The notes under the pieces: generated by a model
Database searches by the model: none
What the model saw: the letters and a program-made list of their open reading frames with translations, nothing else
Told to the model about the DNA's origin: nothing
Made by a program: the position numbers and the translations under genes
Source: Turritopsis dohrnii
Taxonomy: Eukaryota > Cnidaria > Hydrozoa > Anthoathecata > Oceaniidae
Assembly (NCBI GenBank): GCA_027922465.2
Contig: BQMF02000493.1
Span: 62,001-126,000 of the forward strand
Direction of reading: 5' to 3'
Length of the DNA: 64,000 nucleotides
Shown: piece after piece, positions 1-64,000 of the stretch
Layout of the letters: each line of letters starts with the position of its first letter
Position numbering within the stretch: the first letter of the stretch is position 1

Positions 1-477
1 CATAGAAAATCATTGTGATATATCTATGGTTTAACTTCCACACTTTTACATTATGTTTTCATGATTTTTGTCGATTATTTCAAACAAGATGGCTGATGGT
101 CCTGACATATGCTTTTCTGAACAAAATGGGTTATGTGGTTACGCTTTCTTCAAAGTTTGAAGGAGATTAAGACACAAATGTGTTATTTTATCAATTGTGT
201 ATAAAAGATTTTATTTATTGAAACTGAACTGATATTCTTTTACCCCCGGGCATTCATTTGTTCTGGTTGCTTACTACGATACTCTCAAAATTTAAAAATT
301 CCGTACACAAAAAACCGTTATCGAACTGAAATAGTTAACTGTATTTAAGAAAGAGGACACGGACATAGTGACTTTCCGGTTTTGAAATTAGCGCCCTTCT
401 TGAAAAAGCTTCTACCACAACTTACAAAAGCGCAAAATGAAGCTCGAACAATATTATTAATGCTCTTCCCTAGTAGA

Positions 478-690
478 ACTTCCAATTAGCGGACACTCTA
501 AAAGGCGGACACCTCTGATTAGCGGACAAAATATTTTTCCCCGGCCATTTTCTAGTCAAATCCTTATAAAAAAGTCTCCAAAAGGCGGACACTCAATTAG
601 CGGACACCTCCATTTAGCGGACAAAATATTTTGCACGGAATGGTCAAAAACCTATTTTTTTTCCCTCAAATTAGCGGACATCGAGGGTAA
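478..690. repeat. MITE-like patch of repeated ATTAGCGGACA motifs
   Basis: The motif ATTAGCGGACA or a close variant (including AAGGCGGACAC) recurs about seven times in 200 bases, interspersed with a repeated AAAATATTTT block. This looks like the end of a nonautonomous DNA transposon with subterminal repeats. Exact termini and target duplication are not clear. Confidence 0.5.
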
Positions 691-1244
691 AACTGGTTTC
701 AGACAAGAAAATACAAGTAATGAGTGTTTTTAAACCATCTATTTCAAACATTTTTTTGTTTTGTTTTGAATTCGTACCGAAAATTACACCACACGATGCC
801 CTGATTTTCATTGACAAGTTGATTAATTTAAAAGAACTTAATGATAATGAAAGGTCTACTCTATCTTCGCTAAAAGACAGACTTGAGGTTGTCAGAATTA
901 ACAACAAAAACAAAAAACAATCAAGTATTTTTTAAACAATGAAAGTAACGATTTCAGCTCATAACGCTTTCTTTTTCTTTTCTGATGTTGATTTTGTTAA
1001 TTTTAGTATTTTTTGACTTTTCTTGTATTTTTTACTTTTCTCAATAATTACTTCTGAGATGTAAAACTTTACTTGTATCAAAAGAAACATCATTACTTTG
1101 CAAGTTTTTTTCGAATATGTTCACGTGAAGTTTCTAATGACTTTGTGGGGACATATTCAAGAACAACTCTACTAAGTTATATAAACGTCCCTACAGATAC
1201 GTAGTGAATATAGTTTCGTGTAAACAAAACATGATTTTCCGGAA

Positions 1245-1465
1245 TGTGGCTAATGCCCGCGCGCGGACGTAGAATTTTCCGAGCGGCCAAACAGCTGCAA
1301 ATGGAAATCAAAAGACACGATTGGCCGAAAATATCAGCGGGCGTCGGCGTGCTTAAAAAAGTGAAAATTTTTTGTTCGCTGAGCGGACACATCTACGCTT
1401 ATGAATTAGCCAATGCGCATGCGTTCTACGTCACTCGGCGTGGATTATCTACGTCCGCGCAGATA
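1245..1465. repeat. GC-rich element with GCGCGGACGTAGA inverted ends
   Basis: GCGCGGACGTAGA at 1259-1273 is matched in inverted orientation by TCTACGTCCGCGC at 1448-1460, enclosing a GC-rich island of about 200 bases in AT-rich surroundings. It also contains a GCGCATGCG palindrome near 1416. It is probably a short inverted-repeat element; a CpG-rich regulatory island is the alternative. Confidence 0.45.
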
Positions 1466-2342
1466 TTTTGCTGAATGGAAATCGGCCTTTATATAGTACA
1501 ATAAAATATGCTGCAACTCAGAACAGGGACACATTAAATAAACCCTAATTTTGTAATGAATCTTCTGCAGAGGGCCATGTTACCTCTAGTATGTAGTTAC
1601 TTGTACGATGGTAGAAATCATTTGAAAAGTTAAATTCATCCAGAATGGAAGAATTGGAAATAATAATATTTCTTTCTACCGAAACAGACATTTTTCGCTT
1701 GAATGGCACAAAAGTCAGATTTTTAAAGTTTGATTGAAAGGCAAGAGACCCTGGGTTCGAGGTTGTGTTTTTATCAGAAATGTATTGTGATGCCGAGTCC
1801 GTTGGATGAACTTCATGAATCACAAAGTTCTTAGACAATATGTTTTACTGTGATTACGAGAAGAGAGCGTGTGAGTATGGTTTACCGGAACATAAATGGC
1901 GTATGTTATATAAAATATAAACGATGGAAGTATTTTATAAAAATGAATAAAATGTTTCATAAACAACTATTAACAAATGATACAAAAAGTGAATACTTCC
2001 GAAAGTAACCATTTAGATAAATAATAAATCATCAGTAATTCACAATGTCGGTTATTCTCTCTCTCAATACCGGTGACACCCTCCATCAACCCCCTACTAC
2101 ATTCGAGTAACTTTACGTGATACATCTGAATTGAACAAAGACGATGGAGAGCAAACTGAAAAGTTACCATGGAAAAATTATTCAAATAAAATAATGTAAT
2201 TCAAATTTGAAGAATTTGGGAAAAAGTAAACGATTGAAGAACATGAAGAGGATTGAAAAAGCAACGAGTTCTAACACGCACAGAAACAAACATAGATACA
2301 GCAACTAAAAGAAAGATATGAAGAACATAGTATCAATCCGAA

Positions 2343-4401
2343 ATGTGCAAAGTTGATTGGTTTTTTAGTTCTTTTATACTCTGTTGGGTTGTTCAGGTAA
2401 GCCATTTAGAAAAAAAAAAAATTCTGAGAATTTTTATGAGAGACTCTTTATATATATGCGAATTTAGAAGACGCACTCATATATAGTCTACTTTTTTCAG
2501 GGGAATCACTTTTCACGATTCATGGGCTTGGAACGAAGCAATAGAACCTTTTGTTTTGAACACACTGTGTTAATACGTTAATCAGTACTAGCCTCGTTTC
2601 AATGTATTCTATTGTCTTGCTGATTTAATTTCTTTACAAGATAGTAATACAACTCTCCCAAGTTTATGTTTATGTGTCGCATTTATTTCAGCGTGCTTGT
2701 TCACACTGACCTCGTTTTGACGTGTTATATTGCTCTACGGCAATTTTTACTGTGATTCGAACACAATGCAATGTTTACATGGAGATTCTAGAAAGCTCTA
2801 CACGCATCATATCTCTATGTCGCTAAGGGATGATCAGATGCAGTGAAGATCTCACAATAAGAGGCTGTAGTTATTGGCTTGGTCACGCCACGATATTTAA
2901 ACAGAAATTTTATGTAACTTATACTTAAGTAACATATTACTTCTAAAACATCACGACGCTACCATTTCCCAATGCGCTAAAATTTTGATGTAACTTCCTC
3001 CACGATGTTTTGCTCTAGTGAAAAAAAACTATTCTCAATATCTCGTACTGAAGCAACCTCAAACCCAGGCGCTTACTTTGGTGCAGAGAGGAGGAATCAG
3101 CAATACTGATGAATAATTTCTTCCTTTTTCAATCATCTGCTTAAAACATTACGACGCTGCCATTTCCCAAGGCGCTAAAATGAAAAAAAAAATGGTAATT
3201 GCAAGTACACGATAAAGATCTTGGGAATATCTAATCACAGCCTCGTTCTCAGAACTTCTTGTTGCCTCGATATCCTTTGCCACCATCATCTAGAATACTG
3301 TAAGGGCAAGAATCTCTGTGCACGAGATTGTTATTTGTTAACATAAAACTGTTTACACGATTTGTATTTTTACACGAATCGATCATATCCATTTTTATTT
3401 TTTGTTTTTAGAAAAATGACGCCGGTCAGTGTACAGCTCCTGAAAGCACGACAGGGATAAAAATAGATTCCGACACTTACACGTATGTATTCCCATCAAT
3501 TTTTATTGTTCTCCTGGTTTATTGGTAGTTTATTGTCTTTGATCATAAGAAAAGTTTTAAGTTATTGGTGTCTACGAGTGTAGACTGGTTGCGGGGACGT
3601 GATGTAATGTGAACTTTCTGCAGTCTTTGCATGAACATCATTGGTGGCCGTTCTATCAGAACTGAGGCTACCCTGGGTAGCCCATAGAGATACGTATTTC
3701 TATGGGTAGCCTTGGTTAATAAATAAGTAGATGGATGAAGAGGGAAATCCAAATATTGTTGTTTTTAGATGTCCAAAGCATCAAGACTGCTGCGATAGCG
3801 GATGTTGTGATCAGTTATATTATCTTTGGTATTTATGGTAGGTATAATAGTTAAACAAGGGTTGTATGGAGAAGCTGGGTGATGAAGGACTGAAATAAAC
3901 ATACTGTACAGCTTGGCCGAGTATACAAAAAAATTCTATTCCAGTACTTTTCTCAACATTTTTCATTATGAAGTACACATAGAATGAGTATGGTCGCTCA
4001 TTTGAATCCTGTGTGTATATTATAGGGTTTTGGTGATCTTAGCACTTGTATGTTGCTGCGTGGCTGGTTATGTGGTCAAACGCAAAAAGATGCTGAAAAA
4101 ACGTCGAGTTATAAGCTGCAGTCAAAGCTTCTCGGAAGAGCGTGCCAGAAGCAGGCAAAGAACACCAGCACACATTTTTGTTACCCAGAACTCTGTTTGT
4201 CGGCATTCATCAACGGGCATAGGAGGCTTCACACACGACTCTTTCATTACGCCCGTTGAATACTTCTCTTCAACCGATTTCAATAGACATACTGCGCCCG
4301 CATACACACCCACACCATCTCACGGAGATTCAAGTCAATTGCAAGGACAACAAAGAAATGAAGCCCCTCCATCATACAGTTCAATATGGAGTAACAATTG
4401 A
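2343..4401 (+). CDS. WBP1/VOPP1-family single-pass membrane protein (4 exons)
   Basis: I join exons 2343-2396, 3412-3482, 3769-3837 and 4026-4401; the frame is continuous and all introns are GT-AG. Exon 1 encodes a signal peptide (M-C-K-V-D then a hydrophobic run ending V-V-Q). Exon 3 carries the family's cysteine motif, CPKHQDCCDSGCC, followed by YYLWYLW leading straight into a hydrophobic membrane segment (VLVILALVCCCVAGYVV) and a basic stop-transfer KRKK. The cytosolic tail of about 100 residues ends with a PPSY motif near the C terminus, which fits the PPxY ligands for WW domains known in WBP1 and VOPP1. VOPP1 has been linked to endolysosomal membranes in vertebrates; the role here is inferred only from family. 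The length (about 189 residues) is in the usual range. A likely polyadenylation signal AATAAA lies at 4687-4692. Exon 1 is the least certain part, as it rests on the signal peptide and splice phase. Confidence 0.8.
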
Positions 4402-4686
4402 TATTTACAAAACGGATTGAAAAAACATTCTTAAAGTATTTTTAGACTCCTGAGTAGACGACAAAAGGCGTTTCAATTGATAGTGACGTCTTGGCTTATG
4501 TTATTTGACGGAATATTCTTGGGGACTGGGGATGAAGTTGTAAGGAGGATTGAGTAGAATGAAGAAAGAAGAAAATTCTTGATTTAATCTTCAAAATACT
4601 GACACACGTTTTTCTCGATCGTTTAAAAACTCATCTATTAAAACATGAATAACGTGATTGGTTATCATGGAAGTATTGGTTCCATA

Positions 4687-4692
4687 AATAAA
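4687..4692 (+). promoter_or_regulatory. AATAAA polyadenylation signal
   Basis: Canonical hexamer about 285 bases after the stop codon of the WBP1/VOPP1-like gene, in AT-rich sequence. It is the first AATAAA downstream that I noticed. Confidence 0.4.
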
Positions 4693-4737
4693 GTAAATAA
4701 GGTATAATAAAATAGAAAAACAACAAAATGTATGGAG

Positions 4738-5000
4738 TAAGTAAGTAAGTAACCGGGAGTTTTTAGTCCTTGGGTACCCACCCGTAATGGTTGGTTCTTC
4801 CGCCCGCCGACTTACCGCCAGAGATACGTATAGTAATGCTCTAACTTGCCCATAGCCAGTGTGCAGTCAGTCGATGGCTCCTAATAGACTAATACGATGC
4901 TTTTAGAGCGCATCGGAGTAGAGCGTCGAGATACGACATGACTGGATTCGAACACGGTTCGCAGCGATCGCTCTCAAAGGCACTAATCACTACAATCGCT
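4738..5000 (-). mobile_element. tRNA-derived SINE (family 1), copy 1
   Basis: Read on the minus strand, the right end has a Pol III promoter of tRNA type: an A-box-like TAGTGATTAGTGCC and a B-box-like GTTCGAATCC. The body runs leftwards and ends in a short TTAC tandem tail (GTAAGTAAGTAAG on +). A second copy sharing the body lies at 50652-50830. It is not a functional tRNA: there is no cloverleaf 3' half. Confidence 0.7.
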
Positions 5001-5598
5001 GCATGGAGATGCATTTGATAACTATTAGCAGGGTGTTTAATCGTGAACAAGAGACGCCATGAGAAATTTCTTTGTTTAATCTGCTATTATGTGCGGGTGT
5101 AAAATCTTAAAATGAATTGACCTCGTCGGAATTAAGTTACGGCAGTCTTTGCTTCTTTTTCTAGCAATATAATAACGAAGTAGCTATACTTCGTTTATGA
5201 AAACGAAACAATACTCAAGAAGGGGAAAATATTTCAAGTAGTGTTTTTGCCTTTCTTACTACAGTGATTAAAAGATTAGAAGTGAGGCTCTGAAGTAATT
5301 TCCGAAAATATCTGTGGAACTTTTCATAAATTCACCTAAGAATAATGGTTTTGATAAATTTCTTGCGCTCAACTATTTTACAGAAGTGGGGTATGAAAAA
5401 GAAAGTAACACATGCCTCATTTTCATGTAAACAGAACACTTGAACTTTCTCTTAATGTAAATTAAAATAATACTAACCTGAGTACGTTCATTACAATTTA
5501 TATATTTTCGGCAAGGGCATTTCACAGACTAAAGCACAGACTAAATTGCCATTTCGACCAGAATAGTAGTAGTGCAAGGGTGTTTTAATGGCCTTTAA
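5000..5598. other. Noncoding spacer with a repeat-B remnant at its right end
   Basis: I see no gene. Bases 5560-5592 (a TAGTAG run followed by AAGGGTGTTTTAAT) match the repeat found at 48.1 kb and 59.2 kb, and its continuation (CGCTTCCGCTGCTACC) appears at 9645-9662. The Harbinger element therefore seems to have inserted into a copy of that repeat. Confidence 0.5.
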
Positions 5599-5762
5599 GG
5601 CCGGAGCAAACGTGTCAAACTCTTTCATCAAACTGCGTCAAATTAGTTTGATGAGCGTTTTGATGGAAATTCGAATTTTTGATGAAAACAGAAAATTCCA
5701 TTTGAAGTGTCATCAAACTGATTCCATCAAATATATAAAGTCCATTCATTCTGAAAATTAAA

Positions 5763-7338
5763 ATGGCCGAGTTAGCAGCTAAAGTCTGTCTCAATATAAT
5801 TGGCAGTGGAAACAAATTACCTCATAACTTTTGATAGCCACTTCCGATTCCTAAAATTTTTTTTGCATGTTTTAGATAATCAAAAGTAGCGATTTTATGC
5901 GAAACATCAAATCTCCAACCGTATGATACAATAGAAAAAAAGCTTTATTTTTTAAATCGCAAATTTAACCGCTAAAAATCGCGAATTTTTAAACCAAACA
6001 TATACTCAAATATAGTGCTTTTGATTATCTAAAACATGCAAAAAAATTTTAGGAATCGAAAGTGGCTATCAAAAGCTATGAGGTAATTTGTTTCCACTGC
6101 CAATTATATTGAGACAGACTTTAGTATTTTATTACTGTCAGAACTAGTTGATTCTGATGATGAAAAACCTCGCAGAGGTAAAACAAGAAATTGGATGAAA
6201 AGAAGAAGTGAGAAGGGTTATTATGATAACATTATAAAGAATTGCGATTAGAAGATCGATTTGGTTTCAAGGATATGTTTCGAATGGATGTTGTTGATTT
6301 TGCAGGATTTTGAATACGTTTTGGCTCAAATTTCCGATTTGATAACTCCACAGGAAATTATTGGAAGAACCAGTCCCATTCAAGCTGATGAACGGTTAAC
6401 TTTGAAATTAAGATTTTTAGCTACCGGTGAGAGTTTTCAATCTTTGGGCTACCAATTTAGAATTTCGTTGAATGCAGTGTCATACATCGTGAAAGGCTGT
6501 TGCAAAGCCATTGTACATCGAATGGTGCAGCAATTTCTAAAAACTCCATCTTTAAATGCTGAATGGCTCAAGATTTCAAAGAAATTTGAAGAGAAATGGA
6601 ACTACCCGCACGCGTTAGGGGCGATTGACGGGAAACACGTAAGGGTTCAAAAACCAAAAAACGCTGGGTCGTTTTACTACAATTACAAACACACCCATTC
6701 AATTATATTGATGGCTATCGCGGGACCCGACTATGAATGTTTATATGCAGATGTTGGATCTAATGGGAGAGTAAACGATTCGGGAATTTGGAACAAAACC
6801 TCTCTTTTACAAGGTATACAGGATGGTTCTATTAATCTTCCCATGGATGAAGATTTCCCTAATGGTGAAAGCGCCCCATGTCTTCCTAGGAGACGGTGCT
6901 TTTGCGCTGAAAACCTTCATGATGAAACCTTTTCCTCAAAAAGACTTGACCGGCGAAAAACGCATCTATAATTACAGACATAGCAGAGCAAGAAGGATAT
7001 CGGGAAATTTATTCGGAATTTTAGCGAATCGATGGCGGGTATTTTTCACTATAATCAATTTAGAACCAAAGTACGTAGAGAATATTATTTTTTCAGCTCT
7101 CGTATTACATAATTTTTTGATTAAAAGCACAATTTCATCAAATTCCTACCGCCCACCGTTATTTGCTGATACCATTTTAGAATATGGTGAAGTTGCTGAA
7201 GGAGAATGGCGTAAGGCTGATCAAAACAATGCATTTTATCCACTGCAAACACCTCGATTTGGTCATAATTCTTTTCACAATCAGCAAAATCAGTTAGAGA
7301 ATGTTTCATGCATTATTTTGTCAATGGGGTTCAGTTGA
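5763..7338 (+). pseudogene. PIF/Harbinger DDE transposase, broken
   Basis: The coding sequence starts MAELAA at 5763. It is split by a fold-back MITE (5782-6122) and resumes with SILLLSELVDSDDEK. Frameshifts follow near 6300 and near 6850-6880, so the family signature is spread over three frames. Recognisable blocks are GAIDGKHVR with the first catalytic Asp, ADVGSNG with the second Asp, LGDGAFAL, and RARRISGNLFGILANRW. In the last block the family's catalytic Glu (usually ENAFG) is replaced by Gly. A typical Harbinger nuclease has about 350-420 residues, which fits the reconstructed span without the insertion. This gene would have cut and joined the element's ends; it cannot now be active. 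Confidence 0.88.
5782..6122. mobile_element. Fold-back MITE inserted in the Harbinger transposase
   Basis: The ends form an inverted repeat of about 105 bases beginning AAGTCTGTCTCAATATAATT on the left and ending with its complement at 6102-6122, separated by an AT-rich loop with no coding sequence. It is flanked by TA (5780-5781 and about 6122-6123), as for Tc1/mariner-type MITEs. Removing it restores the reading frame MAELAA to SILLLSEL, which proves insertion into coding sequence. Confidence 0.85.
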
Positions 7339-7477
7339 ATGGCAATGGAAATATTGCTAACATTTTTATAATATCAAATGAACAAAAATTAATAAAAATA
7401 TGCGTATGTTATTGATAACAAGAAGCCGCTTGGCTTGAAGACTTCAGGACGTAACACAACGATGCATATTTAGTCTC

Positions 7478-8280
7478 AAAAATACAACGTTGCCGAATTG
7501 CCAAATTATGTTCAAATCTAATAAAATGACTGGCTAATTCAAAATCAGCAACTTCTAATTGTGCGTTGTAGAAATTTTATGAATATTGTAGAACTATCTA
7601 AGTTTGATCCAAAATTTGCCCGAATTACCCATTTCTGGTCAAATCTGACAAAATGACTGACAAATTCGTAATCAGCACCTTTCAAATGTGATCGGCACAA
7701 AATTTTTTGAAATTTGAAGAACTTTCTAAATTTGGTCCAAATTTGACCTAAATTGCCCAATTTTAGTCAAACCTGGCAATATCATTGTCAAATTTGAAAT
7801 CAGCACCTTTCAATTGTGATCCGTGCAAAATTTCATGAAAATTGAAGAACTTTCGAAATTTGGTCCAAATTTGGCCTAAATTGCCCAATTTTAGTCAAAC
7901 CTGGCAATATCATTGTCAACTTCGAAATCAGCACCTTTCAAATGTGATCCGTGCAACTTTTTGTGAAAATTGAAGAATTTTCGAAATTTGGTCCAAATTT
8001 GGCCTAAATTGCCCAATTTTAGTCAAACCTGACAAAATCATTGTCAAATTTGAAATCAGCTCCTTTCAATTGTGATCCGTGCAAAATTTCATTAAAATTG
8101 AAGAACTTTCGAAATTTGGTCCAAATTTGGCCTAAATTGCCCAATTTTAGTCAAACTTGGCAATATCATTGTCAAATTCGAATTCAACACCTTTCAATTG
8201 TGCTCTGTGCAAATTTTCATGAAAATTGGTCAACTGGAAGTCCTAATTTGATCAAATTTGCGAATTCGGCAACGATGTCA
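7478..8280. mobile_element. MITE with internal 128-base tandem repeats
   Basis: Ends are inverted: AACGTTGCCGAATTGCC at about 7478-7495 and GCGAATTCGGCAACGATG at about 8260-8277. Between them about six copies of a roughly 128-base unit run head to tail; the marker CCTAAATTGCCC recurs at 7747, 7875, 8003 and 8131, exactly 128 bases apart. The first and last copies are more diverged. There is no coding content. Confidence 0.75.
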
Positions 8281-8315
8281 TGTAAACGCTGCACGAAAAC
8301 GTTCATAACTTGGAG

Positions 8316-8346
8316 GAGTAGTAGGAGGAGGAGGAGGAGGAGGAGA
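8316..8346 (+). repeat. GGA-rich simple repeat
   Basis: Imperfect AGG/GGA tandem run. It produces an arginine-rich open frame that I do not regard as a gene. Confidence 0.8.
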
Positions 8347-8493
8347 AACCACGGGTATTTTAAATACTTTACTCCACCACGGGTGTCCTAAAGTCAATTA
8401 TTTTTATTATATTTCTGTATACTCAAGATTTGTAAAATTAGTTTACAAGAAATAATAAGAACAGAATAAAAACAACATAAAATAAAAACAATC

Positions 8494-9271
8494 TCATTTG
8501 TTTAACATATACATATATGAATGTCCTCCCTGCATCACTGCAGGTAAAGCTTGAAAGTTAAACTGAGGTCTCTGTTTTTGTTTTTGAGGATCGACAACTG
8601 CTGGGTCCACTGTCATCTCTATTTCAAATAAAATATCGTGGATTCGTTTTTCTGCTATTCTTCTCTCTCTGCTTCCGAAATTTGATAGTTTCTGGTCAAT
8701 GTACTGGGCAAAAGGAGATACTTTTGGGGATTCAACAGCACTTCCCTTCGCTGAAATAGCTTCTGTGCATCGAGACAATAGCTCAAGTTTCTTTTCTGCT
8801 ACCGAAGTTTTTTTTGTTTTAATTGGAGTATCCTCTTTACATCGATTTCTTCATCTTGTTCATCTTTACTCATCCTTTTCAAGGTGTCTCTACTTTTGGA
8901 AGCACCGATAACTGGGGTCAAAAATGTTAGCCTGTCAAAATGTACCCACTTACTGGAATAAAACTCGTCTGTACTCTGTCCACTCTTAGTGTGCCTTTCC
9001 TTTGACAGTTCCTTTCCAAACTGAGTTCTCAAATTGTTAATTTTTGCTTTAACTGAGGCGATATTTGTATCGAGACTTTCTGCGATTTCAGAGTATGCTG
9101 ACTCTTTTAAATCACGTTTGGTGTATGATTTATCAAATATATCCCACAAGCAAGTGTTTCAAATTCCATGTCTCTTCGTCAGTTAAGTTTTGAGATTACC
9201 TTTTTGTTCTCCTTTTGCTTTTTAAAAAAATCACCAGTTTTTATTACTTCTTCTTCGTTTCCTGAATCCAT
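8494..9271 (-). pseudogene. Harbinger-associated MADF/BESS DNA-binding protein, broken
   Basis: Read on the minus strand, an ATG at 9271-9269 begins MDSGNEEEVIKTGDF. A LTDEETWNL segment follows, then in another frame a MADF-like helical domain (LWDIFDKSYTKRDLKESAYSEIA, read in two pieces) containing SVKAKINNLRTQFGKEL. After a second frame change near a poly-T run at 8808-8817 comes a BESS-like C terminus (FAQYIDQKLSNFGSRERR). Harbinger elements normally encode such a Myb/SANT/MADF partner, which brings the transposase to DNA. At least two frame disruptions make this a pseudogene; an intron near 9200 could explain one of them. Confidence 0.7.
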
Positions 9272-10204
9272 CACGTCTGTTTATAATTGTTGTATCGTGC
9301 ACGGTTTTAGGAAAACTCCCCCTGGACAATCCCCCCCGGATGATTACCCCCTAGTAAATTGCGTGCACACATTCGAAAAACACTCCACCTTTGCTTTTTT
9401 GCACTCAACACGGTGATAAATTAACGTTATCTGATGAAATTTTGTCTCAAACGTGTCAAACAGCAAATTTTAGTTTGATGGAGGCAATTTTGTCTGATGA
9501 AAAGTTTGTTCCCGAACAAACTTCATCAAACTGCATCAAACTGGATTTTTTTCTTCTTTTTACTTTTTTTCAAAAAAATGTTTCCTCTCAAACGTATCAA
9601 ACAGTTTGTCAAACTTGCTAGTTTGATGGAGTTTGATGAACTCGCTTCCGCTGCTACCACAATAAGATATGTCGCATTTGAATAGTATTGAAGAAGATAT
9701 CACTTTATGGGATATGCGTTTATACAAGAGATGACTTAAGACGATGTTTCACTACGACAGAAAATTGTGTTTGATGTGGCCCCATATTCATGTACAGAAT
9801 AGCCATGCAAGCATGCGTAGTAACTAATAAATCCTTTTCAATGACTTATGAAAGTTTTCCTACACTAAAACAACAGTGCTGTAAATACTTATAAACAGGT
9901 CTCGGTAGATTGGAGTAGCTACATTTTCAAGAAATAAGAAAATGCTTTGTGAGATATCTCTGAACACACTCTGTACGTAAACTACGCAATAACATTCCTG
10001 GATTTGTTTACTTTACATATTTATTTGTTTTGACTACCACTTCGTCAGGAAATACCTTTCACATTACATCCATGTCACGCAAAACAAGTCTTAGACAAGC
10101 CTTTAAATATTTCAAAATTCATTTATCCAACACGTATCCAGCACGTTTCATGAAAACAGATATCATTTGAGTAAATTCATGTGACCATTTTAGTCTGCTA
10201 TACT

Positions 10205-10335
10205 TTTCACAAGTTTAACAAAAATGTTTGGAAGAACGAGACATGACGTAATTTTATGCTCACTGACCCAAGCAAATTTAGCAAGGATTTCACCATGAAG
10301 TTTTGATGAACTCAATTTGTCGTACGAACTGTATG
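10205..10335 (+). repeat. Direct duplication, copy 1
   Basis: The block running from AAAAATGTTTGGAAGAACGA to CGAACTGTATGC is repeated with few changes at 11125-11255, about 915 bases downstream. Confidence 0.8.
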
Positions 10336-10569
10336 CTTTTTATGGAAGTAAATTTTGACGTTTTGATCGAAACATCACATGATAACCAACCTTGGACCCA
10401 GGGATTTTTTACCTTCATGATGTAGAGATAAAGCAAAAGATATTTTATTGTTTTCATTGGCTCCAGAAAATTCCCGTAGTTGAACAAACCGAAAGTTCCG
10501 TTTACTTGCTTGACATTTGATTGAACAAAACAACAGTTGAAAACATTGAAAGAAAAATTGGTTAACTAA

Positions 10570-10690
10570 CCCAGTGAGCAAATTCGCTGAAAAACCACTG
10601 CAAAGGAGTGCATTTCTATAGCAATATACACACTATTTCTATAAAAATGCTCTTCGTCGCAGTTACTTTTTGTTGATTTTGCCCTCTGGG
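10570..10690 (+). mobile_element. CCCAGTGGGCAAA MITE, copy 1
   Basis: About 120 bases with inverted ends (CCCAGTGAGCAAA and TTTTGCCCTCTGGG) and an internal imperfect palindrome (CACTGCAAAGGAGTGCATTT against AAAATGCTCTTCGTCGCAGT). It has four relatives in this window. Confidence 0.8.
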
Positions 10691-11124
10691 AAGCTAAAAA
10701 CATCCAATTAAGAAAGGTTAACAGATTCTATGATATTTTCTCGATCTTCGAAAATCTACAGGACAGAGTGATCAAGTTTCGTCATTTTGAGCAGTGATGG
10801 ATGGTAATGAAGGGATTGCTACCTTCCATAACGACTGCTATGTGTTGAGCGAGGCTTGCCACATCTTGATTTTCTAAACCAATCAAATCGTTCCCGCAAT
10901 ATTATTATCTCATTATCACAACTATCACAATGCATTGCTGTATAATCACTTACTTCAAACATTGTTCTATATAGCTGATGGGCATGTCGGTTCTTATCGC
11001 AAAACCCTTTACTATTCCATTTCTAAAAGTGTTTTTCCGTTTGTTTTTCTCATCTTCACTGTGGTAATTAATAACCGTACCCAGAGTAGTTTCATGGGAC
11101 AATTTGAGTTCATCAAACTTTTTG

Positions 11125-11255
11125 CAGGAAAGTCTTACAAAAATGTTTGAAAGAACGAGGCATGACGTAACTTTATGCTCACTGACCCAAGCAAATTTAA
11201 CAAGGTTTTCACCATGAAGTTTTAATGAACTCAATTTGTCACATGAACTGTATGC
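11125..11255 (+). repeat. Direct duplication, copy 2
   Basis: Near-identical to 10205-10335, with scattered substitutions. Between the two copies lies one member of the CCCAGTGGGCAAA MITE family; a second, inverted member lies just after copy 2. Confidence 0.8.
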
Positions 11256-11455
11256 CAGTAGTATTTATTAAAGAGAGAGTAACATTCCGGTCACAGCAAA
11301 CATAGTTTTTAATAAAAAAAAATTTATAAGTACAAATAATTAAAAAGTATAATAGAGGTTAAAAACAGGAATAAATAGGTATGAATATAGGTATAAAAAT
11401 GCAAGAAATTAACTTAGAATATCACTGCACAATGTGAAAAAAGGGCATGTAAAGA

Positions 11456-11570
11456 TAGTGAGCAAAATCGTCAAATAATCACTGCGACGAAGTGCATTTT
11501 TACTAAAATAGTGTGTATAGTTTCTATAGAAATACACTCCTTCCCTGTGAATTTCAACTGACTGGATACT
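11456..11570 (-). mobile_element. CCCAGTGGGCAAA MITE, inverted diverged copy
   Basis: It matches the family in reverse orientation: GAGCAAAATCGTC, CACTGCGACGAAGTGCATTT, TAGTGTGTATAG, TTTCTATAGAAATACACTCC. The distal end is eroded. Confidence 0.7.
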
Positions 11571-11980
11571 GGTTTTTGTGCAAGTTCAAATAACAATGTG
11601 CATATCGATGACAATACACTTTACTATAAGAACACCTTGACCCTCAGATTATTTTCCTTCCTTACGCTGACCTATACTGTTTCTTATTCATGTGTAACTG
11701 CTTGAGTTATTATCGTAGATTTGAGTGTTTTTGTTCATCTTAGAATTTAAACCATTTTTTTCATGTCTGTGAAACAGATTTATGCCTGTTCTCGATATGT
11801 AGTTCACGCTCATCTTGCTGACAGCTAGCTATAAATTAAGTCACAAGATTTGACTTTTTCTTAGAAAAATAAAAGAGCGATAAAAGAAAAAAATGAAGTA
11901 CGTCCTTACATGTCATGCACTGACGAAACAAAATTATACTTCACATATCAGCATCTTTTTCGAAAGCTAAAAATTCATTT

Positions 11981-11991
11981 GACGCATGCGC
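11981..11991. promoter_or_regulatory. GACGCATGCGC palindromic motif upstream of first exon 1
   Basis: The same TTTGACGCATGCG string recurs upstream of the exons at 14457 (14361-14372) and 15517 (15421-15432), with one change at 13620. It resembles the NRF1-type GCGCATGCGC palindrome. A shared regulatory role is inferred. Confidence 0.4.
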
Positions 11992-12112
11992 ATGGATGTG
12001 TGAAATTACTAAAAAACACGCTTTAACTTGCAACCAAAAAAAATCCAAAAGAAAAAAAATTGATCACAACAACATTTTTTATATATCACGGTCCATTCGT
12101 CATGTTGCAGCA

Positions 12113-12528
12113 ATGAAAAAGTTTGACTATTTGTTGCTTCTATTTTATGGGACCACTGTCGTGAGTGCCAGCGTTGCATATTCGAATATACATTATTGTT
12201 ACACTTATTGTGTGTCTCATTGGACAGCATGGAGTCCTTGTAGCAAGTCGTGCGAGGGTGGAATAACAACCCGATATGGAGCGTTTACGAGACATTCCTG
12301 GTGGTGTAGTGATGTCTGTAGAGGTGTTTCAAACAAGGAAGTGAGGCAATGTAATACGCAATGCTGTCCAAAACATTGTACGTATAACTATGGGAGATGG
12401 GGGTATTGTGTTGGATGTGGGGCTAATGGTCGACAGTATCGATTGGTTACTATAAGGACGAGAGAATCATGTGGAGGTACCTCTTGCAGACCTAATCATT
12501 ACGAAAATAGAAGATGCCAAGCAAGAAG
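12113..12528 (+). CDS. Variable first exon 1: signal peptide plus two TSP1 repeats
   Basis: The exon encodes 138 complete codons and ends at a 5' splice site, AAG|GTAATT, in phase 2. I start it at 12113 (MKKFDYLLLLFYG), which gives a clean signal peptide; an upstream in-frame ATG at 11999 adds a basic stretch that would spoil it. TSP1 domain 1 has the WTAWSPCSKSCEGG core; a CNTQCCPKHC linker leads to domain 2 (YGRWGYCVGCGANG, SCGGTSC). Splicing to 31917 would give a receptor of about 3,876 residues and restore the linker as Arg-Cys-Cys-Pro. The protein would be extracellular. Without splicing the frame stops at once (AGG TAA), giving a secreted protein of about 139 residues. No other protein-coding neighbour lies within 8 kb upstream. 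Confidence 0.8.
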
Positions 12529-13674
12529 GTAATTTAAAAGATTTTATGTTGGTTTTGAAGTTTTTCTTCTTTTTTTTTGCATATTATAAAAACGCAAATT
12601 ACTCAGTTCAGTTCAGTTCAGACAGAAAATTAGTCTTCTTTTGTTGACAATCTGAAAGAGACCTGGAATGAAATCATCTACGAGTGTTACTGTTGTTAAA
12701 TGTTGTAGACCATTGTGGGAGTCAGTTGTTTATTCAAATCTATCACTTATATATGAAAAATTTCCAAGGAAACATAATTGATAAACAAAAACAAAATACT
12801 AGAGTGTATTTCAAAAGAGAGTAATCCACAAGAACCCCTAATGCAACGAACATGTCGATTTGTCGAACCAAACTCCTACCTTCTCTCTAAAGAAAATCTT
12901 TGCTAACTGATTCTCAACAGTAAAAAGTATCGTCTTGAAAAAGCATACATATTCACAAGCCAGATGAACAAGTTCTTGTTGTCGTAAGATTAAGGGGGAT
13001 GGATTCCTAAAATTGTCACGATTTTATTGGGTGATGTAGTTCACAAGACATACTAAAATGGGTTGTGTCCAAATTTTTAAGAAACAATTATTAGAATTTC
13101 ACGAATGAAATCAGCACCATGAAAAGCCACACTTTTCATGAATCGAACAGTCTTCTTTTCCACCCTTCCCATATCAATAATTTGTAGATAAAACACTGGG
13201 TTCGAGGTTGGATATCGAAAGATTAAATATTAGAAAGGTTATTTGACCAAAACGACTGAGTCTAAAGGTTGATCTTAACAAAACACTGGGTTCGAGGTTG
13301 ATCTTAACAAGATAGTTTGTGATCAAGCCTTTATTATTTCTGTCTGTATTAAACGAACTTCATGCCTCGCTAATTCAAACGAAAATAAGAGACTTTCAAC
13401 CATAAAGATGAGCATGATGGTACAAACACATTTATGTACACAAAAACATCCGGTCGTTGGAATGTGCGCCAATGCAAAGTAACTTCGGTCATGTTTAAAG
13501 TCCTGATGGAGGATTTCGTTTCCCCAGATCAACTAACCCTCAGAAAATTCATAAATTCCCGGTCATTCATTAAAAACATTTTTTTAAACATGCTCTTACT
13601 CGACAGTAGGCAAGAATTTGACGCATGAGTAGTATTATTAACGGAACCTGCATAGACTGGTTTTTGCAAGCACC

Positions 13675-13682
13675 TATAAAAG
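13675..13682 (+). promoter_or_regulatory. TATA box of broken first exon at 13717
   Basis: TATAAAAG lies exactly 42 bases upstream of the ATG. The same spacing holds for the copies at 14457 and 15517, so the duplicated unit includes its own core promoter. Confidence 0.65.
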
Positions 13683-13716
13683 TAAAAACGACAAAAGCAA
13701 AAGCAAAAGCATTTTG

Positions 13717-14052
13717 ATGTGCATACATATTGTGGTTGTTGTCATGCAGAACCTAAGTCTTTTGTTTCTTCTGCTCTGTATGACCAACGCAGTGTGTCTG
13801 TGGTTTGACGTTAAAAAGTCTTGCGCAACGCATTGTACTTCCCCATGGACAACATGGTCGGTTTGTAGCAGATCATGTGATTCAGGAACCAAGAGACGCT
13901 CAAGACGCTTCAAAAACGACTTATGTGAGAAGGCGTGTGGTCATGTGGGGATATCATACTTTCAAACAAGTGGATGTAATACGCAATGCTGTCCAAAAAC
14001 ATTGTTCAGTTCAAACAGAAAATTAGTGAGAACTGGAACTGGAATAAAATAA
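13717..14052 (+). pseudogene. Truncated first-exon copy with one TSP1 repeat
   Basis: The start MCIHIVVVVMQNLSLLFLLL is a signal peptide, followed by TSP1 domain 1 (WTTWSVCSRSCDSG) and CNTQCCPK. The second TSP1 domain is missing: after CCPKT the sequence joins to CAGTTCAAACAGAAAATTAG, which resembles the intron sequence after first exon 1 (12610-12635), so a deletion removed the domain and the splice site. The frame continues to a stop at 14050 without a phase-2 donor. It could still make a short secreted one-domain protein; I rate it as broken with respect to the array. Confidence 0.75.
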
Positions 14053-14414
14053 TGCTTTTTGTAATTCTATGCTTCCGTAAACCAATCAAACTCTATCTCA
14101 ATTTTTCAGCCAACCATACCTACTAAACACAACATACGGCAAGGGAGGGTAAATTATGAATCTTTGATTCCAGCTGACATCAACATGATATCACGTGAAA
14201 TTGAAGTTATTATTCACCTGCTGCAATGTAACTTTAGTTTAATTTCCTGATGGAGGATTTCGTTTTCTCCAGATCAATTAACCCTCATAAAATTCATAAA
14301 TTCCCGGTCATTCATTAAAACATTTTTTAAGCAGGCTTTTACTCAACAGTAGACAGAAATTTGACGCATGCGTAGTATCAATGGAACTTGCATAGACTGG
14401 TTTTTGCAAGAATC

Positions 14415-14422
14415 TATAAAAG
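14415..14422 (+). promoter_or_regulatory. TATA box of broken first exon at 14457
   Basis: TATAAAAG, 42 bases upstream of the ATG, within a block duplicated from the neighbouring units. The palindrome GACGCATGCG lies about 50 bases further upstream. Confidence 0.65.
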
Positions 14423-14456
14423 TGAAAACGACAATAAAATTCACAAACGCATTTTG

Positions 14457-14879
14457 ATGTGCATACATATTGTGGTTGTTGTCATGCGGAACCTAAGTCT
14501 TTTATTTCTTCCGCTCTATGTGACCAGTGAAGTGTGTCTGGGATATGACACTTGTGAAAGGTACTGTACTAATACATGGACAGCATGGTCGGCTTGTAGT
14601 AGATCATGTGATTCAGGAACCAAGACACGCTCAAGATCGCTTGTTAAAATGCTGAGATGCAGGGATCTATGTCACGCGAGAACATCATCTATTCAAACGA
14701 GTCGATGTAATATGCAATGCTGTCCAAAACATTGCGCGTACAACTATGGGAGATGGGGTTATTCATTGAAAAAAAATTCATTGCAAATGCATCACATTAT
14801 GTTAGACTATATAGTTTCTTTGTGCGCTCAGTTTGATCACATGACTGTAAATAATGACCAGAGATTGGTTAGAAACTGA
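14457..14879 (+). pseudogene. Truncated first-exon copy, second TSP1 repeat cut short
   Basis: The start MCIHIVVVVMRNLSLLFLPL is a signal peptide. TSP1 domain 1 (WTAWSACSRSCDSG) and CNMQCCPKHCAYNYGRWGY follow. The sequence then jumps to a block starting CATTGCAAATGCATCACATT that matches intron sequence after the copy at 15517 (16180-16275). About 350 bases, including the rest of domain 2 and the phase-2 splice site, have been lost. The open frame ends at 14879. Confidence 0.75.
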
Positions 14880-15474
14880 CATGTTGGCGGCTTTAGGATA
14901 ATTATTCATATGGTCCAAGTCTCCCGATTTTAGTATTCAACCCCCGATCTCCCGATTCTTAATAAAGAAAGCTCCCGAATCCTAGAAAGTTGCTCAATTT
15001 GTTTTCTTATTTTGTTTTTCACAGTGTCTTCATTACTCCATCATGATTTTGATACCAGAAAGGCAACGTATTTATGTTGTCTAGATGCAAAATAGCATGC
15101 TGTCTGGGTTAAACGAGCTTCATGCCTCGTTCATTCAAACGAAAATAAGAGACTTTCAACCAGAAAGATGAGCATGATGGTCTCTTTTAGACAAATACAT
15201 TTATGTATACAAAAACATCCGCTCGTTGGAATGCAAAACTGTTCACTTTGCTCACTTACCACTAATGTGCGCCAATGCAATGTAATTTCGGTCATGTTTA
15301 AAGTCCTGATGGAGGATTTCGTTTCCCCAGATCAACTAACCCTCATAAATTTCGTAAATTCCCGGTGATTCATTAATTACATTTTTTTAAACATGCTCTT
15401 ACTCGACAGTAGGCAGGAATTTGACGCATGCGTAGTATCAACGGAACTAGCATAGACTGGCTTTTGCACGCACC

Positions 15475-15482
15475 TATAAAAG
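15475..15482 (+). promoter_or_regulatory. TATA box of first-exon copy at 15517
   Basis: TATAAAAG, 42 bases upstream of the ATG. The surrounding 120 bases are nearly identical to those before 13717 and 14457. Confidence 0.65.
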
Positions 15483-15516
15483 TGAAAACGATAATAAAAT
15501 TCACAAACGCATTTTG

Positions 15517-15950
15517 ATGTGCATACATATTGTGGTTGTTGTTATGCAGAACCTAAGTCTTTTATTTCTTCTGCTCTATGTGACCAATGAAGTGTGTCTG
15601 GGATATGACATAGATGTTATCTGTGAAATGTACTGTACCTCTCCATGGTCATTATGGTCGTCTTGTAGTAGATCATGTGATTCAGGAACCAAGAGACGCT
15701 TAAGATCGCTTATTAAAAGATGCTGGGATCCATGTCGTCACGCGAGAGTATCATACGTTCAAACGAGTTGATGTAATATGCAATGCTGTCCAAAACATTG
15801 TACGTATAACTATGGGAGATGGGGGTATTGTGTTGGATGTGGAGCTAATGGTCTACAGCATCGATTGGTTACTATAAGGACGAGAGCATCATGCGGAGGT
15901 AGATCCTGTTCTCCTCATCATTGGCAAACGCAGAGATGTAACACTGGAAG
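15517..15950 (+). pseudogene. Full-length first-exon copy with one premature stop
   Basis: Signal peptide MCIHIVVVVMQNLSLLFLLL, TSP1 domain 1 (WSLWSSCSRSCDSG), CCPKHC linker, TSP1 domain 2 (YGRWGYCVGCGANG, SCGGRSC) and a phase-2 donor, GGAAG|GTAACA, are all kept in frame. The only defect I see is TGA at 15769-15771, where the sister copy at 14457 has CGA (Arg) just before CNMQCCPK. That is a C-to-T change at a CpG, typical of a recent nonsense mutation. The 5' flank, TATA box and palindrome are intact. Read to the stop, it would give a one-domain secreted fragment. Confidence 0.8.
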
Positions 15951-16179
15951 GTAACACAAAGTTAAATATCTTTTATGGACGTTAACACAAAAATTTATTT
16001 CAATTTAACTTTGCTCAAACATGTTTCGATAAAATATACAAACCTTATGTTTAAATATATACATCGTAGTAGAGATGGCCGACATTTGCAACCAATGTTC
16101 GAGAGAAGAAGTATGGGTACAAACTTGCTTTTATCTTAATATCATTCAGTTTATCACTGTAGTTAAACCTTCAAAAATT

Positions 16180-16275
16180 CATTGCATCACATTATGTTAG
16201 ACTATATAGTTTCTTTGTGCGCTCAGTTTAATCACATGACTGTAAATAATGACCAGGGATTGGTTAGAAATTGAC
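16180..16275 (+). repeat. Duplicated intron block shared with 14782-14880
   Basis: CATTGCATCACATTATGTTA through TTGGTTAGAAATTGACATG matches the block fused to the truncated copy at 14457. It marks the deletion endpoint in that copy. Confidence 0.75.
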
Positions 16276-16990
16276 ATGAGATCAATGCGCAATAAAAATA
16301 GCTTTTATTGTTATGAAATAAACAAAGAGTTTCTATAAAAGACTACTTCTATAGTCTGAGCAATTCGGTGTTGATTATACGGCGGAACTTTTGTCGTGTC
16401 GAACTTTTGTCACGTCGAACTTTTGTCGTGTAAAACTCAATCTAATAGTCTGTATTTTATAAAATCACAAACATACTTAAACAAAAGTGGGAACGGGAAC
16501 GTCTAACGGCAGAACTATTGGTTTTAAGAATTGGTTTTAAGAAAAAAGTTCATCAAAGTTTATTAATGTCTTTATGTCCAAATAAAAATCTCTTGCTTGT
16601 CATGGCAGTCCCTTTAGAGTTAAATTCAATATCGGTTTTTCTTCTGGTAATTTTTTGTTAGAATACTTTTGAAACTAAACGAAAAGCAGGAGGCTTATTG
16701 AAGTCCAGAATTGTAATACATGAGCAAAAGGAAAGAAAAAGAAAAAGAAATGATATGATATGAAAAGAATTGTTAAATGGACCCTTCAAAAGTGTTTTCT
16801 GTGAAAATAACATCAGAAACTATCAATCTTTGAAATCGCATCTGACACTATTGATGTTACGGCGTAATCCAAGCTGACTGAAGATCAACAGGAACGAACA
16901 TGAAATCTTCGAATCGTCTTAAATACGCAATTCAAACATTTCAGAACATTGCAGAAAAAATTTTTGCGTCTCGTTGTCAACGCTTTCAAT

Positions 16991-17415
16991 ATGCGCATTT
17001 CTGTGCATGTTTTGATTGTCACCGCCGTTATTCTATGTCTGTTAGCGGCAACCGATGCTGGGTGGAGACGCAGGCGCCGAAGATGTTATCGCAACTGCGT
17101 AGTTTCTGGCTGGAGTGCGTGGAGCACGTGTTCAGCAACGTGTGGTTACTCAGGCGTTACACGAAGAACTCGATACAAGATCATCAACCAGCAGTGTGGC
17201 GGTTGGTGTACCTCGATATTTTCTCAAACAGTGCCGTGTAACAGAAGATGCTGTCCAAGCCATTGCGCTTACTATTACTCGGCATGGGGTAGCTGTGCAG
17301 GATGCGGACCGAGAGGAACACAAAGCAGGTCTATTGTCATAACACGGTACAACAGTTGTGGAGGGAGAGCTTGTCCGACAACTCGCGTACAGAGAAGAAC
17401 GTGTAACACTGGAAG
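16991..17415 (+). CDS. Variable first exon 2: signal peptide plus two TSP1 repeats
   Basis: I start at 16991 (MRISVHVLIVTAVILCLLAA), an excellent signal peptide; the longer open frame upstream adds residues not expected before it. After cleavage comes an arginine run (WRRRRRRC), then TSP1 domain 1 (WSAWSTCSATCGYSG), the CNRRCCPSHC linker and domain 2 (YSAWGSCAGCGPRG, SCGGRAC, CNTGR). The exon holds 141 codons plus two bases and ends GGAAG|GTTGGT in phase 2, like the others. Spliced to 31917 it would give about 3,879 residues. If unspliced, it continues about 16 residues to a stop. It is more diverged from exon 1 than the 13-15 kb copies are. Confidence 0.82.
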
Positions 17416-18752
17416 GTTGGTAGTAGTTTCCAATGAATATTATTTTATAATGATGTTATGTTGACAGCATCGCATTTTTTAGAGTGTTGTCTCCTGAGTT
17501 AGTTTAAAGCTGAGCATGTCTTTTCCTGTGAGTCAGACGTTGTCGCCAGTTCTTTAAAACACAACGATGGAGAAAACCTTGATCCTAAAAATAAAGTAAT
17601 ACTACGCGTGACATAAAACTGGACAACAGCAAAATTTACACTCTCTAATCCTGCTTGACTGTTTTCGCTTATAATTATATAATATATACAAGCCTTTTGA
17701 CGTGGAATTATGTTCTTTGGCCCGAAATGCGGTTTTCAATTAGATTATGAAAAATCAGATTAGAAATCGGCACAATATCACTGTACTATGGGTAAAATGT
17801 AGAGTTGATCTGATTGTGTATGTTCACTGCAATGGTTTCACGTTTGACAGTCCAAAATGTGAAGTAAACATTTTGTTTAACCTCCATAATATCAAACCAC
17901 GACAAAATCGTAAATTCCACGGAAAGTATAACTAGCATTTACAAGGGTGTTTTAAATACTCTTATATCAATACATTTTTGGTCACTACATACATCTCTTA
18001 CATGCCAATAGTAGTGGCAAAAAAGAACAGCAAAAGTACGGCTTTTCTTTTCCTTGCCATCAACAATAACCCTGTTCAAGTTCAGTGGGTGAAATCTTCA
18101 AAAAGTCTCTGCCATGTTAATGTGAAGGAAGCATAATGGCAGCACTTCTCCGCGGTGATTTTTTGAAGGCCATTCAACCGCCGGGTAAAAAATAATCACG
18201 TTAAACTATTGAAAGCCACGGTTCTGTCAGAAAGATCACTATAAAGACATTACACGTATGGCTTAATTAAGTACCCAAGAAACCCCTGCTTCTTTGACCA
18301 ATTCGCGAGACCCACTAAATTTAGTTTGACCCGGGAAAAGTCTGGTATGCCAATTACGCAAACAGAAGAACGAGTTTAACCTGATTTTTAAATTTATCAT
18401 ATGATGGTATCGGCAACTGTTATAGGATTGTTATAGACGTGCCAATTTAGTTTATTTCTGTGAATTTGGTTCATTCATCTAAACATCGTCAACTCCAAGT
18501 CACATTTTTGTCAACAACTGACAATAGAAATATCAAAAGCTACAAAAGAAAGCAAAAAAAACCTGACTAATCTTTGATAAGACTTTTAATTTTAGAGTAT
18601 ATGGTATCATATTACTTTTTCATATTCTGCAAGCCTGATACTCGTTTGTTTTGCGAATGCAATCTTAGGTCTAAAATTTGTTTATGTTTCTATTCTAGTT
18701 GAATACGAAACTTCGTCATTCTTACGCGAACAGACTCGCGAAATAATACGCA

Positions 18753-19141
18753 ATGAAGGTGACTGTTCCACCGTTAATTATTTTGTTGCTTTTCTGTGTT
18801 TGTGTTTCTTGATTGAACAAAAAATATACAGTTTGTGATAGACTGTGTTGGTTTCAATAGGGGTTCAATAGAAGTCTTGTCCAGAATGTTGTGAGGGAAA
18901 GGGTTTTAAGGAAACGATCAAAGACGTTTAAAGTCGTATATCAAGAGATCCCTGTCAACAGTTTTTCCTTTACTTATGATTTTAAATCATAAGATGATGC
19001 TGATCGTCTGATTGCACTTGTTATTTTTCTGATTGGATTAAGTGTATCGGGTGTGTACAAGGCATGCAGACATTAGAAAGTGCAGTTCATTTGGTGGAAA
19101 GCCATGTCTAGTAACTAGGGAAGACGATAAAATACTTGAAG
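18753..19141 (+). pseudogene. Decayed first-exon copy related to exon 19813
   Basis: It starts MKVTVPPLIILLLFCVCVS and hits a stop at once. Further fragments match exon 3 in order: TGTGATAGACTGTGTTGG (CDRLCW), GTTTTAAGGAAACGATC, TGTATCGGGTGTGTACAAGG, and TTTGGTGGAAAGCCATGTCT (GGKPCL). Even the splice junction survives: AATACTTGAAG|GTATTTTAG against AATACTGGAAG|GTATTTCAG. The 5' flank (GCAAGCCTGATACTCGT) also matches 19680-19697. It is an old tandem duplicate, now dead. Confidence 0.8.
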
Positions 19142-19812
19142 GTATTTTAGGTGTCTTTTTGTTTATAATTATGGCGACTACTTTGTCGATTATGAAAGAA
19201 CTGCTATGAATCCGTGGGTAAACGCGGGTCAGGGAGCTATTCATTAGTGAATCATTCTATTCACGTTTTCTCATGATGACATCAGTTTCTAAAGTTCTGA
19301 ATCAGGGAGGGCCCAGCACAGGTGTTTGATCAGTATGTTAAGTTTACAGTTGTGTATGACGGCTTCAAACTCCAATTCGTCAAACATTAATGCCATTCAC
19401 TCGTTTAGGTTTAGTTAGATATCCTATTACATTCGAAGGAATCATTTGTTCATGCTTTGAATTTTAACCTCTAGTCATGGGGATGGTCACCATTTGTATC
19501 AAGACGTCTGTTTCCATATTTTGTAATTAAGTAGATATTCTACTACATTTATGACTCGTTGATTTTCAATACTCCTTTGTCGACACTCTTGTCAATGTTT
19601 TATAAGCAACTAGATTAAAGAAATGATGTCATTCTCTTCAACCCAATCCAAAATTTTGGTGCATGCTATCAAGTTACCGTGCAAGCCTTATACTCGTCTG
19701 TTTTTCTTTTCGTTAAAATTTTTTTTGATAACACAATCTTTAGCAGAAATATTTGTTTTTCTTCGATATAGTTTCGAGATGAACATACTTCTTCACTATA
19801 ACAGAAATAGTC

Positions 19813-20231
19813 ATGAAGGTGGCTGTCGTACTATTTTTGGTTGCATGTTATGCTTATGCAGTGGAAACCACCCAATATTCTCCACATTGTGATAGATATT
19901 GCTTGAATAAATGGAGTTCATGGACTAGTTGTTCTGAATCTTGTGGATACAGAGGCGTTCGAAAGAGGACAAGAACCTTTCGAAAAGTACATCTGACTTT
20001 AAGGGATTACTGTCACAGCTTGTGCTATTATTTACGTTTTGAAAGCGAGAGATGCAATCGGAAATGCTGTCCAACTGACTGTTCGTATTATTTTACACAA
20101 TGGAGTAAGTGTACTGGATGTGGAGTACAAGGAATGCAGTACAGACAGGTTAAAATAAGAAACTTTAATTCGTGCGGTGGAAAGCCATGTCCAGCTACTA
20201 GAAAAGAACAAAGACGTTGTAATACTGGAAG
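19813..20231 (+). CDS. Variable first exon 3: signal peptide plus two TSP1 repeats
   Basis: Start at 19813 (MKVAVVLFLVACYAYA, a compact signal peptide); the ATG at 19779 is out of frame. TSP1 domain 1 is WSSWTSCSESCGYRG with RKRTRTFRK, then CNRKCCPTDC and domain 2 (FTQWSKCTGCGVQG, SCGGKPC, CNTGR). It holds 139 codons plus two bases and ends GGAAG|GTATTT in phase 2. Spliced to 31917 it would give about 3,877 residues. If unspliced it runs on nine residues to a stop. A dead sister copy lies about 1.1 kb upstream with a shared 5' flank, so this unit was duplicated together with its promoter. Confidence 0.82.
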
Positions 20232-20259
20232 GTATTTCAGTTATTCATTTTACTTATAA

Positions 20260-22881
20260 TTTTTGGTGACGATTACTTTGTCGATAAATCTAAAACCAAT
20301 CAGGCTAAAAGATCATGAAGCATTAAACTTTTATTGGACACGTGAATATTCCACTTCATTCCCCCAACTAGACAGCCTCCATCTGTGTGATATGGTTTCA
20401 GGCATGAAACATTGTCCTTGTAATATTTATAGTTGAAACACCAAGGAAGAAGAATATGCCACTAGTTACCCCTTTCCTTATAGTCTTTCAAGACCATGAT
20501 CCTCACACGGACTACATCTCAGTACCCTCTATAACCTTCCGTCCATAAATACGAAAGATTGTTTCTGTTCAGGGATTACAGGTTCCCTTCTTACATATAT
20601 TTATTTATTTATTTACTGACGATTGCGTGAGCATGAAACTATTAGTTTTGAAAATAACAAGCCTCATTACTTTCATGTAATCTGCTCTACCGCGTGTATT
20701 GAGCACTCTAGTGAAAAAGAGACAAGAAGATATATTTATATATATATATATATATTTCTCATCAGGGGACTGCGAAAGCAATTTTCAAACATTTCGTTCC
20801 AGTTTTGTAGCCAATCAAAATTCAAGCAATATCTGGTACAAGAACTGTCTGCGTTTAAAGGTGATGAACAGATTTAAATAGAATCTTATTGAGAATTTCT
20901 AACATAAATCTTTTAACTCAGCTCTCTTACAAGCTAACCTTAGTTCACTACGTCATTAAATATTTTTTCTTGTCACGAGAAATAACCAGTCGTCATGCCA
21001 AAAAAACACGATCTCCGGATTTCGAGATTTGATTCTCCAATCATATTTCTCGTTATAATCACGTGATAGGAACAAACATGATGGAGGAATGAATTGCGTG
21101 TCTTAAAAAAATTCTAACGGTGAGTTTGTAAACAAAACCTTGAGAACTTGAGAACACAAACAAACACAAACTGAAATTTCGATCCCTCTATTTGAAGTAT
21201 ACAGGCAAGTGTGCACGCATATATATTTGATAAAACTCTTCAAGAATGGCATGAGAAAAAATAAAACTTGAGAACACATACAACATAGCTTTAGCTAAAA
21301 CTTTGAATCATGGATATCGAAGGAAAGCTTCACGATTCATCACAAACCATCAGAAAAGACAATATCTTTTAAAAAAACAACACGAAAGAGTTCTATCCAG
21401 AAAAAGCAAAAAAAAAAAAAAAAAAGTTGTTATTTGTACAATGCTGACATCATCAGATTTGTAATTTATCTATATCAGGGTACAGGCCCCCTTTTTCTAT
21501 GTAGAGAAGTAACAGCCAGGCATCTTTTGTTGTTATTTTATCGTTAAAGTACATAGCGTATTGCAGATTTTTTCTGCCAACATATCATTACCTGCCTTAA
21601 ACGAATAATTGCACTGGCTTCTACACTTAGCCCTCTAATTAAAAATCACTTACAAGGTATAACCCAATGGGCAAATTTGTTAAAAAAAACTACGGTGAAG
21701 GAGTGCATTTCTATAGATATATACACACTATTTCAATGAAATTGCTCTTTGCCGCAGGGAATTTTTGACGATTTTGCCCGCTGTGAAAATTGCAGCTAAT
21801 AACAATTCTTTTGATCTAACGTCCTGTTCAAATTAACGCATACAGCGACATGTCTTAAAGTAAATCTATTCACCCGTGTTTCAAAATGTTTTCAAGGGAC
21901 AATCAAATTTAAATTAGACTTCGATGCTTTCATTAAGGTATAAAAAATGTTACACAGTCCATAAAAATAAGCACACACACACTTTAAGGGCATTTATAGG
22001 CTCACATAAAGGAGGGAAGGGTACTCGTAGGTGGCACTCCTTATTTCCACATAGAGGTGTTTCTGCATTTGCCCAACAAAAGGAAGCTAATCGGAGAATG
22101 TTTCCATGTTTTACACTGTTTATATTTAATTGAAAATTTCTTGCTATAATGAAGATTTGTGATTATTAGTAATATGATTTTGCCAATAATATGACTCTAT
22201 GAACACTGGTTTAATATAATGACTCTCCATCGAATATTTTATGCATTCCTATCTGTTCTTCCTGTGTAGAAAAAACACAGTGTTGGAGAGCAAGTTGGAA
22301 TCAAATCCTCAAATTTTCTCTCTATGAAAATTTTAAAATCTTTATAACATTCCTTAAATATCTTCCCTTGCCAGTTGTAACTAAAAAGATTAGTATACAT
22401 TATCTCATACTGACTGAGGAAGCTACTTTCTCATACTTGTTTCAAAATAAAAGTCACATAACAGGCCCTGTGGACCTTGTTGTTCATGTTTGTAAGAAGG
22501 GTTTGGTAACGAGGTTAATATATGTTTCAATCATATTTTGACAACTAACCACAATAAATGTTGTTAAAGTGGGATCAAATTCGAAATGATTGCACGTTAG
22601 AGTATTGCTGAATTTTTGTCTTCCTTGGAAAGATATTGAGGGGGTTAAAAAAGGACCAAAATTAATGAAACCAGTCATTAACCTGAACGTTAAGCACAAG
22701 GAAGATTGCAGAGACCCACATGTTACCTCAAAAGGTAACTTCATTGAAAGCGTGTAGTTTGTAGATTGTACCACGTGCGTTAAGCATTCCTCATTTCGCG
22801 AGTATCATATTACTAAAGCAAGCTAATACAAGCTAGAAACAAAATCACGTTTTATGGTTTGGCTTTTGATTTACGACAACC
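20260..22881. other. Gap between variable exons 3 and 4
   Basis: No exon is supported. It holds a (TA)n microsatellite at about 20728-20754, an A run at 21410-21425 and one MITE (21663-21786). Confidence 0.6.
21663..21786 (+). mobile_element. CCCAGTGGGCAAA MITE, copy 3
   Basis: Starts CCCAATGGGCAAATTTG and ends GATTTTGCCCGCTG, with the same internal GGAGTGCATTTCTATAGA core. Confidence 0.8.
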
Positions 22882-22988
22882 ATGCGAGTTATTCTATTAG
22901 TTTTATGTTTTCAACACGCTGGAAGCTTAGCATATCCTCCAGACGGAGAAGGTGAAGGAGGGGGAATCACCACCACCAGAAAGCCTAG
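22882..22988 (+). CDS. Variable first exon 4 (short): signal peptide plus Gly/Glu linker, no TSP1
   Basis: ATG at 22882 encodes MRVILLVLCFQHAGSLA, a clear signal peptide. A short acidic/glycine linker (YPPDGEGEGGGITTTRKP) follows, then AG|GTAGCT, a donor again in phase 2. The exon is 107 bases, 35 codons plus two bases, so it joins 31917 in frame and would give a receptor of about 3,773 residues that lacks the two variable TSP1 domains. Unspliced, the frame stops immediately (AGG TAG). It is too short for ordinary open-frame screening. Evidence is the signal peptide, donor and phase only, so chance remains possible. Confidence 0.55.
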
Positions 22989-23938
22989 GTAGCTATGAAT
23001 TTCTTATATTTTATTATTTTGGTTTTCTTAAAGAGATACATTGAATGAATATACTGCCACAGTATCTCATGTATCACAAACCAGTTGACGTTGATAAACC
23101 GTAGAAATGATTCGAGAATCTGAAGATAATCTCGTTAAAGTTACTCAGGTAGTTTGAAAAATTTCACTAACAAAAGTATAACGTGCGAAGAAGGTAACAA
23201 AATTAGCTTCTTCATACGTGAGCATGGTACACATGTTAAACTATTGTGGTCTGTTGAGTTTGCACAAAAATTGTAGAAGTGGTAGTGATATGAGATTGGT
23301 TCCTTTCTTATCCATCAAAATGATCCTCATTATAGAAGAATTCTGCTTCGATGAAAAACGAATTCAATCAAATCTTCATCAATCATCAGATACATAGGTT
23401 TCAATATCATAACTAAGTCAAACACACGGAAGTGTGATCTCGTGAAAATTCATTATTGTTGTTCATTGCTTGCTCTTTTTTCGTGTTATTATCAAATTGA
23501 ACTGCTGATATATCAATTAATCTCTAACCAGCATACACTGTTGTGTAAAAGTGTAGACAGGGCATTATGTAATAGTGTAAAAAAACAAAATACATAAGGC
23601 GTTGGTTACACTTGCTGATTCTCAAAATTCACATACAAACGCCATGTAGTGCTGGTTTTCACATGCCTTCGGTGATCTTCATTCTTTTTATGGCACCTAT
23701 CTGTAATCAAGCTCTGTTCCAATTTTAATACCTAGAAGAGTAAGGTTAGTAAGACTTTCATGAAAATCAACATCTTAAGGACTTTTAATCTTATTTATAC
23801 TGGTGGCATCGTAATTGTTTGCATTCATGTTGACTGTCGATCATGGAGGTTAATCAGTTTCCAGTTGCCATGGAAATTATGGCAGTAATCATGTGCAAGC
23901 AACTTAACTTGAAACTTTGGAATTCCAACATGACGTTA

Positions 23939-24059
23939 CCCAGCAGGCAAATTCGTTGAAAAACCACTGCGAAGGAATGCATTTCTATAGAAATATATAC
24001 ATTATTTCAACAAAAATGCTCTTCGTTGCAGTGACTTTTTGATAATTTTTCCGGCTGGA
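23939..24059 (+). mobile_element. CCCAGTGGGCAAA MITE, copy 4
   Basis: Starts CCCAGCAGGCAAATTCG and ends GATAATTTTTCCGGCTGG, with the same internal palindrome as copies 1 and 3. Confidence 0.8.
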
Positions 24060-25364
24060 TATCTTCAGTCCATTCTCCGACTCCTTGCCTAACTCCTTAC
24101 TAATAAGTGTATGGGATTTATCTAGAATTTTGAAGCATTCGTTACAATTAAACAATACACAAGAATTGTATGACAACTTCTTGCATTCCAAAACCTGCAA
24201 ACATATTACACCCTTGTCCCTTCTCCTCTGATTATTTCCTTAATTTTCTTGTAACGAAAACGAGGCTGACGGCATTGATTGACAGTAGCTTTTTCGTTAA
24301 TTTCAGCCAAGTGTTGTGTCAAGTCTAAATGACACATGGAATACAATATGAATTGCTATTACTAAGAGGTAAAGGATAACTCTAACTCCAACTTGTGGTG
24401 GGAAGAGAATTTGAGCATGATAATGGATTAAGAAGCAAATTTCACTTTTGTTTTCAAGTAGTAATCTTGAAAGTTTTTCTTGTTTTAATGAGTCTTGTCC
24501 AAGAAATTGTAGGTACGAACTTTTTCCATGGAGTCTTTCCAAGGTTAATGGAGCTTATGGCAAATGAACTAGATATTTAAAAATTAAGCATTCTGTTGAG
24601 AACAGATCTTGTAACGCGATCAGAGTAAGAGAATAATTCTATTTTTTTGATTATTATAAGGTATCAGACAAAATTTGGGAAGGCAAAAAAATATGTTCAA
24701 TGAGTTAAGTGCTATCGGTTGGAAGGTTAAAGGGGTTGGGTGGATGGTTGGAGCTGTGGTGTTTATTTTGTTTGTTGGTGATTCAGCTTTGGTTTGGTGT
24801 TTTTTGCCTGATCTCCGCTATTTCATGTAAGCATTCTCGTCACTGCATTAACAGGGATTCGCATGGACCTATGGGCTATTCATCGTTCTTGGTTGCGGCC
24901 ACAAAAAGACTACTTTAAAAAAGAATTTTCTCTCAACTTGTTGTTTAAGTCTTGCGGTTTTGTACCTTGAATTTCTTCTCGTTGTCAGACTTTATGGATT
25001 TTCAAAAGAGATCAGATTGATTTCGAATTGTATGTACTATCAAATTACAAGAACGCTCATCAACCACTTGCATCACAAACGTCTGGTTTGTGAATAAGTG
25101 TCTTGACTCTCACTTTCATTCATGTTGTCTACCGTGCAATTTACTTGTTCGAAAACCTTTTTCTTATAATGAATTTTTTGATTACACATCGTATTTTTCC
25201 AGCTATGTACTTTCTTTCTCTTTTTCTTTTATTGTGTTTTTGGTTATGAAGAAAATCTTCTCTTAGCTGAAGACACCCACTTACCATCCGAAAATTACAT
25301 AATACAAGGCTGAAGTAAGTGTTGTTATACAGATGTCTAGTGTCAAATACCTTTCACATACCGA

Positions 25365-25490
25365 GTGCTAAGTCACACTGATGTAGTCACTGGCATGACT
25401 CGGCTAGGGACTCGAATCCACGACCACCTGTACATAGCTCTGCGTCAACCAAACACTCCATAACATGGTTAACCAGCTTGCTGTGAGAAT
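25365..25490 (-). mobile_element. tRNA-like SINE remnant
   Basis: On the minus strand, GGTTAACCATGTTATGGAGTG (A-box-like) is followed by GATTCGAGTCCCTAG (B-box-like). The GACTCGG/GAGTCATG ending resembles SINE family 2 at 44.7 kb. It is not a folded tRNA gene. Confidence 0.45.
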
Positions 25491-25774
25491 GCAGATAGAT
25501 ATTGCAATCGATCGTCGAATTACAATCCAGTCGAATCCTGTTAACCACTGATTCATCAGCAAATTAGACAGTAAGAACGCAGACTATTTAAATGTCAAAA
25601 CGAATAAATGTTTTTCTGTTCTGTAACTGCGCCGTTGTCCGTACATCTAAGTTTCCTAAAACGTTTAAAGTCTGGAGCAGGGGTGTAAATTCAGTTAAAT
25701 GAAATATTTTGAATTCTGGAGGCAGTCATTAATACTCACTAAATTGACCATTGCTTTCAAATCATAACATCCAT

Positions 25775-25891
25775 CCCATTGGGCAAATTTGTTGAAAAAT
25801 CACTGCGAAGGAGTGTATTTCTATAGAAACATGCCCACTATTTCCATAAAAATGCTCTTCATCGCAGTGGCTTGACAATTTTGCCGATTGG
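25775..25891 (+). mobile_element. CCCAGTGGGCAAA MITE, copy 5
   Basis: Starts CCCATTGGGCAAATTTG and ends ACAATTTTGCCGATTGG. Same core, with a small deletion near the right end. Confidence 0.8.
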
Positions 25892-28311
25892 AAAAAATGT
25901 ATACTTTTCTGAATCCTCAGGTTGAATTTCAACTATTTGATTAAAAACTAAATTTCTAAAATATTTAAAAATTAATGAAAATGATCTAAACTGTTATTCT
26001 CCATAAGGGAGAACCAAATCGATGATAAAAAAGGGTGGTACAATTCTAGAGTTTAAAATGGTTACTAAATCCTGGGAACTACCCTAAAGATCGATGGGCG
26101 TAACTGCTGCTCAGATAGAAACGAAAACCTCACTTCACATCTGGTAATATTCTATCCAGATCTAAAGCTTCGTGAAAACTTAAGCAGGAAAAACGGTCAA
26201 GCTTCTAACCAAGATTTCGTTTCCTTCACATATCCATTTTGGGGAATTTCCAAATTTAATGTATTTTGCAAAGGTGCTCTTAATCTGAGCATCTAACTGA
26301 AGACACTTATATGGACATGGTATAGGTGTGTGCAAATATTTTTATTTGTATTTGAGGAAATCTTGAAAAAAAGTTTGTAGTAAAGTAATAATAAACAGGA
26401 TGAAATAGCTTAAATATTTGCTTTTGGTGATATCATTGAAGACGCAAGGTTTGTTTGCCATGTCTCTTTGTAAAAAAATCAGCGCCTGAAGTAATACCTG
26501 TGTAAATAAAGCTCTTAATCTGTGTAGAAACTCCACTTGGCTATCGAATGAATAAGGGTTCTTTCGCACAAAGCGTTTTATGGTAGCTATGGAGATTTTA
26601 GATAATATTGAAGTGGTATTTGCTTGAGAATAACAGAAAAACCCGAAGATAGATCGGCCTTGTTCACGATGAATATTGAGACTCAACGTACGCTGTATTT
26701 CATTAACTACTACGTATATTTCAATTGTGATAAGCAAAAGGTCCAGGAGTTAAAAATGGATTTTCCCCATTTCTAACTAGTTTCCCGGGTAAAATTTTTT
26801 ACCAGTTTTCATCAATTTCATCAATAATTAATCAATATCTATATCAACGAAAGTGATATCAATTTCTTGAAGTTTGTACACGATATTCTAAAGGACCTTA
26901 TAGAAGGTTGAGAAGATCTTAAGTTTTACATTTACTTAAGGAACTCATACTAAAGATATACTACCGTGGATATTGTTCAAAAGAAATACTTCAAGAGTAA
27001 CACCAAAGCAAGACAATATTTTTTTTATTTTAAATTACATATAATTTTTATAATTTAACTTACATATATGATTTAATATCTGACAACAGAAAATCACAGA
27101 TATTGCAAGTACAAAGAATCTAATGGCACGTGTCACCTGCTTGTGTTCATATATTTTAGTGAGTATTATGAGAGGTTAAAGCGTGTATACCCCTTCAACC
27201 CCTTGCCACATCCACATCTTTGAAATTAATTAGCTTTGTTTCAAAAGCGTCGACTTACCTGCTTTTCACGCGCTCTAAAAGCATTCTGATGATCTAACTC
27301 AGATTGTAAGCATCATTGTACGATTTGACATTCATATGCTTTAGCGATTGATATTGCATTACAATAAAGACGAATTTGATCAACAGGTTTTGCTCGTGAG
27401 AAACTTTCTTGCCAGCATGTCAAGACATGATGTAATTTAAACTAAACACTAACCTCTCCAAGGAACAAAAACACCGGAATCGCGGATTCACGTTCCATCT
27501 AGAAGTTTAATAAGGTTTGTGAAGGTTTTCTTACTATTGAACTCCCAGCAAAACCTTCTTGTAAATAATGTCAGAGGCAGGTACCACCTTCCGTAGATAT
27601 CCTATTAGAAACTACAAAAGTTTAAGGAAGTTTCGTGTGGAAAGAGGAACCATAATGATAACGTTTGACATTTATTTATATTTCTAATTTGGCCTCTTGT
27701 ATTTTTTGTCAAAATTTTGAAATTAATGGTTTGTACGATGTAGCTACATCCTTGCAACACTTGATCGTTTTGGAGTGTTACATTACATGTACGTGCGACC
27801 CAAAACAAGATCACCATAGCATCACCATACTTCACACCGCCAATATTTCGCAACAGACATCGTACGATGCGGATTTTCGATAATCCTTAACAAACATCAC
27901 CTGACAATGCATTGCTCGATATATTTATCAATTTTTAAAAAGCCTAACAAAATAAACCGTTTATAAACATCCCTTTTGTTTTCTTATTTACATGAAAGTA
28001 TGCTAGGATCAAATCTAGACTAAGCACATGGGACACAAACAAAGGGGCTGCAGACAGGGTCCAAAAGTTAATCGAATAAAGAAGTATTTCGTTCCCATTG
28101 CAAATTTGAAAACAACCCAGCGGGCACAAAGACGTCGTAAAGACGTCGTAAAGACGTCTTTTCAAGACGTCCCTAAGACGTCGCAAAATGGTCGCGAAGT
28201 GGGAATCTCAAAAGACGTCCCAATTACATCTTCATTGAGACGTCTCGATGACATCCCAACGACATCGTAACGACGTCGCAGGATTATGAAATTAACTCTT
28301 TCAAAAACTGT

Positions 28312-28390
28312 AATAGGCCACAGGCGGACCCGAACCTGGAACCTCTGGTGTGCCAGCCGAACTCGTAACCGTTATGCCACCGCTGCTTGT
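28312..28390 (-). repeat. tRNA-like segment inside the MITE
   Basis: On the minus strand it reads GTGGCATAACGGTTACGAGTT (A-box-like) and GGTTCCAGGTTCGGGTCC (B-box-like). No intact acceptor stem is visible, so I call it SINE-derived rather than a tRNA gene. Confidence 0.45.
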
Positions 28391-28450
28391 TGTCAAGACG
28401 TTTAAAAACATTTACAATCAATCATTCTATACAGACTGATTGCTTTTGAA

Positions 28451-28810
28451 AGTTTATAATTGTTTCGAAGGTCGTTATTCAATCCGTATAAAGACGTCCC
28501 AAAAACGTCGTAAAAGGATCCCAATTGCGACGTCTCGTTTCAGACGTCCCTACGACGTCCCAAAATGATCTTAAGTTTATAATTGTTTTGAAGGTCGTTA
28601 TTCAATCCGTATAAGGACGTCCTGAAAACGTCGTAAAAGGATCCCAATTGCGACGTCTCGTTTCAGACGTCCCTACGACGTCCCAAAATGATCTTAAGTT
28701 TATAATTGTTTTGAAGGTCGTTATTCAATCCGTATAAGGACGTCCTGAAAACGTCGTAAAAGGATCCAATTGCGACGTCCCGTTTCAGACGTCCCTACGA
28801 CGTCCCAAAA
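28451..28810 (+). repeat. Three 123-base tandem repeats inside the MITE
   Basis: AGTTTATAATTGTTTCGAAG begins each unit, at 28451, 28574 and 28697. Copies 2 and 3 are almost identical, so the expansion is recent. Confidence 0.85.
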
Positions 28811-29382
28811 TGATCTGGAAAGCAAACGACCATTTTACGATTAAAAAAAGACGTCTCAAAGACGTCTTGTGCCCGCTGGGAATGGTCAAAATGGTACAAG
28901 ATGCAAATTCTATCTTATAAAAGATTCACTTCATGAATATGTTTTACTTGAACAATTCTAGTGTTGTACGAGAAAAACTGTCATTCATTCTTATCAATGA
29001 TGGAGGTCTTAAAAAAGTAAAAAAGAAAATATTACTCATTAAATAACTAATAAAACCTTTCTGGATTAAATTTGAAACTTTTTAAATTTGAGGTCAGGCA
29101 AGGTATGCCTACATGTTTGAAAGCTTTGGTCGCACATGGCCTGATTTCTTCTCGTGTTTATTTACATCAAGACTCAAGATGAAAAGTATCCACGGATCAA
29201 ATATCATTTCCCATTCAAAGAGTATTAGAACATAAGGAGAAAAACTTTTTAAACAAATGAAATTAGAAAGTACCGAACTATGATAATATTTGTCTGCTAG
29301 TATCCTGACGTGATGTGTTAACTCCAGTGTGCTATCTCAGTCAGAAACATACAGTTAGATTGCATCAGCCGTCATAGACACG

Positions 29383-29822
29383 ATGAAGAGGGGTAGAAGA
29401 GGGGCAGCGAAGGCTTGCTTTCTTACCACGTTTTTGCTGTTTTTGACGTCAACTACAAGTCTATGGTGGGGAGGATCGCGAAGGCGGTCTTGTACAAAAC
29501 AGAACTGCAAACTATCATCTTGGAACCACTGGAGTGCTTGTTCCACCACGTGCGGTTATTTTGGCCAGCAAAGGCGAACAAGATATAAAACCGCCACGGA
29601 ATCCTGTGGTGGAACATGTCCTTCGTTGAGTGAAGAACGCCATTGTAATCTTATCTGCTGTCCAACGCCTTGCGTTTATAAATTTTCCTCATGGTCCGCG
29701 TGCAAAGGTTGCGGCAAAACAGGTACGCAAAATCGAACGCAGGTAATTGAAGTAAAAGAGAGATGTGGGGCAAAGTGCCCTCAACCAAGAACCGAAATTA
29801 GGAGCTGTACTCCACCGAATTT
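29383..29822 (+). CDS. Variable first exon 5: signal peptide plus two TSP1 repeats
   Basis: Start at 29383 (MKRGRRGAAKACFLTTFLLF), a signal peptide with a basic n-region. TSP1 domain 1 has WNHWSACSTTCGYFG, then CNLICCPTPC and domain 2 (FSSWSACKGCGKTG, RCGAKC, SCTPPN). It holds 146 codons plus two bases and ends AATTT|GTAAGT, a strong donor in phase 2; joined to 31917 the split codon becomes Leu rather than Arg. It is the member closest to the constant exons (about 2.1 kb away). Joined protein is about 3,884 residues. Unspliced, the frame stops at once (TTG TAA). This copy is the most diverged of the four. Confidence 0.82.
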
Positions 29823-31916
29823 GTAAGTCTAATTTTTCTTCAAACAATGCTGTTCCTTTTCGTTCTTCCCTCATCCTTTCACTAAAAAGAAGAAAAAGTC
29901 GAAAAAATCTGGAATTCAATTGGAATTCAACTGCTAGCTACTAAACAACGTTGTCGTTAAAAAGATTGTGAAATGGCTAATAATTACGTGTCAGACCGAC
30001 TGTCGTTGTTGTTTACGACTAAAAGCGACCAAAATAATGCTACTAAAGGCGACGTATTTTTATCACAAATGTTTTCTATCAATCGCATCCATCGGAAGCA
30101 CAGATCCGTTTCAATTTCATTGCTGAAGTTCCTCCTGATAAAGCAGGATTATTTTATATAAAACAACATAGCGTAGTATCACTTTGACTTGTCATAAAAA
30201 TAGATTCTACTAAGTTCAATCTGCTGTCTTAGCATTATAGTCATTACGGTCATAGGTGCATTTGTTTGGCACACTACTTAGGGACAGATTATAATGCAAA
30301 TGGAGGACGAAAAAAATGTCTTCTTAAGTGAAGGAAGGTTGAACGTGTAGATTGTCAATTAATTGGGCTTTTTCTTTTAAATTTTCTATTACAATTTGAA
30401 ATAAAATGACAAAGAAAAGGAATACAAATTGTAGAAAAACTTCTCTGTGGCCAATTTTTGTGCATTCCCAATCAATTTCAAACAGTTTTTGTCTCTTTTT
30501 TACTATTTTTTTTTTTTTTTAAATTCCGAACAATTGATTTAAAAAATTTACGGCAGGCGAATTGTTGTTGACATCTCTCATTTATGGCGCGTAGAAACGA
30601 AAACGCACATGTTTCTTTTGTAAATCTGTGAGACCTTCAAACCTTTAGTTTTTTTAAGTTTTATGGTGAAGTGTCTTTTTATGAAACCCAGCATGATAAG
30701 TGTAAATACGCGAGAAAAGCAAAATGTTTAATGATGACCTGATCATTCATCTTTTGTGTCAGGAAAATATTGAAAGTACAAGGGAGGTGACCAACCCAAT
30801 AAATAGCTTTTGCTAAATACAAGAGGGTGGCCTGTGGTAGATTTCTACTACAGGCCACCTTAAAATATTAGTTACAGATGTAATTGCTCTACAAAAACAA
30901 TAACAAAAAACAATTAACACAAAATCGGATTAACTAAAAATAAAACAAATTACTAAAACAATTACCCAAAATATATTTATATATAAATATTAGCTAGTTT
31001 ATGTAGCTATAAGTGTTAGGTAGTGGTTAATGGAGATGGATTTAAGTTTTGATAAGGTAAGGCTAGCAAGGTATGTGTTTGGAGTAGTTTGCTGATAAGA
31101 ATTCCACTGCTGGATTGAAAAGGGGAGTTAACGAGTTGGGGCCATATGAAGAAGTTTCTACAAAAAATAAAAGGTTAGTTTGGGAATGGCCATGGAGCCA
31201 GCTCTGGTTCCATATGGATGATCAATTTTGTGAAAATTTAGTGTTTGAAGAATGTCAATGGGTGAAAAGTGAAAAGTTTAAGTATATATTGGTGGACAAA
31301 TAGAATGCTCAGGATTTCAACCATATCAAAGGATTTAAGTATCACAAGAGTTGAAAAAATTGGAGGGGCTCGAGGTTCTTAGAGCCATTTTTTAAGAGTA
31401 AGAATTTGATGAGTGATAGAGTTGTCACATAGACCCCAAATTTGACAAGCATAGCGCATTATATGTGAAGCAAAGATTGCATAATAAATGTTAACAAGGG
31501 ACTTCTGGGGAATAAAATGATTGACTCTGAAATATATGGGGTTTCCAGTAGTTAAGGTGTTCGTCCAAACGAATACCTAGGTATTTTACATTTGTGATAG
31601 GATAGATACGCTTGTCTTAGTAGTTTTTGAAATGGGATTCATTGAAGGGATTTAGAATGTTAAAAGCCTCTTGTAAGTCAACAAATACACCGCAAGCAAA
31701 CTGACCATTGTCAAGTTTCGATCTAATGCACTCTAATAAGAGCATGGTATAATGCTGTTGTAGTGTTTTGTTATTAAATTTACATTCAAGTATAAAAGCT
31801 TTTTTCACAAGTACTGTTAGATGATTTCTATGGTCACAATGTAATCTTTCAACATTTAGTTTTAGTTTTGGAATTCAGTGATGTGGTTTCTGGATATTAC
31901 AAACATTTTCTTGTAG
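29823..31916. other. Gap between the last variable exon and the constant region
   Basis: Read as intron of the receptor gene. It contains a T run at 30509-30520 and a LINE fragment on the minus strand (31020-31810). I see no extra exon. Confidence 0.6.
31020..31810 (-). mobile_element. Non-LTR retrotransposon (LINE) reverse transcriptase fragment
   Basis: On the minus strand, 31808-31650 encodes LECIRSKLDNGQFACGVFVDLQEAFN, a reverse-transcriptase block with one of the catalytic Asp positions (VFVDL). After a deletion, 31620-31540 gives YPITNVKYLGIRLDEHLNYW, and 31510-31380 gives KSLVNIYYAIFASHIMRYAC then QIWGLCDNSITHQILTLKKW. These are the C-terminal thumb-region motifs of Jockey/CR1/L2-type LINEs. 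The copy is 5'-truncated and interrupted. It sits about 100 bases upstream of the constant region's first exon. Confidence 0.82.
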
Positions 31917-34492
31917 ATGTTGTCCAGTAAATTGTGTTGTTGGTCAATGGGGCAGTTGGAGTGCGTGTAATGCAGCTTGTGAGAAAAAAGGGCAGCAGAC
32001 AAGATCTCGCTCACTTACTCAACCAAAATGTAACGGAAACGCTTGCCCTACAGGAATTGAAACCAAGAATTGCAATGGTCCTTGCTGTAGACGTGACTGT
32101 TTGTTCACAAGCTGGTCTAGTTGGAGTAAATGTTCTGCACCATCTGGTATGTTATTCTATGATTTTTATTCTCTTCATCAAGCAAAAAGTAATCAGTTTT
32201 CTCCTAAAATAAAGCATCCATTGGTGCACTTATTAGACAGTCATCACAGTTTTATTCATGCTGGTGCTTAATTTTCTGTTTGTTTTCTCCTAACTCAAAA
32301 GAAATAAAATTTTTCAAAAAGAGATTTTAGGAAGCAATTTGTGATTAACTGTATAAAAGGAGGCCTTTTATCTTTTGTCAAACAACCACTTTTGTTACTG
32401 TCTTAATTGGTGTAGATAATGCTGATTTATTTGCTGGTTTCATTCAACATAATATTAATATTTTTGGTCTTCCATTATTTGTGTATTAAATAATATTCTG
32501 ATGATTATTATTCTTGTCTTACGGATAAAGTTTTCTAAATTCAGAAAACCTTGATTATCTTAAAAATAATTCTTTGCAGCAAGTCACTTTTGCTATCAGT
32601 ACATCTGCACAATGTGTCAAACCAGTAACTAAATGAGTTGCCTTCTATAAAACGTAAAAATGATTTTGCTGATTTCATTTTCATCTGTTATCACTCATTC
32701 AAACAACGAAAATGTGGTTTACAACAACAACTGTATATTGGTTTGGATTAGCATTAAAAGTTATCTTTGAGCAGATGATACACATTAACAACATTCAAAT
32801 ATCTAATATGGCTCAGTATAACCAACAAATAAGCACTGACCAGAAATCCTTCAAAATGGACCATGCAGTTTCACATAAATACAAATTCATTTCCTTAGGT
32901 GTTTGTTCTACTAATGGTGGAACTCAAGTACGTACTCGAAGAAAAACAAGATCTGCTTCCTGTGGTGGTACTTGTGGTAATACGCAAGAGTCAAGAAGAT
33001 GCACTCCAGTACCAGTTACATGCAGAGTAAATAGTGATAATCTTTTTATTTTGAGTGATAAAAATGAATGTCCTTTCTCAAAAACATGACACAGTGATAT
33101 GACTGTCAGCCTTTTCACTCTTTTTTATTGATATCAGCAACGTAACTCGTCCCAAGGCCTTAAAAAAGTTGCTTAATTTTTAGATTATTTCAAAATATTT
33201 ATCATTAGCTTTTATAAATTCTTGATAATAATGTTCATGCAGGTGTTGATAAACTCAGCATTGAGTATTTGCCATTTTTAGCAACCCAAAGTATTGGTTT
33301 GTTTTTACAGACAACACTGCCCAAAAAGTTGCTCAATATTGAATAAATGACCCCTAGTTCCTAGAATTTTAACTCTGACTGAAGAGAACTATTTTTTGTA
33401 GCTGTCAACCTGGGGAGCATGGGGATCTTGTCAATTAAACTCAGGCAAAACTTGCGGATCAGGAAGTAAAAGAAGACAAAGGGGTATCTTGCGGCAACCT
33501 TATTGCAGTCGGAGCTGCGACAACTTAATAGATACCAGTACTTGTATTCACAGTTGTTGCCCAGTTAACTGTGTCTACTCTGCATGGGGTGCATGGTCCG
33601 ACTGCTCTACACAATGTGGATCAGGTTTGTTTTTGTTCCTGTGTGACCATCACTTTAGTCACTTTAACCAAGCTGGATTTTTAAGATTCGAAAGAATTAT
33701 TTGAAAATTTAGAAAGGAAAAGAATTGATGATTAATTTTGTATGTGATGTTATAGGGATGAAGCAGCGTACCAGAAAGATCAAAACCCAGAGTTCTTGCA
33801 GTGGAATATCGTGTAAGCAAGATCAATTGAAAGAAAGCACAGTTTGTTCCAAATATGTCAATGTGAACTGTGTAATGTCTTCATGGAGTTCTTGGTCAAG
33901 CTGTAGTGTTGGTTGTGGAAGAGGCAAAAAATCCAGATCAAGACATGTCGTTCAGAGATCAAAATGTAATGGCACAAAATGTGGTGCACTGTGGGATTTT
34001 CAAAATTGTGTAAGCTACAGGGAAAGAAGAGATTGTGTGGTAAATGTTTGCCTATTTTATTGTGTACTAATGTGAGGTTGAATTTTTGATATGTATTATA
34101 TATCCATGGTGTAGTCCTTTTGCTCGACCTTAAAATAAGCTGAAAAGGTTTAATGGTTAGAAAGTCACCGTTATCACTAAATTTTCACAGAGCAATAACG
34201 CCATATTTTCCAGGAAAGACATAACACAAGTTTCTGACAGTCTTAGTAGACTCATGAAAAATAGGAGATTTGAACTTTTTGACCTTTTTAGCCTTTTTTG
34301 GACTGTGTTTATGACCACAGTATACATCTGATGTTCTGTTTTTGAAACACTATGACTCTTTGTGCTTTAAAGGTAACAACATGGAGTGTTTGGGGAATGT
34401 GTAGTGATCAATGTGCAGTTGGCATAAAGAAGAGAATAAGGAGTGTATCAGTTCAAAGTCGATGTAATGGCCAAGTGTGTCCAAGTCTGGAG
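31917..34492 (+). other. Constant-region block: six TSP1 repeats (exons 1-5)
   Basis: After the split codon the protein opens CCPVNCVVGQWGSWSAC. Further repeat cores are FTSWSSWSKCS, LSTWGAWGSCQ, YSAWGAWSDCSTQCGSG, MSSWSSWSSCSVGCGRG and TTWSVWGMCSDQC. The WxxW motifs and CSxxCGxG with basic strands are typical of TSP1 domains, which are often C- or O-glycosylated on Trp and Ser/Thr and bind glycans or partner proteins. Exon borders split domains in phase 1 at the CGSG turn, the usual TSP1 intron position. The sixth repeat lacks part of its C-terminal half. Confidence 0.88.
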
Positions 34493-37400
34493 GTGATATT
34501 TAATATAATATTATTATAATGTTATATAAAATAATATTTTCTGTAACCTTCACTTATAAATAAATAGCATTCCAGATATGAAGGTGTAGCACTTATATCT
34601 TGGCAATTCTCATATGGTTGATTATAATTAAGAACTAATGACCACTTGTTTAGTTTTAACTAGCTGTCACATTTACACTGAAGAAGGAAACTTTTTTTTC
34701 CTCAATTACTCTGAAGTGAATAAGACCTGTGGCATAATGTGTCAAAGTTTTATTAATGCTCCAATATTATGCACTATATTAGATAATTAAGCACAAGTTT
34801 CTGATCCAGCTTTCAATGTTAGCTTTTCATATTATGTTTTTCTCGCTTTCCTCTTCACTATAGTACTTGATTCTTATAGAGTTTGTGCATTGATACCAGC
34901 TTTTTGTAAATAATTTGACAAATAAAGCCGTTATATCCCGTATTATTTAACTGTTAAAACATTTAAAAATAAATAAAAGATAACTTGTATCCCGGGTAAA
35001 ACCTTTTACCGAGTTTAACTTTGAAAGCAATGTGTCCAATCCCGCATTCCTGTGTGCGAACCCTGTGACGAACATTTTAATTATGGAGTTGGAAATGGAA
35101 TGTGTACCCATGTTGTAGAGCTCGAATAACTGATTAAAAAAATGTTCAGTTTATTTAAGATATTGACAGAATTTTGAAGTACTTTATTATATTGATTGTA
35201 GCATACAGCACCATGTGGGAAAAAGAATGGTGGGTGTGAACAAAGTTGCTTGTCTGGAGTGTGTGGTTGCCATGCTGGATTTATCAGAAAGAATACCACG
35301 CATTGTGTTGGCAAGAACTGCGGCAGAATGTACTTTAACTATTGTCCAGGTGTGATTATGACTACTTAAGAAACAATTCGCATGAAACTGTTGACATTAT
35401 AATTAACCCTGTTTATTTTCATTTTTATTTTCAGTTGTCACTCGCAATTCTTTAGCGGCACTGCCAGGAGCCTGCGTAGAAGTAAGCATGCAATGCCCTG
35501 GTGATAGTACGTTGTTCCCTGTTAGATGTCAACTAGCCTGTCCATTAGGATATACATTAAAAGGAAGTAATTCAATCTCCTGTCAAACCACTGGCACATG
35601 GTCATCTCATCCAACCACATACTGTGATAGAAACAATAAGCCACCAACAGATGTAAGATTTATAAAAATCATTGTTCTAGCTAAGATTTTTATGACGCAT
35701 TGGGGCAAAAATTCATATATTTGATGGGAATCGACTTAACTTAGGGCTGGGGCTTTTATGGAAGGCAAATAATGCCTCTTTTTTTATTTCTGTTTAGATT
35801 TTACTATCGCAAAATACTGTAAATGAGAATGAAGCAGCTGGGTTTGTAGTTGGAATCTTGACCACTGTTGATGCTAACAAGAACGATGCTCACACTTACA
35901 AAATTACTGATGACCCTTGCAACTGTTTTCTTATTTCTAACAATAAGTTAAAGACCAGAAGAATATTTGACTTCGAAAATATGGCAAACAGGTTTTAACA
36001 TTTTGATTCTCTTTTGTGATACGTTCTATGTGAATCCGTTTATAGAGAGAAGAACAAGAGTTCTGACGGTGCATGATAATTTACCCTGATTTTTACATTT
36101 TGATATTATAGATATGTTGTGACCATTGAAAGTACAGATAATGGATTTCAACATTTGAGTGTTAACAAGACCTTCCAGATATTCATAAGTGATGTTAATG
36201 AAAAACCAACAGATATTATTGTATGAAAATTTTGTGTTTTAAATTTCCTAATTATCATGACGTTTCATTTTCAGTTCATTTCATTTGAGGACCTGAAAAT
36301 ATATTAGGATAAAATTTTGAAATTTCTTTTGTGATAATGACTTGAAAGAAACTGCAACTATAAATTATTTTGAAGTTAAAAGCGTTGTGCCTGAGGACTC
36401 AAGTGAGAAAATGTTCAACTTTTGTTTCAGCTTTCCAGCAATTTTCTGAATGAGAATGCAGACGAAAATACGATTGTGGGCACCTTGCAAACGGTAGATG
36501 ATGATAGCAAACAAACATACATGTATCAATTATTAGATGCTGCTAATGGATTATTCAAAGTGGATGGTAATCGTCTCATGGTAAAGTGCTATAGCATAGA
36601 TCTCTATATACTTTTTGAATAAATTGAAACTTGGCAAAATCGTCATAGCCCATGCTGTCTACCTTTCTAAAAGCATTTTTAGAAAATTTGAATCTGCATT
36701 TTTTAGACTGCAAAGAAGAACTATGGATGTGTATCAAAGAAACTTCCATTCAAATGCCCGTTGAATTATGAACAAAGTTCCTCATTCCAAGTGTATATAT
36801 TAACTGTAGATAGTGGAAACCCACCTCAGAGTGTTGCTAAGAAATTCACAATACAACTCGTTGATGTAAACGATCCGCCTTACAATGTTACACTGTCAAA
36901 CAATAAAGTAAAAGAAAATGCTATAAAGGGAACATTAGTTGGTAAATTTTCAGTTTCTGAAGAAGACCGTAGGCAAACAGTTGCGTTTACATTGCTCAAC
37001 AATGATAATGGAAATTTCTATGTCTCTGCCAATGGAAATTTATACAAAAACAAACCCTCTGACTATGAAACTACAAAGAGTCATCAGATCATTGTGGAGG
37101 CAACAGATAATGGCACACCAAAACTCAAGGTAACTCAAAATGATCAGAATAATGTAGTCTACTAACGAAGAGATAAGAAAATGAAAATTTCATCTTTTTT
37201 TTCTAAAGAAATAAGTGGTTGAAATTAACGTCACCTAGGAATATATTACAAATTCTATGCAGCCTTTTCTTCATTGTTTTTTAAAACAAAAAAAAGTTTA
37301 AAAGTTTGTCTGAACATGAAGCTCGCCTTCCTTGATCAAGGAATGTCATTTCAGATTTGGTAACTTGTGGTTTCTGTGATATTGTTCATTGTAATCTTAG

Positions 37401-40400
37401 ACTCTCCATTTTTCTTATCATCTAGACATCCGAGGTGTTTACAATCAATGTTATTGATGTCAATGAACCTCCAGTTTCCTTAAACTTTGTTTCATTATCA
37501 CCATCTGTTTCTGGAGTTAACAAAACTATTGCAATTCAAGAAAATGTTACCGCCAATACTCAACTGGGAAGATTTGAACTTTATGATAAAGATAATATCC
37601 AGAAAGTGAATATGAAGATTGATGATCCCTCTGGTACATTTGCCCTTGCTACTACAACTGTCACATGCCAATCTACATCCGTTAACCATTCTAAGTCCAA
37701 ATGTGTTGTCAACCTGTTGCTGAAGGTTTCCTTAAATCATGAAAGTTCTCCATTGTATAGGATCTCTTTGAAAATTACAGACCGACGTCACACAATATCT
37801 TATGATTATAAAATTGCAATTCTGGATTGCAATGACAGCCCAATCGGAATACTGATTAACAATGGCCGCAATGCAAGTGTATATGAAAACACCAAAGGTG
37901 TTATAATTGGAAGTCTTTCTACTGAAGATGAAGATATTGGACAATCTTACAACTACAAGATTATCAACGACTTTAACTTATTTGAGTTATCTTTGAGTTC
38001 TATAAAATTCAAAGATCATGCATTTGCAAATTTTGAAAGAAAATCTTCATATGTATTAAGAATTCAAAGTACAGATAATGGAGTACCAGCCAAAACTGTT
38101 ACTGATACAATCACTATAAATATACTGGATTTGAACGATGCACCAACTGATCTTTCTCTATCAAATAGTTATGTATACGAGAATTCAACAATTGGGCATA
38201 CTGTTGGACAACTTGTCATAACAGATGAAGATGCTGCATCCTCTTCAACACAACACTCCTGTGTCTTATCAAATTCAACTAACTTTATAATCAAGAGTGG
38301 TTTTGTTAAAGTCCATTCCAGTCTAGATTTTGAGAGCGAAAGTATTGTCTATCTAGCTGTAACATGTACAGATGTATCTATTGTGACCAAATGGGTCATT
38401 ATTGTGTCCATACTTGATGTCAATGAAGCACCAACAGCTATTCACATGTCCAACAGTCAACTTGCTGAGAACAATCTTGTACCTTTCAAAATTTGTGATT
38501 TACGTACTAGTGACCCGGACAATAAAAACGCACTTAATCAAATGTTTGGTTACACCATCCTTACCCACAAACAGCTTTTCGAAGTGAGACGTGATGGTTT
38601 ATATGCAAAGGCACAATTTGATTATGAAACAGCAACAACAGTTGACGTTGAGATAATGACAACTGACTCTGGAAATCCACCGTTATCCTTCAAGGAGTTG
38701 AAAACTATTCAGATTCTTGATATGAACGACTCCCCTACTGATATTAGTGTAAGTGACTATTTCTAGTATTTTGGAAATAACTTTTGGAAATTCTAAAAGG
38801 TATCATACTTTCAAAAAGTTTGTTTCTACATTAACACCCTTGTTCTATTTATTTGATGGAAATTTTTTAAAGGATATCACTGTTATTGAATGGGTGAGTG
38901 TATGTTTATTTCATTCTAGTTATCGAACAATGTTGTTTCTGAGAACAGTGGATCGGATGTGGTCATTGGAACATTGCAAGCGATTGATGAAGATTTAAAT
39001 CAGGATCACAAATACAGTTTGCTAGATAGTAGCAGCGGTCGCTTTCTACTGAATGGAAATCTACTTCAGGTCCAAATACTTACATGCCATTGAAATTGTC
39101 TCACTTTGAACTCCCTGAATATCAATGTTTGTGAGATCTGATACAATCTTAAATTTTTATTGTCATTTTTTGTTACTTCTTAATATTTTCATATTGCAGG
39201 TTGCCAAAAACAATTCAGAATGTTTAGAACATGGTGGTTTTAAATGTGAATTAAATTATGAGCAATCTTCTTTGCTCTTTGTGCTAGTTAAAGCCACAGA
39301 CGATGGCTCACCGCCATTAGAAATTTTGAAGAACATCTCGATTTATGTTTCTAATGTGAATGATAAACCCCGACAAATATCCATTTCCAATTACACGGTA
39401 CCAGAGCATGCTCCAATTGATTATGTAATTGGGAAGTTTACAGCAATTGATGAAGACCAAAATCAAATCATTCAATTTGCATTGATTGGAAAACACCAGG
39501 ATCTGTTTTACATCAATGACGACTCTCAATTATGCAAAAAGCTGAATCTTACTCTTCCAGCACAAATGCTATTTGTGCTTCATGTTGAAGCAAAAGATAA
39601 TGGTGCTCCCATTATGAAGGTTAATATTTTATTTACTTGTCTTTCTCTTTGCTATGTTAGCTTCCATAACATAAGAAAATATTGATCCCTCGAATTTAGG
39701 AATCAATTTGATTCAATTTCCCTGTAGTTTTAGTAATGAACAAACTGAGAAAGTGCTTAATAGTTTCAATTATGTATTCACTTAATAATACAATACACAT
39801 TTCTTTCTCTTGAATACGGTCTGTTTTCAGCTTTACTTTGTACTTTTAACAGATTTAATCTCCATTTAGATTGAATCAAATATCACCATTGAGGTTCTTG
39901 ATGTTAATGAGTCCCCAGTTAAGACAATTATCACTGATGAAGCAGCACAGCAATCTTTCAACGACAGTGATGTTCATATAAATGAAAATTTGCCTGCTGG
40001 TACAGTTGTAGGTACTATATACTCTTATGAAAAGGATATGTCTGCTAAATTAACATTCAAATTAGATGATACTAGCAATGGCATGTTTGAGTTAGACTCC
40101 ATTGTTGAGTGCACGAATTTTGCTGGCGATATCAAAACAAAGTGTCATGTGAAATTATTGACAAAGAAAATACTGAACTATGAATATCAGTCCTTGCATT
40201 CCATTATTGTTCGTACAACTGACCAAGCTGGTTTATCTCACATCCAAAAGTTTCTCATAAAAGTTGTTGATGTCAATGACTCTCCAACAGAAATCCTTTT
40301 GAGTGGTAGGAATCTAGGTTATGTCACAGAGAATTCTTTGGGTGTGTTTGTTGCTGATTTATCAACTATTGACCAAGACAATGGGCAAAAGCACGCCTAC

Positions 40401-43400
40401 GAAATAATTGGAGACAACAAAAACATTTTTGATATTTCACAACACAAACTGTTTTTAAAATATGACTATCAGGCTGATTATGAGCAAAAAGCATCTTATA
40501 TCGTCACATTGAAATCAACCGATGATGGTTCTCCGCCACAATCTGTTACCATTAATTGTACAATACTGGTTAAAGATTTGAATGAGAAGCCACTTGATAT
40601 GAAGCTAACAAGTAACACCATCTATGAAAATACAAATATAGGAACTCTTGTTGGGCAAATAAAAATCACCGATCCAGATAACTTTGGTAATAATACCATT
40701 AAACAGGCACACAAATGCACCATAACAAAAGAAGGGCCCATAGTCCTTTTCATTAATCAAATGACTGATAGTGGTTTGGGAGACATCTATCTTGTTGTTG
40801 TTAGTAATGTCGATTATGAATCCGTGAGTTTTTCATTTCTAATATTTCAATTTAATCCCATCAATTAGTTCATGTTTCTTTGTTATGAGGCATTTTGTGT
40901 CCATCATTCTTATTGGTTGGGAGACTTTTTTTTGATATGCTAGAACCAATACCAATACTATTGAAATGCTTTAATGCCTAACTATTTTCTAACCATTGAA
41001 TAGACCTATAATTTTTTCATTTGATTGTGTGTTGGATTTTCAGGATCCCGAAGGTAACGTTACCATCACTTGCTACGACTCTGGGAAGCCCAGTCTTTCC
41101 ATAACAAAGGAGCTCACAGTGAAAGTGATTGATGTAAATGAATCACCACTGTCCATTACTTTATCAAACTCAGATGTAATGGAAAATGCCTATCCTACTG
41201 TGATAGGTATGTGAATAGTAATGTAACGATATTCTTTAATGCAAAGTTGTTGATTGGTAAACTATGATATCTCCAACATAAGCTGCGTTATGTAAATAGT
41301 AGAACAATATACTACATCTGTTTTGAACTATAGATCACTTTTGGAGCAGCAGTCAAAAACTCTTCATTATATTGCACCTCAAAGTTTCATTATTCTAATT
41401 CTTTATCACTATAATTTGTTTTTTGTTTGTTTGTTTTATTATTATTCCATTTCATTTTATTAATTAATTTTGCTTATTAGTTGTTTGTAATAGTAGTTAA
41501 ACTGTAATCTATTCCTATTCAGGTGTTTTGTCTACTGTTGATCCTGATAATTCAGCTGGAACCGTGAAACAAACATTTTCCTATAAGCTAATGAATACAA
41601 CTATGCCTTTTAAAATTGATGGTAACCTTCTGAAAGCAACTAGAACTTTAGATTATGAAGTAGAAAAAGGATTTACCTTGTACATTCGATCCACCGATAA
41701 TGGCAATCTTTCAGTTGTAGCAGCTGTCCCTATAGTGGTTATAGGTAAGCTGTCAATCCATTAAGCCCTCTTTATTTTTGATTTTCCTGCCTCCTAGCAT
41801 AGAAGAAACCATGACTAGTTGTCCAAATAAGAAAAAAATCCATTATCAGTGGCTTATGAGTCTGTTTATTTTTATTTGCTTTATGGTGAATCAGGTTTCC
41901 TCTTGTCTTTAATCCTCATTAAACAATACTAATAGTTATATCATGATGAAAAACTACAAAATTGTGTTTTTTGTTCATATTTAGATGTAAATGAGCCGCC
42001 AGTCGCAATATTATTGAGCAACAAAACTGTCAATGAAAATTCACCGAAAGGAACAGTAGTTGGATTTTTATCAGTCATTGATGATGATCGTTCAACGGAT
42101 GGAAGCAAGCAGCAACATTTTTATGATTTAAAAACAAATCCTCTTGGGCTGTTTCGAATCGCTGGCAATCAGTTGCAGATTGCAGAAGATAACACCATGT
42201 GTTTGACGCTGGGAGGTTTGCATTGTAAATTAAATTTCGAAGAAAAACGTTTCTTGAGTTTGGAAATAAGAGCAACTGATGATGGCCTGCCTGCTCAAAG
42301 TTTCGATAATAAGTTTTTGGTGGAGGTTCTGAATGTTAATGAAAATCCAAGAAATTTGCAACTCTCATCCAATATTGTTCCAGAAAATGCTAGTTTGGGC
42401 TTTGTTATTGGACACTTTACAGTGCAAGATGAAGATTATAGCCAAACCCATGCCTACTCACTTGTTGATGATAACAATGGAAGATTTTATGTCAACAAAA
42501 ATAATTCGTTGATTAAAGCAAAGGAAACTAACTATGAAAGCCAAAGGACACACAAAATAGTCGTAGCTGTTACAGACAATGGACATCCACCGAAAAAAGT
42601 TAGCATTTTTGATTGCTTCCGTCTTTGTTGTCGAATAATTTCTGAATTTCCTATTGTTATTTATTTCTGTTAGATAAGTAAAGAATTTCAAATAGTTGTT
42701 GAGAATGTCAATGAATCCCCGACAAACCTGCGTCTGACGAGTTTAAATGCTTCAGAGTCTTTCAACGACAACCAGCCTCGTATCAAAGAGAATCAGCCAG
42801 TCAATACTGTGGTGGCAACCATAGAAGCAGAGGACCAAGATGTAGTGCGAAATTTGAGATTTGATCTACTGGAAAATCTTGAGAACAAATTTGCTATCGC
42901 TTCAGGTGTGTCTTGCAAGAATGTCACCGTGTCAAATGCAGGTATGTTTTTATACTTCTTTCACTACTTCCATTTGATATTGGAGAAGACTTATTGCCTT
43001 TTCACATATGTTACATTTTCGTCATTAAACTGACTTTTTCTTGAAATCTGTTCAACAAGAAGTTGGACTGAAATAGATGGTTGTTCATCAAATTATTTTA
43101 AAGTAATATAACATTATCCTTAGCTTGCAGTGTGACAGAATTTATTTGCGTGTTTTTTAGTATGATAACATCAACTGTAAGACCTTGATCCTTCCTTAAT
43201 TTCAAATAGTTATTATGGCTAATAAGGCAAGGCTGAAAATAAAATAACTTTGTTTTATTTTGACTTTCGTGCAACAATATCTACTTTTTAGCAACGCATA
43301 CTCGATGTAAGGTGCATTTACTTGTCAATAAGACATTAAATTACGAAGAGCAATCTATATTTCTGATTTCCATACGGGTTACTGATCCCACTGGTTTGTC

Positions 43401-46400
43401 ACATACTGCAAGTTTCAACATTACTGTTATCAACAGCAATGATCCTCCAACTAATATTACCGTGGAAGGTGAACATTTAGTTTTTGTGAAGGAAAATCTG
43501 CGATACAAGAGAATTGGTTCGTTGGAAACCACTGATGAAGATCAGAATAGTAATTTCCTGTAAGGATTATTATTTTTACTATTATTTTATAGTTGAATTA
43601 GTGTATAATGAATGTTCTAGGAATTAGAGTTCATTGTACACAGGTGGTTGTGTTATGCATTAAGCTTTGGAGTAAAACCATTACATCAGAAAAAAAAAAA
43701 AAAATTTGAAGTTGTATTTTGAGAGCTGTAGTTTCTTTATAATACAGGCTTGACTATATCCAGTTTTGTCTCTAAAACTTAAGTTATAACGATTTCATCT
43801 CAGGTTTGTTGAAAGTGGAGTCAAGTACTGCAGGCAGGAACTGTAGAAAATTTTTCATTTTGTTTATAATCTATGCTTGGAATGATTAGGCCTTGTTTAC
43901 ACAAAGTTCAATGTTGTTGTTTTTTTCATCTGTAGCTTCACAGTAATCCATTTCAGATTTTTAACTGTGGTTATTTGTATTGAGTGTTTCAGTTCATCTG
44001 TTCTTTCGCCCAGATATACATATGAAACTAAGACTTTGTTTGTATTAAAAAGTTAAGTTGCAGTAGCAATTTGAGATCAACTGTGATGTCTAGTATGTTT
44101 TCATGTTTTCTTTTATGTTTTGTTTCTTTCAGATATCAACTTATTGACGATGCTGGCCAACGTTTTACTCTCCACAAAACCATTTTTAATGTTTATGAAC
44201 TTCAAACATCCGGTGTAATCCTGGATTACGAGAGTCAAGCCAATCACACCATTGTCGTAAAGAGTACAGATGATGGCAAACCTGCTTTGAGTGTTACACA
44301 AAGGATCACTGTTCAGGTAAAGACACCAAGAACTATTTCTCTTGCATCAATTCATTCAACCATTCATGTTTTTTCCTTTCTGGGAGATCGACAGGAAATA
44401 AAAACTGAGATATTCCTCTATTTATCCCAATGAGTGATATTACAGATACTGGAGAGCTAGTAAACTATTTCATTTCGTCTTTTTATTTTTATAAAAGGGT
44501 GAAATGTCATTACTATTCTGTATCCCGGAATCCTTTTTAATTCCTTTTTCTGAGAGCCTCGATTACGAATTAACTTTGATGGGAGATTCTTTTTCACAAA
44601 TTTCAATAAACATTAAAAACAGTCGACTCGAACACTTGATTTTCTCGAACTCTTCGATAACTTCGATAACCCGAATGGTAGCCTTGTAGTAGAGTGTTCG
44701 CTTCCTGTTCGGGAGGTCACGGGTTCAATCCCTGACCGAGTCATGCCAGCGACTATAACAGTGTGAATAATTACTCTCTGCTTAGCACTCAGCAAGAGAG
44801 TAGGAATGATGTCTAGGATGGTTGTCTAGTTGAGCGGTTACAGCCTTCGTAGCCCAAATGGGGGCTTTAAAATGCTCTAGGACCTCCTTCGCAGGACCCT
44901 CATTGATAACAGAACCTTAAGGAACTGAAGAGGCTATCCTGGATAAACATTCGTAAATAAATAAAATAAATAAACTTTCTTGTCTTTCCTTTGACCTCGC
45001 GGAGATTCCAACTATCGATACTTTGAACTATTTTCCCCTGATAGTTTTTCGGGTATTGTCAATTTTTATTTTTCAATTATAATGATATGTCAAAACTGCC
45101 ATGGAACTAAAGTGAATTTTCAACTTTACTTATATTTGCATTTCAGGTTATCGATGTAAACGAAGCTCCAAAAGATATCGTTTTGACGACTGACCACGTG
45201 AAGGAAAACACAGCAATCGGTGTTGCGATTGGCAACATAACTGTTATCGATCCCGACAATAGTCGGTTAAACCGACAAACTCACTCGTGTACGATGGTTC
45301 AAAATACAAACCAGAAATACATTTTATCAAACGAAATCCTAAGTGTTAATTCTATTCTGGATTACGAAGCATCTGCTCAAGATTTGGTAAGGATACTGTG
45401 CGAGGATTCCGGTTTTCCGAAAAAGTCGTTAGAAAAAGTACTTACAATTTACATCGAAGATGTGAACGAGAATCCGACGAGCATATCTCTTACCACTTCT
45501 GGTATAGTTCCCGAAAACGTTAACGATTATTTAGTTGGCGAGTTTGTAGCTGTTGATCCAGATGACAGTTTGCAACAGTTGAATTTCTCATTCGTCGGGT
45601 CTGTCGATACATCCTTTAAGCTGATTGGAAACGAATTACGAACTGCTAAAATGTTGAACTACGAACTGCAAAATTCTTATGTGTTGCACGTGAAAGTCAG
45701 TGATAAAGGAGGTATGTGTAGTCGCCTTATTAATACAGGGTTGATATAAGTACCCATACACTGTAGACATTTGAAATGCTTGTGTTGAAACATGGACAAT
45801 ATGGTATCCTGGTTGCTCATTCGTCTACCGATTTTAAAGTAGCTCAGTTTGTGGTGTAAACCTTGTTAAAGAGTTACTCGGGTTTTGGAACTCTTTTCCT
45901 TTATGACAATGACTTTATGTTTGAGAACAGAGGCATCGGTAACCCTCCGATGTATCAGTAAATGAAGGCAAAAAGGGTTATTTTCCGTAACCGATATTTA
46001 AGAAGCTTTTAACCGAAATGTTTAGAATGGGTCTAAAAACAGTCCATCTGTCCTTTCTTGAGTGTTATTATTAAATAGATTCAAAAATGTTTAAGATGTT
46101 TAAGTGGTTGTGCATAGTCGCCATGATAAGACTTTCTAAACAAATCTTTCTAATCAAATCGTCATTCTAGGTCTTACACATGTTGAAAGATTTACGATCA
46201 CTGTAGAGAATCGTAACGACGCCCCATCGGAAATTGTGTGTAACGACCCGTTTACATTGCCGGAGAATGAAAAAGTCGGCAAGTTGGTCGGCGTTTGTTT
46301 TGCTGTTGACGAAGACAAGTTTCAACATCACGGATACAAAATTACAAACACCTATGCGGTTGGCTATGGAGGAATGATGTTAGTTTTTTATCAGATTTTA

Positions 46401-49400
46401 TCAGATTTTTGACAGGTTCCCTGGTAGTTTCTTTCCGACGATATGGATATTGTCACAGAAGCGTCTGAATTATAGAAACCTTTATAGAGTTTCCAAGGAA
46501 AATGTGTTCAGCTAGACTTTGATTTACGAAACATGAACTTTGTTTAATCTCTTTCATAGAAAGGAATTGAGCAGTTCATCAATGCCGTTTACTATCCATT
46601 CAACATCAGGCGAAATTCAACTTAATACGAAATTAGATTATGAGCAATATTGGCAATATTCGTTGACGATTCAAACAAAAGATGACGGACAGCCGTCACT
46701 ATCCTACCAGAAAAATATAACCATTTCAGTCACCAATGTCAATCAGAAACCAACAGATATTTTACTGTCCAACAATCAGGTGAGATCATACAATAATCTG
46801 TTTATGTAATGCTAAGCTTGTTGCTGCAACTGGTAGCCTTGGTAGCCTTCTTGAGAGGTCATGGGTTCAATCCCCGATCGCGGTATGTCAGCGACTGTAA
46901 CAGTGTGAATCACTCCTCTCTGTTTTGCACTCAGCAAGAGAGTAGAAATGATGTCTAGGGTGGTTGTCTAGTTTCGTAGCCCAAATAGAGCCTTTCAGGA
47001 TCTGAGGAAGCTATCTTGGGTAAAGAAACGAAAATGAATAATGTCCGTACACAATCTGATGATGAAACAAGATTCGCAAAAATGCGACTATATATTTCCC
47101 CAAAGTTACAAACATTTTATCAATTATTGTGTGTACATTGATAACCATGAGAAAAATGTATCATTAAATAATTACAGTATAACTTCCATCAACCTGATAC
47201 TCAGATTGAATTTAATACCACAAAAAAAAACTTACTTCGAACTTAGGGGTAGGTTACACGTACAATTCACCCCAGAGTGAGTTCAACCCTGTCTGTGAAG
47301 AAATCACTTTGTCTGTATACACGTTATAGCCGGGGTGAAACACAACCCCAGGGCTTATTTCACCCCTGTTCATAAGACAGGGGTGAAATAAGCCCCGGGG
47401 TAATTTGAGCATGATTTTGACGTCTATGCACAAAATTGCTTTCAAACCAGGTTAAAAATGTGCGCAACTCACCTTTTTATGCTGAATTTCGTCCCGGTTT
47501 TTAACCTGTGTGTATTGTAACAAAAATTTACCCATCATCCCATTTTCATCCCGCCTACGTGTAACCGACCCCTTATTCTGAAATGAAGTTGTTCACGGTC
47601 AAATGATAAGGCTTCTCTTAAAATTCTTTGCTGAGGAGTTGACTGAGAAGTTACTATGGACAGGTAGCTAAAAATTATAAGACCTAAATGCGACTAAATA
47701 TTTCCACTTAAGCAACTGCATATCAACAATGCCATCAATGTGTAAGACAATTTCATCATAATATGTATGATCTCACAACACTATACAATCAAATTTGTAT
47801 ACAAGTTTTCTGTACAAAAAAGAAAAGAAAATTGTTAAACCTAAACCTTTCGGGTAATATAAGCAAATAACTATATATCAAAAGCAACCAAAATCTCTAC
47901 TAACAAATATTACGTGTAGCATTTCAAATTAGGACAGAATAGTTATTTTCAAAAAAAAGATGGGCTTAAAGTGACAATTTATAAAACTAAATTCAAGTAT
48001 TCAGAATAAACATTTCTGTTCAAAAAAATATGTTCACACTCATTGTTTATTACGGTAGCAGCGAAAGCGAATACCGTATTAAAACACCCTTGGATTCCTA
48101 CTACTCCTACTACTACTACTACTCCGGCCGAAACGGCAGTTTTTAGCCTACGATTTAGGGTATGCGAGTCCCTAGTAAAAACTCAATATACATTCTAATG
48201 AACGAACGCAGCCTTTTTGAATTTTCGAAGGTTTTCAATCACATACATTTAAAATACGTTTTCTTTGATATTTTATCACTTAATTGATGAAGGAATGGAT
48301 ATTAATCAAATAGGTCTACATAAAACTGGACTTTTAGTTACTTTTATGGTACTGAATCAATGAACTTTGGCACTTGAAAATAGATATGTTTTTCGTGTCA
48401 GTAAAGCACAGATCAGACTTTCTTATTACTTTCTACGTTTGTTAGCTATCTGTTCTGTCTTTGAACATAAAGGTTTTCAAAAATCGAGTTAAAAAAAGGC
48501 AGTTATCTGTTTGAATTCATTTTCGGTTTCAAAAAATTATAATTCAAAACATACATTTTTTTTCGAAGAAACGCGTTTTTTTTTCTACATAAGCTCTTAT
48601 AAAAAAACGTACGTTATAAACAGCTCATGCATGTATAATTCTTTTGTCTTCTAATAAATTAAATTGCTGGTGTGTTGCGATTAGACCCTATTTACACGAG
48701 TTAGTAATTTTAAACATTATAATATCGTTTATGCCTGTTTTCCACCAGTAAGATATCTCAAGAAATAACATTTACAGAACGTTTAAGAACTTTAAGTGAA
48801 ATTTCAAATTTAAAAGTATTCTTGTGGCAAGTACTTTTGCTGCTACCGTTTTGCGCCATCTGGCTCTTGTTTTGTGGTAAAAATGACCTTATATAAATAA
48901 ATCCCAAATGGAAAAAAATAAACTTTCACTACCAGTGAAAATACATATCTATAACCAAATCACTACAAAGCTGAAAGTAGAAGTTTGTGTTTCGCCTTGA
49001 TTTAATTTACAGACTGTCATCTGTATTGTGTTTTGATTTACGTTCGTTGTTCTACAGGAAAATTGACAGTATATTAAATTTTGTAAAATAAAATATGATA
49101 TACAGTTATCAAAACAGTATACGTGGCCATAGTAAACTATGTTTCTGTTGTTGGATTAAATGACGATCCAGGGAAGCACACTCAACCAGATTCTTTCAAG
49201 TTATTATGTGTTTCTCAATCCTGTGTTTTAAAATATTATACCTCATTGGTTTTCTGAACTTCTGTGTATGCGACATCACGTTTTTACTTGCTGTTTGAAC
49301 AAACTGGTTGAACTGGTTGTTTTCCAAATGAAAAGGGTTTCCTTTATGGCTGGGGTGTACATCATGCTTTCCAGTCCAGTTCAGTTGGGCTAACATTATT

Positions 49401-52400
49401 ATCAGGATGTAAAATAAAAATAAATCTTCAACCTGGCTATTAATAATGAATTTTCACCTTTACACTGAAACCACTTCAATGGTTTCAATAGTTTGCTGTT
49501 CGAAGCATAACACATTATCAACTCAAAAAACATCATTGATATATCGATTTTTTCTGGTTGTTACACGTTCATTCAAAAGTTTTTACAAAGCTTTTTAAGA
49601 CAACACTGAGCTAAAACAATTCATTTCCATCATTTAACGTTTTATCTATTGAATCATTTCAAAAGCTAGCAGAAAAAAGCAAAAATCTTCCACTGTCCAT
49701 CTGCACTGACTGAAAAAATGGCGTGCTGTAGACTAGCCTCTATACTTATCTACTTTGGCTAGCCGAAAATTCAATACCGAACCGCGGCTATAAAAGTGAA
49801 CGGAGAAGAAGAAGGAAACTGCCGGTTTTAACATATATTTCGCCCTACGGGGAAATATATAATTACTTTATAACTCACATCAAGTTTGCCATATCAAGCT
49901 ATTCCGTGTGTGTTCAAAGTTATTCAGTTTCTTCTGCAATGTCTTTAATTTATCGTAACGTAGACTGAATCGATCAATTTTATTGCTAAATTATCTAAAT
50001 TATCTCCAACCGTTGCAGTAACGATCAAAATTAAAATCAGTTTAGCAGAAAATGTTAAACTGCAAATTTGTCTTTTTCTATCTTATCAATGGTGCTGCCA
50101 TCAACCATGAGTGTTTATGAAACTACAAAACGAGGGATGCACGAGAAGAGATGATGAACTGAAAGCAATTTGGTTCATCTCTAAGCAACCACCAATCAGA
50201 GATGGGATTAGGGGCAGCAAAATAAAATAATGACTTTTCAAGTGTTCAATAGAACACATTTTATATTTATGCTCTCAATGGCTCAATTCGTTTTTATAAT
50301 ACTTTTCTGCGGTTCATGTTTTGAGTTGCATACGGAATGGCACAACCAACTCTATTATAATCGTCTGGTATGATAATGCATATCGCTTTACGAAAGAGGT
50401 ATATATATATATATATACGTTTTTAATTTAGGTGAAAGAAAACAGTGTTGTTGGTTCCATCGTCGGTAATCTACATATTGTGGATCCCGACAACAAACAT
50501 ACCGTCATACAAAGTCACACGTGCTTCTTGACATGCGTCACGACGAGTATTGTTTGTCCGTTTCAGGTAAAGCCAGTCTGTAGTTACTTTAAAGTAGATT
50601 TTGATGAATGTTCTGATTTGTGCTTTTCGTCAAGTCCATGCTTTTAACCGTAAGTAAGTAAGTAACATTACTGTAACTTGCCCGAAGGCCAGTGTGCAGT
50701 CAGTCGATGGCTTCTAATGGCCTGATACGCTGCTTTTAAAACGCATCGGAGTGGAGTATTGAGATACGACATGACTGGACTCGAACACGGGTCGCACTCA
50801 AAGGTACTAACCACTACACCATTGCTGCACGTTATGATAAGATCCACGTTAGATCAATGGTGGATTCGGATTACTATATGATCCAAAGAAAAATTTCATT
50901 TTTCTTGTGTAGGCAGGTATGGTTTCGTTTTAATATTAATGAGACTTGTCTTATTCATTCAGATCGACAAGCACGATCAAGTTATAGTTGCCAACTCTTC
51001 TGGTTTGAATTATGAAGACAAACAAATGTTTGACGTGACAGTAAGCATAAAGCCTTCGTTCTCTTTGTTGAGATAGAAATTAATTGTTTTTCGTCGAAAG
51101 AAGATCTATCTTTCAAAAAACTCCTATGTTTTGTAAAGAGTTGCAACGCGGTCTGGTGTTGGAATTTGTCAGTAAAGACTTTTCGTAGTTTATGAAAACG
51201 CTGTATTCATCGCTGACTCTCATACAAGATAATGAACTACTAAAAGTGTGTCAAAGGTTTTCTTGTGAGATAATCTCCACGAGGGAGCCAATCAGTTTTT
51301 GACTTGGTTTGAGCGCTTTACCATGTTGTTTACCTATAAGCAGCTGCTCGTTCCCAGATCATTTTTCAATTGTTCTATTTCTACTGACATCAGCAGAGTG
51401 CAACACTCAACTCTACATATAATAGTTCATTATCTTTAAAGGAAATAGACAAAGAAATGTTCGACTCGATGAATTTTGAGTTTATCGAACATCTTACTGT
51501 TTATAAAACCGACTCAACGTTGTCAAGATATTTTATTTCGGTGTGAAGGAGGAATTAAGCATGTCCTCTCACTGCTGTGTTATGTCCTCTTTAGATCGGA
51601 TGCGATGAAGATTTGGATTTCGGGTTTACCATACGGAAGAATTTCACTATGCAAGTATTGAATGTGAACGAAGCACCGCAGAAGATTACCTTGTCTCCAT
51701 CATTGATCGATGAACACAACAAAATTGGAGCAACGGTTGGAGTTATCGAGTTCATTGATCCCGACAACCTGGTCGGTGTTTTAATAACAATTCATCTGAC
51801 CTCTGGTTGGTTAACCCAACAATACATCTTGCCTCGTTTTCAATGTGACTAATCATTACATGTGATGAAAAGTCTTATTAAGAATGACATGAACACAATT
51901 GTTATTCGAATTGAAAGCGAAGTGACGGATGTCATTCATGTAAAGGATCTTGAAATATTTTTCTGTGGCCAACCTCACGTTTCATATTGAACAATTTGAC
52001 ATTTACTTATATTATTTGTTTCATAGAACTCACTCATCGATACAGTGAAGGTTGACTCGTTTAAAGCATTTGGCGCTCCGTTCAAGTTTGTCGCACCCTT
52101 CTCCCTCGTTGCTACAAAAACATTGGATTTCGAAAAGCAATCCCTCTACGTCGTCCAAGTCACTCTGAAAGATAACGGAACGCCCCCACAATCCACCACT
52201 GAAAATATCACTATCCATGTTAGTATTATACTCGTTTAATCAACCTCGTAATATGAAGGGAATGCTCAGAATCTTAGATAAACAAGTCAAACAGTTTCAA
52301 AATTTTTAAATAAAATTTGGCATTTTCTGTCCAATATAGCAATTTTGAAATATGTCTACGTCATCTGTAATTTTTTAGCCTCGTTGCCAAGTTGTTCACT

Positions 52401-55400
52401 AGTCTACCTTTTTTTCGATTAGGTTCACAATCTGAATGATGACCCGATTGACATTATCATTTCACCGACTGCTCTTCAAGAAGACTTGGAACCATCAACC
52501 AACGTGTCTACTGTAAGAACAGTTGACCCTGATGTCGAGCAAAATCATACGTACAGGTTGATCGATGATGCCGGTATGTAAAACATAAAAATTAATCAAA
52601 TGTTATAAGGAAGTTTTTATCGCATAGTGAGTTAAATGATTATACAATCGCAAGTGGCAGGGTCACTTCAATTGAGAGACATATCAAACATCAAAGTTTT
52701 GCAATAATTCGTCATATGTTTACGGATTGTAAAGAACCATGCGTGTTATCTTAAAAATTTGAAATAGCAAAAAGAGATTGAATAACTGCGAATTCGCTGT
52801 TTATTACGAACCGTCTGTATAACAAACATCTCGATTTTTGCGAATCAATCTTCTCACCGATGTTCTCAACCTCGACCTGCGCTTAAGAAATCCTCACAAA
52901 AACGAAATATTTCGTGAATTGTTACATAAAGTTTATTGTACCATTTCCCAATTTCCACTTAAGCTAGAAAAGCTAGTCTTCATATCCTTGATAATGCAAA
53001 TGGTGTTTTGTTTGTGATGTAGTCACCAATTCCTGGAAATGTTTTTAAAATGGATTTGTTTTGTAGGCCTCTTCAAAGTATACAAGGACCAGCTCATCTT
53101 GGATGGTTTTCTGGACTTCGAATCATTCCGAAGTGTTGATATATACATAGAAACAACTGATGATGGAAAGCCACCTTTATCATTCAAGGTACGGTCCTTT
53201 TTTCTGCATGATTTTATATCAAACGTTCGAATTCGCCCAGTAACTGCGTTCTATGTTTTCGAAGTAAGAGTCTTCTCTTTTGTTGACAACATAACAACTT
53301 CATATTCCTGCGCTTTTGAAATGACAAAGTTTTGGAAAGGGTGTGTGGGTACGGTTCAAAGGGTTATAAATATCAAAGGTGTTCCAGTGACCTAGAAAAC
53401 GCTGTGTTTATTACATTAACCATACCAGTAGTGCTCTTTCTCTTTGGATTTTTCTCCTAACTGTGATATCCCAAGCTTCAATTTTATTCTCTCTTCCGAA
53501 TTGTCTAAAAATGTTTGAAACATAAATAACATATAACAGCGATTCTGTGAAGTTAAAGATACACTAGCTTAGTTTTAACCCTTCTTTCACAATTTCCGCT
53601 CTGACTTCTTGTTCTAAATGCGTCGAACTTTGTATACTTTATATTCTATTTTACTTTATTCAATTTTTTATTTTATTTTATGCAAGACAAACATTATAGC
53701 AATTTGTAACAGAAGTTTTATCCTGTAAAAATATTCTCGTAATAAATAAATAAATAGATAACTATTGTTTTCATAGAAAAAAATCACCATTCCTATTCTC
53801 GACAATAATGACAAGCCATCTCGTATTGACGCTACCATCTTTTCTGTCCCCGAAAACACAAACACCGAAGTGAAGATTGCGGACTTACATGTAATCGACG
53901 ATGACAAAAGTCAGACGCATGCGTGTGAATGCATCAGCTTCAAGAAAGATATTTTCCGATTTGTCACTGAAACTAATGGAAACATATCTGTCTTTTTACG
54001 GGCTGATAATTATTCGATCGATTACGAGACTGAATCGAAATTGTACCGTAAGTATTCTATTTTGATCATCTGCTTTTTGTCTTACCATAACCATTTTGAA
54101 TTACGCCGTGAATGTCTCAGCCTCGTTTTCAAGTAATGGGTACGAGGCTGCGGTGACGTAATTGGTCAGGTCATGAGGGAACGTATAGATGTTTCTCTTC
54201 CTCGTAGAGAAGCGGCTGCTTTTTATATACATCAGTTAAACCTAAGAGCACTCAAAGCTTCGTTTCTAGGATAATAATAATAATAATAATATATACTTTC
54301 TTTGTGAAAATCTCTTAAAAAGCAAAACTTTTTTTATGACGTTCTCTTCTATATTGAAAACGAGACTGGCCGTCATCATGTCATTTATGGGAGCGTCCAT
54401 TAAAAGAAAACTGAAAAACCGGGTTCTATATACATGTAGGTTTATCAATTGTTTCGAATGTCTTTTAGTTGAAATTCGATGTTCTGACAATGGAAAGCCG
54501 AAGCTGTGGGTTGAAGCGCCATTTTATATCCCTGTACTTGACGTTAATGAAGCAGCCACAAGCATTTCCATCAACAAATCATCGACGGTATATTTGCCTG
54601 AGAATGCCATACCCGGTGAAGTTATTGGCAGTCTCGATTGTTCAGATCCTGACCAGGGTCAAATATTCACATATGAAGTTCTTGGAGAAGCCAAAAAGTC
54701 TTTTAATGTAAATATTAGATTTTCTTCTCGAATTATCTTGAACTGAGTTCATATATATAAGCAAATTCATAATTTTTCTTTTTCTTCTCTCGATTACTTT
54801 TTTCGCGGTTGTTTTTTCAGTTAATTTTCTGGATTATGTTTCTGCATTACTTCTCAACATGATATCTACGTATTATGAGCTTCCACTTAATTCAAACGGT
54901 CTCTTTACTCATAAAGACAGTTATACCATGCCATTTAAGTGATAATGCACAGACAAACCCATATCATACATATTTCTAATCCTTTACTAATAAACCTTTC
55001 CCAAATTACACTATGACCTTATCTAATCTTCATTGCTCTCGTTTATTCAGCTGCGATAAATTTTTACCAAGTATTGCGTTAATGAAACTTACATAGCTAT
55101 ATACCAGGAAGAATAATAATCGTATTTTCTTCTTGATATAGGTAACAGCCAGTGAACTCATTGTCAAGAACCTAACCGATTTCAATTACGAGGCTCCACC
55201 AGGCGTCAACAAATACAGCATAAGTATCAAGGTAACGGACAACGCTCAACCACCGTTATCATACACTGGCAACATCTCCATCGTTGCGACGGATGTGAAC
55301 GAGCCACCAAGTAATGTGAGTTTTATCCACGGCTCACTGGATGTGGATGAAACCACTGCACCCAATTCAATTCTGGGGCAGTTGTGGGCGGAAAATCCAG

Positions 55401-57205
55401 AAGGATTCCGACAAGTGATCACGTACAAACTTCTGAACTACAAGAAAATGTTTAGTATAGTCACTGCGCATACTCCGTCTTCGACGACATATATAACGTT
55501 AATTGACGAACTGCATTATGATGTTCAATCCAGTTACAGCGTATCGATCGAAGCTGAAGATAACGGCAAACCACCGCTATCGGTATTAGGTGTTGTCACT
55601 TTTAATGTCAAGAAATCTACACCGTGCGTCGATCACAATGTCAAATGCCAACAGAATGCTGTCTGTGAACGGGTCAACAAGACTCGTGGAGAATGTGTAT
55701 GTTCAGATGGATTCGAGTTAAAAGATGGTCGTTGTGTGGAAATTGACGATTGTAAATCATGCAGCTACTGTGAATCCGAACGACAAACGAAATGCGAAAA
55801 GTCGTTAGTTGACGGATGTTCGCCGTGTCAAAACAACGGTACGTGTAACGATCTCCACTTGAATTACACGTGTCAATGTTTGCCTGGTTTTGATGGACAC
55901 GACTGTTCAACGAACATTGACGACTGTTCTCCGAATCCTTGCCATAATTCCACTTGCAACGACCTCATCAACGATTATACATGCACGTGTGACCACGGTT
56001 TCTACGGTCCAAACTGTTCGATGGAAGTGGACGAATGTACCAGCAATCCCTGCTTTCGTTCCAAAAAATGTATCGACTTACGAAACGGTTACAGGTGCGA
56101 ATGCTTGCCTGGTTTTAGCGGCTCATCGTGTGAGAGAAGAATCAGCGATTGCACGAACGCGAAACGATGTCAGGAAAATCATATTTGTGCTCCTGGCGAC
56201 TTGAAAAGAAGCAACAAAGCTAGACCTCTTTGTGTACCGAATGAGCACGTGGCTACTTTGTATTTCCCAGCAAACTTTGCACAATTAGAAGAGAATTCTG
56301 GCGCCCTATGGAAGCTGCAGTTCCAATGGTTTTTGATGGGGAATGTTAGCGTTCCCTTGTCATGGATTTCGGATGAGGAAAAATTGTCCTTTAAACTTGT
56401 CCAGTTAACCGATGTAGTTATCCTTTCGTACAAACAAGCACAGAAAAATAATACAGACTCGGCTGTAGGCTACAATAATGTCATTGGAAACAAGGCTGGA
56501 CAACAGACGGAAGTTCGATTTTTTGGCGCCTACAACGACGTTACGCTTGCAAGAAATGCCTTATTGTATTCAATGAATGAGAGTTGTCAGGAGCTTTTTA
56601 CCGATTGCACGATCAGAAACCACCTGTTCGCTTGTAAAGTGTGCAGCGTTGTTGGTGGCTATCTAAAAGGCAGCACTCTGAAGCCACCCGTGTTGAAATA
56701 CACCAACGATGAAGAGGAAGAATCACCGCTCATGACGATTTTACCATATGCGGCTGGTGGTTTGGGGCTATTACTTCTAATCATTCTGATTACCCTTGTC
56801 TACCGAAGCCGACGTAATGCTCGCAAGCGTCAAGACGATAAAAATGGTAGATGTCATGCCGATGATAGCGGTGTTATGAACCTCGACATGATGACCCGAC
56901 GGTCACAATCGATGCTTAACCACGACTTAAATAATTTCGACGGACTTTCGAATCCCATGTACGGCGTGGACGAGGACGAGGTTGAAGATAAAGAATTCGA
57001 TAATCCGTTATACGAAGCTTGTAAAGCCGATGAAGTGTTTGGTGAATCCACTAAGGGCAAGAAGAAGCCGACTACATTTGAAAATCCCCTCTATGGCGTC
57101 ACCGGTGTACACACCACTGAGACTAACTTTGGGGAAAATTCTCATGGAATAATCAACCCCTTTTTTGTCGATGTTGGTCTAAAGAGTGACGACACAGATT
57201 GTTGA
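31917..57205 (+). CDS. Constant region of giant TSP1-EGF-CCP-cadherin-EGF transmembrane receptor (33 exons)
   Basis: Exons: 31917-32146, 32899-33026, 33402-33624, 33756-34039, 34373-34492, 35202-35349, 35435-35652, 35798-35991, 36112-36220, 36431-36580, 36707-37129, 37426-38748, 38920-39069, 39200-39619, 39870-40823, 41044-41206, 41523-41744, 41985-42598, 42674-42941, 43292-43559, 44133-44316, 45147-45711, 46171-46378, 46560-46779, 50432-50566, 50963-51040, 51595-51771, 52027-52218, 52423-52573, 53067-53188, 53777-54047, 54469-54707, 55142-57205. The sum (11,215 bases plus two carried from a first exon) is divisible by three and no stop interrupts it. Donors at 39070 (GTCCAA) and 51772 (GTCGGT) are weak but phase-consistent. 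Domains by residue: six TSP1 (1-329), EGF-like (330-378), sushi (379-451), about 26 cadherin repeats (452-3210), four to five EGF-like (3211-3388), unrecognised region (3388-3580), membrane helix (3584-3607), tail to 3738. It is a plasma-membrane adhesion or recognition receptor by architecture. There is no own ATG with signal peptide; exon 1 needs an upstream exon. Confidence 0.88.
35202..35652 (+). other. Constant-region block: EGF-like and sushi/CCP modules (exons 6-7)
   Basis: Exon 6 encodes CGKKNGGCEQSCLSGVCGCH and continues AGFIRKNTTHC, an EGF-like fold related to those in LDL-receptor-type proteins. Exon 7 encodes a sushi-like module with four cysteines (VSMQCPGDSTLF, VRCQLACPLGYTLKGSNSIS, CQTTGTW). 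Together they bridge the TSP1 block to the cadherins. Confidence 0.7.
44655..44968 (+). mobile_element. tRNA-derived SINE (family 2), copy 1, in an intron
   Basis: The head reads TGGTAGCCTTGTAGTAGAGT (A box) and CGGGTTCAATCCCTGACCG (B box), followed by a unique body (CAGTGTGAATAATTACTCTC) and an AAATAAAT tail. It lies in sense orientation in the intron between exons 21 and 22. A shorter copy is at 46826-47040. Confidence 0.8.
46826..47040 (+). mobile_element. tRNA-derived SINE (family 2), copy 2, in an intron
   Basis: It shares GGTTCAATCCC, CAGTGTGAATCACTCCTCTC, CTCAGCAAGAGAGTAG and GTGGTTGTCTAG with copy 1. The head and a middle segment are deleted. It lies in the large intron after exon 24. 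Confidence 0.78.
47246..47572. mobile_element. Harbinger-type MITE with TTA target duplication
   Basis: Ends GGGGTAGGTTACACGTA and CTACGTGTAACCGACCCC are inverted with one mismatch. Both sides carry TTA (47243-47245 and 47573-47575), the target preference of PIF/Harbinger elements. Inside is a palindrome around 47346-47400 with repeated GGGGTGAAATAAGCCC. No coding sequence. Confidence 0.85.
48040..48880 (+). repeat. Long dispersed repeat B, copy in intron 24
   Basis: It begins ATTACGGTAGCAGCGAAAGC, then AAAACACCCTTGGATTCC, a CTA/CTC run and GGCCGAAACGGCAG; it extends to CTACCGTTTTGCGCCATCTG. An inverted, diverged copy is at 58065-59300. No coding frame was found in it. It lies in a 3.65-kb intron, the largest in the constant region. 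Confidence 0.75.
50652..50830 (-). mobile_element. tRNA-derived SINE (family 1), copy 2, in an intron
   Basis: It matches 4738-5000: GTAAGTAAGTAAG tail on the left, CCAGTGTGCAGTCAGTCGAT body, and a tRNA-like head on the minus strand (GTAGTGGTTAGTACC, GTGTTCGAGTCCAG). It is shorter than copy 1 and inserted just after exon 25. Confidence 0.75.
55618..57205 (+). other. Constant-region block: EGF modules, juxtamembrane region, membrane helix and NPxY tail (exon 33)
   Basis: The EGF block includes CQNNGTCNDLHLNYTCQC, CHNSTCNDLINDYTCTC and CFRSKKCIDLRNGYRCEC with following G-F-x-G-x-x-C, plus one or two degenerate modules. Two of them carry a D-D-C / D-E-C calcium-binding start. Next is about 190 residues that I do not recognise, with three cysteines near its end. 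The helix (about 56738-56806) is followed by YRSRRNARKR. The tail has NPMY (56951-56962), NPLY (57002-57013), NPLY (57083-57094) and NPFF (57155-57166) in an acidic context. NPxY motifs bind PTB-domain adaptors and direct endocytosis in integrins and LDL-receptor relatives; the role here is inferred. Confidence 0.85.
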
Positions 57206-58064
57206 CCGTCACAGGTTTAATTGACTTTCGAGTTTTGACCTTTTAGTTTTAGAACATTAGATTTTTTCCCCCACACTCCCTTAAAAAATAAGTATTGGAT
57301 GTTTTTCTTACTTATGGCGTCATAATTTCTCAACGGATAAACCCTCCTATTCTAACGCCTTGGGGATATAGTTCATTCAAAAGCTTTATCCTAAAGTAAA
57401 CGACTTTAAAATATTTTAAGAAAGAATTTATTAGGATATAGAATGACGTCGTAGCCTTTATGCTACAACAGTTGTAATTATTGTTTTCTAAGATTTTTGT
57501 TGTATGAATATTCTGGTGATACAAATGTAGATAACTTATAATTGGAAAATATTTCTTACGCTTTAATGTTTTCTCGACCATTCCCAATCACAATTTCGTG
57601 TATCAGATGCAATTGAAACTTTTCAAAATGTGGTCCTCAAATTCAAAATCAGCAATTTGTGCCGTGTGGGAAAGTCGTCAGGAGAACTGGTTCCAATTAT
57701 GTGTTAGCCAATGAAACTTTATGTTTGAATCTAGTTAAGCCCTCGGGTCTACGTTTTCAAAACCTCGGACCCAATACATAAATATGATGTTGAATCCATA
57801 ACCAAGCCCACACAAAAACGCCTTTGAAACGTCTATAAATTACCATATTGCTGTCTAGAAGACGTCCAGAAAAGTTATGTATAGTCCAAAAACGTCTAAT
57901 TTTGGACGCCTACACGTTTTTAAGCAACGCGTTTATAAGCAACCCTAGTAACTTTTCTCAAAAATTTAAGCAACTGTACTATCATCAGAATCTTAGATAA
58001 ATTAGCAACATGCAATTTTGAAATGATACAGCTTTAGCTACAGCACATTTCTTATAAACAAATG

Positions 58065-59300
58065 TTTAACAAGAGCCAGATGGCGCAAAACGGTAGCAGC
58101 AAGCAGCATACTTTCGAAAGCACGACCAAAAATTGCCATAAAAAAATAGTTAGTGTAAAGAGGTCTTATCGAATGTAAATGGGGTCTTATTAAGAAACGC
58201 CACCAGCAAATAATTTTCAAGACAAAGAAATGTACATACCGTAATGCATCGATTAAACGCCCCCCTTCTTTTAAACGCCCCCCTCGAATAGACGCCCCCC
58301 CTTTTCAGGAGATTTTTAAATAAACGCCCCCTCTATTAGACGCCCCCCTCGAATAGACGCCCCCCTCTAGAGAGGGGCGTTTATTAGAGACATACTAATT
58401 AAGGCATGTAGAACTACTACATTGCATTGTTTCAGCCTCAATGTTTTCATTTTGTATAAAAATATGGAAATTTGCGATAGACGCCTTTCTTTTTAAATTT
58501 TAAACTAACAGTTGGAAACTTTGTCTTTATTGACGAAGATCTTGAAGTTTAATTTTGTATATTTTTTATCGATGTTTATATTTAGTTTATATTTACGAAA
58601 AAGAAGAGTTTTACAAAAATTCAATAGACGCCCCCCTCTTTTAAACGCCCCCCTCGAATAGACGCCCCCCTAAAAATTCAAAAAATTTAATAAACGCCCC
58701 GGGCGTCTAATCGAAGCATTACGGTACATGAGTCGAATTTTTTCAAGAAAAAAAATTATAAGAACTTATGTGTAAAAAAACGCGTCTGCTTCGAAAAAAA
58801 TTAAAAACAATAACAAAGATTCCATGGACTCAAGAAACCTTCCCAAAAACTGTGATCTTTGAAATATTTAATGCAAAATGACGGTTTAGATAGCTGACAA
58901 ACTTTAGATGTAATTAAAAAGTTCGTTAAGGTTGAACAACCGACAATAAAATCGTACCTTACATCCAAATGTTAAGCATTTTTAGTAAAAAAGTAACTAC
59001 TTACTACTTTTAACTTAAAGCCTTACTACCAAAATATCTCTTTCTTCATGTATTATTAAGCGATGAAATATTAGAAAAATTTATTTTAGAATGTTTGCTG
59101 GATATAACCTTCGAATACTTTTAGACTGCGTTCCTTTGTGAGATTTCATATTATTTTCTGAACGAAATCTGATCGACTGTTAACCGTAGGCTAAAAACTG
59201 CCGTTTCGGCCGGAGGAGCAGTAGGAGGAGGAGGAGTAGTAGTAGGAGTCCAAGGGTGTTTTAATACGGTATTCGCTTACGCTGCTACCGTAATAAAGAT
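58065..59300 (-). repeat. Long dispersed repeat B, inverted copy split by a MITE
   Basis: Reverse complement of 48040-48880, diverged: GCCAGATGGCGCAAAACGGT on the left, and AAACTGCCGTTTCGGCCGGA, a GTAGGAGGA run, AGGGTGTTTTAATACGGTAT and GCTGCTACCGTAAT on the right. The MITE at 58239-58724 interrupts it. Confidence 0.75.
58239..58724. mobile_element. CGCCCC-rich MITE with TA target duplication
   Basis: Ends CCGTAATGCATCGATTAAAC and its near-complement (TCTAATCGAAGCATTACGG) are flanked by TA on both sides (58237-58238, 58725-58726), as for Tc1/mariner-type elements. Subterminal arrays of AAACGCCCC / GACGCCCCCC repeat about ten times at the left and several times at the right. The middle is AT-rich with no coding frame. 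Confidence 0.85.
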
Positions 59301-59731
59301 ATCTAAAGACCTTTTTAGTAATGCGTCTTAGGGGCTGTTCATATAGAAGAACTGGCCCGGTCAGCCGGGGCTAGCTCACTTAGCAGAGATTTCACTGTCA
59401 TTAAGAAATCTTTATAAAAATAAATTGTGTTCATATGAAAAGCGGGTTAGCTCACTTAAGTGTGATCTCGTTTCATTTGACCGGGATCTCACCTAAAGGG
59501 GCACCCCCTTATTTATCTCGAAATTGTCTCGTCACAAACTTTTTCCTGCACAAATTCGAGGTGCGGATACATACCACAGCATCTGGGGCATGAGCCGTGG
59601 TAGTAACAACAGTCTGAAATACCAATTCTTGTACCAAGGGCCGAAATATGCCAAAGTGATTATTATTTGGTGTGTGTGTGCTTACTCGATTATTAAAAAA
59701 GTTTTAATTTTTTTATAATTGTAAAATGATA

Positions 59732-59754
59732 GGGGGGGGGGGGGGGGGGGGGGG
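59732..59754 (+). repeat. 23-base guanine homopolymer
   Basis: An uninterrupted run of G, with a second G9-10 run about 15 bases further on. It could form a G-quadruplex. The exact length is likely to be unreliable in any assembly. Confidence 0.85.
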
Positions 59755-59992
59755 AGGGACAATTTTCCGGGGGGGGGGCAATTTGCCTTGTTCCGAAAAA
59801 ACTACCCAAATGTTAAAGCACTTCTAAATCAAAACATTCGATATCCATACAAAACATTCGATTAAGAAATAATTCGAATCTCTTTGTTATCGTTGTTTTG
59901 CTATGCATTGTCTTCAACAAAACAAAGTCTATTTCACACACACACGAAAACAGTAAAAAGGCGTAGACAAAGTTTGAACAAAAGATTTAATA

Positions 59993-62963
59993 ATGAACAG
60001 AAATTCATCGTATCAGTTTCCATCATTTGGAACTCAATCGCTACAGAATCCACCCGGTTATTCATCCATCAGAAAACGTAGGAAGAGACGAAGCAAATAT
60101 GACGTATCTTACATTTACGAAACCAGCGGTACTACTCGAGCATATTTTGATTATCGACCAGGGAAAACCAAGTTTTATAATCCACCAGATTTGGATAACT
60201 TAGCTTCAGGTAACTAGTTGTTATTCGTTATTTTGATCAATTGACCAGTTTGGGGAAAAGATACGACAATTTTGTTTAGTGGCGACGTTTAAGAAACTAA
60301 TTACACTGCTTTTGTCACGTGGGATGCCCGACGATCGTTCACTCGAACATTCAAGCGAGAATTTTTTCGCCGCTCACATTTCCATTAGTTTTGTTAACAT
60401 AGGATGCCATTTCGAGTGAGTTTTTTTTCAACCCAATTTAGTTACATGTCACATGTTTCCTGCTTCTAACGTTTAGTGGCAAAAAGATCTTCTTGTTGTT
60501 GCTTTCAAAACGGATTACACGTTGTTTTGTTTTCTATAAGAATCGGGTTTTTTCGTTCCATGATGAATATTCAAAATCATCCTAATATTCTTAAGACTTT
60601 CTTAAGGCCGTACCTAACTATTCGTGCCCGGAAACTAAAGATAAAACTTAAAAAGGCAAAAAAAGGTTGATAGGAGAAAAAACTGCAACAAAACAGCAAT
60701 GAAGGAGAGCCACAAGAGAGAATGCTTACATTGATTATTACAACAAAAAATTGCACCTACATATAAAACAAAATAAATTTTGAGCTCACAAAATCTTAAG
60801 ATGGCAATATTCCTAAGAAATGCTTAACTTGTTGGCCAATTTCATCTTGAACATTCTTATAAAGCATATTCTTATAAAAAAAGGCGTGTAAGACAAAATT
60901 GGTACTGTACTACTGTGCCAAATCCCACGTAAAAAGTATGGTAAAATCTGTCTTGCCATACACAACATTTTTTTCATGTTTTATCCAATCAAAAATTTGT
61001 AGTAATTCATGTAAAGTAAAAATTCCGGCTGTTTTTAATCTAATGAATGGATTTTCTTGATACCATTTATAGATCCCTCGCTGAATCTCCGTCCACAAAA
61101 AGATCGAACGGTTTTTACCGATAAACAAATGCTGATATTAGAAGCTGCGTATCAGAAAAATAAAAAACCAGACCCGAAAAGAAGAGAAATGGTAGCGGAG
61201 CTGTGTGAACTTCCACTCGAACGAGTTCGAATTTGGTATCAGAATCGTCGCGCCAAAGAAAAACGCGTGGAAATTGACGAGTTGGCTGCGCTTGCAAAGA
61301 GAGTAAAGCAGTATTATAATTTTTTCTGTAGAGAAATACTTGACTTTGTGTTTCTTGGCTTTTGACGAAAATTCAAATGGGAGAAGGGATGCATAAAGCA
61401 ACTCGGCGAAAAGATTTAAAAAGTTTGGAAAATCACTCACGATGAAATCGCTTTTCTGTAATGACAAAATGCTTGTTGAAAGAACGTTTTCAAAAATACT
61501 AAGCACAATGAAACAGATTTTAAGTAAGAGCTTCTAATTTTGTTCTAGTTTTGCAGTAACGACGGGGACTACAGAAGGACGTCACTATGCGATTCCCTAT
61601 CCACCATCAATCGTCACATTAATCGTATTTTCGATCATGACGACACAGTAGGCGAAGAAGATGTCATTAAGAAAATTATCAAACATGAGCTGTACGGCCA
61701 AGATATGCATCATGAGAAACAGACACAAGATCGTTGGAGTCACTATCGGGGAAGTAATTGCTCCAGATCTTCTGCAAACACTCATACATCTGAGAAGGAG
61801 CTCATTCGATCTTTCCTTAGAAAAGATGCGAATCCTGTAAATGCTGTGTGTTCAAAAATTGCATCAAATGAGCCGAGCAGCAGTGGCAGAAAGCGCAAAA
61901 GATACTCCAATGACACCGCTGATAGACGCTCTCCACAATATGATCGATGCAATAGCTACGAAGAAGACTCAACATATCTTCGCCAACAACTCATAAACAA
62001 ACAGTTTCTCGGCCTCACTAATAATGGACTAGAATCAAGACCAGGAAATGAAGTAACTTCTTTCACCGAAGTGCTTCACGACTCGTCTCGCCGCCAGCAC
62101 TCATCAAATTCGACTTTGTCACGGGCTTCACGTGTACCACTTGAAGAAGCGTTAGATCAGGAACAACTTTATTTACTTCATTTATTAAATCAAAGACAAT
62201 GGCTTTCCAATTATCAGAATACCTTGAAAGAACACTCTACAAAGAATATCCATTACGCAGGTAGGAAGGTTTTGGAAGGACGCGCTGACTTTGTGTAAAA
62301 GCTCATAAAAGGCTGTTTATAATTTATCATTCACGAAAGCAATCTAGGATGTTGTTAGCAGGGTCCTTGCACATTGTTTTTTCGTTGAAATTTTAATCGC
62401 GTGAACACAACGTCTCAAAATTTTATTATAAAATTGCACCATCGACCTTGGTCAGAAATTGTTTGATAAGCTTTTCTTTTATTCACATCTATAAATTTTT
62501 TATTGACATGACACTTGAAAACAAAAACACCATATACACAGTGGAACAGAAATTCCAAACATTGATGTGGAATAACCTACAATAGAAAATATATGAAAAT
62601 CATTTATTTCTAGAACTTGGAAGTAGTCATGGCTTGTCACCCCAGTATGATTTACATAATGCGTATTATGGTAGAGGAAATGAACAGAACACTTCGGCAC
62701 GCACGTGGATCGATTTCCTAAATGACGAACAGTCGAAATTACCTCCTCTTGTCGATGTATTCGAGCAGCAACTAATTGCAACAAATAACATGACATATGG
62801 AGGCTTTCAGAAAAATCCAAAAGACGGCAATATAGGACCAAACAAAGAGTCAGTGAGACCAAAAAGTAGCAAGAGGTTGAAGAAATTCACAGAACAAGAT
62901 GCACGAGATTATGAAATAACCCGCAAGATCTACGAAGAAGAAATGCGATTAGGAAGATCATAG
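59993..62963 (+). CDS. Homeobox transcription factor (4 exons)
   Basis: Exons 59993-60209, 61073-61302, 61549-62260 and 62614-62963 join in frame to 502 residues. The start MNRNSSYQFPSFG at 59993 is the first ATG of the frame that leads into exon 2. Exon 1 carries a basic stretch (RKRRKRRSK). Exon 2 encodes nearly the whole homeodomain: DRTVFTDKQMLILEAAYQKN, KKPDPKRREMVAELCELP and LERVRIWYQNRRAKEKR. Conserved Trp48, Asn51, Arg53 and Gln50 are present; position 49 is Tyr where Phe is usual. Exon 3-4 sequence is Ser/Asn-rich and charged with no domain that I recognise. I cannot assign a class (PRD, ANTP or POU). For the exon 2-3 junction a second solution (61310 to 61557) is equally in frame and would swap FCS for VKH. 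The protein should act in the nucleus. Confidence 0.88.
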
Positions 62964-64000
62964 CTCCCCCTGTTCTTTTATACATATTTCTATTTTTTTT
63001 TATATAGCTATACCTGAATTTTTTTTCCTATTTTGTGTATGCACGAAAATATTTTTTACACAATCTTAATTTTTCTAAACGGACACATTGTTACAAACGT
63101 ATATGCCCATAATATACTTCGTAAGAATTTTTGTAGATCTTGAATCGATGTTGTTGAAAGACCTTCCCTTTCCCTCGTCAGGATAAAATTCTTTCGTAAG
63201 TTTAAACCTTCATTAGAGGATTTACTTCTTGGATATAACTTTATTATTCATAAGATAAACTGCAAATATAAATCGTAATGAACATAGTCATATTGAACAC
63301 GAAATTATTCAAAACCGCAACCTAAGGAGAAAAAAAAACACTGAAATGGTTTCAATTTTGTAAAATGTTCTTTGGCATTTTATTTGATCTCATTAATTGA
63401 GAGGCATACAAATTCGAAAATGTTTTTTTTCTTTCTTCATACTCAAGAATCTACAAGCTATTCCGGCATGTTCTTATAGTACAAAAGAAGAGGAAAAAAT
63501 GTATATTAGCTACCTTATTCCAGGAAAGTAACGCGGAGTGATTTTAGAAATCGACGCGGAGGAAATTAACGCGATCGAGGAACTTTTACTTTAAGTTTTC
63601 ATGAAATTAAAGCGGTTTCAAGCGTTTTTCAAGTTTCAAGTTGCATCATGAAACACTAACGCGAATCTGAGTGACAGGTATGTTAATTTAAGGAAAAGGG
63701 GAAGAACACAAGAACATTAGTTTATGAAACATGGCTATAGTTTTTGTTTTTTTTGGAACACATCAGCAGCTAAAACGCACACGAGCGAGGGAATTATTTA
63801 AAAACCATTTTTTTTTTGACACGCACGTTTCTGTAAAATAATATATGTTAACATTTGAAAATATCGGAAAAGTATATACATAAAATTAGCGTCTTGTCAT
63901 ATTTGTTCATATTGAATTTATTTCAAAGAAAATGCGTTAATTAGATGGCGCGTTAATTTTATGGAATAAGGTAAATAAACTAAAGTGATATTATGCACTG
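62964..64000. other. Noncoding sequence downstream of the homeobox gene
   Basis: AT-rich sequence, probably including the homeobox 3' UTR at its left end. GGTAAGGAAAAG-like and ACGCGGA-containing stretches near 63530-63700 look like repeat fragments, but I could not pair their ends. Confidence 0.5.

Follow-up and report, generated by a model that had tools for sequence, protein, structure and literature searches.

A predicted variable-first-exon locus for a TSP1-cadherin adhesion receptor in the hydrozoan Turritopsis dohrnii

Several described loci combine tandem first exons, each of which starts a protein, with a single set of shared downstream exons. In vertebrate UGT1, as portrayed in PMC1885805, tandem first exons of similar length and the same frame supply a signal peptide and an N-terminal recognition part to the shared exons, dead copies and relics are present, and the variable part is less conserved than the constant one; mammals carry about a dozen such exons, for which promoters have been shown and each of which has an upstream motif. 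The vertebrate protocadherin alpha and gamma clusters, in the account given by PMC7811963, belong to the cadherin superfamily and join tandem variable exons, each starting a protein, to one shared 3' exon set, with the variable exon encoding the whole ectodomain (six cadherins) plus the membrane helix, the constant part being intracellular, and promoters being chosen stochastically. Closest in layout to the locus reported here is chelicerate sDscam-alpha/beta, which PMC5775551 presents as an adhesion receptor whose 5' cassettes, arranged in tandem, encode one or two outer domains, use alternative promoters and have undergone lineage-specific expansion.

Here we analyze a 64-kb stretch of Turritopsis dohrnii genomic DNA (the window), in which four homologous exons are likely to serve as alternative starts of one constant TSP1-cadherin receptor, whichever way the start is picked. 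The confidence we express in this four-tip layout also covers a version in which the same exons act as mutually exclusive second exons, yielding the same proteins, and its basis in the sequence is homology, phase, dependence on the exon at 31917 and the presence of dead copies. An earlier note on this DNA had proposed five alternative first exons feeding one constant receptor, a proposal that stood for 12113, 16991, 19813 and 29383 but not for 22882, which has no TSP1 domain and resembles a chance reading frame. The four intact exons are as follows (slashes mark splice sites):

12113..12528, + strand: first exon E1, with ATG, leader, two TSP1 domains and phase-2 donor AAG/GTAATT
16991..17415, + strand: first exon E2, with ATG, leader, two TSP1 domains and phase-2 donor AAG/GTTGGT
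19813..20231, + strand: first exon E3, with ATG, leader, two TSP1 domains and phase-2 donor AAG/GTATTT
29383..29822, + strand: first exon E5, closest to the constant part, with ATG, leader, two TSP1 domains and phase-2 donor TTT/GTAAGT

The start codon, leader and phase-2 GT donor noted earlier were indeed seen in these four, with the donor at the same place in all of them. Pairwise identity is 33-45%, and the exons have in common 14 invariant cysteines, the leader, the frame and the position of the donor; because they are homologous, their shared phase counts as a single event. The window thus holds at least two homologous tandem exons with their own start codon and a compatible donor (four intact, all phase 2), whose role as first exons in transcripts we infer. 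Using generic splice weight matrices, we find the four donors in the top 1.1, 4.2, 4.4 and 8.3% of the + strand GTs scored. The leader of E1 is the weakest (best 10-residue hydropathy 1.95 vs. 2.47-3.33 in the other three), just below the 2.0 cut of the leader scan. A first-exon profile, built from the four exons and two relatives and run on 2,091 six-frame ORFs, scores the four at 171-182 bits by construction, all four being in the profile. Next come sequences that the profile does not include: fragments of decayed copies, at 77 and 70 bits, and exon 31917, at 52 bits. In E3 the Pfam TSP1_spondin match ends at profile position 49 of 52, the exon ending before TSP1 domain 2 is complete.

One further exon had been put forward as the source of a fifth isoform:

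22882..22988, + strand: E4, a leader-like ORF with a phase-2 donor and without TSP1, whose membership of the array is unsupported

A leader and phase-2 donor are present at 22882, but TSP1 is absent: the exon has no Pfam match at 0.01 and no match by the first-exon profile. Roughly 55 kb of control strand contains three ORFs with ATG, leader and phase-2 donor, a rate at which about 1.2 are expected in the array region, which holds two without TSP1 (22882 and 24693), and we therefore rejected it as a first exon.

The exon to which the four would be joined is this one:

31917..32146, + strand: first constant exon, with a phase-2 acceptor, the Cys-Cys-Pro closing TSP1 domain 2, TSP1 domain 3 and the start of domain 4

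Its acceptor, TTTTCTTGTAG/A TGT TGT CCA in phase 2, lies in the top 4.8% of AGs under the generic matrices. Joined to it, the four exons read CQARR-CCP, CNTGR-CCP, CNTGR-CCP and CTPPNL-CCP, reproducing the Cys...(Arg or Leu)-Cys-Cys-Pro junctions of the earlier note. The next Pfam TSP1 domain in the 31917 exon begins only at residue 6, after the Cys-Cys-Pro, which aligns with Val-Cys-Pro of properdin, its second Cys on properdin's Cys; this aligned residue we take to be the closing Cys of the TSP1 domain. The 31917 frame has no Met in 76 residues, agreeing with the view that the constant region has no start of its own. Phase-2 acceptors followed by Cys-Cys number 11 in the whole window on both strands, with Pro next in three (31917, 33554 and 17248), the last sitting inside E2 with a score of -0.6.

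Between 12529 and 35000 there are 315 acceptors scoring at least 1.9, 20 of which lead into a frame that has a Cys among its first three residues and stays open for 20 codons or more. Among these 20 candidates 31917 has the highest coding-plus-donor score (22.2), while 14 belong to first exons, dead copies or the constant TSP1 exons, and the remaining 5 lead to short frames (21-41 codons, scores 2.6-9.6). Outside the first exons and relics, the only convincing phase-2 sites among the 315 that complete the TSP1 domain are 31917 and sites inside the constant part, which upholds 31917 as the next phase-2 acceptor continuing the TSP1 theme; no convincing private exon for E1-E3 was found among them. 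Within the window and at this score threshold, the shared downstream exons, which have no start, are accordingly the only compatible continuation. One short phase-2 frame that carries a Cys falls outside this account: at 19151, beside the E3 relic described below (31 codons, score 9.6). Splicing of one first exon into the next in frame was also considered and rejected: only E2 has a notable phase-2 acceptor, 46 bases upstream with a score of 2.7, and the in-frame phase-2 acceptors between upstream stop and ATG score -3.2 for E1 and are absent for E3 and E5. Because the other first exons offer no good acceptor in frame, and no convincing site in between would complete the TSP1 fold, the first exons would be expected to splice to 31917.

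In protein models from two relatives, a single first exon leads straight into the constant part: P0167, a Clytia hemisphaerica "protocadherin Fat 4-like isoform X3" of 3,885 aa (in a cluster of 8 member sequences), and P0212, a contig protein of 3,874 aa which, at that length on a 12,002-base contig, presumably derives from cDNA. In P0167, residues 29-137 match the first exons and residues 139-217 match 31918-32151 at 66%, and P0212 likewise has a first-exon-like N terminus joined directly to the equivalent of 31917. Against these relatives the first exons reach a best match of 41-44% over about 110 residues, and the next exon 66 and 58%. Collinear chains of 27 and 29 blocks link the locus to P0167 and P0212, and the domain order matches that of a medusozoan TSP1-EGF-Sushi-cadherin receptor (the Clytia "Fat 4-like"). 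Since a single first exon is seen per relative, they are no proof of alternative use; the joins of E1, E2 and E3 to 31917 in Turritopsis dohrnii are predictions.

Downstream of 31917, a home-made dynamic programme gave an approximate model of the constant part:

32899..34492, + strand (about 32899-33026, 33402-33624, 33756-34039 and 34373-34492): constant TSP1 exons, from domain matches and the relatives' chains
35202-35349, + strand: cysteine-rich exon that we name EGF-like, its only Pfam match being TIL (E 0.0045, below the cut-off)
35435-35652, + strand: Sushi exon of the constant part
35798..54707, + strand: many cadherin-repeat exons, approximate model
55142..57205, + strand: last exon, with the final cadherins, EGF repeats, membrane-near part, transmembrane helix, tail and stop TGA

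The last exon is 37% identical to the relatives, places the transmembrane helix at 56738-56803 and carries the tail motifs NPMY, NPLY, NPLY and NPFF. Tiny model exons (e.g., 32580-32624, 43292-43311 and 46858-46882) have no match in the relatives' chains and are probably wrong; among 30 model exons longer than 110 bases, acceptor phases 0, 1 and 2 occur approximately 18, 7 and 5 times. The receptor would be roughly 3,900 residues long, and in the two relatives Pfam finds 17 and 18 cadherin stretches at its threshold.

Taken together, the locus would produce a single giant adhesion receptor, a type I membrane protein whose membrane-distal tip comes in at least four versions. In the mechanism we propose, E1, E2, E3 and E5 would each encode a signal peptide and two TSP1 domains, probably with their own transcription start and presumably their own promoter, and splice from a phase-2 donor to the common acceptor at 31917, giving a product with a TSP1 array, an EGF-like domain, Sushi, many cadherin repeats, EGFs, a transmembrane helix and an NPxY tail. 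The array appears to have grown and decayed through tandem duplication of whole first exons including their upstream DNA. This last step is suggested by four copies that the earlier note did not contain—three tandem decayed copies of the 12113-type exon at 13.7, 14.5 and 15.5 kb, and a relic of E3—together with an element upstream of the E1 subgroup:

13717..14049, + strand: Ea, decayed first exon, leader and first TSP1 retained, second TSP1 and donor lost
14457..14876, + strand: Eb, decayed first exon, with leader, first TSP1 and the start of the second, then other sequence
15517..15950, + strand: Ec, near-intact first exon, with two TSP1 domains, phase-2 donor AAG/GTAACA and one in-frame stop
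18753..19131, + strand: E3 relic, with several stops and frame breaks
11977..11988, + strand: ATTTGACGCATG, possible promoter element of the E1 subgroup, upstream of E1 and also of Ea, Eb and Ec

Ea continues into sequence matching 12611-12634 in the intron after E1. The E3 relic is found by tblastn at 18875-19102 (E 1.2e-5), with weaker pieces at 18753-18941 (E 1.5) and 19060-19131 (E 0.025), and by blastn at 67% over 222 nt (20064-20285 vs. 18997-19190). We read the decayed copies and the relic as an indication that whole first exons arise and die out. At least four of the eight TSP1 first-exon copies are dead, so the intact copies may also see little use. A further stretch at 24460-24624 is a possible but doubtful relic (tblastn E 0.01, profile E 0.004).

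How a tip would be selected bears on the best-surviving alternative, in which a common 5' UTR exon or trans-spliced leader joins one of E1, E2, E3 and E5, so that splicing of mutually exclusive second exons picks the tip. Spliced leader addition in hydrozoans is described in PMC11067881, and acceptor-like AGs stand two bases before the E1 ATG (first exon base 12111, score 5.1) and eight bases before the E3 ATG (first exon base 19805, score 4.6), so E1 and E3 may follow such an exon or leader; an AG scoring at least 4.5 within 10 bases of the ATG is found for 5 of the 452 ATGs in 10001-31900, including these two. However, the best acceptor sites up to 300 bases before E2, E4 and E5 score 3.3, 2.5 and 3.7 and all lie more than 30 bases from the ATG, and the common upstream DNA of E1, Ea, Eb and Ec, with its exact 12-base element, fits promoters copied along with the exon. 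Within the window the core of this element, TTTGACGCA, has four + strand copies, each placed 97-135 bases ahead of the first ATG of E1, Ea, Eb or Ec, and a single - strand copy at 5634. A comparison of E1, E2, E3 and E5 yielded no promoter element shared by all four: the best shared 8- to 12-mers are A-rich, with the 8- and 12-mers within the range of six shuffles and the 10-mer better by one mismatch. On balance we regard selection by splicing as unlikely, if still the most serious competitor of separate starts.

Less probable again is that E5 is the sole first exon of the receptor and that E1, E2 and E3 are small genes in their own right, encoding secreted proteins of two TSP1 domains, unspliced or with private exons. 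E5 lies nearest to the constant part, the tree separates it from E1-E3 and puts it on the side of the relatives (a weak placement, support 72/86), and read-through beyond each donor reaches a stop within about 50 bases; that of E2 adds 15 residues ending in Cys, so a spliced partner is not the sole source of a Cys there. Yet unspliced products of E1-E3 would be without the Cys-Cys-Pro that closes the TSP1 domain, the search of 315 acceptors yielded no convincing private exon, and donor position and phase, needless in a single-exon gene, are retained in E1, E2, E3 and even the decayed Ec. That E1-E3 are non-functional leftovers of a 5'-end duplication, open by luck, is very improbable: several copies are clearly dead, but E1, E2, E3 and E5 keep cysteines, frame and donor at only 33-45% identity, and a frame of E2 length (141 codons) stayed open in 18, 10 and 0 of 2,000 substitution-only simulations at 0.3, 0.6 and 1.0 neutral changes per site.

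Under the alternative-start reading, the tips would presumably differ in binding partner, and partner discrimination is possible. The suggestion of self/nonself recognition is not supported, as four intact tips make a small repertoire and dN/dS gives no clear diversifying selection: whole-exon values are 0.48-1.0 for the six pairs among E1, Ea, Eb and Ec. The first TSP1 of Eb vs. Ec gives dN 0.163 and dS 0.088 on 18 and 3 changes, both being dead copies; with small counts and dead copies included, this makes no case for positive selection in the first exons. It is a long shot that each cell picks one first exon, like neurons with protocadherin promoters, making the TSP1 tip a cell-identity or allorecognition label; if true, this would put promoter-chosen adhesion codes outside bilaterians. 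With variation predicted in the outermost tip only, the receptor would offer a clean test of tip function.

The likeness to UGT1 and protocadherin loci drawn previously fits, and the decayed first exons add a hallmark of UGT1 (as characterized in PMC1885805). Apart from the number of exons, their shown promoters and the motif on each, the locus would share with UGT1 every feature set out at the beginning; UGT1 encodes an enzyme and the Turritopsis locus an adhesion receptor, and here an upstream motif is seen in the E1 subgroup only and the layout is predicted from genome sequence. Clustered protocadherins, as outlined in PMC7811963, are matched in superfamily and exon layout, and the likening stops short of stochastic promoter choice; here variation is confined to the two outer TSP1 domains, with cadherins, helix and tail all constant, so the locus falls outside that class. 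P0167 and P0212 have the same domain order, are mostly collinear and have the same kind of first exon, one being seen in each. The sDscam genes, in the description of PMC5775551, differ in having immunoglobulin domains, an arthropod distribution and up to 62 cassettes, compared with four intact TSP1 cassettes on a cadherin body, for which we infer the promoters. Among the matches listed from the open-access literature, we found no description of the gene or layout in cnidarians; the layout itself is known, and for this class of gene and this phylum it seems not to have been reported. To our knowledge, there is no earlier case of such a layout on an adhesion receptor outside bilaterians. With vertebrate protocadherins and chelicerate sDscam as the described adhesion-receptor cases, a cnidarian TSP1-cadherin would be a further, independent one.

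The window is animal DNA with a G+C content of 35.6%, and one long plus-strand gene spans roughly 12 to 57.2 kb of it. The constant part of this gene, as read from domains and a gene model, runs through TSP1 domains, a cysteine-rich EGF-like exon, a Sushi exon, many cadherin repeats, EGF repeats, a transmembrane helix and a tail bearing the motifs NPMY, NPLY, NPLY and NPFF; 5' of it lie 17.7 kb carrying first-exon copies. Related proteins P0001, P0006, P0008, P0043, P0044, P0056 and P0222 match the last exon over 94-100% of length at 28-40% identity, and their tails also contain NPxY-type repeats. These features and their neighbors are:

31917 to 57203-57205, plus strand: constant part, from acceptor to stop
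56738-56803, plus strand: transmembrane helix, in the last part of the receptor
61039-62960, plus strand: homeobox gene lying 3' of the receptor gene (Homeodomain E 6e-19)
6252-6968, plus strand: DDE_Tnp_4 nuclease fragment (Pfam E 3e-14)
8802-9158, minus strand: MADF DNA-binding domain (Pfam E 4.6e-18)

We take the last two to be a Harbinger-like transposon. Further long open reading frames lie beside the homeobox gene, up to about 62.96 kb, and a plus-strand frame at 4006-4398, with no Pfam match at 0.01, resembles the terminal part of a membrane protein: it has a hydrophobic stretch, basic residues and, close to its end, PPSY.

Upstream of the constant part, we identified four homologous candidate first exons, each with an ATG, a hydrophobic leader, two TSP1 domains and a phase-2 donor:

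12113-12528, plus strand: E1, 416 bases
16991-17415, plus strand: E2, 425 bases
19813-20231, plus strand: E3, 419 bases
29383-29822, plus strand: E5, 440 bases

Their proteins share 33-45% identity, yet all frames are open, and 21 of the 29 invariant alignment columns are Cys, Trp or Gly (14 Cys). When the E2 frame (141 codons) was simulated without selection, using substitutions only, it stayed open in 18, 10 and 0 of 2,000 runs at 0.3, 0.6 and 1.0 changes per site, respectively. The E1 leader is the least hydrophobic (1.95 in its best ten residues), just below the scan cut-off of 2.0 that E2, E3 and E5 pass.

The earlier note had listed five exons with ATG, signal peptide and phase-2 donor, and had proposed at least five isoforms; the description stands for these four, and the array holds four intact TSP1 tips, as we dropped the fifth:

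22882-22988, plus strand: E4, 35 residues, without TSP1

E4 was rejected as a first exon because it has neither a TSP1 domain nor a Pfam match at 0.01, and because similar frames (ATG, leader, phase-2 donor) arise in control strands at 3 per roughly 55 kb. Two of these control frames come from the minus strand of 10001-31900 and one from the two strands of 1-10000, while the two strands of 57301-64000 gave none. The array region itself carries, on its plus strand, one further frame of this kind without TSP1, at 24693.

The array also contains decayed copies, among them three tandem duplicates of the E1 type (Ea, Eb and Ec) that had previously been missed:

13717, or 27 bases further at a second ATG, plus strand: start of Ea, second TSP1 and donor lost
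14457, or 27 bases further at a second ATG, plus strand: start of Eb, breaking off within the second TSP1
15517, or 27 bases further at a second ATG, plus strand: start of Ec, both TSP1 domains and donor kept, one in-frame stop
18753-19131, plus strand: relic of E3
24460-24624: weaker, doubtful first-exon trace

Across 228 bases covering the leader and the DNA before it, identity to Eb is 73% for Ea and 93% for Ec. Of the TSP1 first exons in the array, four are intact and no fewer than four are dead. Adjoining the E3 relic is a short phase-2 open frame (19151-19227, plus strand) that has a fair coding score and a Cys near its beginning. In or next to the array region we also observed a 123-base tandem repeat in three copies (28450-28816) and a dispersed 121-base repeat in four (10569, 21664, 23938 and 25774), whose first copy is matched by the other three at 72-85% identity.

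Judging from sequence, each first exon likely has its own promoter. The upstream DNA common to E1, Ea, Eb and Ec contains an exact ATTTGACGCATG, whose core, TTTGACGCA, is found 97-135 bases upstream of each copy's first ATG; elsewhere in the window this core occurs only at 5634, on the minus strand. Since the exact runs of 12-14 bases between E1 and Ea, Eb and Ec stand amid 51-56% identity over 235-237 aligned bases (122/237, 133/236 and 124/235), this element may reflect chance or simple descent. No word common to the upstream DNA of E1, Ec, E2, E3 and E5 was found: the best 8- and 12-mers fell within the range of six shuffles, while the best shared 10-mer, which is A-rich, was one mismatch better than the shuffles. 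Alternatively, trans-splicing may supply the transcript start, or the first exons may share a 5' exon, given that hydrozoans add spliced leaders (PMC11067881) and that acceptor-like AGs precede the ATGs of E1 (2 bases upstream, score 5.1; 12111-12113, plus strand) and E3 (8 bases upstream, score 4.6; 19805-19813, plus strand). These AGs could serve as acceptors for a spliced leader or a 5' UTR exon; 5 of the 452 ATGs in 10001-31900, including those of E1 and E3, have such an AG scoring at least 4.5 within 10 bases. Either arrangement would change the mode of choice and leave the resulting proteins the same.

Phase, protein fold, the lack of an equally fitting alternative and related proteins together indicate that E1, E2, E3 and E5 should each join the acceptor at 31917. 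As the earlier note had proposed, all four donors and this acceptor are in phase 2 (most other constant-part acceptors are in phase 0 or 1, a rough model giving 18, 7 and 5 of 30 in phases 0, 1 and 2), although the shared phase counts as one event, not four, because the exons are homologous. The four exons end just before the close of their second TSP1 domain, and the 31917 exon opens with Cys-Cys-Pro, five residues ahead of its own first TSP1 match; Cys-Cys-Pro also stands between the two TSP1 domains in 4/4 exons, bearing out the proposed likeness of the two linkers. Aligned with properdin, Cys-Cys-Pro falls on Val-Cys-Pro, its second Cys on properdin's Cys, which is presumably the closing Cys of the domain.

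Surveying 12529-35000, we found 315 acceptors scoring at least 1.9. In 20 of them a Cys falls among the first three residues and the frame stays open for 20 codons or more; by coding-plus-donor score, 31917 ranks first of the 20 (22.2). Fourteen others belong to first exons, to dead copies or to the TSP1 exons of the constant part, and the remaining five (17851, 19151, 21205, 30256 and 34664) open frames of 21-41 codons scoring 2.6-9.6, the 9.6 being that of 19151, next to the relic of E3. On both strands of the window, 11 phase-2 acceptors lead into Cys-Cys, with Pro next in 31917, 33554 and 17248 (inside E2, score -0.6). A splice to 33554, which lies among the constant TSP1 exons, is possible, but none of the 315 acceptors fits as well as 31917. 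Counting against the join to 31917, E2 read through past its donor gains 15 residues, the last a Cys. Just before 31917, a minus-strand frame (31620-31874; no Pfam match at 0.01) reads, by a motif, like what we take to be a piece of non-LTR reverse transcriptase.

Two relatives show the predicted join: P0167, a Clytia hemisphaerica 'protocadherin Fat 4-like isoform X3' of 3,885 aa from a Clytia cluster of 8 members, and P0212, presumably cDNA-derived because its 3,874 aa are encoded on a 12,002-base contig. In both, a leader and two TSP1 domains run directly into the 31917 equivalent (P0167 residues 139-217 against 31918-32151, 66%; P0212 residues 139-221 against 31906-32151, 58%), and the rest is collinear with the window gene, as 27 chained blocks for P0167 and 29 for P0212. 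Each shows one first exon, that of P0167 best matching E2 (94 bits; E5, 86) and that of P0212 E5 (104 bits; E2, 89). A tree with good support for 2 of its 7 inner branches, and with P0212 on a long branch, groups E1-E3 and assigns E5 to the side of the relatives, though weakly (72/86), so that E1-E3 may be lineage-specific additions.

The most likely role is that of an adhesion receptor whose outer tip would be swapped between tissues, stages or cell types. Self/nonself recognition, as suggested earlier, finds no support in four intact tips and dN/dS without clear excess: whole-exon values for the six pairs formed by E1, Ea, Eb and Ec span 0.48-1.0, and the first TSP1 exceeds 1 in one comparison, between the dead copies Eb and Ec (18 and 3 changes).

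Among the matches listed, no title or abstract opening described this gene or layout in cnidarians. The layout matches UGT1, clustered protocadherins and chelicerate sDscam, as portrayed in PMC1885805, PMC7811963 and PMC5775551, in keeping with the earlier parallel to UGT1A and clustered protocadherins. The array of intact and dead first exons gives the same picture as the birth and death of variable exons described for UGT1 (PMC1885805). The locus is not a clustered protocadherin, because the variable exon there holds the whole ectodomain (PMC7811963). Closest in layout is chelicerate sDscam, in which the adhesion body is constant and carries one or two variable outer domains (PMC5775551).
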